NCBI GenBank assembly: GCA_903813345.2
Contig: CAIIXF020000005.1
Location: 7,009,375 to 7,073,374, forward strand
Source: Owenia fusiformis
Lineage: Eukaryota; Annelida; Polychaeta; Sabellida; Oweniidae
Reading direction: 5' to 3'
Length of the DNA stretch: 64,000 bases
Shown: positions 1 through 64,000 of the stretch, piece by piece
How positions within the stretch are numbered: the first letter of the stretch is position 1
How the letters are laid out: every line of letters starts with the position of its first letter
The notes under the pieces: generated by a model
Seen by the model: the letters and a program-made list of their open reading frames with translations, nothing else
What the model was told of the DNA's origin: nothing
The model's database searches: none
Position numbers and translations under genes: made by a program

Positions 1-2510
1 CTCAAGTATGATACAAAGCTTGATTTGCATTAATATTGAACTGAGAAACTGGTAGAAAACAGAATTTGAAGTAAAGACAAAGTGCATGTTTTAAGTAACT
101 CTTGATTTAAAAGATGGTGATACATCTATAAAAATGAATGAATCATTGACAATGGTAAAAACTTGATGTATAAAAACTTGACAGATCAAAAATATTTTTA
201 ATAATTCATTGTAAGCTTTGATGTGGCCCGTTTGAGCTGTTTTTTTATGTCTAATGAAAGCTTAAGTACTTGTCAATCCATTGGGTACACTGTGAAGTTC
301 AAAAGTAAGTCTTTCTTTTGCCAAAAATGTTGAAAATATGCATAGTGAGGCTTTAAGCAATACTGGCATATAAGCAGAAAAATGTAGAGACTCTTCAAGT
401 GTATATAAAGTCAAATTAACTGCAATTTGACTTTATATATATTCAAAACATGCATTAAACTGGGGACCATTAACAGAAACGTTCGGGAAAAAGTTGTTTA
501 TCTTAAATTTTCAAATGTTTGAATTTCCCGCAATTTTAGAAACAATGGTTTGAATTTTAAAGAGAGAATCAGATATAACAAGCAGGCTAAACAAAAAATT
601 GTTTCAATTTTAGAATATTTTGGGCTCATGACATTAGTTGTCATGTCTATTTTCTAAAAATCACAAAAGTGCATACTTCATTCCAGGAAAACTAAAGAGT
701 TTTACAATAATGTTTTGTTTTTCTATAAGAATGGACCATTCTTATTATTTGGGAGAATTTAAACATTTTCCACCCATTTTTGCATTTTGAATCATTAATA
801 ACTTCACCAAATTATAACAAATTGTGAATCTTTTGGGAGATATTGTATTTGATATTGTAAGGAATAGATTGGTAGGTCATTTGTACACATTGCTCGTAAT
901 TTTGTCACCCCCTATAGATCCGATTCTGCCTTTAAGATCATCAAATACAACATTTAATACTGTTTATTAAACCCGTTTGGCAAAAGTTGACATTCCAGCC
1001 ATCCAATCTATGATTTTATGCATATATAATATTTTAAAGCATTTTGAAGGTCTTGTTAACGACCCCCTGGTGTCTCATAATCCAGCATCGGCAAGGAGCG
1101 ATCGCGAGGGCTTTTCAAATGTTTTAGACTGATGTATTGTTTAAGAATACAAGGTAGACTTAATACAATATAATCATTTATACTTATTTGCTATCAAAAG
1201 GCCGTTCATATTAAAGCGAGGACGTTGTGTCCTCGTAACTTGCTCTGATTCTCAATGTTGATATAATAATTTCCATTTTCGAGAACAGGCACACTATGGA
1301 TTTATTTTTAAACATAAATTGAAAAGTCACATAATTTAAAAACTGTCCCACAAAGTATCCATTCACATAATATGACACAAGAATGATCAAAAATCGTGAA
1401 TTTCCAATAGAATTGCTTTGACACTAGTAAACACGGAAATGTTAAGAGTGTTGGAACTTTAGTATTCTCACATATAAACAACATAAAAACAAGATTACGT
1501 GACACGACTTATCACGATCACCTGGCTCAATTAATCACCGTTTCTTCATGTCCGTGATGATATCTGGATTTTAAGCCACCATACAATACAATCAGGGGAT
1601 ATACCTTGACAAGCTAAGCTTAAAGTTTGTATTTCGTATGTGTATTAACCAAGAGTGTGGGCAATTTATATTAGAAAGATAACATAATTTGTTTTACCTT
1701 TTCGGAACGTATTAATGCATTTTGTTAGATAAATGTTTGGAAAATGGAAATCTTACAATTCTTCAAAAACAACGCTGATTGGCGCGATCTGAACCGATCC
1801 AATCAAAAAAGTTTCACGAATAGTTCTAGGGCTTGACTCTTGATTGTACTTTACGTAAATTGTCAATTTTTTGGTACTTTGCACCTGACTGAAAATGTCG
1901 CATATGCGCACTTTTATGTTTTAGTAACTGAAAATCTACGATAATTACATGTTTTCTAAGGATTGCAGTGTTCTAACTGAAATGTTATATAGTATTTACA
2001 TATAAAGCCTATGTTTTCTATGGACTATGTACTTACATAGCTTATATATGTTACATACTAGCACTTTTGTCGATTATCACCAACCTCCTCTACACGATGA
2101 CTGCAGAGTCTTAATCACTGATTGTTTCGAATCAAATAAATTGGATTTTGAACACCTATATTAAGTTAATAGCCCTTGGTGTCAGTTAAAGATGATAATT
2201 TTCTAGTAGATCGAGTCTCAAAAGTGATTAATTAAAGAAGCAATTCAATGTTTCACTCCAGGGCAACACTCCGAGGTGCACCAATCCCTTGCCCAACCCT
2301 TCGAGGTAAGCGTGGTTCTACTTATTTGATAAGAGTGTTTACAATCAATTATGTCATGTTCATTTTCTCACAATTTGCATCAGTATCTGTAACTTAGTGG
2401 TACGTGTAGCGACACTTGCCAAAACTATAATTCAGTTAGAAGACGTGATAGTTATGAAGACAGGCGATAGATTTTTAAACTCTAAGACAATAAAACGCCA
2501 AGGAGTAAGA
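1..2510. other. non-coding AT-rich flank
   Basis: No reading frame, RNA gene or clear repeat can be supported here. The stretch is AT-rich with only short accidental ORFs. Confidence 0.5.
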
Positions 2511-2514
2511 ACAA

Positions 2515-2522
2515 TATAAATA
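2515..2522 (+). promoter_or_regulatory. TATA box of the secreted-protein gene
   Basis: TATAAATA lies 43 bases before the ATG at 2565. This spacing would put transcription start near 2545 and leave a 5' leader of about 20 bases. The match is perfect, but promoter function is inferred. Confidence 0.5.
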
Positions 2523-2564
2523 CCATATAGTGCAAATAAACTACTTGTGATAATACATCTCATA

Positions 2565-3855
2565 ATGGAGTCTAGATTCTCATCCAAACGACCACTAATA
2601 TTATTAATACTGGTAAGTTATTTTGAGATTCGTATGATTTCGTGTGTTCAAAAAATCAAATTTTAATGAATAAATATGTTTCACAATCTGATCAGAAAAT
2701 ATATAATCAACAACATTTTTCATTTCCTCGGATAAGAAAAATAAGATAAGAATCCACTAAAATATTAGGAAATATGTTGGTGAACGAGAGTCTTGGGATG
2801 AATTAGATTTTCATGTTATAACTGGATATTCAAGGACAATCATTAAAGCATATTTCCATACAATTAAAACTATTGTTATGGTTAAGAAAGTTATTGATTT
2901 TTCTAGTGTTAACATTTCCAGAGTTATGACCAATGTGGGCAACTCTTTAGTGCCGTCTTTAGTGCTTTGGTGGATCAGTTTGATAGACGCTTAAATAATT
3001 TTGAAATAAATCATAGTTTATTCAATAAGTATCGCTCATAATATTAATTTGATTTAAGTTGGCTTTTGACTTGATTTCTATTTATTTCTTATTTTAATCT
3101 TTTTATGAAGTACAATTTTACAATATGTTGTTTCATATATAATATAGTTTTGCTGATGTCAATACAATCATATACACTCGTGCTTCAATATGGGTATATA
3201 TTCATGTTGAGTTTAAAATACAATACCCATATTTCAATGTTCATATAGAATTCATGTTGTTACTTTCATGCTTTTGACTTTATTGTATTTTTGATTTTAG
3301 ATGTCTATATTTACTTGTTTGTCCGAGTGTTCACCACTGAAGCAGTACGACGACGTTGACAATGTTGAAATAGCCGTGCAACAGAGCGAAAAACAGCCAT
3401 CTGTACAAAACATTCCCGATGAGTCTATTGTTGCGCTGGACGTTTCTAATGAGGTGCCAATCTCGGCATCGAGATCCCCAAATAAGAAACTACAAAGATT
3501 GATTGACATTATAACTATCGTTAGACGCAACAAACCCGCTCTGATTCAATATTTGAGAAAATTAAGACGAAATTCCGTGATCGTGCGATATCTTAAAAAC
3601 CTCGGACGACGACTGGGAATAGCACCGAGGCTTTGGAAATTGATAATGAAAGAGATACTCGAGGATTTACGGCCGCGATCTACCAAAGCACCCTTGGCAG
3701 AAGAGACAACTACACCCGACTTAATGAGGCCACCCCCAAAGATGCTACGAAAGATAGTAGAGATAATCTGCGCGACGTCGAAGATCTGTGACAGTACAGA
3801 TGCGGAAATGCACATGAAAAAAACAACCGCCTGGAGAATTAATGGAATTTTATAA
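2565..3855 (+). CDS. two-exon gene for a secreted, strongly cationic helical protein (200 aa), family unknown
   Basis: Exon 1 (2565-2612) encodes MESRFSSKRPLILLIL and ends at a consensus GTAAGT donor. Exon 2 (3301-3855) follows a T-rich ...TTTTAG acceptor in the same phase and ends with TAA. Joined residues 11-23 form a hydrophobic signal-peptide core, with cleavage probably near residues 22-26. Residues 27-75 are acidic and polar. Residues 77-141 are dense in K/R and I/L/V in an amphipathic pattern, with dibasic sites such as RR at 91-92 and RKLRR at 102-106. The rest is a T/P-rich linker and a short tail with two Cys. A signal, an acidic pro-part and a basic helical part are the layout of many antimicrobial-peptide precursors, but I recognise no family. 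A helical cytokine-like or orphan secreted protein is equally possible. AATAAA signals near 4162 and at 4317-4322 fit a 3' end. Confidence 0.7.
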
Positions 3856-4316
3856 TAATCATAACTCTGGGAAGCCCTGTTGATCGGGAGCTGGTCTATC
3901 TGCAACATTTAACAATGCAATATATCTTTTTATAGTTTCATATAAAACTCAAACGTTGTTTCACAGTTTGATAATTTGAAATTATTGAATTGAGACCGTA
4001 AGAAAATTGTGCTTCAAATATGTGTCATTTTTGTGTATATCTGAAGTATAATTTGATTAAATTGTATGCCCTGGGCGAAGTGATATGCGCGGAATGAGTT
4101 AGGAATGAGTAAGGGATGAGTTAGGAATGAGTTGTGAGTAAGGAAAAGAAGATCAAACCAAAAATAAATGAATGCTGTACCACAAATTTTTAAAGTTAAA
4201 ATTTAAATCTCCCGCTACTAATTACGACTTAATATTGTCAAAATATCGAAAACTCTACGCATATCGCTTCGCCTAGGGTGATGTAGTTATATTTTTGTAT
4301 TCGCAAGTACATTTTT

Positions 4317-4322
4317 AATAAA
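4317..4322 (+). terminator. candidate polyadenylation signal
   Basis: AATAAA about 460 bases after the stop of the gene ending at 3855. A closer copy lies near 4162. Which one is used cannot be told from the sequence. Confidence 0.3.
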
Positions 4323-4879
4323 CGCTTAGTATGTTAAGTAAGACAATCTTTTCTTTATATTTTAGTACTATGAATTGTATATTTGGGCAGTGTTGGGATG
4401 TAATTACGTTCATACGTTTCACCGTGGGGAATGGTACACTCTTAAAACTAGCAAACTAGTGTTTTAAGTACTACTTTTCCTATACCATGAACAAACAAAT
4501 CTCAAGTAGGTTGTATTGACCCGTTACAAGACTGTATATTGCCAGGTGAAGAGAGTGAAGGTGGCGGGGGTGGATACAGTCTTTGAGCAAGACTAGGGAA
4601 CCTTTTTTAACACGACGCGTTTTATAACACTTATAACACTTTGATTTTGAACTCCGTTCAAATTAACTATGTTTACGCTTCAAAAACGCCTCACGTTTAA
4701 AACGTAGATGTAGAAAATGGGATGCGCATGCGCAGTCCTTTCAAACTATATCCGGTCATAATCAGGGGGGAGATTTCCCAAAGATGACCTTTCATATTGG
4801 CACGTTCGAAAAGAAATTTTAGAAACAGGGCTCATTTGCCATTGAACTGAATCTCCAAATGTTCGCTGTAGTTTTATGG

Positions 4880-5410
4880 GAGCAACTTTATCCCGTGCCA
4901 GGACTATAGTCCTGCGAACGTCTTATTCTTTTGCCTGTACTATTACAACATGGGAGAATTTTCTACGCTTCTTACACTTAAGATACCTATTTCAATAGAT
5001 TCCTTGGTATCTTAGCATTCTTTTCTTGTAGTTGAATCCACAATTGTCTGGGTTTATCGGCAGAACAAAGAAATTTTCGTTTTCAATCATAATTTGCGTG
5101 TAATATTTAACTTATTTCAACCGTCAAATTCCTCCATTTTTTGGTGCTTCCGGGCCACTTCCGGGTCAGTCAAACGGGGAATCCCCTTTTAAATCCAACC
5201 GCCATCTTAAAAAGTGATGGAACATCTCTCGATGAAAAATAAAAATGTTCCCGTTCTGCCGATATACCCAGACAATTGTGGATTCAACTACACGAAAAGA
5301 AATCTAAAATACCCAGGAATCAATTGAAGTGTAAGGGGCGTAGATAATTCTCCCAAGTTGTAATCGTACAGGCAAAAGAATGCTCTCAATGCAGGACTAT
5401 AGTCCTGAGG
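4880..5410. repeat. foldback element, arms about 150 bp, split by the 5411-7696 element
   Basis: The left arm (about 4902-5070) and right arm (about 5255-5408) are inverted copies. Both contain GGACTATAGTCCTG, the CAGACAATTGTGGATTCAAC block and the TTTTGCCTGTAC block. The outermost left sequence, GGAGCAACTTTATCCCGT, reappears inverted at about 7702-7720. The 2.3-kb TIR element therefore seems to have inserted inside this foldback unit. Confidence 0.7.
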
Positions 5411-7696
5411 CCTCATTATCCGGTCGACGCACCGCAAATCGCAATCGCAACGTAAATATTTAGCGAATCGTACGCAAAACGATATTATGAGGTCATCTCA
5501 AAGGCACTCTAGCGCAAATTCATTGCTGTTTTGCGTCTTTAGCGCAAATCGCAGTTTTCTTATTACACGGTAGACGCATCGCTATTTTCATTTCGCATCG
5601 CAAATACACTGCTAACCGCACGCAAATTGGTATTATGCAGTCATCGCACAGTTGCGTCCACGTAAATCAGTTGATTTTTATGTCGCAAACTCCACTTTAT
5701 TTGCGGCATCCCTGACCCTGCCGCAATATAAATCGCAAACATATCATCAAGAATCTTGATAGTTTTCCTATTTAAATTAACATTATCGTTGTAGAAATCT
5801 AGGAAGTGCCCTTTGAGACATCCAACTAAAAATAGGTTGAAAAACATTAGAGACACAAATAACCAAAACTTATCAAAATCTAGTCTGAAGGTGCACGATT
5901 ATGCTACCTTGGTTTTGTGAAATCTATAATAAATATCGCAATTCCATTTCGCAAATATCGTCTGCTAAAATTAAAATATTAGGGTTCGAGTTGCTGAGGT
6001 ATCGGCGGTTTTCTCTAGGTAGGCTATATCAGTCGGACTAATTACAAAGACACCGTGTCTTGTTTTCAAGATGGGCTGCCTTCCAGTGACAGATCTAGAT
6101 TTTCGCAAGATATATAAATGTTATGTAGTGGGAGGGATTCAATATGGGTTTTATTATGATGGACAATATAATATTTACCGAGAGCCCGGAGGGTCAGAGG
6201 GAAATACCAAATTGTCCCTCACAATATGTGAAATATCAAATTGTCATGAGGAATAAACCCATATTTAATCCCGACCAGTAAATTAGCTTTTTATTCCATG
6301 ATACTCATAACTGTCTTCATAAAATCATTAGTTAGTTTTTTCTATGAAAAAATGGTATATTTAATCAAGAAAATATGACTTAGCTTTATGATATTTTTAA
6401 ATATAAAAAAATTATTGTACATGTGTAACATAAACACATCAACATCAAAACATTCAGCAATACGTAAGCATTTTTGTCTGTGTCAGAGCGATGATGATAA
6501 AACTGGAATTCGTTTTTCACATAAGAACATCATTTTAGCATGCTAAATCGACCCAACTGATTGAAAGAGGAAGCTTTGTTTGGCAAAAATTTTCAATACG
6601 ATTTTTTCTCAATATCAAAAATATTCCCGGTTATTCATCGGGAATTAGTAGTATCATGGGATAAATAGAGATTATCCTATATGAGGTTCAGGATATTGAA
6701 CTATAGGATGATCTGTTTATCCCATACCAATCTTGGTCATTTTGTTCACGCTGTTCAATTGGCCGGAGTTCAGAAAATCTCCAACCAACCGTAGGAATTC
6801 ATTTAGAATAGCTTGATTTTCAGATATTCATCCACATTTATTTTTGAAATCCTTGTTTAACAGGGATACGCTCATTTCCTTCCTTCAAACAGATCGCGAT
6901 TGTCTGCCTTTTCTCCATTAACGTTTACAGTAATTAAGCGCATGTTACAAAAATGAACCAATATGCGAACGGCGATTATGACGTCAGCGGGCAGATATAC
7001 TATATCTGCCCGCTCAGAGCGGGACGTATAGCTATATCTGACCGCTGATGAAAATATATAGAGGTTATTTAATGGGAGGTTTTTGATACAGGGTATATCT
7101 GAGGGAAATACAATATATCAACCCGAGGGACCGTAGGGACCGAGGGTTGATATATTGTATTTACCGAGGGATATACCCTGTATCAAAAATCGAGCATTTA
7201 ATAACTGATTTATTCTATACTTAGTAGATTGTGAGGAATAATAGCAAAGTCCCCTGGCTCAGTATCTACTCCCTGAATTTATGACGTCGTAGATCTGCTG
7301 AGCGGGATATATATATCTCCCGCTCACGTCACATATCAGTTATATTCCCGCATGTTATATACCTATAACACTACTAAGTCACAGTATGGAATAAAAGTTT
7401 TTACAAACCAGCTTAATTGTACCTATAACACGTCCAAGTATGGGATTGACACATCCGCACTGGCGTAAACATATACATAGACATTAAAAAATCGATAAAT
7501 CTATTTTGAGCTCTAAGTTTAAATTTCCCGCGTTTCCAATTTATTTGCGATTAGCATACTGTTGCGTCTGCGTTGCGTCTGCGTTTGCGTGAAGCGCGTA
7601 ATACGACGCAAAACATGATTTGCGCTTGCGAATAATGTTGATTCGCAAGCGCAACGCAAATCGCAACGCTAATTTAGCGCTGACCGGATAATGAGG
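5411..7696. mobile_element. DNA transposon-like element with inverted ends CCTCATTATCCGGTC, no intact transposase
   Basis: The first 15 bases, CCTCATTATCCGGTC, recur inverted as GACCGGATAATGAGG at 7682-7696. Both subterminal regions are rich in GCAAATCGCA-type words. No transposase ORF survives. An unrelated MITE copy (about 6650-7440) lies inside. I could not define a convincing target-site duplication, so the superfamily is open. Confidence 0.6.
6650..7440. repeat. MITE with CCGAGGG palindromes, copy 1
   Basis: This shares the edge GGGATAAATAGAGATTATCC, the hairpin around AGATATACTATATCTGCCCGC and the 3' edge CGTCCAAGTATGGGAT with the copy at 20085-20620. An inner hairpin at about 7095-7190 carries CCCGAGG on both arms. 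Confidence 0.6.
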
Positions 7697-7740
7697 GCTC
7701 TGGTACGGGATAAGAGCAACTCACTTCTAGTTCATAATGG

Positions 7741-8122
7741 TGCAGACGAAAATTGGTAAGTTCTGTTTCTTCATGTTTTATTTAATAGTACATGGTTGTA
7801 CTCATAGAATGTTCGTTGACTTCTTATGCACTTAATACCAAGGAATACGATGGGCATGTATACTAAATTATACCACATTTTGTATGTCCCATAATTCCAT
7901 ATGAAAAATGTCAAGATGCTTAGATTATATTTCAAAATGGTGGATGACCCCCCGAATAAACACAAAGCGTTAAAATACGTTGTAATAGGCGTTGAGTCAA
8001 TATGAAGAAATTAATTTTTCATGAGAGACATGTCGAAAGATGTCGAACGCATTCCTTGGTATTACGGACGACTTTTATGAACAAAATATGAAGAAACAGA
8101 ACTAACCAATTTCGTCTGCATC
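7741..8122. repeat. short TIR element (MITE), about 380 bp
   Basis: GCAGACGAAAATTGGTAAG followed by TTCTGTTTCTTCAT opens the element. The inverse, ATGAAGAAACAGAACTAACC then AATTTCGTCTGC, closes it near 8122. Internal CCTTGGTATTA / TAATACCAAGG words are also inverted. Confidence 0.7.
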
Positions 8123-8129
8123 CTTATGA

Positions 8130-10188
8130 CCGGTTATGTTTTTAAGTGTTTCAGAAGTGTTTAACATTAACACTTTATTAACACATTATTGGAGATAAAT
8201 TCGTTTTCGTATCAATTATTTGTTGCAAGCCCTGAAACACGTTTTTGTGTTTAAAATAAAAACACATAAACACGTTATAATGTTTCTTTTAAATACACTT
8301 TTCGTGTTATTATTTCAAAAATAAACACAAAAACATGTCAATAAACGCATTGATCAATGCCTTATAAACGCTGAGATAAACGTAAAAACGTATTAATCAA
8401 TATAGTATTACGTAACATAGAAACTTGTTAATTATCTGGCGTTTCAAGTTTCAATAGTGTAGACACTTAATTGGTTTCCTACAAAAAAACGGAAATACTT
8501 ATTGTAGCCCGTATTACTCAATGTACTCTAAATTACTCATTGGACTTCAGATTACTCATCGTACTCGGTCTTGTATCGTCAATATACAATGAACAATGTA
8601 CAATGTACAATAAACTCATTCTATTTAATGTCACCTCGGCACAATGAAATGAGCCTTTGTTTGTGCTTGGGTCGGCGTTTATGTTTTTTAATTTTGTTGA
8701 CCCTCACACGTCACGTCGTATAGGACAACTTATAAGTGACATGTTCACATAAGAGTTATAAAATAACGCACCCCAATCTGCAAGCGGGTTCCCCAGGGCT
8801 ACTTGCTGGATAATACAGCATGACTCGATACCATGATAAAAGTACAAAACGTTTTGTGTCTGGTTGTTCCGTTGATCGGGTGAGAATGGACTAAATCTAA
8901 TTTCAACTGCAAATAATTTGTTTTAATCGAACCATCACTCATCTTTGACCATGGAGTGCAGGAAACCTCCGGGTAGGTGCACTCCCGGGACAGTGCTAAT
9001 CTGAGGCGGATTGGCTCACAGGGTTGCAACTCGACATTTTTAATCTGCAATCAATATGTTCAGTGCTGTGATGTGTATTTATATTTCTACTACTCTAAGG
9101 AGAATGGCCGTATCGGAATAGCGACGACCTTGACATTCAATGCGATTCAAAATTTGAAGTGAAAAAAATGGCGGCTGCTTATTTTGAATTTTGTATTCAC
9201 GACTTGACTCCATATATGGCAGAACATCGAGATGGAACCCTGGGGCCTTGGAGCTAGTAAATACAATATGCTAAAAGTAGTAATGTCCGGGAGTTCACCT
9301 CTCTCGTACACAATAACCTGTAATCTAATTTAGAGCAATATTCGTCGTTATTATTCAATTATGTTGTGTTATTGTACGTCGTTGGGACATGACGAAAATA
9401 GATTTTAGACAACTACTTAATTCATTACATATCTCAAGAAGTGTCCGAATTGCCCAAATTAACAATTCTCATTGTAGGGTAAGGCGGATAGTTGCGAGAC
9501 TGACGTATTTCTTGCTTGAATAGAAATATATTTATTTCACTTTGATTTGAAGAATTTAACTAATAAAAGCCTTTCGGAAAGATCTATTTTGCCAATGGCG
9601 GATATAGTATCAGAAATGAGATAAAATTTACTGATAACGCGCCAGGTTCTTAGCCGAAATGATTAATAGTGGTACCTGTTTTAGGGTTAGTTGCTTTGTT
9701 ACGGGGCATTTTAACTCAAAAAGATTTTTTAAAAAGGGGACGAATAAAGATCTTCGAATCTTTTGAAAAATCAAACGTTGGGCTTTTAATACCACAGGGA
9801 ACCTCGATCTAAGTTCTAACCAATGGCAGAGCATGGCGTTTTTACCAAGAAATATAAACATTTTCACACAGATAAGCCTATTCTAAAGGGCACGTTAAAA
9901 ACTGCTGAATTTCTCAGAACGTAAACCAATCCTAAAATACCAAATCAAAATATGTCCAGTAAAAGAAAATATTATCTGTCCACTAAAAGAAAATATATTT
10001 CCATTTTTGTGATTTTACAACATTGGGGCTATGGGGAATCTCCCCGACCTAGAAGTCACATTTTCAAAGTTTTCAAAGCTGGTAAACTCTTTTTAAAACC
10101 ATGTTTCTAGATGTAAGTTTACATGTAGATTCCAAATATGACATCAGTTTGACTTAATTTTGAATTTTTAATGACGTTCTATTCGCAT
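8130..10188. other. no supported gene or repeat
   Basis: AT-rich non-coding sequence. Short ORFs here have no coding signature and no recognised motif. Confidence 0.4.
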
Positions 10189-10857
10189 CTAGGCTATTGA
10201 AATCAAGTTATTAAGACTGTCCCTGTTATTGGCAAGAAGGGAGACATCGTCTGCGTACGTGGGGGCGCTGCAAGAAATGCAGCAAATCATTGATCCAAAG
10301 TTTGATCCTTCAAGTAAGCCTAGACAAAGTAATTCGTCGATGTATAGGGTGTAGAGCCAGCCCGAAAGCACCCCGCCTTGACGGACTGATTGACTGATAG
10401 AGAACCAATCAGACTGATGCCCCTTAAAGATAATCACGCCGCTTAAATTGCTGTACAGCCGGTACATTATTATCCAGAATCGGCCTTGGAGCCCAAGCTT
10501 GTGAAGCTTAAGAAACAGCCCTGCGTGCCATATGGAATCGAATGCTTTAGAGCTGTCAAGACTTGCCATAAATGTTTTCTGACCAAGCTCACTGTTGGAA
10601 TTGATTGTCTCGGTAATATTAAAGTTGCAAGTTGTGCAGCTGAGTCCCTTTTCATAAGCATTCTGTTGAGGGCTCTTGTGAAATCTGGTCCCAGAAGTGC
10701 GCTCAGCTTTGTCAATCCGAACCTTCACAAATGACTCCCATAGCTTTTCTATCACAGGGAGAAGGGTAATGTCTCTATAGCATCGCGATAGCCGCGCCCC
10801 CTTTGTCTTTATCCTTCCAAAGTGAACGCAAACGGCAGATAAGAGGGGCTCTGGCAT
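10189..10857 (-). pseudogene. fragment of a non-LTR retrotransposon reverse transcriptase
   Basis: The 222-codon frame contains reverse-transcriptase motifs in order. Motif A is the SLDSSKAFDSIWH block, with an aspartate followed by F-D. Motif B is VRQGGVLSGWLYTLYIDELL. Motif C is PTYADDVSLLA, with the catalytic YADD box. This is the RT of a LINE-type element. The endonuclease part and the ends of a complete element are not seen, so it is a truncated relic. The exact clade (jockey-, CR1- or I-like) cannot be assigned by eye. Confidence 0.85.
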
Positions 10858-11554
10858 ACCAGAATGTCTCTATAGTTATTAAGATCAAGCCTAGATTTCT
10901 GACCACCTTTGTGTAATTTCGCTATTAAACCCTGTGAAAAAGCAAGTAGTGGAGTCATTGTGAATGTTATCAGGTTGAAAAGCATAGCTAGAATGCTTAC
11001 AAGGGACTCACCTCCGTGAATGAGATGTGCATTTGAAATGCCGTCGTGGCTAGAAGCTTTTCGTTTCTTTAGTTTCCTTATACCATCACCTCATGATCCG
11101 TGAAAGGGAGGTTTAGAATTGGATCATTGGCTATTGCGTGGTTGTCGCCTAATATAGAATCGACCTCGTTTTTGGTCTGGTCCAGTTTACCAGCTCATGA
11201 GAGCCAAATATAGGATCGCATTTCCGTCTGAATTGCTCGTGGGTCTTGTAAGACAAAAAGACATCCGGGAAATTTCAGAATGTAATTCCATCTTGCGTGT
11301 TTTGAAACAACGGAGTACAACATCCGAACAGGATTCATCTCTTATCCGAACGATCAATCAAAATAAAACAATACACCGTTCCCACTTTCCGGGCAAAAAT
11401 CGAATTTCCAAGAAAATCCATTATAATCCAAATTATTTTGATTGCATAATATATGTGATGCAAAGACCTTTAGATGTCTAACAAACACGTATCAGTTCCC
11501 GCATAGCCCAGGTATCACGACATTACAATAAAGAATTGAACATGCAGGTAACCC

Positions 11555-12252
11555 CCTATCACACCAAACTAGTTCTCAACCGTTCTTCCCAGTCGTACGA
11601 AAAAGTTGTAAAACGGGCTAAAACTCGTTGTGGTCGGGAAATATGTAGGGAAATAATTAGCTACTTCGTTCATAAACAGTCTTCAATACGTCCATCTCAT
11701 TCGCAGTTCGTTCAGGTCGCACTATGTCGGTGTGCACACGTGCTGCAATTGATATCCGATTGCATAACGTCGTGAACGCGTCCCTAGTAGGTCGAAGTGC
11801 GGCAATATTGCGCTCCTATAGGTCTATATTTTGAAGTACGTTCTCACACGATCTGTATGGTCGCCCCGGGATGGTCGCCATCGAGATTTGAAATGATTCA
11901 AAATTCTAAGATCACCTTCCCGTCCGAGCACCGGTTAATGAGTTTCGTAAATAGACCTTAGAGAGTTGCAGCTACGTTCATTCCGTTCGCACACCGTTTA
12001 AAACCACTTCGGCAACGTTTGGAAGAACGCAGTGGTAGTGTGATAACTATATTTTTGCGAACTCGTTCATAAGCAGTCTTTAATACGTTCTTAGCCAGTT
12101 TAAACCCGTTTACAATTAGTCGTGCAATCGGATGTCAAGAGCAGTACATGTGCACACCGGCACCGGCACCCTTCAACAGACAGATTTAGCCCGTTTTGCT
12201 ACTTTTTAGTAGGACTTGAAAGAACGGTTGAGAACTAGTTTGGTGTGATAGG
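11555..12252. mobile_element. MITE of about 700 bp with 33-bp inverted ends, copy 1
   Basis: The left end CCTATCACACCAAACTAGTT continues CTCAACCGTTCTT, and the same sequence closes the element inverted. The interior has no transposase. A truncated relative lies at about 19350-19894 and shares the TTCATAAACAGTCTTCAATA block and the same right end. Confidence 0.85.
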
Positions 12253-12259
12253 GTGTGAC

Positions 12260-13040
12260 AAACTGGTTCGTTCATCATAATCACCTTATGCGGACAGCGT
12301 TCCCAAGCAGTTTAAGTTCTCAGTACATTCGTTTCGTTTTAAATTAAACCGTGTTTTTCGATCTTTTTACGAACCTTATGGACATGTTGTGATGTTAAGG
12401 TGCTTATGAACTTCGAACCTGCATAAAATTTGCTGGCGGCTATCGCATCAGAGCAAGTTCATGAAGTTCGTGAAAAGATCGAGGGGTAGATTCCTCGTGA
12501 AGTTCATTGGGCAAGTACTTCTTCGATTTCGTCTTTTAGTCGCTGCATGCAACTAATTGTTATTTTGTAACATGCAGTCTGCATGACACGTAGAAATAGG
12601 TTTTTTATCCCGACTACGTACTATTGAAAATATGTCGCCAGGGATCTCTGATCGTGTTACAAAAGCGAGATTTGAACCCTGACGTTAAAAGGCCAATCAG
12701 TTAAGAAGATCATTACTCGAAAAATAGAAAGGTATTGAATACAGATATGTTAATCAATAAAGGAGGACTTGTAAATCCAAGATGTTTTTTAGTTTTCGAT
12801 TTCCTTAATTTAATGAATCAGCTGGACCGGATGCTTTTGTATTTTCAATTAATGTGCACGACAATGAATAGTTAAAAAACTGGGGCTTATTTTGTTCATT
12901 GGTTATTCAATTAATTTAAATTGTATTTTTTCCTTATTCCTCTAGTTGTAGGCATACTATCATATGTCTAAGAAAATGAACTTGTGTGCGAACAAATGAT
13001 CAAAAATGATCTGCACTTCTAACCCTTTCCTTTTACATAA
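12260..13040. other. no supported feature
   Basis: AT-rich non-coding sequence without ORFs or visible repeats. Confidence 0.4.
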
Positions 13041-13045
13041 CAATA

Positions 13046-13669
13046 CAGGGTGGGCAAAAAAACGCCACTTTATTTCAAGACACTACAACTTTTTTATTTT
13101 CCAACCTACATACTCCAAATTTTGCAGTTATATAGTGCAAGGGTTCTTAGTAATAATATAATGTAACAAGTCCTTCAACTTGGATTATATTTGATCTAAA
13201 AGGGGAGTTCAATTGGTCCGCCACCCTAATTGATGATATATTTTAGTTTTAGTCGCCTTGCTAACATTGCAGTATCAATGAAATGTTAGCTAAGTTTTTC
13301 TCAACCTGTCTTAATTGCCAGCTTTAACTGAGCAATTTTCTAGATTGGATGCTTTCATACAATCTCCTGAAGACCTTCCCATACCCTATACTCACTGGGG
13401 TTTGTATCAGGGCTATTAGCTTGGCGATCATCAGGTGGAATCAGTTCATGAACATTTTGCAAATTATGCTCATTTCTCATGGCACACCACATGTTTAAGT
13501 GAGACGCTGGTGACATATTCTATTCAAGTAAAAGTGTATACTAGTAATTCATGATCCATGGCTAGATAACAACCTCAAGTTTCATTTGGTATGCAAATTA
13601 TGATTTAATATCAAAAATTAAAAAAGTTATATCATTTTGAAAAAAAGTGGCGTTTTTTGGCCCACCCTG
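13046..13669. mobile_element. Tc1/mariner-like MITE, 624 bp, TA duplication
   Basis: The inverted ends CAGGGTGGGCAAAAAAACGC and GCGTTTTTTGGCCCACCCTG (one T/A-run difference) are flanked on both sides by TA. No transposase is encoded. A TA target and a CAGGG terminus are typical of the Tc1/mariner superfamily. Confidence 0.85.
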
Positions 13670-13936
13670 TAGTAAGGAATTAAAGCGACGATTCTGTTGT
13701 CTTCTGAGTACAAGTGAACAAGACTTTCTTGAGGGGAAATCTGGAAAGTACTACTATGGTATTGTCAAGGAAATAATATGTAATTTGTTTTGTAAATATT
13801 TACCTTTAATTTTACTTTTAATATACAATTTCAATATTATGTTAACATTGATTGAAGAAGCTCCTTTGATGTCATACGCTCCTTTGATGTCATTATATGT
13901 TTGTTGTTCATAGTTCAAATATTCTTTAATCCAATG

Positions 13937-14055
13937 AGTTGTCTAGGGGATGAGATTGCCAGGGGAAGAGTTGTCCAGGGGATGAGATGTCCAGGGGATG
14001 AGTTGTCTAGGGGATGAGTTGTCCAGGGATGAGTTGTCTAGGGGATGAGTTGTCC
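13937..14055. repeat. 16-bp minisatellite (GGGGATGAGTTGTCCA)
   Basis: About seven imperfect copies of a G-rich 16-base unit in a row, with GTCCA/GTCTA variants. Confidence 0.85.
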
Positions 14056-14059
14056 GTAA

Positions 14060-15880
14060 ACCATTTCTAGCTGGTTAATAAAATATGTTTCCCACCATCT
14101 CTCAAAAGGGGTTGTTTGATATGTCGTACTCAAAACTAACACGTTTTATAACTCTCCATATGTTTTCCTCCAACACATACTCAACATATTCAATTTACTT
14201 AAAAAGTCGAATTAAATGAGAATTTATATTACAATCATTTAAATACTACATTGAATTAGTCTAATTTCTGAAAATAATTGTTTGAAATAATTTATGTGCA
14301 TTGATTAAATTTTAATGTTTGGAGGATACAAAATATTGGACAGTAGAACCTAAATCCACCACAAGAACAACAATATCTTGTCTGATGTTTTCATTGTCTG
14401 CCATTTAAGAGGTAACCCTAAAGGGCACTTTCTGGCGAAATCTCAAACAAATGATGCATCGTTGTCGTCATTGTTGGAGGATACAAAATATTAGACAAAT
14501 GGTATATGCATAGAAAAAGGTTTTGTATCTCCACATATAAAAAAAACTTTTTTGAAAAAAAATCATCATTTGAGCCGTTTTTGAGAAATAAAAGGCAATA
14601 TTTTCAGTATACATGTACATCGCATGATTATGATAACTAGTTGTGATGACTTTGAAATAGCGCACATCAAATGTACCTGGTATCAACACACACAGCACAG
14701 GCTTCAGTAAAACAACTGATTTTGAAAATACCAATTATCGTAAATTTGCCCTTATCTATTGGAATCACTTTTAAAACAGTGGTGCACAATTACAGTCAAA
14801 ATTAAAATACATAAGAATGTTACTAAAATTACATCAATCCTTAGTGTAGGGTATACAAATTGCTTTCAGATATTTCTTTACACATTGATCTAAAATATGA
14901 CCTTGGTCATTTCCCAAGTCGATGAAAGCTTTATCACCCATGGTCAAGCATATTTTAATTGGAATATGTGCGAAATAAGGCGAGATGACAATATCTTACT
15001 GTAAACTATTTGGTTTGCCCACAGTGTGCCCATGCCATGAGGCGCCGTCTGTCCAAAAGTATTTACACGCGAACGGTGAGCCCACGCTGCCTAAGTTTGA
15101 CAGCTCCATAAGAAGCACAGTGTCGATGTTATAAGTTTGCGGAAGGAGCTCTCAATCGGAGAGGGGGTAAAGGTCCACAGTTTTTGTTTGCATCTTGTGA
15201 GCCTAAACTAACATAAGTCAGAGTTTAAGAAGTGGAGTGCATGTGGTCTGAAATGTAACTAATTTCCTTGTCTCTGATCCAATATGGAATGCCCTGAAAA
15301 CTTGAAATGCAGAAATGTAAAAACTCAGTAGCATTGAAAAAGGATGTCTAAAAAGAGTACTAGTGTCAGATGGTTTTAATGCTGCGTGCAAAATCCAATT
15401 ATAATATTATGATTAGAGATAAACCTTCGATTTTTGAATCGAAATATTGAAAACGGGGACGTCGCCTTTTTGACGATTGTAATTTTAATTTGGACATATC
15501 TACGTACATTTTAAATCTTCGATACTTTCTACGCTTGATATCAGAGGGGGTTGTAAGAAAAACGTTTGACAGAGTTTTGAAAAGATTGCTTCCAATATTT
15601 TACACTCACCCTCACACTCACTCTCCCTTTCTACACCCTCTCTCCCTTCTGACTAGTCTAATTGATGTTATATACGCTCCGACATCATGCAACATTTCTC
15701 ACGGGGGTAAAGCAGACCCGATGATGCAATGAGCTTGCTCGGCGGTATCATGACTGTGTACGGGTCTTAATGTATAAGTGTGCTCGGCGGTAGGTTCAAA
15801 CAACGCGGATCCTCAAAGCATGTGCTCATTCGTGTTTTAACACCCGTGATTTCTACTCTCTGAAGCATACGCTGTTGGAA
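14060..15880. other. no supported gene
   Basis: Non-coding AT-rich sequence. A short CT-rich tract (CTCACACTCACTCTCCC) lies near 15610. Confidence 0.35.
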
Positions 15881-15889
15881 ATTAAGATA

Positions 15890-15972
15890 CAATAAACAAT
15901 ATGCACGGTGACCAAGAGTTAACAGTGCAAATTGGCCCGGTCGTGTTTTTTCAAACTCTTTAGACATGTGTT
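15890..15972. repeat. left member of a long-distance inverted repeat pair
   Basis: The block CACGGTGACCAAGAGTTAAC ... CGGTCGTGTTTTTTCAAACT is found inverted at about 18022-18105. The two copies bracket 2.1 kb containing the C2H2 gene. They may be the ends of a DNA element or remnants of a duplicated segment. Confidence 0.7.
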
Positions 15973-16861
15973 TTTGAAAATTTGAGAGGTAGGTTGATAA
16001 ATTTGGTCATGAAATTGCTGTCACTTGACTTTATGTAAAAGTAAGTTATTTATATTCCTTTCCATACTTTATATCTTAACTTCAGGTATCCATAAACGTG
16101 TTATTTGCACGAATCGTATGCTATAGTCTTGTTATATCGGAAAGTGAGCAATCTGTCAGTCTTTTACATATTTTTGCCTGAAAATCACTAGCCTGACTTG
16201 TATTCAATGAATACATCGATTCATAAGGAAAGCATTCACAATATGTGCGAAAACCACAAGTTAGAAGAGCTTTAATAAGTAACAATTGACCGAATAATAT
16301 TTTTTAGATCAAACTCTTTAGACGTGTTCAAAGATTGCGGTTAATGACGTTGACTTGTTACTGGAACCATTTAGACGTGTAGAGACATTGAGGTTTAACG
16401 ATTTGGAAGTGGGAAACAGCACAATTAACATTATGTATTTCCCAAAAAATGATCAGAATGTGGAAGAAGTTGTTGTCTGAGTAATACTATCGTTATTATA
16501 AATGATTAACAATCATCAAATGTACGACATAATTTTTCAAGATTGATCTATGGAATCATTACAGAATTTGATACTTACATCAAAATGGTTAGAATCAGAC
16601 ACACAAGGTAAATGCAAGCGAGCTTTGCCTCGCCGCTCGTCGTTTTGATAATTTGACTATTTTTTAATTGCCCCGTCGCTCATTTAATGGCTCGTTGCTA
16701 TTTTTGAATTTGCCTCAAATAAGTTTTAAAACGTCCATATTGGCCTTAAACTCACTTTCCCCTGTCATGAACGTAAATAAATTTATTTAAAATGAGAGGA
16801 AATGTTTAGTTTGTGATGCACTTAATGTTAATGCATATATATACTTATATAGTATGATCAC

Positions 16862-17990
16862 CTAATGTAAGGAATAACTCCACCGATATTTAGTGCTCAA
16901 AATCAAACTTGAGAAATCTATTGAGGTGTAAAGGTGTCTGGTTCGCTTTAAGACATCATATGCTTCCCCGATCATATTGGTTAGCATTTGCATATCAGAT
17001 ACATCTGCGATCTCTTCCGGGGGTTGCTCGTGTTTTTCAGCGTTGGAGTCCTGTATATAAAAACAGAATATAATAAAGTCAGTCTGTCTGTCTGTCTGTC
17101 CGGTCGGTCTGTCATTTTAAGATAAAGATAACTAGAATATAAACACGATCTTTAGAGTAGTGAATATCATTCCACGTTGTCGGTCTCTAATTTGCATTCA
17201 ATTACATAATTTATATTTTCATTTTGAATCAATAAAAATAAAAATTATTACATCTTCAATTTCATCATATGAAAAACTCAACTCTTTGTTCACAGGTGTT
17301 GAACTTTTCTCAGAAAATCGCATGCGCGTTTGCAAAGGACTTAGTATCATATATGCTTCCTCTTTTATCGATGTACTGGTGCCATAAATACACAACTTTG
17401 AACCCAATTTTTCGCACATCCGAAACCCATAATCGATTGTTTTATATCTCCATATTCCTTGATCGTGGATAGGGATGTCAATTCTGAACAGATCAGTTGG
17501 ATGAACCTTCTCATAATGTTCAAGGAACGTTTTTTTATCGGCGCTTTTGAAAGCACACACGTGACACTTATTCCGAGGAACTGAAATAACAAATTATGTG
17601 AATAGTCATGTAGTACAAACATTCATCTTCAAAATACTAATGCGATTATTTTCAGAAGCACAGACAAATTATTAAGCAGCAAAACATTCTACATTTACGG
17701 TCATTTATCGCAATTTTAAGATAAATACAGTTAAAATATTAACACGATCTTTAGAGTAGTGAATATTATTCTACGTTGTTGAATGGATTGTCTGTTTAAA
17801 CTTGATTAAATAATACTAAATGTAAATTAAGTACATATTTCTGGCACTTTTGGTATATAATTGCGATTGATATGAAGTATGATGGATTTATCCCCAAAAT
17901 AGATTTGTGGGTATGAAGAAGAACATCTTAGGTACAGGTCAAGATATGTAAGTTTGTAAAATATAGAATATTCTTACCTTTTTGCTCCAT
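16862..17990 (-). CDS. small C2H2 zinc-finger protein, three exons (about 176 aa)
   Basis: Exon 1 coding part is 17978-17990 (MEQK, then GTAAGA donor). Exon 2 is 17252-17580 after a ...TTATTTCAG acceptor. Exon 3 is 16862-17050 after ...TATACAG and ends in TAG. All phases agree. Exon 2 starts with one C2H2 finger, CHVCAFKSADKKTFLEHYEK then VH (C-x2-C-x12-H-x4-H). The rest has no motif I recognise. The exon 2 donor (GAT|GTAATA) is weak. Without it the frame reads through to a stop at 17219 and gives 124 residues. Exon 3 encodes an EEIADVSDMQ-like acidic part and a segment GEAYDVLKRTR resembling KEEAYMILSPLQTRM of exon 2. DNA binding is possible, but one finger alone is weak evidence for it. The gene sits between the inverted repeats at 15890 and 18022. 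Confidence 0.55.
17081..17112. repeat. (GTCT)n microsatellite
   Basis: GTCTGTCTGTCTGTCTGTCC run inside the last intron of the C2H2 gene. Confidence 0.9.
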
Positions 17991-18021
17991 TCTAACGAAT
18001 GTCGCATCCCATGTTCTTACT

Positions 18022-18105
18022 GCAAAACACGTCTAAAGAGTTTGAAAAAACACGACCGGGCCAATTTGCACTGTTAACTCTTGGTCACCGTGAATATGTA
18101 TGCGC
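18022..18105. repeat. right member of the long-distance inverted repeat pair
   Basis: Inverse of 15890-15972, sharing AAAAAACACGACCGGGCCAA and GTTAACTCTTGGTCACCGTG. It ends close to the first exon of the C2H2 gene. Confidence 0.7.
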
Positions 18106-18442
18106 CTACATAAAGCGATGGTGCTGATCGTGTTGACCAATATGTCACGATCTGGGTTCAATTAAATAGGGGAATAAGTGGGTGTGTTTTACAAATCAAT
18201 CAATACGCAGATTCGCTGCCTCTGCACGTTCCAGAAGCGTACCTTATAGAAGGGATGATGATATAAAAGAAATGCAACGGAAGAAATATTCCACTCTGTA
18301 AGAAATAGTAGATGGGCTGACAGATTGGTGAATCAGTTGGAAAATTAGTAGCCTAAGAAAATTAGACAATCCTCTATTTATTGCTATCACTTTTATGAGC
18401 AGTGAAACAAAGTGAGTAAGAATCGATAGGACTACAAAAATA

Positions 18443-18862
18443 ATGAAAGTTTCTGCTGTTGTGATTTTTGCCGTTTTTCTTTTACTTTTGGACACTGTAA
18501 CCTGCCAGTGGAGCTTCAACAAAGGGGGCTCATGGGGCAAAATGTACGCGAGAAAGCCTGGAGGCAAGAGGGATGGGGAACTGTCGCCTGGCTTCAAATT
18601 CCAACAAAGAGACACACCTTCTTCCATGCAAAATAGAATTAACGATGCTATGCTTGTCGAAGAAATATACCAATTTATAAAGGTAAACGATTTGAATTTC
18701 CCGGTTATTTTAATTTTTCCATTTTCACCAATTTTACTGTTATCACAGGGGAGTTTAGGGAGTTTTGTAGGACAAATTAATCAATGAAATATCTTCTTTG
18801 GGTATACTAAAAACGTTTTCTTCATTTTTTTGTTTTGCCTTTTCAGGTTATTTTCAAGTGAG
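18443..18862 (+). CDS. neuropeptide precursor of GnRH/AKH/corazonin type (84 aa, two exons)
   Basis: Exon 1 (18443-18682, donor AAG|GTAAAC) encodes 80 residues. Exon 2 (18848-18862, acceptor TGCCTTTTCAG) adds VIFK and TGA. Residues 1-21 (MKVSAVVIFAVFLLLLDTVTC) are a clear signal peptide. Residue 22 is the Gln that starts the mature peptide QWSFNKGGSWGKMYARKPG, followed by G-K-R for amidation and dibasic cleavage. The family pattern is an N-terminal pyroGlu with aromatic residues at 2 and 4, and a C-terminal Pro-Gly-amide before GKR as in GnRH. Cleavage at GK (residues 32-33) could instead release a 10-residue amide ending in Trp, as in AKH. The C-terminal MLVEEIYQFIK resembles the associated peptide of insect AKH precursors. 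The mature peptide is longer than known members, so assignment is to the superfamily only. AATAAA lies at 19127-19137. Confidence 0.7.
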
Positions 18863-19126
18863 GATGATTTATACATCACCATGATTTTACATCACATAGT
18901 TCGCCCTTCTTAATAACAAGAAGTTATAATTATATAGTTTATATCCTTAAAACGTTTAAAAAATCCTTAAAACGTTTTACACTCTTTCAAAATGTCAGTC
19001 AATCTCGCTTCCAGAATCGTATTGTGGTCATTAAGATTATTCGTATTTTACTAAATACATTTAAATTGTAAAAAAATATGTAATACTTGTACTGTATATT
19101 GAACAAAATTACTAAAACTAAAAATG

Positions 19127-19137
19127 AATAAAATAAA
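19127..19137 (+). terminator. polyadenylation signal of the neuropeptide gene
   Basis: Two overlapping AATAAA hexamers about 265 bases after the stop codon at 18862. Confidence 0.6.
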
Positions 19138-19349
19138 AGTTTGTTTGACAAGGGCCTTTTTCAAAAAATTATGCCATCTGAGTGATCTCAAAATGATGTC
19201 ACTAAGTTGCAAAATATTTTAAATCTCCTCAAACATGAGATTTTATTATTGAAATAGCGTGTCCCTATTTTTTCATGACTTGAAAAGTTATTTTATAATT
19301 TTTTTGAAAAAAAAAACATTTTGTCAGCCTTTTCTCAAAAATTCAATTT

Positions 19350-19894
19350 TCTGCCAGTCCTACGAAAACGTCGTAAAACGGGCTCAATCTGGCTGTGGTC
19401 GGGAAATATGTCTAAAATAATTAGCTACTTCGTTCATAAACAGTCTTCAATACGTCCATCTCATTCGCAGTTCGTTCAGGTCGCACCACGTCGGTGTGCA
19501 ACGTCGTATAACTCGTCCCTTAGTCTAGAAGGTCATCATGACCTGATTACAGAACGGTATGGTCGCCATCGAATTTTGAATCGATTCAAAATTCTAAATC
19601 ACATTCCCCGTCCGGAAAAGTCCATGAAGTTCGTAAACAGACCGTAGAACGTTGAAGCTACGTTCATTCCGTTCGCACACAGTTTAAAACCAGTTTTGAA
19701 GAACGCAGTGGCAACTTGTTTGGTGTGATAGCTATATTTTCGCTAACTCGTTCATAAGCAGTCTTTAATACGTTCTTAATCAGTTCGATGAAGTTTGTAA
19801 ATAGACCCCAAACGGTTCTAAGAACGCCCAGTCCGTTCGTACACAGCTGAAGCCCGTTTTCGAGAACGTATTGAGAACTAGTTTGGTGTGATAG
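19350..19894. mobile_element. truncated copy of the 11555-12252 MITE
   Basis: Shares TTCATAAACAGTCTTCAATA, TCAATACGTCCATCTCATTC and the right end GAACTAGTTTGGTGTGATAG with the first copy. The left inverted end is missing. Confidence 0.75.
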
Positions 19895-20084
19895 TAGGGT
19901 TAGTTGAATTTTTTTAATCATCAAATATTTCACTTCACATTGCACTGCAAAACAAACAAAAAACTTTTTAGCACAAATGCAACGATTGGACAAGTAAGTG
20001 AATGATAAAAACATTATCCTTTCATTCTTTCAAAGTATATAAAACACGTTAAATATAACGGATATTCACTACATGTATGAATAT

Positions 20085-20620
20085 ATAGAGATTATCCTAT
20101 ATGAGGTTCAGGATATTGGGATTATCCCGAGGCAAATATAATATATTTGCCCGAGGGCCGCAGGTCCCGAGGGAAAATATGTTATATTGGCCAAGGGATA
20201 ATCCCAATATCCTGAACCGACTATAGGATAATATGTTTATCCCATACCAATCTTGGTCATCTGGTTCAAATTGTTCAATCGTGGACATATTTTAGAATAT
20301 TCATGTCCAGTTTTGTTTTCTTGGCCGTGGGTGGATTTTCCTGTTCTCTCAAATATTCCCATATTTATTTTCTCGAATTTTTGATTGAGTGGATGCTCCT
20401 TGCTATCAATCAGATCCCGATTGTCTGTGTTTTCTCCACAGTCATTACGCGAACGTTACAAATTATGAACAAATATGCGAGCGACGATTATGACGTAGCG
20501 GGCAGATATACTATATCTGCCCGCTCGGAGCGGGACGTAAAGCTATATCTGCCCGCTGATGAAAATATAAGTTTTTACAAACTGGCTTTATGTACCTGTA
20601 ACACGTCCAAGTATGGGATA
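20085..20620. repeat. MITE with CCGAGGG palindromes, copy 2 (more complete)
   Basis: The inverted core ATATTGGGATTATCCCGAGG ... TGGCCAAGGGATAATCCCAA forms a long hairpin around CCGCAGGTCCCGAGGG. The flanks match the copy at about 6650-7440. Confidence 0.7.
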
Positions 20621-20964
20621 AATACTATTATTCGGTAATTATTTTTTACGTTTACATGATTACTTTGGGTGTTGATCCATTGATCCAAGAATAAAATAAA
20701 TGATATGAAACCTGAAAACAACGACCCATGGAGAGTAGGTCAATCCCCCTCTTCTAATCTCTATTAAGTATTTATTTTGATATAAAGGATATTACAGGGG
20801 GTGGCGGTTATTCCCGTGCAACGACCCTGCTTCGTGATTGATTGAAATCTTGTTCACATGGCGTTTGTTAATTGTTCGCACGGAACTACTGAAGTGGAAT
20901 GTGCACCCTTACGATTATATTCAGATGTATCTGCTAATGGTGCAATAATTGTCGACTTATAAAA

Positions 20965-21510
20965 ATTCACATGTACTGGGCAAATTCACAGCTATTGGTC
21001 AATGCCATAGTTATGGAGTAAAATCATATTTAAGCCAAATTCACATAATTCATAGGCCGAAGTCACATTTATAGAGCAAATTAAAATTCATACGACAAGT
21101 AACATTTATTGGACAAATTCACAGCTATTGGGAAAAGTCACATTTATGGGGCAAAATCACATTTATAGGGCAAGAGCACATTTATAAGGCAAATTCACAG
21201 TTAGAGGTCAATGCCATAATTATAGGGCAAGATCACAATAGTAGGGCAATATCACAGTTATTAGGAAAAGTCACATTATAGGGCAAATTCACATTCATAA
21301 GGCAATGTCACCATTAGAGGGCAGAGGCGCGTTTATAGGTAAAATTGCATATATGGGGCAATGTCACATCTATAAAGCAAGATCACGTTTATAAAAAATA
21401 TAGGGCAGTCATATAAAAAGGGAAAAAGGCACATTCATAGGACAATCTCGAAGATAAAGGGAAATGTCCCATTTCCTTATAAAGGAATGTCAGAGTTACA
21501 TTCACAGGGC
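20965..21510. repeat. degenerate short tandem repeat (TCACATTTATAGGGCAAAT-like)
   Basis: About 18-20 imperfect units of 20-30 bases with the shared words GGCAA and TCACA. The array is old and diverged. Confidence 0.75.
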
Positions 21511-21868
21511 AATGTCTCAGGGGGAGCGGAGGAAGCGGCCGCCCCCCCCCCCACCCCAGGCTAGAAATTCCTTCAAAATCATGCAGTTTTTCACCATTTT
21601 GAGCACTTTTCGCATGAAGTTTGCCAAAACTGTCAAAAAGCTCCCCCCTTGGGAAAAGTTCTTTGCTTGGAAAAACCGCTCCCCCCCGGTAAATCCTGGC
21701 TACGGGCCTCATATCCTCTCCATACAATTGGAAGAACAAGAAGGGAGACTAATATAGTATTTTCCGAGTTACAATAAACTTTGATTATCTTTTGTCAGTC
21801 AGATTGCCCCAAGGTGAACAATTTATCGCGTTTGCTGATATTTCTATGAATATCAATAGTACGTTGTA

Positions 21869-22923
21869 CGAGGGTTGATCCAAAAGTTCCGAACCGTTTG
21901 CTCTAAAAATCTTAATATTTTATGAATATTGTTCATATTTGGCCTCAACCACCCCATATATAGTAGTTCCATTTTGTGTAAAAATAAAAAATTAATTTGA
22001 CAAGTAACATAGGTATCTGGTTACCATAGCAACATGACAACAGGGTATGTGGAGCAAGAGAATGACACACTGTAGAGTTGGAAAAAAGTTGACACTTGAA
22101 GGGTGTATATAGGGTACAAAATGTATTTCAAATTTGTTAGTCATGCCTATTAATCAATTATTCTTTCATTAGACCAATGCTATACGTTTGATCTGATATC
22201 ATACAAGCTACAGTTGGCAACTATGATATCATTGACCAGAAGAATGCCTTGCGTCAAAAGCAGTCAAATCAAAGCATAAAATCCAGTTCGATTTTGACAA
22301 TGCGCAATTCCATACCTCAATACTTACTCAAACGTCAATGAAAATATGCACATGCCTTGGCTTAACCTTGCATCCTTCTCACTACATCTGCCTCCCTCTG
22401 ACGTTTATCTTTATAGTGACCTGAAGTACTTACAAGACAAGACATGCTTTTGAATATTAAATGAAGTCTGTCTTGCTGTTCTTAAGTGGCTTTCTGAGAC
22501 AGGTGATGGTGAATTTAAAGATGGGTTTGATCAAAGGGTCAGCAGATATACTAAGTGTATATAAGTGGATAAGAGACTTTTTTTCGAAATTAAATCAAGA
22601 AGTAACAATGAAAAATGGACAAATTGAAAAAATAATTGGTTAATAGGCAGGCATGACTGACACATTTGAAATTTGGCACCCTGTAAGACTCTTTTAGAAT
22701 CAACTTTTTTCCACCTCTACAATTTGTCGTACTCTTACTCCACATACCCTGTTGTCGTGTTACTATGGTGACCAGATACCTATGTTGCTGGTCAAATTGA
22801 TTGCTTATTTTTACACAAAATGAAACTACTATATATGGGGTGGTTGTGGCCAAATATGAACAATTTTCATAAAATATTAAGATTTTTAGAGCAAACGGTT
22901 CGGAACTTTTGGATCAACCCTCG
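21869..22923 (+). mobile_element. decayed mariner transposon with TA duplication and transposase remnant
   Basis: The ends CGAGGGTTGATCCAAAAGTT and AACTTTTGGATCAACCCTCG are inverted, extend for over 80 bases and are flanked by TA. Translation near 22285-22320 gives FDNAQFHTS (the second catalytic Asp region of mariner). Further on, LPPSDVYLYSDLKYL near 22390-22425 has the third Asp region (family consensus APSDYHLF). Frames are broken by stops and the N-terminal part is gone. Non-autonomous. Confidence 0.85.
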
Positions 22924-23222
22924 TACTAACCAACGTGTTGGACACCAGGGAGGTTGTAATAATTGAAGAAAAGGGTGTCATGATGTCGATTGTTAGCAAA
23001 GGCGAAGCCTCAAATACCTTGACTAAACCTGTCATGTTTTCGTTTTGTTCGTTGCAATGATTTCTGGAAAAGGGCAAGAATATTTTGGAGCCTTCTTAGA
23101 AACGTTCAGTAAAATATCTTTTCTTTGGGCAAACGAACGGTAGGCTCAGTACATATGATTTTGAAATTTGGGTAAACTATATTGCAATTACAGTAACATT
23201 TTAAATAGCAACAATATGCAGT

Positions 23223-23877
23223 CCATGCAGACAGATCGCCTAAAATTACATTCGTATGATGTGAGACTCGACATTCACCAGGAATGTCACCCATGATGCA
23301 AATTATTTTTTACTGCTTAATAAATGATGAATGACAGTCATATTAAGTTCTATAAGTATGAGAATAGCATGCCGTCTTGATATTTCAAGGTAACTCGTTC
23401 GAAAAATGATGACGGTGATTGAAATGACGATGTAAAGATAAAACCGCAACGAAATATTTGTAGATTTCTTTGAAAAAACTAAGATATATACATCTCATAT
23501 TGAATTTTTCATAACAGAAAAACACGTATAAATAGTAAGGCATGTAGGTCCGATTCCCCCTGGTAGCCTTAACATTGGCTTCGTATAAGTCATACAATTA
23601 ATATTTGTATATTTTTTAGTTTTTCAAAGAAATCTACAAATATTCCATTGCGGTTTTTATCTTTACATCGTAATTTCGATCACCGCCATCACTTTTCGAA
23701 CGAGTTACCTTGAAATATCAAGACGTCATGCTATTCTCATACTTATAGAACTCAATGTAACTGTCCTTGACCATTTATTAAGCAGTGGGTTCATGGGTGA
23801 CAAAATGTTTCTACTTTCCTGGTGAATGTCGAGTCTCGAATCATACGAATGTAATTTTAGGCGATGTGTCTGCATGG
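23223..23877. repeat. foldback element with arms of about 300 bp
   Basis: The left arm from CCATGCAGACAGATCGCC is mirrored up to GGCGATGTGTCTGCATGG on the right. Inner blocks are also inverted, for example TTTCAAGGTAACTCGTTCGA and TCGAACGAGTTACCTTGAAA. The central loop lies near 23500-23610. Confidence 0.85.
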
Positions 23878-24493
23878 GGTGATATGAGACGTCATGCATG
23901 GGTCTGCAAGGTAACATAGTGGGGGGGGGCAAAGTCACATTTTTGTCAAATGAGACCCATAACACATAAGTCCCATTTTCTAAAAATGTGGCTTGGTATA
24001 TTAAAAAGAGGTCCTTTTCATTTTTCAGTATCCATCTCTATTGTTAAATCAGCAACTGTCGAAAAATGTAATTTAAAACTTTTTTATCTCAAGTGTATTA
24101 TCTTTTGATTAAACAATATTTTTTGTCGGGAGAATCTCAGTGTAGTATTTGCACTTGTGAATGATAACAGTGCCCATCCCAACTGACAAATGGCACGTGG
24201 ATTTTATTGGACACAAATCACTTACGATAAAAAACAATTAATACTAAAGGAAATTGAGACATTTAAATCTTATCCGAGTTTTTATTTTGCACGCGATGTG
24301 TTTGATTTATTTAGGCCAACGGAATCAAACAAATGCCTTTAATGAAAATATACTATCGAGATGGGTTGTTGATTATAATTTCCGAGATAAAAGAGCCTCT
24401 ATTTCAACAGCATGGCATCCTATCCCGCCAAAATAGAAAATGGATAACTAGGAAAACCAATAATGAGGATCCAATGGACCTTTGTTATGCACC

Positions 24494-24890
24494 CTATGCA
24501 GACAGAGCCTGTGGGAAATATTGGGTGCGGCGCAAATGAGCGGAGGGTGCGGAGCTAACGGTCATTTTTGAATTTAAAATTGGGATATTTCTGAAACTAA
24601 GCCGTTTTGGGACTTCAAATATACCAAGATATGTGTATTTGACACCAAATATCAATTAAATTGTGAAAATAGTAGTGCAATTCATTTTATAGCGACGCAG
24701 TATGCCTTAAACATTTCCCAGACCTATATATTTTGAGACTATCCTTTTAATACTGCGTCCCCAGCATTCATAAAAAATGGTGTTCAAGATACACTACCCA
24801 TGCAAATTATTTTTGCATCTTGGAAGCCAGGCAGTATCTGTGTGATTTTATAAAAATTCGGAAATGTTCTTCAGATATGAGCCCCTCTAA
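24494..24890 (+). repeat. 370-bp duplicated unit, copy 1
   Basis: Starts CCCTATGCAGACAGAGCCTG and contains GGTGCGGAGCTAACGGTCAT. Matches copy 2 at about 25251-25622 almost base for base. Confidence 0.85.
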
Positions 24891-25124
24891 ATATTGGGTG
24901 CGGAGCTACGTTTATGGAGCTGCTCCGCACCCAATATTTAGAGGGGGCTCATATCTGAAAAAATTTCCGAATTTTGGCCTGTTATGGCCTTGGCCATTCA
25001 TGCAGCGTTCGAAAATATTTTTTGATTATCTAAATTCAAATGACTATCAAGAAATATCAAAACACATTACGTTCCATTGTATTTTAAGCATTTATTCACA
25101 TTTTTATGAAATGATTTAATGGCA

Positions 25125-25245
25125 TTTTTAAAAATTGTGATGTTATGATGATACTCCTTGATATCACAAAGTCACGTTATTCCAAGCATTTATTTACATA
25201 TTTAAAGCATTTAAAAATGTAATGTCATAATGAAACTCCTTGATA
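25125..25245 (+). repeat. isolated units of the 84-bp satellite
   Basis: Same CTCCTTGATATCACAAAG ... TTACATATTTAAAGCATTTA unit as the array from 25828. The two are separated by copies 2 and 3 of the 370-bp unit. Confidence 0.85.
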
Positions 25246-25250
25246 CACCC

Positions 25251-25622
25251 TATGCAGACAGAGCCTGTGGGAAATATTGGGTGCGGCGCAAATGAGCGGA
25301 GGGTGCGGAGCTAACGGTCATTTTTGAATTTAAAATTGGGATATTTCTGAAACTAAGCCGTTTTTGGACTTCAAATATACCAAGATATGTGTATTTGACA
25401 CCAAATACCAATACAATTGTGAAAATAGTAGTGCAATTCATTTAATAGCGACGCAGTATGCCTTAAACATTTCCCAGACCTATATATTTTGAGACTATCC
25501 TTTTTAATACTGCGTCCCCAGCATTCATAAAAAATGGTGTTCAAGATACACTACCCATGCAAATTATTTTTGCATCTTGGAAGCCAGGCAGTATCTGTGT
25601 GATTTTATAAAAATTCGGAAAT
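25251..25622 (+). repeat. 370-bp duplicated unit, copy 2
   Basis: Near-identical direct copy of 24494-24890, inserted within the 84-bp satellite array. Confidence 0.85.
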
Positions 25623-25626
25623 GTTT

Positions 25627-25828
25627 CGGGAATGAATTGCGCTACTATTTTCACAATTGTATTGATATTTTGTGTCAAATACACATATCTTGGTATATTT
25701 GAAGTCCCAAAACGGCTTATTTTCAGAAATATCCCAAATTTAAATTCAAAAATGACCGTTAGCTCCGCACCCTCTGCTCATTTGCTCCGCACCCAATATT
25801 TCCCACAGGCTCTGTCTGCATAGGGTGT
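25627..25828 (-). repeat. inverted partial copy of the 370-bp unit
   Basis: Reads ...GAATTGCGCTACTATTTTCA ... AGGCTCTGTCTGCATAGGGT, the reverse complement of the first 200 bases of the unit. With copy 2 it forms a foldback. Confidence 0.85.
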
Positions 25829-26490
25829 TATATCACAAAGACACGTTAATCCAAGCACTTATTTACATATTTAAAGCATTTAAAAAATGTGATGTCATAA
25901 TGATACTCCTTGATATCACAAAGACACGTTAATCCAAACATTTATTTACATATTTAAAGCATTTAAAAATTGTGATGTCATAATGATACTCCTTGATATC
26001 ACAAAGACACGTTATTCCAAGCATTTATTTACATATTTAAAGCATTTAAAAAATGTGATGTCATAATGTTAATCCTTGATATCACAAAGACACGTTATTC
26101 CAAGCATTTATTTACATATTTAAAGCATTTAAAAAATGTGATGTCATAATGATACTCCTTGATATCACAAAGACACGTTATTCCAAGCATTTATTTACAT
26201 ATTTAAAGCATTTAAAAAATTGTGATGTCATAATGATACTCCTTGATATCACAAAGACACGTTATTCCAAGCATTTATTTACATATTTAAAGCATTTAAA
26301 AAATTGTGATGTCATAATGATACTCCTTGATATCACAAAGACACGTTATTCCAAGCATTTATTTACATATTTAAAGCATTTAAAAAATGTGATGTCATAA
26401 TGATAATCCTTGATATCACAAAGACACGTTATTCCAAGCATTCATTTAGTACATATTGAAAGCATTCAAAAAGTGTGATGTCATGAGGAA
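25828..26490 (+). repeat. 84-bp satellite array, about 8 units
   Basis: Unit: TGATGTCATAATGATACTCC, TTGATATCACAAAGACACGT, TATTCCAAGCATTTATTTAC, ATATTTAAAGCATTTAAAAA. Units differ by one or two bases. Because 84 is divisible by 3, a spurious repeated ORF (28 residues per unit) appears. It is not a gene. Confidence 0.95.
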
Positions 26491-26499
26491 ACTCCTTAA

Positions 26500-29400
26500 T
26501 GTCTTTTGTATATATAATTTCTAAATATGCCTCTTTGTACTAAACTACCTCGATGGACCTAGTCAATATAAAGATCGGATCATTTAATTAATTACATATA
26601 GAGGTTCATCTCATATATGATTTAATAGTTCGATGTCCTTTGCCCCACCATGCATGCTTATGTCATTGGCTGAACTATTAGAATATCCCTTGTCGGATTG
26701 TCGGCTGATTTGCTTGGGGAGATTATACATCAACTGGTGACCAATAAAATGTGATGTCAATGTGACAAGATGGCGACTAAATGGGTAAATGTATAACTCG
26801 TTTGAACGAATGTATTTTTAGGCACAGCAGAACAAACGAGGCTTCTGTGATGATGCAATACTCAGGAACATTTTACCAAACGTATGCAACTAAAAGAGCA
26901 ACCAGTGTTGACTAATTACGTTGTCTTCACTTCGAACCCCTCAATTTTCAACAAAGAAACAGCTTCAACCTTGTAAGTGACGGAGAAGTTAATGAACTCG
27001 AAAAAGATCCGAACTCACGACATCTTGGGCAGCTACAACACGACTTTGCCAGAACTGACGGATATGTGTATTTGGGAGTTGTTAACTCATGTTTTGGACG
27101 TTTTATTGAAGTAATGAATTCGATCAATTATACATTTTGAAATTTGTTGAAATATGAAAATGTTATATCGATTGAAATACAGATATAAGATAAAAAAGCA
27201 TAAAAACATATTTTCTTTTGATGTTTTGTTATCCATGAATAAAAATCACAGATTTACATTGTGTAACTTACGTCTCGAGCAAAAGCGGACTTCAGCCAAT
27301 ACCCACCGATACTGAAAATGAATTTTCAAAAGTGCACCATGTTTGAATACTTCACACTCTGGTCAAGAAAAATATATTTTTGGGTTATCCATGGTCGGTT
27401 TTCAAGATTGAAAATCAAACGAGTCTTGTGTGAATGTTTATCGTCAAATAAAAGATGGTTTGTATGATTACTTACATATTATATACAAATAGTTTAATAT
27501 TCTTGACATACTACAATACTCGAACATAGCTCTCCTTCCCTCCTTGAAAACCAAACTTGATCATTGAGTTGTTTGTTGGAAGCAAATTGACATTGTGCAT
27601 TAAAATATTTGCAATGTGTCCACCCGACTGTGTCCACCCGACGCGAGCATGAAAAGTTATTCACACGTAGCTAGGCAAGGTGTGTCCAATTCTAGCCAAT
27701 CTGAATTCAGTATTTGGTATAGCTGCATTGCATTCTATAAGCAACAAACCACCTAAGGTCACATAGATTCTACTGAAACCAATGAAACCGTAATCAATAG
27801 TTGAGTAAAAATCCATAAATAGTATCATAGGAAAAATCAAGCCACATGCTTATGAAAGTCAAATGGTAAGTGTTGTACGGTTGTCAAGGTGACAATCCAT
27901 GTAGCGGACTGACACAAACAGAAGTGACAACTTGACCCTTGCAAAATGTTTCGATCCTTGAAAATGTATTCTTTAAGATTATTTCATATCTTTTAAGTGA
28001 TATTATTTAAGTGACACATTTTGCGATGTGTGAAAGAATTTAAACCCAAGACCCTATGGATTGTGGCTGATCCATTCCATTCAGGCGTTGTTTTCAAAAT
28101 TTAACACTCGATGCTAGGCATCACGTCCAAACTTTGAAACAACACCTTTGAGGAATGATAATCAGTCAACAATGCACATCCATATCTAGGGCTTAAACCC
28201 TTAAGTAACATGTTCGATAGTGTACTAAGAACGTTAATTAGATTTAACTTGACAAAGATCTTTAATTATGGTTCAAAGCACTACCTCATATTTACATGTT
28301 ACGACCTATATCCTTCGTGAAGCATTAATCTGAATAGCAACACGCTGATTCTCATCACACCGTTCTGTTTCGCAATTAGTAAGAATTCCTCGATCAATTG
28401 TTGTTATATATTTTTGTCAATATGTTCATGCAATTGAATAAACAGCAGATAAAACTAGTTTTATCGTCATTGAAATTAGTTACGAGCTCTAACATTAGTT
28501 TTTCATTTTCACTGGTTTTATAACCCCAGTCAGGCTCCTGAGAGATCCATTCTGTTACTCGGAGACTTTCTAAGCGATCTGATTGGTGGAGACCGACTCC
28601 AAGATATGCCCTCCATAATCCATTATACTTATGGTTTACATCTCTGAGATTCACTTCATTGGTGCATCTTATTTCAACGAATATCGGAGTATTTCAAAGC
28701 GATCTGATTGGTGGAGACACACTCCAAGCTACGCCTCCCACTCCTACACCAGTGAATCTCCGAGGTGTAGACCATAAGTATGATGGATTCCATCATTCGC
28801 TGCACTGGTGCACGTTATTTCACCGAATATGTGCTCGGCCATATCGAAGTAGTAGTCTGAACTCACACAATGGTACCAAGACAACAAAGGAACTGATGAG
28901 TATAGAATGAACATGTTAATGAAAGGAGTGTATTCACTTTATCGTTGTTTAATTTTAAGCCTCTGTGTGTACACCTACCTTAATCAATTAATTAATACTT
29001 AATCTTATTGTGGAAGATAACATGGTCAGATACTGCTTTACACTTTAGCGGCTCAGCCTGTGTTCATGATCAATATGATAGAAGATTGTCATTGTTATCG
29101 TCCTATAAAATCTCTTTGCGGTCAATAACCAGAAAACTATAACAGAAACTTCCCGGAATAGCAAATCCCATCAAAGGACGTGTCATCTTTATATATAGTA
29201 CAGTACAAACAAAAGTAACAAGGCATTAGTATCATCTCCTTTTGGCAAAATAAACGCATATTGACACCATGTAAAAAGTTCCTTCTCGGGAAAAGGTCAT
29301 AATTATGCCCATAAGGCAATTAGCCTATACAATTTGTTCCAAATCTTGAATGAATAAAATGTTATCACGGGTGTCATTAAGGGCCCTTTTTAGCCCCCAA

Positions 29401-30180
29401 AGATATCTGATAATAATGCATATCACATTGAAGAAAAATCATTTGTGCTTTATAAGATTACAATTTCAGCGAATTTTGAGCTTTGATGTTCACGCAACAG
29501 TCATTTAAAGATCATATACCATTTTTGGTGTTTTTACAAAAAAATCTTTATTTATTGTTGTCTAAGTAAATAATATATAAATATAAACCAATTTAAATAT
29601 ATTAAAATGTAATATATGAAATAATGAAGAAAAGATATGATTAAAACTGTTTTCATGGAAAAGCACATAGGGCAATATTGGCAAAATGCAAATGCTATTT
29701 TGGTAGGTTCTGGGCTAGCAATGGGTACATTTCGACTGTGACTGTAGTGGATTACTATTGACTTTTATCAACATCACAGGGCAACATTTAAGCAACTTAA
29801 ATACAAGGAAAATCAAAGATTTCCTCTCATTTCTAAAACGAGGAACAAAAGCATGAATTCAAGGAAAATAAATGATGGCCTCTGCCAAAATATAACATAT
29901 GAGAAAGTTGTGGCACAGTAAAGGATATGAACAGGATATCATATGATTTTAAATGATTTTATCTCCGAGTTGATATCTATATCTTGCCAATTAACGAATT
30001 AGCGCAGATATTGATACCAATGAGTGGATTAACACGATATCACGAAAATTCATAGAATGTTCCATTTATCCAATAGTTTACCTATAAAACTAAACAAAAT
30101 ATATCAAAACAACATCCATTCATTCATTCATCCCCGTGATGTCATGAAATCACTATGTAACAAAACTCATCATATTGGTT
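26500..30180. other. no supported gene; scattered repeat debris
   Basis: No coding exon can be defined. An inverted pair around 28560-28830 shares CGATCTGATTGGTGGAGAC and a CCATAAGTAT/ATACTTATGG block. A fragment at about 27669-27745 (GCTAGGCAAGGTGTGTCCAA) has a relative in a HUWE1 intron at about 44227. Confidence 0.45.
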
Positions 30181-30205
30181 GTAGTTTTCAAATCCCTGGC
30201 AAAAG

Positions 30206-30440
30206 GTGATATCTGTGAAATATTTTCCGTATTCCACAGATATCACTTTTTCCCCGCATTTGCAAGATTTCCCGCCAAATTGACTCTATTTGGCATGGAA
30301 TTCATTTTGCAATGATATTCTACATTTAGTATACTCCTTTTTTCAGAATATCATTTTAATCTACTCGGTGATATTGATATATGCACTCTCGTGCAGATAT
30401 CAATATCACCTCGTAGATAAAAATGACATTCCTCAAAATC
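30206..30440. repeat. two adjacent perfect hairpins
   Basis: GGTGATATCTGTG.../CACAGATATCAC and TCGGTGATATTGATAT.../ATATCAATATCACC are inverted. Possibly the core of a small MITE. Confidence 0.55.
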
Positions 30441-30717
30441 ATAGGATATCCTATAAATATGAGATTCAAAAAGTAGCAACTCATGTCTCACATAACCCAA
30501 ACCTCAGATCCTCCTCATGTACTCGTATATACTGTATATCAATGTTATTTACAGGGAGGATTAAATATGGAGTGTATAGCAATGGTCAATACGATATTTC
30601 CAGAGGGAATATCTTCTTTCTCTAGAAGCGGAACCCAAACTCAGTCATGACATGGAAGCTAACTTTTGCAATTAATAGAAACTTGTTTTTTATTTTATTT
30701 TTGTGTTCTATATTTTA

Positions 30718-33700
30718 CAGGTTCCAATTTCAGAATATCTCAAGGGAAAGGGTTTTTGAGGCATTTTTTAGAAAAAGCAACAGACCTATTTCTTCTGGAT
30801 CAGTTTTTCATGCTGATAAAGATATTAAAAGATGACAGCTCAACGGGGTGGTCACGACACTGAATTTTAGCGTTTTTACCCCTCTAGGAAAATATTCTAG
30901 GGGGTACTATGAAACTAGTTCATAACTCAAAGGATATATAAACTATTGTTCTGAGTTCTACAGCATACATTGTTAGTACAGAGATGAATACTACCCTAAA
31001 GTTATAGGTCGATATCTTTGTTGGTTTTGGAAAAATACAATTAATTAGAAAAAAATATGCAATTTTTGTCATTTTTTTCTTGCTTATTTTATATTTGTAG
31101 CTTCAAGCAAAATATGATAACTTGAACAGCTCAAAGTAGTATTCTAACAACATTCCCAAGCTATGTGTGATATTGTAATACATCTATTATAGTGATGAAG
31201 TACTATTTTGTAATTTTAATATGACTTTATAGTGCCCTACCCCTGGTAAATAGAAGAAAGTTGGTTTGGGTTTCTTCTGTTTTTTTTTACATTTTATTGT
31301 CTTTTTAGTTGAAGATACAATCAATTCTGTCAGTTAACCATGAGAAGCTTTACAATGGTTAACTATTCCCATGAATAGAGGGTTGGGACCTCAAAAATAC
31401 TGTTAAGTGGCATCCTTGGGCAACCCTCTTCAGAGCATTTTCCTTATACTCAGATAAAATCTGCAGGGGATACTATAAGTAACCTATATATCTAAGATAC
31501 TAATGAAGATACTGAATTCAAATTTTCAGGATTTGGTCCTGGTATGATAGGTAATCTGTATGACAAAAATGACAAAAAGAAAAAACTCTGTTGCCATAGT
31601 AACAAGAATACGACACTATTTGTTTCCTAAGAAATGTGTTTTAAGAGGTTTTGTCATTCTCTTCATATTTTTAATTCTAAATATGTCTACAATGTGGGAT
31701 GATTAAAATTATGGTAAAGTAATCTTTTCTATTGTTCTATTGTTCTCTAAAACAGAAGTTGCTAGGGCGACACATAGATCATAGAAAAAATCCTGAGATG
31801 ATCGCTCTATTTGTCAGGAAATTAAAATGGAAACTGAAAAATGAGTTTCTTCCTACTGAATAGCAATTTGGTAGACCATGGCTGACACGCACAAGAGAAA
31901 ACGTCTATCAGTTCTATGTCATTTTGTTGTTATTCTTATTTATTTATCGTGCTCTGGGACTTATAACACCTAATGCCGAATCTTTTCCAACTGCAAAGGA
32001 AGGCAAGATTTTAATAATGAACATTCATATATCTCAACAAATATGGCCTTAGATTTGGACAATGATGATGAAACTCTGAGGGAAAATTAGACGAAACATT
32101 AATGTGAGTGGTCCAAAAATAACACTTACATGTTTTGAAAAAGTTATGCTCTCGGGTGAATCAGTGCTCATTTAAGGATAGTCTGAATCAGGTGAATTTT
32201 TTAACCTAATTGTACCCCTCCCCCAAACCCCCAAATTTTGACAATTGTCGAAAAGTGGCAAACAACAATTAAACAAACATCATTAAAGTTCAATATGGCT
32301 ATTTCGCTTCTATGTCATAAAGATGTGGTACGATCTCAGGTCAATCAATAAAGTTCACAAGTGACACTCTATCTTATGAAGAAAATATTATCGTATTTGA
32401 AGACATGCCAAGAATTTGGTGGAAATAATTTTGTCACTCCTGATTTGACTTGGAAAGGTTCAGGTAAGTAATCACAAACAATTTCAGACAGTTATATCTT
32501 TGATTATGACTATTTTCTGACCATGAAGACAGGTATACAGGGATAATTAAGTCAATCAGACTCAGAGATATTTCACTAGCAATCAACCCATCAATATATT
32601 TTTTCAAAGTTGTTGACCTCATTTTCACCAAAAATGCCATCATTTTAACAATGTTAACAATTCGGTGTCTTTAAAGTCCCTGGAGCAATCCACTTTTCCT
32701 CTTAGGAAATAGAACATGTCTCAAAGCATATTCTAATTATGCATTCAACAATATAATTAAAGGTTGCATCTTTGGTAAAAATTAGGTCAACATTTTTAGT
32801 AAAAAGTATGTTGATTGGGCCATTCCCTTTAATATCACTTAGGTCTGATTTCAATCATTATATTTACTTTTCTTGAAGATAATGAATAGATCTAAAAGAT
32901 ATAAGTCAGAAAATACTCATAATTCAAGTTAGAATTGTCTGAAGTTGTTTGCGATAACCTACATGCTCCTTGATAACATTATTATGTAAATACAGTAGAA
33001 CCTGTGTAAGTGGAACACTCTCCGTTCTGCCACAAAGCGTACCACTTAGAAGGTGTTCCACTTATGGAGGTTTTGGGTTCGCAGGGAACATACAAGATCA
33101 AATATAGGATTTATATGTATCATTGGAAATATGATTCTCCCTTCATTACAGGGCAGGTATATACCATTAATAATCCATTTAATTTACTCAAAAAGGTATC
33201 TGACATTCTTAATCCTCCTCATTCTGCCAAAAATGTTTTCTGACATTCTTAATCCTCCTAATTGTGCCAGTCTCGGGTACAAAGATTAGGCAATTAAGTT
33301 TTAAAGACTTGTTCCTACTGCTAATAATTCAATTGTTTTTAAATGACATTTTTAATCTTACTTATTAAGTTTGAAACAAACAGCAAGGGATATTAATTAG
33401 TGGTAGCATCACATGTCCAGTTCTACAGGAGGTTAATCCAATTTTCTGAATGATAATCTTATGAAATCCTAATTTGCTGATTATCAAATTAATTATTGGT
33501 TGCATCACATGTTGACCTCTACAGGAGGTTAATCCATTAAAGTCCTAATTTGCCAATTATCACAGTATTACCTGTTTTCATACCCAGATATCATTAAAGG
33601 AGATTAATTCTGTTTACATATATCAATATTGAAATCTATGGAAATTGACTGTTCCACTTAGCAGGTTAATTTTCCAATATGGGGTGTTCACTGTTCAAGT

Positions 33701-34667
33701 TTGGAGGTGTTCCACTTACAGAGGTTCAATTAACATTAAGTCAATGGGTTTTTAAAACGGGACTTTGAAAAGGTGTTCCACTTGGGAGGTGTTCCACTTA
33801 CAGAGGTGTTCCACTTAGCAGGTTCTACTGTACATTACTTGTGCATGATGACCACCATAGTCTAGTTGCTCAAATGAGATCAATTGATGATTATAATGTT
33901 TAGACTTTATGTCAATGTCGAGACTGTATGCCAACCTCTCTAGTATGTAATTACACTAGATTTCATTATGATACATGTACTAAATTGAAAACTTACATAT
34001 AAAATATCTTAAGTCCTATATTCTAGTAATAAATGAATTAGAATGTCACCTAACATTTGATGATGGTATGAATTTATTGATTTGGTGTCTATCAATACAT
34101 GTTTCTAACTTAATGCTGCAAAATGATAAAATTCACCACACCCACTTTCCAATTTTCCAGGGGTAGGGCACTATAAAGTCATATTAAAATTACAAAACAG
34201 TACTTCATAACTAAAATAGATGTATTACAATACCACACATAGCTTGGAAATGTTTTTAGAATACTACTATGAGCTTTTAAAGCTGTCATATTGTGCTTGA
34301 AGCTACAAATATAAAATTGGCAAGACAAAAATTGCATATCTTTTTCCTGTTTTTTGTATTTTTCTGAGACCAATAAGGGTATCAACCTATAACTTTAAGA
34401 TAGTATTCATATTTGTACTAGCAATGTATGGTGTACAACTCAGAACAATAGCTCATATATCCTTTGAGTTATGAACTAGTTTCATAGTACCCCCTAGAAT
34501 ATTTTCCTAGGGGGGTAAAAATGCCAAAATTTAGTGTCGTGACCACCCCGTTGAGCTGTCATCTTTTAATATCTTTATCAGCATGAAAAACTGATCTAGT
34601 AAAAATAGGTCTGTTGCTTTTTCTAAAAAATGCCTCAAAAACTTGAATTATTGGAATTGGAACCTGT
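30718..34667. mobile_element. 3.95-kb element with terminal inverted repeats of over 500 bp
   Basis: The left arm 30718-31258 (starts CAGGTTCCAATTTCAGAATA) and the right arm about 34146-34667 (ends AATTGGAACCTG) are inverted, with about 90% identity by eye. They share GACAGCTCAACGGGGTGGTC and TAGTACCCCCTAGAATATTT. The interior has no intact ORF of transposase size and carries a nested TA-flanked element at 32993-33830. Long arms with no coding capacity suggest a foldback-type or internally deleted transposon. Confidence 0.8.
32993..33830. mobile_element. pogo/Tc1-like MITE nested in the 3.95-kb element
   Basis: The ends CAGTAGAACCTGTGTAAGTG and the inverse CACTTAGCAGGTTCTACTG are flanked by TA. 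The interior repeats GGTGTTCCACTTA several times near both ends. No transposase ORF. Confidence 0.8.
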
Positions 34668-34669
34668 CT

Positions 34670-37600
34670 ATTTGAGATGAAATAATATGAGATTCATTTC
34701 TACAAGAGGATGGAATGAATGTGAACTTGTATAATGAACTATACTCCTTTTCTGAATAAATAGAACAACATTTTATCCAAGCCAATTAAGAAAACCAAGG
34801 CCAATGAGTGTAATTTATGCCCAGTTAAACTAACACAATAACAACTTTTTGTCTGGACTCACTTATTATGTAAGAATGAATTGTATTACTGTTTACTGCA
34901 TTAAATGTCAAGTATGCTATCTGTATTTAATTTCAAATGCCTATCTCACTTATCGAAGGTATGCAAGAAATGTTATTTTGAAACAAATTCAGCACAACCA
35001 AAACCATGTCCACATATATGACAAATCCAAGATGGCTGCCACAATTTTAGATCCATGCACATGTGAGGAAGTTAGAAATACACATGAATCACAAGTCTCA
35101 TCCCAAATGAAATCGGCAGTTTAAGGTTCTCACACATATCAACTCTATTCCTGTATACTTTATATTTGTGGTAAGGCTTGTGATCTAGGTAAACTTAGCA
35201 TGTTCATGTACCTCCTATCCTCTGAAACTAAGAACAGAAATAGTGACTTCAATTGAGAAAAAATGTATCTTATGGGCTCCATATACATTTTGAGTGCCTA
35301 TCCGGCTTAAGTTAGATACTACTGATAATCTGAGATTGAAAATTATGTCAAGTTTAGTCCTCAGCCTCTCATAACCGATAACTTTGAGGTAATTGTGTTG
35401 TTACTGCAAAAACCTCTATTTCTTCATCACAAATCTACCATCTTTTGCATCTGTCAAAACCCCTCCTTTCATGTTAATTTTCAGACTTGCTTGTGCCATC
35501 ATTAAATATATATATTCAACTTGTTATACAGAATATTTTAAGAACTTTTCATGAGGTTTTTTATTTTCACACTTTTGAAAAAGTGACTAAGTCCGAGAAT
35601 GGCCTCTTAATGGCATGTCCCCTTTACAGTTTCAATAATGGCGCCAATTTTGGATTCAGCAGTCATCTTCAAAAATCTTCTTTTAATGTGGCAGCCACTT
35701 TGAGTTAAGCAGCTTATCAAATGTTAACCAAATCCGTCAACCGGTACGTAAATGCACCAACGGATGGAGCTTTATTATACCCCGTCCCCACTACAGTGGA
35801 GAGGTTAAGCTACCGTATAAAATCCAAAACGCAACTTAAACGTATCAATCGTCCCTATACAAATACATGTAGAGTTCACACATAAATAGCCGTTCAGCTC
35901 TAGTGTTTGTTTAGACTACACCATAGCTTGTAATGATTACATAGTATGCCATTGATGAAGTTCAATAGCTGGTTTTCTAATACATATTTTAAACGAGCTC
36001 GTTTCGTAAGATTATTGGAGTTAAATCATGCGTAACATACATCATCTTCTTTAGAAAGAATTATACTCTACATCGAAATCAAAATTGCAGGGATAGTATT
36101 CAACAGACATGAGTATAATGATTCCCGTTGATAGCAACGTGAAAATTTAAAATCTCCCGTTCTAAACACGCAACTTTGAAGTTGAACGGGTATCTGAAGT
36201 AGACTAAAGCGATACAATCCTATGTTGATTCAATGTACTTTGCGTTTACGTATACGTTTTGAAAAACCGTATTTGCTTAACCTCTCCAATATATGCAGTT
36301 GAACACCTGACTTGTGTATTAAGGCATTTTTGAAGTATATGACGGAGTTCGCCTGCCGTTATCTCCCCAGCAAACGGATCACAATAAAGCATCCAAAAGT
36401 GCAACGTACAGTACCTATATTTATTGTTCACGAGAAAACAGAGACGGAAATAGATAATCAATTATACGTTATCAGATAGTTCATAAAAATAAAGACAATA
36501 GAAATCCCTCAATAACTGTGTCTTACGTAAACACTCTATTTCTGCTTGTTATGCAAGAAATGGTTCGATCATATAAAAGTCCCATGACGTGAAGCAGGAT
36601 CTCATTAATTTTTTAATTGTGTTAACATCACTCACAGAACTTCAAAACAAACAAAAACACAAATGACCGATTTTTGTGGCAATACCTATTTTATATTTCA
36701 TAAACGCAAATCTGGGGAACAAAACATACAATTGCCATTTTGTGAAATAGTAAACAATAATTTCAATCTATATACAATACGGAACACGAAGAAAGCACTA
36801 CCTCGCCTTCTAGTTCTATACATAGTCATTTTAGTTGCACGTTTACATTATATTATAATATACAATAATAATATCAAGAGACATTGGCATACCATATTTT
36901 TAGACTAAGAGTTGGCACAAATAACCATGAACAGTTATTCATAATGAAATTGAAGATGTTTCTATGAAACCATTATCCCTTGTTGTATAAGGTTGTTATA
37001 TATATATGTAACACAATAGTTCAAATGTTATCTAATCAGCCCTTATTATTCAATCATCTTAAGACACATCAAGTATCGACCATGCCTGAACCAGGATTAA
37101 GTGTTCTCAGTGCAGATATAAGTACTACTAATTACTCTCTACCTGCCAGTCTACATCCTCCCCCAATATACACTTCTTTTAGAGGAAACGGGGAATGCAG
37201 GGGCTTGATGCAAGACTCCACATATGGCAGAAAAAAAGAATAGACTCTAAAGAAAACATAATGAGACATTTCTAACTGATTCTAAAATACGGACCTATTT
37301 TCTTGGTAGTACTGAGGTCAAGACTGTTATGAATGACCAAATCAAGAAGAACATATTTTTATATCAGTGATCTTTCCAGCATTAGACCAACCTTGTGCTA
37401 AACCTATTAAAAATTGGACACCCTGTTGCTAAATATTACTGGGTAAATCATTGAACTCATAGTAAGCAGGATAACTGCTACATTGATTTTTTTAATAAGT
37501 TTTCATTCATAACGAATAGAAACACAAACCAATTTAATTGCATCAATCATGGCTTAACAATTTTTCTACTGCACATATTTTTGAAACCAAAACTATTTGA

Positions 37601-37720
37601 AACCAATATAAGACCTGTATACACATACCTTGTTAAAATGTACAAAAGTTTTGATTACTTCTTTTGAGAGTATATAAAGCAAATCTACCATGTTACACTT
37701 CTCTCCATTTACGAAGTCCA
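34670..37720. other. no supported gene
   Basis: AT-rich intergenic sequence downstream of HUWE1. Short ORFs lack motifs and splice context. Confidence 0.4.
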
Positions 37721-37728
37721 ATTCGTCT

Positions 37729-37734
37729 TTTATT
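37729..37734 (-). terminator. HUWE1: candidate HUWE1 polyadenylation signal
   Basis: TTTATT on the + strand is AATAAA on the HUWE1 strand, about 530 bases after the stop codon. It is the nearest clear hexamer I noticed. Use is inferred. Confidence 0.3.
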
Positions 37735-38260
37735 ACATTTAAATGTAGAATGTGACCTCCAACTACTCATAGCTTAACCTATAGACACAATCTCCAATGT
37801 TGGGGTCACATTTCTTTAATCCCTTGATTACTCAAGGCATATTAATGCTATGTATTGAATGCATATTGCAATACGACTTTGCATTCTTGATACTATCTAG
37901 GAATTATCATATTCGCGATATATTTTACGCAACCGTGCGAGAGATGAATCAAACTCAGAATGGTATCTTTCTGTTAGGTGCAACATCAACATTTACGATG
38001 TCATTCTTAAAACTGGAAATACAGCAAGTCACTATAGCAACCTCTCCATAATTCCAATCACTATGGCAATATCACTTTCCACATACATTAGCTACATCAC
38101 TCAACTGTAGCACTTTTTCTTTAATGAAAGTATCACCATTTCACATCAGTTACTTTAACAATGGTATTCCAGTCATGAAAAACTTCACTCAATATTTTTA
38201 AGTGCCTTATATTGGTCACTATAGCAACGCCATCACAACTTCCAGTCACTACAGCAACTT

Positions 38261-40764
38261 CTATGCTAGACCAAATCCCTCAGAGCACTCACTTGTGGCA
38301 GTTAGGAGCATAAATCTCAGCTTGTCGTATGTTTCATATGCTGGTAAATCTAGCTGGTTGAAACTGAAATTAAAATAAATTTTTATCTTGAAATTCTTAA
38401 ATCTGATGCAGCATATTTTAGCACAGACATATTCAATCTCGACCAATAATCAGTTTTCAAATAATGTTGCCAGATATACACAAAAAATAAATTTTACAAA
38501 CCTAATTTACACCATATCAACTTTGGCAAATTTTATTCTATTGAAAATACAGGCATCTGATATATACTGAGACAAAAAGCTATCTTATTTCCAAGTTGAC
38601 CATTACTTGCACTGATAAGCCTTGTACTTACCATGTATGAGCGCAAGGGAGTCGATCAGTAGAGCGATCATCTCTGTGAATTTGGAACTTCTGTATGCCA
38701 TTCATACCCTCCAGGTGACTGAAGCCCTGTAGTGGCACCTTACTAGAGCCTGTCACGAATTGTAGGAAGTTAGCACGCTCAGTCTGGTTGAATGAGCGTA
38801 AAGCACGCCAGAACCACTGGATCTAAAACAAATGATAACAAATCCGTCAATCAGTATTTGGGTTATTGGAGACGCATGAACAAACAACAAACAGACATGT
38901 TCTCTATAATAAACATTTGCAATGGCAAACAGCTCTGGCCGGGACTATCTTACACTCACTTAAAGTTAAAATTTATTTTGAGAAGTTGAGATGATAGTTG
39001 TAGATTTAGAATATCTTGAAAGATATGGACAGTTTGAACACGACATACAGCATATAGACATACCTGTAATGAGTTAGCCTGGTATTTATGGTACTCAGTT
39101 TGTGACTTCAGATCCTCTATATCAATAGTAGGCAGGCCAGATATGAGCAACTCTAACTCCTGCTCATTAAATATAGACACCAATCTCTTCGGTATGATGT
39201 CATAGAAGCCTTCAAGGAAGGCACTGAGCTGCTTCCTTATGGCACCTGTCATTCTCTCCTGGCAGACAAGCTTCACATATTCTCGCTTTGTTTCTTCAGT
39301 GACTGGCACACTACGACCGTTAGGTTTCAGATCTCGGGTCTCGTTCACACCAAACTCCTGGATCTGTAACATGAGACAGTGAGAGTTTGGTCAATTTAAG
39401 ATGGTCTATATGTAATAAAATCTACATTATTAACACTTTGAAAAATGTAATGAAAACATTACAGGGTGTTAGCTAGCTGTGAAGATTTAAGAAAATTTCA
39501 TATTTTGTTCTTGGCTATACTTTTATCTGATGCTGTTTTCCATTTTCCTACTGTTGGCACTATTAGTCTTTTGAGAAAAAATTGGAAAAAATCTACTGTA
39601 TCTGTAAGCCTACCTCTGTTGAGAAGTCCAAGTCATAGCCTAGTTTTGAGATGTCATTTGCCAGTAGATACACTAAGCCTTGGTAGAAGGAATAGTCCTC
39701 ACTCTCCATGTCAGTGTACCTACAATGTTCAATACATTATTTAAGATTTGCCTTGGCCAGAAGATGTTTAATTCCAGATAATACCATAAACATTATCATT
39801 ATATCAGTATCGGACAATCAAGAATCACTAATCAAAATCGGATATCTTTTAAATTGGATATTTTGAGGAACAGGGCCTAGTTAAAGAATGACACTTAATC
39901 TTTTAGGACTGAAACTGATCAGAGTACAACATGTACAAGGGAAGAGTAATGACTAACTTGACTGGAATGCCTAGGATGTGTTTGTAGAAGGATCTGGTAA
40001 AGTAACACTCCAATAGCTTGTTATCATAGATAGCCTTGGCGATGATTCTGCCCACAAATTTGAAGTAGCTCAGATGGTTGGAGTTGCAGTGAGACAGAGG
40101 GTTCACGGTGTAGGTGACTCGGTCTCCGGGAGATGTGGCGAACAAGGCATACATTGGGTTGAAAATCTCTCGGGAGATGATAATGTACCATTCCCTCAGT
40201 AAACCACCTGCATCCTGGCCCTCTTCACCTGTGAAGTTAAGTTATGCTTGCAGCTGATTGGACATTAATATCATGACAAGCCACAAGATCTTTATCATAT
40301 ACTCTCAGTGACGCAAACAAATATTTAGGCACTTTTACAATATAAGAGAATTCAGCCATTCCTTTTGATTTTTTACATGAGAAAATATGCTTTCAATATT
40401 AATTCAAAGCATTTAATACAATGGTTATTTGATTCATGTCTAATACTAATTTTCCAAATAAAATCTTTAAGAAATAAGTTCTACTTACCCTCAAAGACAA
40501 TATAGAACCTATGTTTCCACTCATCAGCATTGCGTCTATGAAGCTCTCTGAATGAATCCTCAAATACCATATCACGACGTATATGCACAGCGAGATCTTC
40601 ACGTCTTATCCCTTCATCCATTCTCTCAAGCTCTTGACGGAAATATCTCCGTTTCACGTCAAAATCAAGGATTCTGGTATGATCAACGAGGACTGAGAAT
40701 GGTCCTTTTGAAAGAGGAGTCGTGGATTGACGGAGGATCTGATTGAGGACTGTACGGTGAGTCT
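38261..40764 (-). other. HUWE1: HECT catalytic domain of HUWE1 (six exons)
   Basis: Exons 40764-40489 to 38363-38261 encode the HECT fold: [18 protein letters not shown], then [20 protein letters not shown], the N-lobe [20 protein letters not shown], and the C-lobe FTG-type segment [15 protein letters not shown]. The active-site Cys is in AHTCFNQLDLP, equivalent to the thioester Cys of human HUWE1. Its TGT codon is split: TG ends exon 38822-38632 and T starts exon 38363-38261. All hallmark residues are present, so the ligase should be active. Confidence 0.95.
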
Positions 40765-43700
40765 CTGAAATAAGAGGAGATATATGGGAACAAATCGATT
40801 TATGCATTTCTTGGTAGTTGTCTAATTCAAATCATTTCAAAATAACTAAACATATCTTCAAACTATTTATCCAGATTTATACTTCAGACATTAATTTTAA
40901 CAACATGGACCTAAATAAGCAAAAGATGGAGGAAGATGGTTACCTGCAAATCTTAGGAACTTGAGTGTATCGGGTGGTAAGTTGGCCATAGAACTGACAG
41001 ACACCACAGAGTTCTCCCTGGTGAGGGCCCCAAGGTTATCAATGCTACTAGACATGGCAGGGGAGAGGGGAGCAGACATGTCCACATTCAAGTGAGTAAG
41101 GAGATCTTCACGTTTCTGTTGCTCATTGTCTTTAGGTTTGTTTGGATCCTTCTCACCTGCAAGTTGAATGAATATTGCAATAGTGATCATGGGTGTAGTC
41201 AAAAAGTCGTCTAAATACCTACATATTTGAATTGACTTGAAACACAATTTTAACTTTACACCAAAATTGAACAAATTAAACTTCAAGGTCATTGTTAAAG
41301 CTGTAATCTGTGCCATGCACCTTATGCAGAAATTCAACTTTAGCCAGATAAAAGCAAAATACCTGCATGCACCAAGAAGAATGCCTCCACTGCTGGTTGA
41401 AGAACAAGTACAGCATGATGATCTTTTGTGCGCCCAAGTTCAGTCAAACACTCCCCAAGACTATCCCAGAGTTCCTCCAAGGCTAACTGTTCACTCAAGC
41501 GTGGTAATACATTCTCTATATCTGTCTTACTGGACACCTTTGGTTGCTCTTGTAACCCTGATGACCCTGGTGAAAAAAGAACTAATCTTTAAACATAAAT
41601 TATGCTGTAAAATTGCAAACATATTTCAGTTGGAAAATATTGAATATACATATAAATTACTTTTTTGGTTAACAGTACATTTCTTGAGGGCATGGTACTT
41701 TCCATAAATGTCATAGCATATCGGTTGACATTAGATGTTGGGAGGTGTTCCTAAAGGTGAACACAATAGAAAGCGTCCATCAAGATCGTCCTCCTCATTT
41801 TTGTAGCAATGTTTGTAGATGTCATCCCACATTGAAAGTGGAAGACAGGATCTGCATTGCATTGTGATATATTTCTGTGAATGGAGCAAAGGATTCAATG
41901 TTTCAAACAAAACAATGTTATATGTTTTAGAGCAATCAAGTTAACCATTCTTGTGAGTATATGTCAAGAACAAGTAATATAGTAGTACCTGGTTGATCAA
42001 CATCCATGGGGCTGTCTACTGAGCTGCTACTAGGGGCACCCCCAGAGCCAGTGCTACCACCTGGTGGTGGTCCAGACGTACTGGCCTGGTACTCCAGCAT
42101 CTGGTCTTCATCAAGATCTGCCTCTATCACTGCCATAGCATCACTGATCTCACGCAGCTCTGAAAATTTCAGGGTATTTTCACTATGAAGTAGCCAAGAT
42201 TTAAGCATAACAGTGATCTTCACCGGATTTTTCCTCAAATGGGTGCAAAATTCTCAATTTCACAATTCAGAACAAAATTGGTCAAAATATGCCCATTTGT
42301 CATGATTTTTCTCATTTTCAAGGGGGTGCAAATGGAATCTAAGGTGGGTGCAAGCCTATTATCAAAATCTCAGGTTGGTGCTGCGCCAACTTGCTTTAAT
42401 GCTGGGGAGATCACTGATATAGGATAAGAAAATGGTCCTCAAATCACTGTGATGAACATTGATGGTTCTCATTTCTTACAGGAGATTGAAGGATTTATAA
42501 TTTATTTGTCATAATTCAATTATAAACAAGCTCAGTGATTAATCTTTGTTGGGAGGTGTTCCTAACGGTGAACACAATAGAAAGCGTCCATCAAGATCGT
42601 CCTCCTCATTTTTGTAGCAATGTTTGTAGATGTCAACCCACATTGAAAGTGGAGGACAGGATCTGCATTGCAATTCATAGATTCACGATACATGTATACA
42701 AGTCTGTATAAATTGTTCCATCAAGAAACAACTCAAAATGCAGGCCATCTTGAAAAACTTTTGCATAAAACTATTTACCAATATTATACATCTTTCAATC
42801 AAATATAAAGAAAATCTATCCATTAGTATTCGAGTTATTTTCCGAAGGGATGGACTGATGGACGAAGGGCTTCACAATATCCCTACCAAACTTCATTAAT
42901 TGGGGTATTAAAGAATTACCTCAAAATGAGGTGTGAAGAAAGTTGAACTCATGCATAAAACTACTTCTGTACATACCAGATTTCTTCGTTTTCTTCGCAG
43001 CTAGTTTAGCCTGTTCGCGGAGCTGTATGATGACCTTTAGAATACGTAGCAGGAACTGTTGGCTGGATGTGTTACTGGTGAGTAGACTCATAGAGGGCAG
43101 ATGCAGCTCACTACCAACTTTCATCTTACCTGGTGTAGCCACAACTGTGCTTGTACCTGTATACCTGGAAATCATTTATGGAGAAAATCTTAATTTGTGA
43201 TGAAAGACTGATCAAAGTACAATAGATGTGAATCTATTTATACCTATACAAAAATTAATTTGGTGTTGTCTTATGTCAGGAGGTGTTCCTAACGGTGAAC
43301 ACAATAGAAAGCGTCCATCAAGATCGTCCTCCTAATTTATGTGGCAATGTTTGTAGATGTCAACCCACATTGAAAGTGGAGGACAGGATCTGCATTGCAA
43401 CTGTTACATAAAATTATTTCTTGAATCCAATTAAACAAAGTGGACAAAGGTTTAGTACTTTTATATACATTCAAAATGATTTGGAAATGAAGTGATAATG
43501 AGAGTGTACCTGTCTGGAATGATGCCTTTCTGAGGCTGTTGTTGGTTTACACCGTCCTCATCTCCCTCCTCTCCTTCTCCCTTCACCTTACTGTTCAACT
43601 CTATCAGCTCACTCAGTAGAGCTCTGAAATATAAACAAGTTACATCAAACCTTTAAAGCCAACAATATTTAAACAAGTCACTCTGTAGCAATATTTTAAA

Positions 43701-46700
43701 GGGCATTATATTAGGGGGTAAAAATTCAGATTTCTGTAGCAGAATAATACCAGGGTGATCCTCATTGAAAACAGAATACACCCAACGATGCGGTCACTGC
43801 GTTACTATTGCATTTATTCGACCAAACCCCACACTTATCTATGAGGCCTGGAGATACAAAATGCTTTAAGACTTGGTAACTATAAACACAATTATGAAAC
43901 CAACAATTAGAACATCACTTATACAAATGACATACTTTTTATATGCTCTCGTATATATCACCAAAATGACAAATCAGAAAATTCACCTTATGTGGACGCA
44001 AACTGTACAACCAAGGTCTTTAGCGCCACCTATGAGGAGATGGAGCACAGAATCGCGGGTGGCATTATTTGAGCGTGATATCTGAAGCAAGAGATTAGTC
44101 GCATCCTCCAAACCTCCATCTGAACATGATTTTGAAGTTAGAACCTGAAATAAATACATAATTTGTAAAATATATGTATACTTTGCAAGTATGTATATTA
44201 CATTAAAGAAGTAAGTAGTATCTCATAGCTAGGCAAGGTGTATCCAATTACAGCCAATCAGAACACGCTATTTCATGTAACTGCATTCTGTTATATAACC
44301 AATAACGAACTCAAGGTATCTTGTGTTGCAGAATAATACCAGGATGATTCTCAAGGAAAAGAAAATACACCCAACGATGCGGTCACTGCATTACTGTTGC
44401 ATTCATTCGACCAAACCCCACACTTATCTATGTGGCCTGGAGATACAAAATGCTTCAATAGCACACATATATTCATCAAACCCCAAAGTCAGCAAAATTT
44501 TTGGCTTACTTGTACTGCTAAAGGTAATTGAGCTTCCAAAACAGGTCTCTCTAACTCAGCCTTCAATTTTGCCTGTTCTTCTTTTTTCCTTTTCTCTTCT
44601 TCATCTTTTTTCCTTTTTTCTTCCTCTTGTTGTTGATCAAGTTCTTTGGGAGGTTTGTTGGGAACGGGAGTAGAGGTAAGGTTGTCTGAAAATATTGACA
44701 TACACATTTCACTCAATTATATGCCATTTTGTAAAAAAATTGTTTGCACATGTCAAAGGCTGAACCTTGTTGAAGAGTAATTCAATAAAACCCAAACATT
44801 GCATTTAGTTGTTTTACCAGAGTAAAAACAAGCTGCGATGCAAATAATCCCATTCAGATTTCTGTAGCAGAATAATACCAGGATGATTTTCATTGGAAAG
44901 AAAATACACCCAACGATGCGGTCACTGCTTTACTATTGCATTAATTCGACCAAACCCCACACTTATCTATGTGGCCTGGAGATACAAAATGCTGCTAGCT
45001 TTAAGCACTAATAATGAATGTACAGTATTTTTGAGCTATTTTAAAATTTTCCCTTGAAACTTGATCAGTGTCTGCTAGTGACGCCAAAGACTTGCTCCAG
45101 TGGTTACTTAATTTTTAATACAACCCATGTACTTGCGACATAGTCACATACCTGTTGGAGGGGAGGATGTGTCCATAGTTTCATTGAGATCACCCTGTGT
45201 CAGCTCTTGAGCTATGAGAGGAGAGGCAGCCACTGCAGATGTGATAGTGCCTGTAGATGTAGTCGTACTAGTGGTTTGGGTATTTGATGCACCTACATAA
45301 CAATTAACATGATGAAATGGCATCACCTGAATTGCGATGACAAAAAGTGGAATGCCAAAAGCCAAGTGGGATACAAGGATGATGCTCAGAGATAACTGCA
45401 TTTATCAAACATGCATCTATGTTGAATGCTCATCGCATTGGAATATTATGCAAAGGACCAATATGCTCTTCATAAAGGTCTCTCCTTACTAATGAGAAAC
45501 TGAGTGGCTATCATTTCAAAGTTAGTGAGGGTTTCTCCCACTGACCAAAGATTTGGGAAATCAAGTCTCATTATTCCAAAGTTAGTATCTTACCTGTATT
45601 GTTTGCTATAGATGTTGTATTAGTTGCTGTAGTAGTTGTGCTACTGGCTGTACTGGGCAAGTACTTCTGAATGTAATCGTATATCCCCATAGCACTCAAT
45701 GACAGCAACCTCAACAGTTTATCTGTCAACTCTTGGTTGCGTTTCATCACTGGATGGCTCAGCATCATCATCAACTGACCAACCGGTGACGATTCAAAGT
45801 TTGTTACACTCATATCTGTTTCTGATGGAGAATTTGAATGCGTTTTCTGAATGCCTTTTCCTTTTTTACTGGTACTTATTTGATCTAGTTTCACTAATAA
45901 ATCCCAAAAGTCTGTGCCAGTTGTTAAATCTGTTTTAGAACTATCTCGCTGTTCTGTAGTGGATTTATCATGTTTGGCAGCTTTCGCGGGACTGGATTGA
46001 TTAGACCGCGATTTATTATGGTCAGAGTCTTTCTCTCCTTTGTCTCCCTTATCTCCATCACATGTTGCTTCTTTTGCCTTATTGTTAAATTGTGGTAGAA
46101 ATTCATTGGGAAATGTTTTAGCAAGTGTCATGAGTACCTCCAGGACATGATTACACACCATGGGAGATGCCTGATGGTGAATACTAACACTTGTATTACA
46201 GTTTAAATTGCTAGAACTTTTTCTGCCATGGGCTGTGCTGTTCCGTTGTATTTGGAAGACATTTGTCCGACAGCCAAGAGCTGCATCCAGACTCACAGAT
46301 AACCATGATTGCTGGCCACTGCGTGAATCCATCCATGACGCACCAGGCACAGAAGCCTCTTGGCTGTTACTTTGACTGGCTGCACCCCCCACATGCTGAC
46401 TGCTTTGACTAGATTTTTTCTTCAGTCTATCACTAACTTTGCCAGTAGTTGGACCAGCTGTCTCAACAGCTGCTATTTCCCCTTCGACTTTACACTCACT
46501 AGTCCGATGTAAAATTGACAATAAAGCTTGTATCAACCACTGTCTTGTTGCGGTGTGATAACATAAATTTCTAAACACCCGCTGAAGTCGAATTTTATTC
46601 AGTCTGGGCTCATTTACAAACAGTAACACTAAGAGGCAGGTTAGAGCTTCGTGATCCAATAGGTGACGCCCTCTTAGACGTAATGCTGCAGCATTTGCGG

Positions 46701-49700
46701 CCTGTGAGCCCTGCCCCCCTCTGTTACCCCAGGTCCACTGTGTACCATGTCTTGTGGGGACACGGATTGTATGACGTGTACCTAATCGACCTGCCAAACC
46801 TGGAATAAGAATATACGTTCATTCACAATTTACAAAAAAATTCTAAAAGAAATAAAACAGAATGAATAGTTTGAGCTAATCTAGTTGTACCAACATTATT
46901 ACAAAATGAGCACTGTTTTCTCAAAATTAAGATACTACGAAATAGATTTTCTATGTCATTTGAAAGAGGTTACTGTAAAAAGCTGAAGCTAATTTGGTGT
47001 TGCAAGACCTTGGAATTGAAGGATACACAAATTTGGTGTTTATACAAAGAAATCAAAATTGAGGATCTATTTGCTGTTGCAGACTTTTACTGGAGTATAG
47101 TTGCAAGGATCTCTGAGGAGTGAGTTGCACAAACGAATAGTAAGTTGCAAGGATCTCTAACAATGATTGAGTTGAAAGGATCTCTTACAAGGAGTGAATT
47201 GCAAGGATCTCTAATGGGAAGTGAGTTGCAAGGATCTCTAACGAAGAGTGAGCTGCAAGGATCTCTTTTGAGGAGCCGAGCTGCAAGGATCTCTAATGAG
47301 GAATGAGTTGAAAGGATCTCTAATGAGAAGTGAGTTGCAAGGATCTCTAACAAAGAGTGAGCTGCAAGGATCTCTAATGAGGAATGAGTTGAAATGATCG
47401 CTAACGAGGAACAAGTTGCAAGGATCTCTAACGGGGAGTAAGTTGCAAAGATGTCTAATTAGGAATGAGTTGCAAGGATTTCTAATGAGGAGTAAGATGC
47501 AAGGATCTCTAATAAAGAATGAGTTGCAAGGATCTCTAATGAGGAGTGAGTTGCAAGAATCTCTAGCATGGAGTAAGTTGCAAGGATCTCTAACAACTAG
47601 TGAGTTGCAACTATGTCTAACGAGAGTGAGTTGCAAGGATTTCTAATGAGGAGAGTTGCAAGGATCTCTAACGCGGAGTGAGTTGCAAGGATCTCTAACA
47701 CGGAGTGAGTTGCAGGGATCTCCAATCAGGAGAGTTGCAAGGATCTCTAACAAGGAGTAGTCTTGCCTGAATGCCGTAAAATAGCTGACAACTGACCAGC
47801 ACCAGCACTGGCAAATAATCTGTCTTGCATCAAGCGTCGATGTCGTTCCTCTAAATCTCTCCGCAGGGACTGTGCCTCAGCTGCTAACTCTGCAGGGAGA
47901 ACTGCTACCATGCTATCATCCATATCAGCCAGAACCTGTTGCCGTAGCGATGGTGGAAGAGAGGCTAGGACACTTGCTGGATCGACAGGTGTCTCAGGAT
48001 TAGGTGGGGCTGCAGTTGCTTGAAGTCTGGCTTGCTCTGCTCTTTGTTGGGCCAGCACCTAAATGACAAGTAATAATCCATGTATTTACATTTTGCATTT
48101 GCTTATTTCCCTGGATTGTATTTCTCAACAGATAGAATGTAATCACAAAATAATTTTTTTGTACCTCTTCTTGAATAGATGGCGGTAATGCTGCCAAGAA
48201 TTCTGCATTCACCTCCCCGATTCCAGCCCCTTGTTCTCCTGCTTGTCGATTCTGCTCTTGGGCACGCTCCTGGATACGCTGGAGACGCAACTGTTCTGCA
48301 ATCACTTCCTGGCGGATACTCTCTGGGAGGGCTGCTAAGAATGAGGGATCGACCCCCTCTGGTAAATCTCCTCCTAGAAGATCAAAATGTACATGAGGCT
48401 TTTTGACGGAGTAGATTATTTCCATGATTAATTTTGGGAAAGTATTCACAATATATGAGTTTAACTCTCAGACAAAATAATACATCATCAATGTTATTAT
48501 GATATATGCTTGTCTTTATTCATCATCATGGAGTTCATTATGTTGATTTAAACAATTTATTCGCCAGTTTTGTTTTAAAATTCAAAATTATGGTGATACT
48601 AACTCAGTTTTCCTACTAATGATGCCACCTGTCATAAAGTGAAAATTTTTAAGGATTTAAGTCATTCGGCAATATGATTTTATTCACAATATATTACATA
48701 TGCCAACAGAGAACAGAACACAGATGCTGAACATCGAATGCCAGTTTTTCTTCATGGCAATTTAAAACTTAGCAAATGTACCTGACTGCCCTGTTGATGA
48801 GCCAGCCCCACTAGATGTGCTCGCTGTCACACTGCTAGTAGTCGTCACTAAAGCTGTGGTACTCGTCACTGTGCCTGTTGATTGACTAACTGAGGTTGTT
48901 GCTGTTGACATGACAGAGTCTGTACTGGACACTGGTTGGTCAGATGACTCATCACCTGTGCTAGGTGTCTCCGAGCTGCTACCTGGAGACATAAATTAAA
49001 CATTAAATGAATGGTAGTTTAAAATGGGCTTATACATGTACTAGGGCCTGATGTAGTTGCAAAGAGTCCTTAATTAAATAGCAGGCAGCAGTCATTGAAT
49101 CTAACTTTGAAGACCTCTGTAAATATGATACATCTGATATCAAAATATTTACACTATAAAGTCCAGTGAACTATCAGAAAAATAATGCACCAGCAATAAA
49201 CTTATGATATATGCTTGTCATTATTAATCATCATTTAGTTTCCACACGAGCATCCATAAACTTTTCAGACTACATGTACTAGGTTTTTAAGTAAGGCTTA
49301 AACGGTTTGGCTTATCTTGGATTTTTGGTGAAACAGTCAATGGATTGCTTGGTGCCACTTCAGGTATTCAAAAGGATGGTATGAAGTTACGAAATCCACC
49401 TAAAGATTGCTTCTATATATTTTTGAAATATTCTGTGAACTTATCTCCTATTCAAACCCGACTATCAAGGGAGGAGTAAAGTTAGAGATGTGTGTTACCT
49501 GTGGAGTGTATAGTGACTGCATCTCCAGAGCTGGTAAAACTGGAAGGTTCAGGAGTGATGAGAGGGTTGAACACTCTGCTTGTTGCCTCCTCTACAGCAT
49601 CAGCAAACACTTGTTGAGTCTGCTCAATGGTATCTGTACTTGACCAACCACTTGTCACACCACTCACACCTAGTGTAAAATATCATATTTAGGAGTTACC

Positions 49701-52700
49701 TAGTGTAAAACATCATATTTAGGGGAACCTAGTGTAAAACATTACACAAAGGGGTTGTGTCAAAATTCCCATTTCATTATTGTCATCCTATGCCATATTA
49801 AGTTATTGCCATTGAAATTATAGTACCACCCATATTTGTAAATAGCACACAGCATTACTATTCCAAGATGATGGTTAAGTTTGAATGCTAAATTAATTCC
49901 AGCTCAACTTAGACTGAAGTTTGACACTTACCTTGAGTGGCAGGTGGCAATGGTATACTAGAGAAATCAATGGGCTGGGTGTTGGCATTAGCTCCTCTTG
50001 CATCTGTCTCCATAGGTGTCTCTAGTACTTCAGATCTTAGATAAGGGGTCTCCATTGGCTGGAGGTTTGCCATGGCAGGAGTCGGTGCAATCTAAAACAT
50101 CCAGGAATTCATTAATATTCAACATTCAAAATGAAGTTCCATGTAACATTGTCAAAGTGGTCATTAAGTTTGAGACTTGTTCAGGTTGAGATATTTTCAC
50201 ATCAGATGTATTCAGGACAGGTCTGTGTGTTCATCATAACAAGTCAACAGCAATTCATATTAGCAAATTAAATCTCAGTTTCTTTCAGCAGAGATCTTTG
50301 TGCTAGTGGAAAATATTGCCTTGTATAACATACCCAGCGAAGCATTTGTATTGAAGTCAATGGAGCTGAAGGTCGGCTATATATTCCTGTATAGCCGCCA
50401 AACCTTTTACCATGACAATCTTATGACGTCATTGGGACGTCATGTTTCATTTCTTCCTAATTTCACTCGCACACAGACACGTGGCGTCATTGATATAACG
50501 TAGCCATGATATAAAAGTATGTAATACAACAGTTATGTCCGTATCATTGAATATATGCCTTCGGTCTGTCGTAATATAACCCTCGCAAGCTCGGGCTATA
50601 TTGGTGACAGACCTCAGGCATATATTCAATGATAGGGACATAACTGCTAAATATAGACATGATTTAGTGACATATTTAGCAGTTATGTCCCTATCATTGA
50701 ATATATGCCTGAGGTCTGTCACCAATATAGCCCGAGCTTGCGAGGGCTATATTACGACAGACCGAAGGCATATATTCAATGATACGGACATAACTGTTGT
50801 ATTACATACTTTTATATCATGGCTACGTTATATCAATGACGCCACGTGTCTGTGTGCGAGTGAAATTAGGAAGAAATGAAACATGACGTCCCGATGACGT
50901 CATAAGATTGTCATGGTAAAAAGTTTGACGGCTATACAGGAATATATAGCCGACCTTCAGCTCCATTGACTTCAATACAAATGCTTCGCTGGGTATGTAA
51001 TACTGCCATATATAGAACAATTTACTGACATACTGACTTATCGAAACATTGCCATATATAGGCATAAGCTACTAACAGATACATACCTGCTCATCAAGAT
51101 GCTGGGCTATCTGAGGAGCTGCAGGGGTGGTCTGAGGGATAAGGGATGCAGGAGTCTGTAACAGGGTAGGGTCAACTGATGATGTCATCAATGGTGCACC
51201 CTGGAGAGCGCCAGCAGAACTACTAACAGTGGTTGCAGCAGATGTAGAAGTAGACAATACACTCTCAACTATGGCTGTAGCTAAAGATTCTGCTGCAGAT
51301 TCAGTTGATCTTGCTGGAAATCAACAACATAACTATATATTCTTATCTTTAAACTGGTGACATTTGAATTGTAAGCTGCATTGTCCATTGCTCATCTTCA
51401 ATGTCAGAATATATGCAAAATATTATGGAATGTAAAGAGGTCTTGTTATCTTGATTATCCAGACCCATTAAGCATTGTATGTTAGATATTGCGGAGTTCA
51501 CCCATTATTGTAATTTCACATAGGCACAAGATTCTCCTACCCCAAAGGTGTCTAATACTGCATTTTAGGATAATTGGTTTCAAGGGACACCTCTCAAAGT
51601 TGAAGTTTTAAAGAAACTATACACAGGGACTGAGCTAAGCTCTGTTTTACTGCTAGTCATACACCACTGCCACTTTTAATTCATCAGGTGATCCATTAAA
51701 AACTTGCTGGTCATTTTTTAAAGATAAGAAACATGTTCAACTTCTTGTTTTATATATTGCGTGTCTCTTGAACCAGAGTGACACAAGTCACTAAGGCTTG
51801 ATTTACAGGCAATTGATGTTGCTATCAATTCTGAGCAAATTATTCAAGGTATAGAATATATGCCAAAAGGTTGAGATAGCTTTTCAAATGTTCTCACAAA
51901 TCACAGACAAAAGATCTTGACCCAATATGCTGATCTGCATCTATATGCAATCTAATTCATTCTAGTTCTCTAGTGTTAAGACCAGATTACTGACCTTGTA
52001 TTGTAGGATTTGCTGATGGCAAAAGAGAAGCAAGTGAGTTGAGAGCATTGCTGACTGCAGTTAAAGCTGATGATGTAGCAGATTGCTCAAATGGACTTGA
52101 TGTTGCTGCTGCAGCTGTACTTTGGGTCTGAAAAATATTCACATTCAACAAGTGTACTTTCTTTGTGCTATCAGAGATTATACTGTTTTCTTTTTTCGGG
52201 AGAAAGCCTGTTATCTTATGAAGCTATACTAATTCTCTTATTCATGTATTGCCTAGACAACATAGAAAATAGTAGGTCGAAAAACATAAATAGAAATTCA
52301 ATAAATCCATCATTAAAAATTATCTTTATAATAAGTTCCTTAAGAGTATATACCCACCTGTGCAGTGCTATTAGGGGAACTCCATTCAATTGTAGTATCA
52401 GCCTTCTGAGCCGCATCCTTGCCGTCTTTTTCTTTCTTGGAAGCCTCCTCCCCTTCGGTCTTCTTCCTCTTCTCCTTACGGTCAGCCAGTTCAGAATCTC
52501 TATGCTTTTCCAGGTCACCCAACAGATCTGGCTTCAGGACTGCAATATCAAAAAGGTGAATATTGAATATGTTGTACATTATTATTCAATATTGACACTG
52601 CTTGAGATATCTATTCAATATCTTACGAGTCCTTTTTCAAAAAGCTATTTCTTGGTTAAGCAGTTAAGTTTTTTCAAAACAATAGTTTTCATCTGTGACA

Positions 52701-55700
52701 TGTTGCTTCAACAGCTTCAAACAGTCACATTATGAATCAACATTCCCTACAAGAACTCTCAGACTTAATAATGAATCCACAAGATATTTCAGATATATGC
52801 TTGTCTTTATTAATCATCCCAGAGTTCAAGGCACACCTATATTGGAGTTGTTTTTCGAATACTAAGTAAAATGAGTAATCTGGCAAACTCAAGTGTTTTA
52901 GTACAATTACAAGGTTGCAAAGAAACATCTTGATACATTGAACCAATAGTTTTACTTTACACAAACTAATAACAGAAAACAACATTCAGACAGTCTAGTT
53001 TGTAATTCACTTGAGACCTTTAAATCACAACTGTGACTGGCAGAGAATTAAATATGTATAAAAGACATACTAGTGACCGCATCGTGCATGCTGTTGCCAT
53101 CTAACACTCTCGACTCTTCCATCCAACGTCCCAGGGCATTAGGTATACTCCCTAACACAGCAGAGCCATTTCCAGTAGCCTCACCAAAGGCATCCTAAAC
53201 ACACACATACATAGAAAATATATCATCAGTTTCCTTGAGTGCATCTACATTCTACATCTTCTACTAGGCCGAGAATCAGGATGAGAATTCAATTGAAAGG
53301 TTTCAGTTTCTTTGGAGCAACTGTGTACTAAAATGTACTTCTGGACTGGAAATCTTTTTTTTCAACTTAGTTGTAGATGCACTCAAGTTTGATAATGTTT
53401 GTCTTCTCTTCAGCTGATTCTTTATTAATATATATGGATGTTGGTTGGTTGAATAAGAATGTAACACTTTAATTATTACAAATTATTAATTGGTTAGATT
53501 TGAGACTTGTTCAGGTTGAGATATTTTCACATCAGATGTATTCAGGACAGGTCTGTGTATTCATCATTACAAGCCATCAAATTTATTAATTCAAGATTCT
53601 TAAATGTAGTTATCTTAATATTTACATACAAATAATATCCAAACATTAAGGTGTCTTTCTTACAGATTTCACCATATTCCCCACAATAACAACCTAATTC
53701 CTTAAAATTACACTGAAATGGGAGTTACACTGGATATAAAGAACTGAGTAATGGTCACAAAACTCACAAAAAAATATAGCGAATATGGTGTTGTAAAATA
53801 TAAAACAACAATAGGGTAGTCAAAAACATTTACACTGAATAACAATATGTAAGAATTGCTATTTCATAGAATTAACCCTTCTAGGTCAAATGCATGCATA
53901 CATCAATAGTCATACATCAGTTTTCAAGACAACCATATCTACACATGTTCTTCCATTGAATTAATTTAGGACAACAAAAACAACAACGAAAAATACACTG
54001 TCAAGTGATGTTTTACTTAATATCTCGAGAACCCCTAAATCAACTGATTTATTAGCAGTGTTGGAGCGGCAGGTCTAAACCAATTTCTACCTTCTATTAC
54101 GTTTTTTAGCCCCACGTTTATGTATCTGTAAAACCCTGATTGAAAATCACATATTTTCTAGAGAATTACGGATACACATACACAACCTGGCCAAAAAATT
54201 GCACTTTCATTGATATACAACATTTCAGACTAAAAGACTAATATTTCATTAGAACATGTATAAATAGAGTTGGTTGCCAGACCCCAGGAGGGTTAATACC
54301 TGAAAGAGGTCTTCAAACATATCATCTTCATTGCGATGTAGTACCCTCCCAAGACCCTCATTAGCTACAAGTACCCGAGCATGTGCATTCCCAAGGTGAC
54401 CCACTTGGCTGGAGAGATTCAATACATCAGCTGCTGCAGATGGGCCAAGCAACCTACAAACACAAGGGGAACCATTGTACTGGTGGTTCTGCACAATTTT
54501 ATGATTTCTATTTCATTTTGCTTGTTGAGGGTTCTGATCTTAAACATCAATGAATTAGTGAAGGTGGGTGAATTTTCTTTCACTTATCGAAACCAACATC
54601 TGATTGAAAGTTTTGTTAGAATCATGAATGTAATCATAGCTGTGGTATCACAAAATGATGGCATTAACAAGAATATATCATTACTTCTTTGAAAAGGTAT
54701 AAAGTCTAATTTAAGGTCAAGACCAAGCTCTTTATAATGGGTTTACTGACCTCTGTAAGATGACTGGTGGGTTAGGATGTCTGTGGCCACCTGCTGTATA
54801 GTGGACATGTAGAGTCTGTGTACTGGGGTTATACCTACAGAATACAAGAGTACGTGTAAGTATCACATATTGGACATAGAAAACAAGATTCCTCACATGT
54901 TTATTCACATTCCTTATCATAGAAGTGAGACTCTAGAAGTAAGGTTTGAAAATTACTTTTTTCCCAAGATCTTTTTTTTAATAAATGACCCACTGAACGA
55001 GATTATAGCAATTATACTGTTGAATTCATTCTAAAAATTCCAGACAAAACTGGTAATCATATTGCAGAATAATACCAGGGTGATCCTCATGAAAAACAGA
55101 ATACACCCAACGATGCGGTCACTGCGTTACTATTGCATTCATTCGACCAAACCCCACACTTATCTATGTGGCCTGGAGATACAAAATGCTTTGTGAATAA
55201 TATTTTGCAATGTGCAAAGCAATAATCAAACACGACACAATAAACAATCTCTTTATTTCAAACCGACATCATATCATGCTACATCTAATGAACATGCCAC
55301 AGTAAATGTACTACCACAACAAATAACATTTCAAAATCACACAGTAAAGAAAAGACTGTATTACCACAGATCAAGCTACATTTCATACTACAGATTTCAA
55401 AACACAATACAATATTGGTGTCAACACAGTACATTCAAAGCTTACAACAAAGTACATTCAAAACTCACATTAAGAATGACACATCGAGTATATGTGATAT
55501 ACCAGTACCTGTCATACCTGTATGTTCCCCCTCTCTGTCTTCTGACCTGGGCAGATGGCCTGGATGAGGAGCTGCTCCCCTGGGCATCACTGTTGCGGTT
55601 CAGCAGGGGGTGACTAGAGAGAACATTGCTGGGAGGGGGTGGTACTGATGGTCCTTAAGTACAATAGAATAGAGTATGTAGGATCATTGAAATGGTGAGA

Positions 55701-58700
55701 TAAAGCACCAGGCATTTTTCAGCATGTTTAAGAATAAAACATGGCAAATGATGAAAATCAATTGAATATTGACCAGTAGGTCTAAGAGCTTCTAAATCAC
55801 AGATACATATCAACAAATATCACATCTATAGACTTGTTCAGGTTAGGATCATCGGGATTTAACAGTACGAACAATCCTGATTTCAAAAAATCCAGCAAAA
55901 AATCTCAAATCATCTTAATGTTTCATGATTTTTCAGAGTCGCAACTGGGCACAAAAGGATTTTCAAGTTGATTCTGAATAATTTTTTTACATCAATGTTA
56001 TAGGAATCCTACCTGCAAGCTCATTGCCATTATTGTCATCATGTACACTTATTGGCAGGTTATACGTCCTCAAGTGATGGGCATCTCCGAATATCAGATG
56101 CTGACTGGGAACTGAAACATACACATGATAATATTAAACAAATCTCGAGATTACAGTTTATTTGTTGAACTAAAGATCTTGATTCTTGAACCTTCAGATC
56201 AAAGATTTGATCATTCAGTTTGATTCAATGCTTTTATAATTTTTTTGTACAGCTCTATCCAATGATTATACATTTGGTACAAAGTTTGCAAAATAATGAT
56301 GTTGCTTGTATCTTGAACCATAAGAACACAAGTCAGAATGGCTTGATTTACAAGCATATAATGTTGCTATCAATTCTGAGCAAATTATTCAAGGTAGAGA
56401 ATACATGCCAAAAGGTTGAGATAGCAATTTAGGTATTGCACATGCTGTTGTCGTTATTGACCAGAAAGTTGCAGTTTGTTCCACAATCAAACGCTAGGCC
56501 GACAATATGGCCCCAAACTATGTGGTGGGGACATAATAACTATTAAATTATCTCCCTCTTAGTTTAGAAGCCATAAATGAGTATGTTATTTCAATATCTT
56601 CCGGTAGCTTGCTCTAATCTATTGTTGCTGAATCCTATGAACATTTTCTATACAGACAACTTACCATGTGCTGGAAACATGTCTTCCAGTTGTACAAAGA
56701 GATCATCGTCATCATTCATGCGGACCATGGTCTCCTCCATGTCTAGGTAGTCATCATCCATACCCTCGAGATCTATACCCTCCATGTCAGAGCCCTAAAA
56801 GACACCAATAACACTTAATATGAAACTTGAATCAAGCCGAATCATCTGATATGTGATTAGAACTGTGAGCATGAAACTTAGTTTGACAACATTCTCACCA
56901 GATTGTCGCAAATCCATGTATCTGATTGGCCAGTTTCAGTTATGTGACTATGCAATCCCAGATTGGATATCTCAAATAAAATACTTGTCTAAATCTCAGT
57001 TTTACAGATTACATCAACCAACTCAAGGGAGAGTCCCTTATTCTCATTTAGATAAAATTACAGCTCTAGTTGATTTAACAGAGTAGGTGTTGCACGTATC
57101 TTGAACCATAAGAACACAAGTTAGTATGGCTTGATTTACAAGCATATTATGTTGCTATCAATTCTGAGCAAGTTATTCAAAGCAGCGAATACATGCCAAA
57201 AGGTTGAGATAGCAGTCATTGACATTCAGTTAGTCACAATGATTAACTTTTTGGTTGTCCTGTAATCAATATTACCATCCATACCTCACTGTAGTCATCT
57301 CCTTCATCATCGTCATCCTCTTCTTCAACATCATCGTCGTCCTCATCGTTGTCATTCTCTTCATCATCTTCTGGGCCATCATCGTCGTCGTCGTCATCAT
57401 CTTCGTCACTGTTTGAGTCATCATCCTCCTGGTCTGCTACAACAACAAAATAAAGGTTACATGAAAAAAAATTCAAACTAGGGTATTGAGCCTGATTTTG
57501 ATGTAAATTGATCTCTCGGACACTGAGAGTTTACCAACTGAGCCATGTTGCATGTATCTTGAACCACAATGACATAGGTCACAATGGCTTGATTTACAGG
57601 CATTCAATGTTGCTATCAATTCTGAGCAAATTATTCAAGGTATAGAATATATGCCAAAAGGTTGAGATAGCAGTTGAGTTATACAAATACTGAAAAACTC
57701 ACCTTGAGTGTGTTCAGGCATGTCATCATCTGAAATGTCTTGTGTGATCATCTGTGAATCATGTGCATCGTCCTCGTCATCACCAGCCACATCTAGAATA
57801 ACATTGTCATTCTCCTGATCAACCACATCATCATCTGAAATCAAACAAAGCAAAACATAACAATCAGTCTTTTGAACAGCACTAAGAAATGCTTCAACTT
57901 GAATAAGTGTGATGGAATATCTTGGCCTTTATTGCTTGGGCCGATTGTCCAATAATTTTCAAAATCACATAGACTTAAGGGGACATTAATCTGTAACAAC
58001 CATCACTGATTCTAGTCTGTAACAACCATCACTGATTCTTAATGTGGCAAGATACAGGGCTTTCTTGACTTTGTGCACTTGGACATAAACAATGCATGAA
58101 CAGAAACAACTCTCAGTTGAAATAATGAATCCGCATGATATTTCAGATATATGCTTGTCTTTATTAATCATCACAGAGTTGTTACATTCAGATAATCACA
58201 TTACATTCGTTGACATTGTAATTAGTACATACAAGTATTAAAGTTTTGGGGTACATTTTTTGCTAATTGAAAAATAATTTTTAGATTCTCATTTTCCAAT
58301 ATAGCTATGGTTCTTAGGGTAGATTCATATGATGAGAATTTAATAAACAAGACACTGACGCCTATCAACACAAGACAACAACAATATAGTTCTAAACAAG
58401 TGCTATGAAATTAACATTTCTCTACTCACCCTCCATGAGAATACACTCCAGTTGAGCATTCCTATTCTGCCTCCTGTTGTCAATCAGTTGATCAAGCACA
58501 TGTTCCAACTCATTCTCTACCCTAATATGATCATCACTCACACCTACAACATTAAATATCAATTTGTTTTTCACCTAATGGTACATTGAGGACACAGTTT
58601 AGTAACAAATGTATGTATCATAATATAATTGCTCTAATTATTTAAGAAAATACATATGCATGCATTTCAGTCAAGATGGTCAGTGACTATGTTTCATTAT

Positions 58701-61700
58701 ATATTGTTGTGCCTCAGTCCTATCATTTAAGTATCACAGATTATTCACTATTTGGCAATTTTAACATCATCGGCTGAAAGATAGATTAAGTCCTATCCTC
58801 TGTTAAATATGACCATCACATGCTAGCTATGATCCCTCAATATTTTCACTGTGTAGATGTGGAGTTGATGCAAGACTTGTATGTTTCTCACCTGAATCTT
58901 GAACCTGTGGGGCTGTATGTTCCGTATCCTCAGCCACAACTGCAAGACTGGGGTCTTCTATAGGCTGACTCTCTGTGGTGGATACAGTGGTAGCCTGGGA
59001 GCTTGCAACTGGTTGCTCAGCTTCTGCCTGTTGTTGAGTCCTAACCTCTTGTTCTTGAGTAGAGGCTGTTTCAGTTACATCTTTAATATGAATAACAGTT
59101 GATGGGTTGAAACAGTAACTAAAGTGTGATTTTTTGATTGCATCTTATAATTTAATGAAATAATTTAAATAACCTCGACATGCCTCAGTCCTATCATTTA
59201 AGTATCACAGATAATTCACTATTAGGCAGTTTTAACATCATTGGCATATGTGTATTAGCAGATTTACATATCTTTCTGAACCACAGATTACAATACGCTA
59301 CAGCACACATTTGTAAATCAACAAATATTCAGGATATGTTTTCATTAAGAAATGTGAATTTACAAGCACTGGCAATATGCAAGCATGTAACCATACCCAA
59401 TCCCCCATATATGAATGCACAGTAAACAAATAGCTGAGCAACATGTATTTGGAAGCAACATGGAGCAACATCACATTATACCAGCAATTAATAGATATCT
59501 GAACAACATGTCTAGATGTAAAGCACTAGCAATATACTAGCACTAATATCACCAACACATGTTTGAGTAGTATCTCTAGATAAAGCCCTAGCAATATACT
59601 AGCACTAATATCACCAACACATGTTTGAGCAACATGTCTAGATAAAGCCCCAGCAATATACTAGCACTATCCCAAATATACATTTGAGCAACATGTCCAG
59701 ATAAAGCCCTAGGAATATACTAGCACTAATATCACCCAACACAATTTGAGCGACATGTCTTGATGAAGCCCTAGCAATTTACTAGCACTTATATCACCCA
59801 ACACAATTTGAGCAACATGTATGAAGCATTGGCTTATTACAACACCAACACTGTTGCATGTATCTTGAACCACTGAGAGGTCCAACTCACAATGGCTTAG
59901 GAATTGCAGGCATTGCTTTTGCTATCTGGTCTTAGCACCTATTCATGGGATAGATTAGGTACCAAAGGGTATAGATAGCAAATGCCATTAGCAATAATTC
60001 CACCACCAAATAGCCTTCTCTCAAAGCACTATTTATGAGCCACGTGTTCCCCTCAACATCTTAATATCACTAAAAGACTATAACACTAAAAATCTTAATA
60101 TGAACAAGAGCTAAACTTCTTTCATACAAACCTTTTATTTGGAACAATGGGGCAAGAATGACATTAATATGGAATTCCATGGTCTTTTTGTACTTACTTC
60201 TATTTTTCTAGATTCTCAACTGCACAATAGTCGACAAGACAAAAATCATTTTTCAAAACTGTTAAGCTTCAATGCTTGGAAGATTTTTCTTTATAGGTTC
60301 TCATTTTATTCTCATAATTTTCAAATATAATGTCAAACTACCTATGTTTATAACAACATAAGCTGCAGAGGAAATATCACTGCCATAGTTGTTGTACTCA
60401 CCTGGAGGAGGATTATTTTCTCTTGTCTCATTCACAGTGTTATCACTCCTAGCCTCCTCAGCAACATTAGTTTTGGACTTATGGTTGGGCTTCTGTACAA
60501 CATTCTGTGGCTGGTTAACTATCCTAGATAAAGTCTCCAGTGGCTTTAATGATGCATTCACTGTCAAACACATATTAGGACTGGATAAGTCCAGGCTATG
60601 AGGGATGCGTGCCAGGTCACTGACAATCCCCCGCTTCAGCATAATTTTCACCATATTGTTCATAGTATTCTGTTGACCTTTAAACACTTGGTTAGGCACC
60701 TGTCCTGGCACTGGACAGGACTCTATCATCGTGCTTATAATCCCAGTTAGACACTGTATCCTTGAATGTTTCTCTGCACTTTCTGGCAGGTTTAGGGCCC
60801 TGGGGAGGGCAGATTTCACCTCATTTACAAGTACAGTCTGAGCCTCAGGGCAATGATTAGATGAAGCAAGGCTGGAGATTAATAGCCTAGATAGGGCTGG
60901 GCAGTCCTTGTCTCCACTCTTTTGGCAGGAGGGTAGTAAGTGGTCAAATATAAATGCGAGCACATTAGTGTCCTGAAATTGAAGATAAAATGTAGTGTAA
61001 GACAATATATTTGAGTATTTGACCAAGTAGTAAATAATCATTTGCAAATTCATATGTTCTAGCAAGTGTAACAATATTTCATGGCTCTCAAAGCTTTACA
61101 TTATCTCCTTATGTCTCAGTCCTATCATTAAAGTATCATTTATATTTCAGCATTAGGCAGTTTTAACATCATTGGCACATAAATAATATAATACAAATAT
61201 GAAGAATCAATTTCAGAGCATACATACCTCCGTAATAATATCTGACTGTCCCACATTGTAGGAATATTGAGCAACTAGTAACGCACACCCAGCATATGAC
61301 CGCACCAACTCGGCAAGTAGACGTAATATGGCAGACTTTGGCAATAATGGTTTACTTTTCCTTTTTTCTTCCTCCTTTTTCTTGCGTTCTTCCTCAGATT
61401 CCTCTTTCTCCTCATCTTTCTTATCACTGGATGACCCTTGAGTTCCAGGCTGTAAAAATATAAGTACCAGGATGGTGAGATACATGTACATGTAATGTTA
61501 CAGGGTGTTTTACTGTTGTACAGGCCGTTTTACTGTTGGTATAACTTGAGTACTCAGAGAAACAGTGATCAAGTCCAGAATCAACTGAGCCTTTAATACA
61601 AGTCTACACAAAGTCTCTTGGAAAACATGTGGTGTAGTAATACCTCTATACGAGTTTAGTTTAAATATTTCCTCTGCATATTAAGATAAGAACTCTCAGA

Positions 61701-63797
61701 CATTTGGAAATTTCATCAAGATATTTATGATATATGCTTGTCTTTAATCATCATCATAGAGTTCAAGTTTTATACACTTTTTCATTTCCTCACATAAATT
61801 TTGATCAATAATTTTGAGAAATTTCTTTAACAAATTCAATTTAGTTTACCATTAATATGTATACACTATACCTGTAAAGAAGGTCGAATGAGGCCTCTAG
61901 TTGGAAGCACTGAATCGTCTTCCTGTTGGAGATTATCAGCACTACCTTGACGCACAATAGAACGAGGCACATGACTGCCTATGACATCATTCAATATGTC
62001 CCCAAGCTCAGCCAATGTCTGACCAGGAGTGGAGTCCAAGACTAGAGCTGCAGTACAACACGTACAACATTTCAGATGATAAAGATTCATTAGAATAACA
62101 ACATATGATGTGAATAAAATGATTATTGATCACACAATCAAAAACCACATCCTTGAGGCCCCATCATTATTTAGTCAAATCTACAAATAGACTTCAATGA
62201 AACTATTTAATTTCACAGCTTTGAATTTTGTAGATTTCAAGATGATAGTGATTCAAGCCTCTTAAGTAGTATTTGTATGCTTTATCTGTATATTGAAGAA
62301 GTTTAAACAGGTCCTCAGTCCTATCATTGAAAAATCATGGGTATTTCAAGCATTAGGCATTTTGTTCATCACTGGCGCAAGCAAAACTCTTCACAGATTT
62401 GTACATAAATGAAATCCTTGCATAATTTAAAACCAATTACTAAGTGCAGAAATATTACTTGTTACATACATATACAGTTTTGAATTGCACTTTTGGAACA
62501 TACTTTTTGTCATTTGAAGTTTCTCAGTAATGCACAGACCTTTTGATTCCTCTTCCTCCCCGCTGTCATATTTCACTACAAGCGTATTGAGCAGATCATG
62601 GATGACGTCTCTCACAACTCCCTCCATATTAGGTGCACCTGTTTGTTTCAATGGTAAGGCTTTGAGAACCTGTGGTGCATTGGGCCCAGTGAATCTACTG
62701 TCATCTTCATCTGAAATGAACAAAATAGTCCATTTTTGTTAGAATTAAACATATTAGATGGAAGTCGCATCTGATTCAAAATAATAAGAGAAGATATATA
62801 TTCTGGCCTCAGTCCTATCATTTAAGTATCACTGTTATTTCAGCATTAGGCATGTTTATCATCATCAGCCGAGAATGTATTCTCTGAACAAACAAATAAA
62901 ATGTAAAATAATCATTAATCGTGTGTAAGTATATGGTACAAGATTTATGTGGCAACTGCCCACTCCACACACCCAACAGCACAAGATGACAATACAGCAC
63001 TTTTTCATCAAAAATTCAAAATGCCCATTACGTAATGTACCCAGTATGCCCGAAGCCAAATCAACACATGACGATGACAATATAGCAACAAAAAATGTGA
63101 TAGAAAATGCTACCTCTTTTAGAAGGTGGAGGTAAGGAAATCCTCAACTGGGCCTTCACCACCTCTTGGAACAATGTTGTGTCCCTGCAGGCTGCTGGCG
63201 CCAATAGCTTCATGATGTAATGGAACTCCTTGGAGCCTATTGACCCCTGGGCTACCCCCGTCACACTGGAGCCTGTACCATTGGTTGAAGAACGGACCAC
63301 CTAATGAAAGAAAAAGGAAACATGATTTTGATTTTTCCAGGACCAAGGAAGTCAAATATATCTACTGGCTAATATTTTTCATAAATTGTTCCAATCAGAA
63401 TTTTTTAATTTACGACAGTACCATCAGTTTCGGGAAAATGATTCCTCATTGGGTTTCAGGATCCGTAAATCATCAGTGATTCTGTCTTTAGTATTACATA
63501 ATTGAGTATTAGTTGAATATACATTCAGATGGACATAAAAAGCTAGAATCCCATACCTTTTCCATTGTGTATTTGAGATTCACATTGTCCTCCAAGATAT
63601 GCCTAAGAAGTAATGTTGCAAGGGAAGTGAAGCCTTGGAAGGCTGAGGCCTGAGTAAGGGACAACAGCAACTTGTGTCCCCCTAGCTCAGCGAACTGTAA
63701 AGCATAGGAGTGATCTCTGGTGATGCGTAACAGGAGCCTCATGGTGGCATGCACTGTGTCTGTATCAACTGGAATGCTGATTAAACCAACTGCAGTC
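38261..63797 (-). CDS. HUWE1: HUWE1, giant HECT-type E3 ubiquitin ligase (3' part, 39 exons, 2757 codons in window)
   Basis: Ubiquitin-protein ligase of cytoplasm and nucleus; in vertebrates it acts on MCL1, p53, histones and MYC-family proteins. Exons, 5' to 3': 63797-63557, 63300-63114, 62710-62540, 62047-61872, 61449-61228, 60972-60402, 59080-58892, 58543-58430, 57834-57703, 57436-57285, 56794-56665, 56111-56013, 55653-55518, 54834-54751, 54453-54300, 53194-53071, 52539-52358, 52127-51995, 51313-51087, 50091-49932, 49669-49499, 48982-48782, 48373-48165, 48058-47767, 46799-45594, 45292-45152, 44685-44510, 44144-43987, 43623-43510, 43164-42977, 42159-41989, 41566-41363, 41156-40944, 40764-40489, 40228-39958, 39719-39614, 39363-39064, 38822-38632, 38363-38261. 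Codon phases match at all 38 junctions. Family blocks seen include [71 protein letters not shown] and the C-terminal ECSEGFGLA. The N-terminal part lies beyond the window. Exon 58892-59080 is the least certain (weak acceptor). Confidence 0.96.
41733..41862 (-). ncRNA. H/ACA snoRNA, family E copy 1 (HUWE1 intron)
   Basis: On the HUWE1 strand: hairpin closed by GCAATG/CATTGC, H box ACAAAA, second hairpin closed by GGAGG/CCTCC, tail ACATCT with ACA three bases from the end. Three copies sit in consecutive hosting introns. Confidence 0.75.
42544..42673 (-). ncRNA. H/ACA snoRNA, family E copy 2 (HUWE1 intron)
   Basis: Same two-hairpin layout and H box ACAAAA as copy 1; tail ACAAAG. The body is about 95% identical to the other copies, while the intron around it is unrelated. 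Confidence 0.75.
43271..43400 (-). ncRNA. H/ACA snoRNA, family E copy 3 (HUWE1 intron)
   Basis: Hairpin stem GCAATG/CATTGC, hinge with an ACATAAAT-type variant of the H box, second stem GGAGG/CCTCC, tail ACATAA. Confidence 0.72.
43732..43866 (-). ncRNA. H/ACA snoRNA, family D copy 1 (HUWE1 intron)
   Basis: Stem 1 GCATTT/AAATGC, H box ATAGTA, stem 2 GCAG/CTGC, tail ACAGAA. Four copies in four introns. Confidence 0.72.
44321..44455 (-). ncRNA. H/ACA snoRNA, family D copy 2 (HUWE1 intron)
   Basis: Same fold; the H box ACAGTA differs from copy 1 yet keeps ANANNA; tail ACACAA. Confidence 0.72.
44860..44994 (-). ncRNA. H/ACA snoRNA, family D copy 3 (HUWE1 intron)
   Basis: Stem GCATTT/(T)AATGC, H box ATAGTA, second stem GCAG/CTGC, tail ACAGAA. 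Confidence 0.72.
47090..47755. repeat. 27-bp minisatellite, about 25 units, in a HUWE1 intron
   Basis: Unit GAGTTGCAAGGATCTCTAAC plus about 7 variable bases (for example GAGGAGT). As 27 is a multiple of 3, both strands show spurious repetitive ORFs (nine residues per unit). It begins only about 12 bases past the donor of exon 48058-47767. Confidence 0.95.
47767..48373 (-). other. HUWE1: UBM/DUF4414-type ubiquitin-binding region of HUWE1 (two exons)
   Basis: Exons 48373-48165 and 48058-47767 encode repeated LP-centred motifs: [34 protein letters not shown], and [18 protein letters not shown]. In human HUWE1 the corresponding region holds ubiquitin-binding motifs with the invariant Leu-Pro. 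The second exon ends at CAG|GCAAGA, a GC donor. Confidence 0.85.
48463..48536 (-). ncRNA. C/D snoRNA, U27/SNORD27-like, family B copy 1
   Basis: Terminal stem AACTC/GAGTT, C box ATGATGA, D box CTGA, 89 bases from the 3' splice site. The guide AGACAAGCATAT is complementary to the 5' end of 18S rRNA. The D' box is degenerate (CATA). Confidence 0.85.
49168..49242 (-). ncRNA. C/D snoRNA, U27-like, family B copy 2
   Basis: Terminal stem AACTA/TAGTT has changed on both strands relative to copy 1 and still pairs. C box ATGATGA, D box CTGA, guide GACAAGCATAT kept. Confidence 0.82.
50174..50245 (-). ncRNA. C/D snoRNA, family F copy 1
   Basis: Terminal stem GACTTGT/ACAAGTC, C box ATGATGA, D' CTGA, C' TGATGTG, D box CTGA, 82 bases before the 3' splice site. 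The guide before D' (CACAGACCTGT) is complementary to the ACAGGUCUGUG segment of 18S rRNA. Confidence 0.88.
50325..51003. repeat. near-perfect 679-bp palindrome in a HUWE1 intron
   Basis: Arms 50325-50654 and 50672-51003 are inverted, with only a few mismatches; the spacer is 17 bases (centre 50663). The words ATAGCCCGAGCTTGCGAGGG and GGCATATATTCAATGATA are shared. Very young foldback MITE; it lies between exon 51313-51087 and the family F snoRNA. Confidence 0.95.
51759..51880 (-). ncRNA. H/ACA snoRNA, family C copy 1
   Basis: Stem 1 GCTATC/GATAGC, H box ACATCA, second hairpin around GTGAC.../GTCAC, tail ACACGC. Five copies in five introns. Confidence 0.75.
52753..52827 (-). ncRNA. C/D snoRNA, U27-like, family B copy 3
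   Basis: Stem GAACTC/GAGTTC, guide AGACAAGCATAT before D' CTGA, D box CTGA. The C box (GGATGAT) is off consensus, so activity is less sure. Confidence 0.75.
53514..53575 (-). ncRNA. C/D snoRNA, family F copy 2
   Basis: Stem GGCTTGT/ACAAGTC (one G.U pair), C box ATGATGA, D' and D boxes CTGA, same 18S guide as copy 1. Only a few base differences between the copies. Confidence 0.87.
55057..55191 (-). ncRNA. H/ACA snoRNA-like, family D copy 4
   Basis: Stems and H box ATAGTA as in copies 1-3, but the tail box reads ATA rather than ACA. It may be weakened or inactive. Confidence 0.62.
55836..55925 (-). ncRNA. decayed family F-like C/D fragment
   Basis: Only the 3' end (CCTGAACAAGTC) matches family F. 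The 5' stem and a clean C box are absent. Probably a pseudogene. Confidence 0.3.
56304..56426 (-). ncRNA. H/ACA snoRNA, family C copy 2
   Basis: TGCTATC/GATAGCA stem, H box ACATTA, tail ACAAGC. Confidence 0.75.
57092..57214 (-). ncRNA. H/ACA snoRNA-like, family C copy 3
   Basis: TGCTATC/GATAGCA stem and H box ACATAA kept; the ACA box reads ACG (tail ACGTGC), so function is doubtful. Confidence 0.62.
57285..57834 (-). other. HUWE1: acidic Asp/Glu-rich region of HUWE1 (two exons)
   Basis: Exons 57834-57703 and 57436-57285 encode about 95 residues dominated by D and E, including runs of eight D and a [12 protein letters not shown] tail. Human HUWE1 has a comparable acidic stretch at this place, and disordered acidic linkers are usual here. 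Confidence 0.9.
57550..57672 (-). ncRNA. H/ACA snoRNA, family C copy 4
   Basis: TGCTATC/GATAGCA stem, hinge ACATTGAA (one base off ANANNA), second hairpin, tail ACATGC. Confidence 0.7.
58107..58181 (-). ncRNA. C/D snoRNA, U27-like, family B copy 4
   Basis: Stem CAACTC/GAGTTG (compensatory change against copies 3 and 5), C box GTGATGA, guide AGACAAGCATATAT before D' CTGA, D box CTGA. Confidence 0.88.
58711..58774 (-). ncRNA. C/D snoRNA, family A copy 1
   Basis: Stem GCC/GGC, C-like box GATGATGT, D box CTGA. The guide AAATGATAGGA before D is complementary to UCCUAUCAUU of 28S rRNA. Confidence 0.7.
59180..59247 (-). ncRNA. C/D snoRNA, family A copy 2
   Basis: Stem ATGCC/GGCAT, C box ATGATGT, D box CTGA, same guide AAATGATAGGA. 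Shares its intron with the family C copy at 59856, the only intron with two. Confidence 0.75.
59440..59830. repeat. 63-bp minisatellite, about six units, in a HUWE1 intron
   Basis: Unit contains AACATGTCTAGATAAAGCCC, TAGCAATATACTAGCACTAA and TATCACCAACACATGTTTGA. Copies at both ends are more diverged. Confidence 0.85.
59856..59980 (-). ncRNA. H/ACA snoRNA, family C copy 5 (diverged)
   Basis: TGCTATC/GATAGCA stem, H box AAAGCA, tail ACATGC. The loop of the first hairpin differs from other copies while stem and boxes are kept. Confidence 0.7.
61111..61180 (-). ncRNA. C/D snoRNA, family A copy 3
   Basis: Stem ATGT/ACAT, C box ATGATGT, D' CTGA, guide AATGATAGGA, D box CTGA. Confidence 0.75.
61690..61764 (-). 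ncRNA. C/D snoRNA, U27-like, family B copy 5
   Basis: Stem GAACTC/GAGTTC, C box ATGATGA, guide AGACAAGCATAT, D box CTGA. The D' box is degenerate. Confidence 0.88.
61872..62047 (-). other. HUWE1: BH3-like segment of HUWE1
   Basis: This exon encodes [16 protein letters not shown]. It contains L-A-E-L-G-D, which fits the BH3 core L-x3-G-D at the position where human HUWE1 carries its BH3 (MCL1-binding) motif. Conservation of binding is inferred only. Confidence 0.5.
62311..62376 (-). ncRNA. C/D snoRNA, family A copy 4
   Basis: Perfect C box GTGATGA, guide CAATGATAGGA, D box CTGA. The terminal stem is short (CC/GG). Confidence 0.7.
62800..62876 (-). ncRNA. C/D snoRNA, family A copy 5
   Basis: Outer stem ATTCT/AGAAT, C box TGATGATGA, D' CTGA, guide AAATGATAGGA, D box CTGA, 89 bases before the 3' splice site. 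Confidence 0.82.
63414..63486 (-). ncRNA. C/D snoRNA candidate, single copy (family G)
   Basis: Terminal pairing GACAG/CTGTC with CA/TG inside, C box CTGATGA (one base off), D' CTGA, D CTGA. The guide before D' (TTACGGA) and the guide before D (TCCCGAA) are complementary to neighbouring stretches UCCGUAA and UUCGGGA of 28S rRNA. Confidence 0.6.
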
Positions 63798-63940
63798 CTG
63801 GAAAAAATAAGAGACATAATTACAAGACCTGGTTCCAATTATGCCAATGTTTCATGGTTCTTCTGTAAGACTTAAATTAAATTTACTTAAACAACGGTTT
63901 ATTTGAACGCATGTATAACTTCTATCTTAGATAGGTTGAT

Positions 63941-64000
63941 GGCCTCAGTCCTATCATTTAGGTATCACTGTTATTTCAGCATTAGGCATGTTTATCATCA
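63941..64000 (-). ncRNA. C/D snoRNA, family A copy 6, cut by the window end
   Basis: D box CTGA, guide AAATGATAGGA, D' CTGA and C box TGATGAT are visible. The first bases lie beyond 64000. Confidence 0.78.

Follow-up and report, generated by a model that had tools for sequence, protein, structure and literature searches.

HUWE1 of the annelid Owenia fusiformis is very probably a protein-coding host gene for an array of predicted intronic snoRNAs expanded by cis-duplication

The window analyzed here, a stretch of 64,000 nucleotides on contig CAIIXF020000005.1 of Owenia fusiformis, contains the 3′ part of a HUWE1 gene, which runs on beyond the window edge to extended coordinate 89693 (C5:7099067) in a model of 78 exons and 77 introns. 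The top PDB matches of the encoded protein are HUWE1 (E 2.2e-55 and 1.2e-49), and Pfam places DUF908, DUF913, UIM, WWE, UBM and HECT domains in it. Within the model, the start of intron 74 (GTTAGT) was read by eye, and exon 16 and other short gene-finder calls were left out as unlike HUWE1. The gene and the predicted snoRNAs in its introns are, in the window:

38261-64000, minus strand, 3′ part of the HUWE1 gene, beginning inside intron 39 and ending with the stop codon
63939-64000, minus strand, C/D family A (SNORD29-like), intron 39; 5′ end beyond the window edge, near 64007
63418-63482, minus strand, C/D family F, intron 40; C box CTGATGA
62803-62871, minus strand, C/D family A (SNORD29-like), intron 41
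62309-62378, minus strand, C/D family A (SNORD29-like), intron 42; closing stem of 2 bp only
61690-61763, minus strand, C/D family C (SNORD27), intron 43
61110-61178, minus strand, C/D family A (SNORD29-like), intron 44; C box ATGATGT, closing stem of 1 bp
59849-59981, minus strand, H/ACA family D, intron 45; divergent copy
59179-59247, minus strand, C/D family A (SNORD29-like), intron 45, beside the family D copy; C box ATGATGT
58708-58776, minus strand, C/D family A (SNORD29-like), intron 46; C box ATGATGT, closing stem of 3 bp
58107-58180, minus strand, C/D family C (SNORD27), intron 47; above the Rfam gathering score
57543-57678, minus strand, H/ACA family D, intron 48; hinge deviates from exact ANANNA
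57085-57219, minus strand, H/ACA family D, intron 49
56297-56431, minus strand, H/ACA family D, intron 50
55056-55188, minus strand, H/ACA family E, intron 52; ATA instead of ACA
53505-53573, minus strand, C/D family B (SNORD25-like), intron 54
52753-52826, minus strand, C/D family C (SNORD27), intron 55; C box GGGATGA
51755-51887, minus strand, H/ACA family D, intron 57; ATA instead of ACA
50175-50243, minus strand, C/D family B (SNORD25-like), intron 58
49168-49240, minus strand, C/D family C (SNORD27), intron 60
48462-48535, minus strand, C/D family C (SNORD27), intron 61
44860-44992, minus strand, H/ACA family E, intron 65
44319-44453, minus strand, H/ACA family E, intron 66
43732-43864, minus strand, H/ACA family E, intron 67
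43271-43403, minus strand, H/ACA family I, intron 68
42544-42671, minus strand, H/ACA family I, intron 69
41733-41860, minus strand, H/ACA family I, intron 70; last element of the array

An independent inventory of positions 41733-64000 returned the same 26 elements, seven families (A six, B two, C five, D five, E four, F one and I three) and 25 hosting introns as an earlier sequence-only reading, and agreed with it on host gene, strand and element types: every element in the window lies on the minus strand, as HUWE1 does, and 24 of the 25 introns hold exactly one. As a total the earlier count falls short, being less than half of an array that reaches intron 1 and comprises 58 predicted snoRNAs in 14 families, 43 of box C/D and 15 of box H/ACA type, all in host orientation. 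Across the whole gene the C/D copies include nine of A, eight of B, seven of C, four each of G and H and one of S. Fifty-seven of the 77 modelled introns are occupied, with introns 1-25 holding exactly one predicted snoRNA each and intron 45 (60401-59081) alone holding two; no element was found in introns 71-77 and 13 others. Random placement of 57 elements, the number then known, gave an expectation of 12.7 doubly occupied introns and a minimum of 6 in 20,000 trials. Furthermore, all 43 C/D copies keep at least 81 nt from the 3′ splice site, with none closer than 60 nt against 7.7 expected.

The C/D set is defined by C and D boxes joined by a terminal stem in its 43 copies. An exact RTGATGA C box is present in 35 (the exceptions are three copies of A, one of C, one of F and three of L, the last with a box two bases off consensus) and a closing stem of at least 4 bp in 39 (the exceptions are three copies of A and one of K), so that the boxes and stems described earlier stand for most copies but not as perfect features, with 8 of 43 C boxes inexact and four stems shorter. 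The CTGA D box occurs in 43 of 43, a count that is not independent because the D box anchored the search. Scanning all HUWE1 introns for box C, box D and a closing stem yielded 40 host-strand matches (35 belong to the inventory), against five on the opposite strand and six in shuffles; the strict form of the scan (exact C box and closing stem of at least 5) gave 29 on the host strand against 0 on the opposite one, and none on either strand of window positions 1-38000 or of the 14 kb upstream of the gene.

The H/ACA evidence is weaker than that for C/D. Two-hairpin folds were obtained for families D, E, I, N and P, and across the whole gene, with predicted 3′ ends, 14 of 15 copies have an exact ANANNA hinge and 13 of 15 the ACA; in the window, the hinge and ACA ascribed earlier to this class were recovered in 11 and 10 of 12 copies, respectively, and failed in the family D copies of introns 48 and 57 and the family E copy of intron 52. 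With one copy tested per family, D and I fold better than shuffles and E no better (z -1.3), while family D shows double changes in 1 of 36 pairs and a slightly unfavorable covariation term. The H/ACA scan by itself matched 15 introns forward, six reverse and three shuffled. H/ACA-like folds in introns 2, 41, 59 and 77 were left uncounted because each is weak or overlaps a tandem repeat or a C/D RNA, and in intron 57 the best scan match differs from the family D copy.

Thirty-three of the 43 C/D copies pair with rRNA through a guide upstream of D or D′, with the target base 5 nt from the box; they belong to families A, B, C, G, H and S, 24 of them pairing with the animal’s own 18S (four families and the single RNA S) and nine with the LSU of other eukaryotes. 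Shuffled guides reached at least 11 pairs with 18S in 52 of 9,500 cases and at least 12 in 12 of 9,500. All eight copies of family B pair with the own 18S at AACAGGTCTGTG with D+5 on G, six by 11 Watson-Crick pairs and two by 10 plus a G-U, at what is presumably position 1490. The seven copies of family C do so over 11-12 pairs through an invariant 11-nt guide, GACAAGCATAT, at a site that we take to be the known A27, and each matches RF00086, one at 52.6 bits, the only snoRNA match to pass its Rfam gathering score, and six below it at 36.8-50.0 bits, a combination that places the family with SNORD27; D+5 falls on A wherever D′ reads CTGA or CAGA, as it does in four copies, and the remaining three have a degenerate CATA there. 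Families G, H and S are SNORD45-, SNORD57- and SNORD103/85-like, with Rfam matches to SNORD45, snoR53Y and SNORD103 that all lie below gathering: G pairs with the own 18S by 14 pairs in four of four copies, H by 12 pairs in two, 11 plus a G-U in one and a weak 8 plus a G-U in the copy of intron 11, and S through two guides, one of 12 pairs and the other of 9 plus a G-U, the sites being, on our assumption, A159, A99 and G601. The family H target reads ATTAGATCGGTT in the own 18S and ATTAAATCAGCT and ATTAGAACAGTT in two other eukaryotes; the predicted guide is directed at a lineage-specific 18S sequence.

An identical 10-nt guide is carried by all nine copies of family A and pairs with CTTCCTATCATT in four of four other eukaryotic LSU sequences, one of them confirmed as LSU, presumably at position 4493; an alternative pairing with the own 18S (10 Watson-Crick and 3 G-U pairs in four of nine copies) arose from misplaced boxes. 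The published guide sites are 18S G1490 for SNORD25 and LSU A4493 for SNORD29 (PMC6461891). Putative targets of the three remaining C/D families, F, K and L (10 copies), form the weaker part of the case: searches of the own 18S and 5.8S gave best matches of 9 pairs only (for F a single 18S site, with a G-U, in three of four copies; for K two of three copies and for L one of three), which we rejected because shuffled guides reach 9 pairs in 628 of 9,500 cases, and longer pairings in L007, L009 and L010 were set aside, their location in mature rRNA not being demonstrated.

Body identity within families averages 71-95%, against 48-59% for flanks and 49% for random intron pieces, which bears out the conserved bodies and unrelated flanks noted before; copies of the same family lie on average 13.8 introns apart against 24.0 when shuffled (0 of 10,000), and the intron-to-intron copying proposed earlier holds up. 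Such copying could also leave a real array of few working copies, in which most are surplus duplicates, drifting or gene-converted, and carried as neutral ballast rather than as a selected dose, a reading compatible with cis-duplication in a host gene and one we consider unlikely but not far-fetched. The redundancy of up to nine copies per guide agrees with it, as do the imperfect C boxes, the four short stems, the poorly pairing family H copy of intron 11 and 6 of 258 flank comparisons with at least 60% identity, clearest for family B in introns 16/17 and 21/22, which indicate that some duplication is recent; some copies may indeed be dead. Yet flanks sit near random identity in every family whose bodies remain alike, and in family C the terminal stem is paired in 35 of 35 cells with both partners altered in four of five pairs (0 of 500 shuffles), compensated outer-stem changes that gene conversion alone would not preserve. 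Stem covariation extends to a second family, B, where 92.9% pairing and the covariation score were each reached by 3 of 500 shuffles and the one pair changed on both sides is at shuffle level (367 of 500). Variation is also lowest in guide and box columns: one guide and one box column of 21 vary in family A against 12 of 36 others (seven of nine copies), one and none of 25 in B against 5 of 32, and none and one of 21 in G against 10 of 41.

That the elements are mainly cis-acting structures aiding HUWE1 splicing or regulation, with a secondary guide role, seems to us very improbable: the full occupancy of introns 1-25 would suit it, and host-splicing regulation by intronic snoRNAs is described in excerpts of PMC10324135, but a cis role needs neither guides that match rRNA, one of them at a lineage-specific sequence, nor is it easily squared with the 20 introns lacking a detected element. 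A mobile element (SINE or snoRTE) with snoRNA-like bodies, accumulated in HUWE1 by chance, is scarcely credible: it would account for the number of short, sharp-ended copies, similar to one another except in their flanks, but not for a single orientation, one element per intron bar one, the distance kept from the 3′ splice site or 14 families of which six carry matching rRNA guides, and the genome-wide scattering raised against the array earlier was not seen, since a search of 498 Mb with 9 of the 14 families (by DNA searches that missed 4 of 47 known copies) gave 43 matches, all within HUWE1, rather than copies dispersed in both orientations. Among these nine, the H/ACA families D, E and I gave none outside HUWE1, and when the genome was searched with the SNORD27 covariance model, the seven copies in HUWE1 were joined only by a match at chance level (E 0.39) on a different contig. 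Groups J and te1-te3 were dropped before counting as resembling transposon or palindromic sequence, group M because it spans a 3′ splice site and, next to F in introns 34 and 36, resembles an intron end that has been duplicated, and group O, some 7 kb upstream of the start codon, with no boxes seen. Matches to MIR2630 and mir-8536 at 50539-50788 are below gathering and fall within intron 58, on a long palindromic stretch that reads like a MITE.

Together, these data lead us to conclude with high confidence that HUWE1 is a protein-coding multi-snoRNA host gene expanded by cis-duplication. We propose that its introns would be spliced out, debranched and then trimmed to snoRNPs, so that, at one guide per hosting intron in all but one of them, a single pre-mRNA could yield up to 58 guides, and that those of the 14 families would direct 2′-O-methylation and pseudouridylation at few rRNA sites, a single site being served by as many as nine copies. 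DNA-level copying between introns, mostly to nearby ones, would have built the array, with flank similarity lost afterwards and the RNA bodies held by selection. We infer that these snoRNAs are expressed, processed and functional, with a gain in dose, and that the earlier label of a ‘snoRNA factory’, which implies expression, would fit. A further step, plausible though short of probable, is that HUWE1 became the principal vehicle delivering a chosen set of rRNA-modification guides, dose selection filling most introns that have room for one. If so, its transcription rate would set the dose, weighted by copy number, of about 14 guides, the array would be a protein-coding counterpart of those of SNORD115/116, and ribosome modification would be tied to a ligase with homologues that degrade ribosomal proteins left unassembled.

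Multi-snoRNA hosts and intron-to-intron copying are already known. SNHG1 hosts SNORD25, SNORD27 and SNORD29; UHG and the hosts of SNORD113/114 and SNORD115/116 are non-coding; and the introns of human HUWE1 host the microRNAs let-7f-2 and miR-98, while to our knowledge no snoRNA is placed there. Like HUWE1, vertebrate UHG/SNHG1, GAS5 and JOSD3 carry several snoRNAs in separate introns, in numbers far below 58, and SNORD25, SNORD27 and SNORD29 are named together with SNHG1 in 13 papers; the exons of the present host, however, code for HUWE1 and share neither the non-coding nature nor the ancestry of a UHG/SNHG1-type host. In the passages of PMC2653536 on JOSD3 and GAS5-like hosts, chicken JOSD3 hosts eight H/ACA-type RNAs, the GAS5-like host is non-coding and HUWE1 is not named as a snoRNA host; host-gene terms had no match in PMC3511168. 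SNORD113/114 and SNORD115/116, according to excerpts of PMC11028025, likewise have many C/D copies per locus, arranged as tandem repeat units in eutherian imprinted domains, whereas the HUWE1 array has a protein-coding host and 14 interleaved families of both classes placed between different exons. Excerpts of PMC2653536 and PMC8178906 describe cis-duplication into other introns of a host, with guides kept, in C/D families of chicken and human; PMC8178906 links C/D RNAs with cis-copying and H/ACA RNAs with retroposition. Unlike that pattern, four H/ACA families (D, E, I and N, together 14 copies) also share one gene here. HUWE1 as host and the scale and occupancy of its array were not found in the literature searched.

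The array shows how far the layout of one snoRNA per intron goes, and because every copy sits between identifiable exons it offers a ready test system; it bears on why genes become hosts, on the cis spread of both C/D and H/ACA RNAs, on copy number versus rRNA-modification level and on the payload limit of a pre-mRNA. Huwe1 shares the role of yeast Tom1 with unassembled ribosomal proteins, which makes the choice of HUWE1 as host suggestive. Tom1 itself is linked to their degradation in excerpts of PMC5026473. SNORD14 occurs in clusters, a hint that local copying is common in this genome and HUWE1 an extreme.

The snoRNAs are hosted by HUWE1, whose exons lie on the minus strand of the window (C5:7009375-7073374): the exon at 74578-75299 finds human HUWE1 as its best protein match (E 2.2e-55; coordinates beyond 64000 carry the window numbering into 40 kb of upstream DNA, with 64001 = L001:1), the HECT exon at 39064-39363 is likewise closest to HUWE1 (E 1.2e-49), and Pfam pieces of DUF908, DUF913, UIM, WWE, UBM and HECT turn up in 7 of the 14 scanned exon pieces, among which the HECT exon counts twice. 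The gene was modelled with a Viterbi gene finder for GT-AG introns whose training set was the clear exons, with further exons found or lengthened via translation and short exons unlike HUWE1 removed by judgement, guided by the human protein. The resulting computational model, whose start codon lies at 89693 and whose stop lies at 38261, comprises 78 exons and 77 introns, an intron number uncertain by one or two, with some exon ends possibly off by a few bases. Along its entire length we predict 58 snoRNAs in 14 families: the box C/D families A (SNORD29-like, 9 copies), B (SNORD25-like, 8), C (SNORD27, 7), F (4), G (SNORD45-like, 4), H (SNORD57-like, 4), K (3), L (3) and S (SNORD103/85-like, 1), and the box H/ACA families D (5), E (4), I (3), N (2) and P (1). 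Members were collected by self-BLAST and Rfam, with S coming from the C/D scan and Rfam and P from the H/ACA scan:

76725-76601 (extended coordinates), minus strand, box H/ACA snoRNA P in intron 20, from the H/ACA scan

Within 41733-64000, the 26 elements of seven families that the sequence-only reading had placed in 25 introns, one of them holding two, are all recovered exactly. In the whole gene 57 of 77 introns are occupied, and each of introns 1-25 contains exactly one snoRNA. Of the introns below 255 nt 0 of 9 hold a snoRNA, vs. 57 of 68 longer ones, and only one intron is doubly occupied against 12.7 expected and a minimum of 6 in 20,000 random placements of the 57 elements other than P. 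In this sole exception, intron 45, a 62/121-bp tandem repeat at 59500-59820 lies between the two snoRNAs, and an unrecognised exon between them is possible. Among the longer introns without a snoRNA, intron 63 is mostly filled by a 27-bp minisatellite of about 23 copies (47132-47758); intron 58 features a near-perfect palindrome at 50340-51005, with arms of about 300 bp as read by eye, which adjoins a SNORD25-like copy and attracts sub-threshold Rfam miRNA matches.

Chance resemblance accounts poorly for the C/D predictions: a scan of the HUWE1 introns gives 40 matches on the host strand, 5 on the opposite strand and 6 in shuffles, and its strict version gives 29 vs. 0, with no matches on either strand of window positions 1-38000 and 14 kb of upstream DNA. 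The H/ACA scan (sum < -24 kcal/mol) taken alone is much weaker evidence, because it is positive in 15 introns forward vs. 6 reverse and 3 shuffled. The H/ACA case is built instead on repeated families, on hinge (14 of 15 copies) and ACA boxes (13 of 15), and on folds, which in one copy per family compared with shuffles reach z -3.9 for D, -3.4 for I and -1.3 for E, and about -1.2 to -1.4 for the first part of N.

The snoRNA bodies are also conserved beyond their surroundings, with family mean identities of 71-95% compared to 48-59% for flanks and 49% for random intron pieces. In the SNORD27 family all 35 cells of the terminal stem are paired, 4 of its 5 pairs show double-sided changes, and none of 500 shuffles is equally good on any of five measures; in the SNORD25-like family the stem is 92.9% paired, a value reached by 3 of 500 shuffles, and its one pair with double changes is at shuffle level (367/500). 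Covariation in H/ACA families is scant (1 of 36 pairs in D; 2 of 31 in the two sequences of N). In A (seven equal-length copies), B and G, variation is lower in guide and box columns than in the remaining ones. The 43 C/D snoRNAs all keep a distance of 81-310 nt to the 3' splice site, with none closer than 60 nt where 7.7 are expected.

Guides were compared, in the register of the D+5 rule, with Owenia's own 18S (1,357 nt) and 5.8S, both taken from its rDNA record, L006, where the 18S copy at 6278-7634 is missing a part relative to the 1,831-position model; the spacer from 18S to 5.8S shows apparent internal repeats when read by eye. Pairing with own 18S is found for B at AACAGGTCTGTG in 8/8 copies, for C at CATATGCTTGTC in 7/7, for G at GTAATTCTAGAGCT with 14 pairs in 4/4, and for H at ATTAGATCGGTT, strongly in three copies and weakly in the fourth, while S pairs at two 18S sites; F, K and L gave no target in own 18S and 5.8S. 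Shuffled guides reach 11 pairs in 52 of 9,500 cases and 12 pairs in 12 of 9,500, and since the scan accepted more than one D-like box in an RNA, an isolated match of 9-10 pairs carries little weight. The D' box of C reads CTGA in three of seven copies, CAGA in one and CATA in three, and in the last the D+5 register is not clean because the scan anchors on ATCA two bases earlier. At the H site the own 18S is unlike that of two other eukaryotes and the guide fits the own version, as expected if the guide followed its target. The A guide fits CTTCCTATCATT, found by search pattern in 4/4 other eukaryotic sequences, among them L008, whose identity as LSU was confirmed; the available part of the own 28S consists of N. 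PMC6461891 assigns SNORD25 to SSU G1490 and SNORD29 to LSU A4493. The eukaryotic rRNA in L007, L008, L009 and L010, including the LSU of L008, lies in records labelled as bacterial MAGs and is contamination of public bins.

As to the origin of the array, same-family copies lie on average 13.8 introns apart vs. 24.0 when shuffled (0 of 10,000 shuffles as close), with the families interleaved. Flanks reach at least 60% identity in 6 of 258 comparisons, most clearly between the SNORD25-like copies of introns 16/17, over some 230 bp on the side of the 3' splice site, and of introns 21/22; that a few pairs retain one common flank points to DNA-level copying between introns, or cis-duplication, as the route by which the array would have arisen. 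The alternative named by the sequence-only reading, repeats scattered genome-wide, finds no support in DNA searches of the 498-Mb genome with nine of the 14 families (A, B, C, D, E, G, H, I and K), whose 43 matches are all in HUWE1. These recovered 43 of 47 known copies, missing three of C and one of H, so that distant copies elsewhere could escape them; a SNORD27 covariance search returned all seven HUWE1 copies and one match on contig C2 at E 0.39. The control, SNORD14, gave eight genome matches, none over gathering, seven of them in two clusters:

C6:29650232-29654143, five SNORD14-like matches on the same strand within 4 kb
C6:20013344-20015304, two SNORD14-like matches on the same strand within 2.1 kb

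Such tight clusters suggest that local snoRNA copying is perhaps general in the Owenia fusiformis genome, and within-host copying may be common there with HUWE1 as its extreme case.

Intronic snoRNAs are released from the spliced, debranched intron as the standard route, by which one HUWE1 pre-mRNA could release as many as 58 guides. Hosts of several snoRNAs and cis-duplication are already known: PMC11028025 describes animal host genes as often carrying several snoRNAs, mostly one per intron, and PMC2653536 and PMC8178906 describe cis-duplication in chicken and human. In a partial literature search we met no precedent for a coding host with 58 RNAs, 14 families and most introns filled: by title and abstract opening, none of the papers met on HUWE1, snoRNAs and introns deals with snoRNA hosting, no paper turned up on intronic paralogs in invertebrate snoRNA hosts, and no such array appears among the matches listed for annelid, mollusc and brachiopod snoRNAs.

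Two similar 70-nt elements, in which no snoRNA boxes were seen, lie upstream of HUWE1, some 7 kb from its start codon:

96376-96445 (extended coordinates; upstream piece L004, 2376-2445), 70-nt element
97078-97147 (extended coordinates; L004, 3078-3147), 70-nt element

The same piece has a tRNA match at L004:1284-1373. Elsewhere in the window, a 226-aa open frame on the minus strand (10189-10869) reads like a non-LTR reverse-transcriptase fragment, and an 83-bp tandem array at 25830-26497 consists of eight copies with 95% matches.
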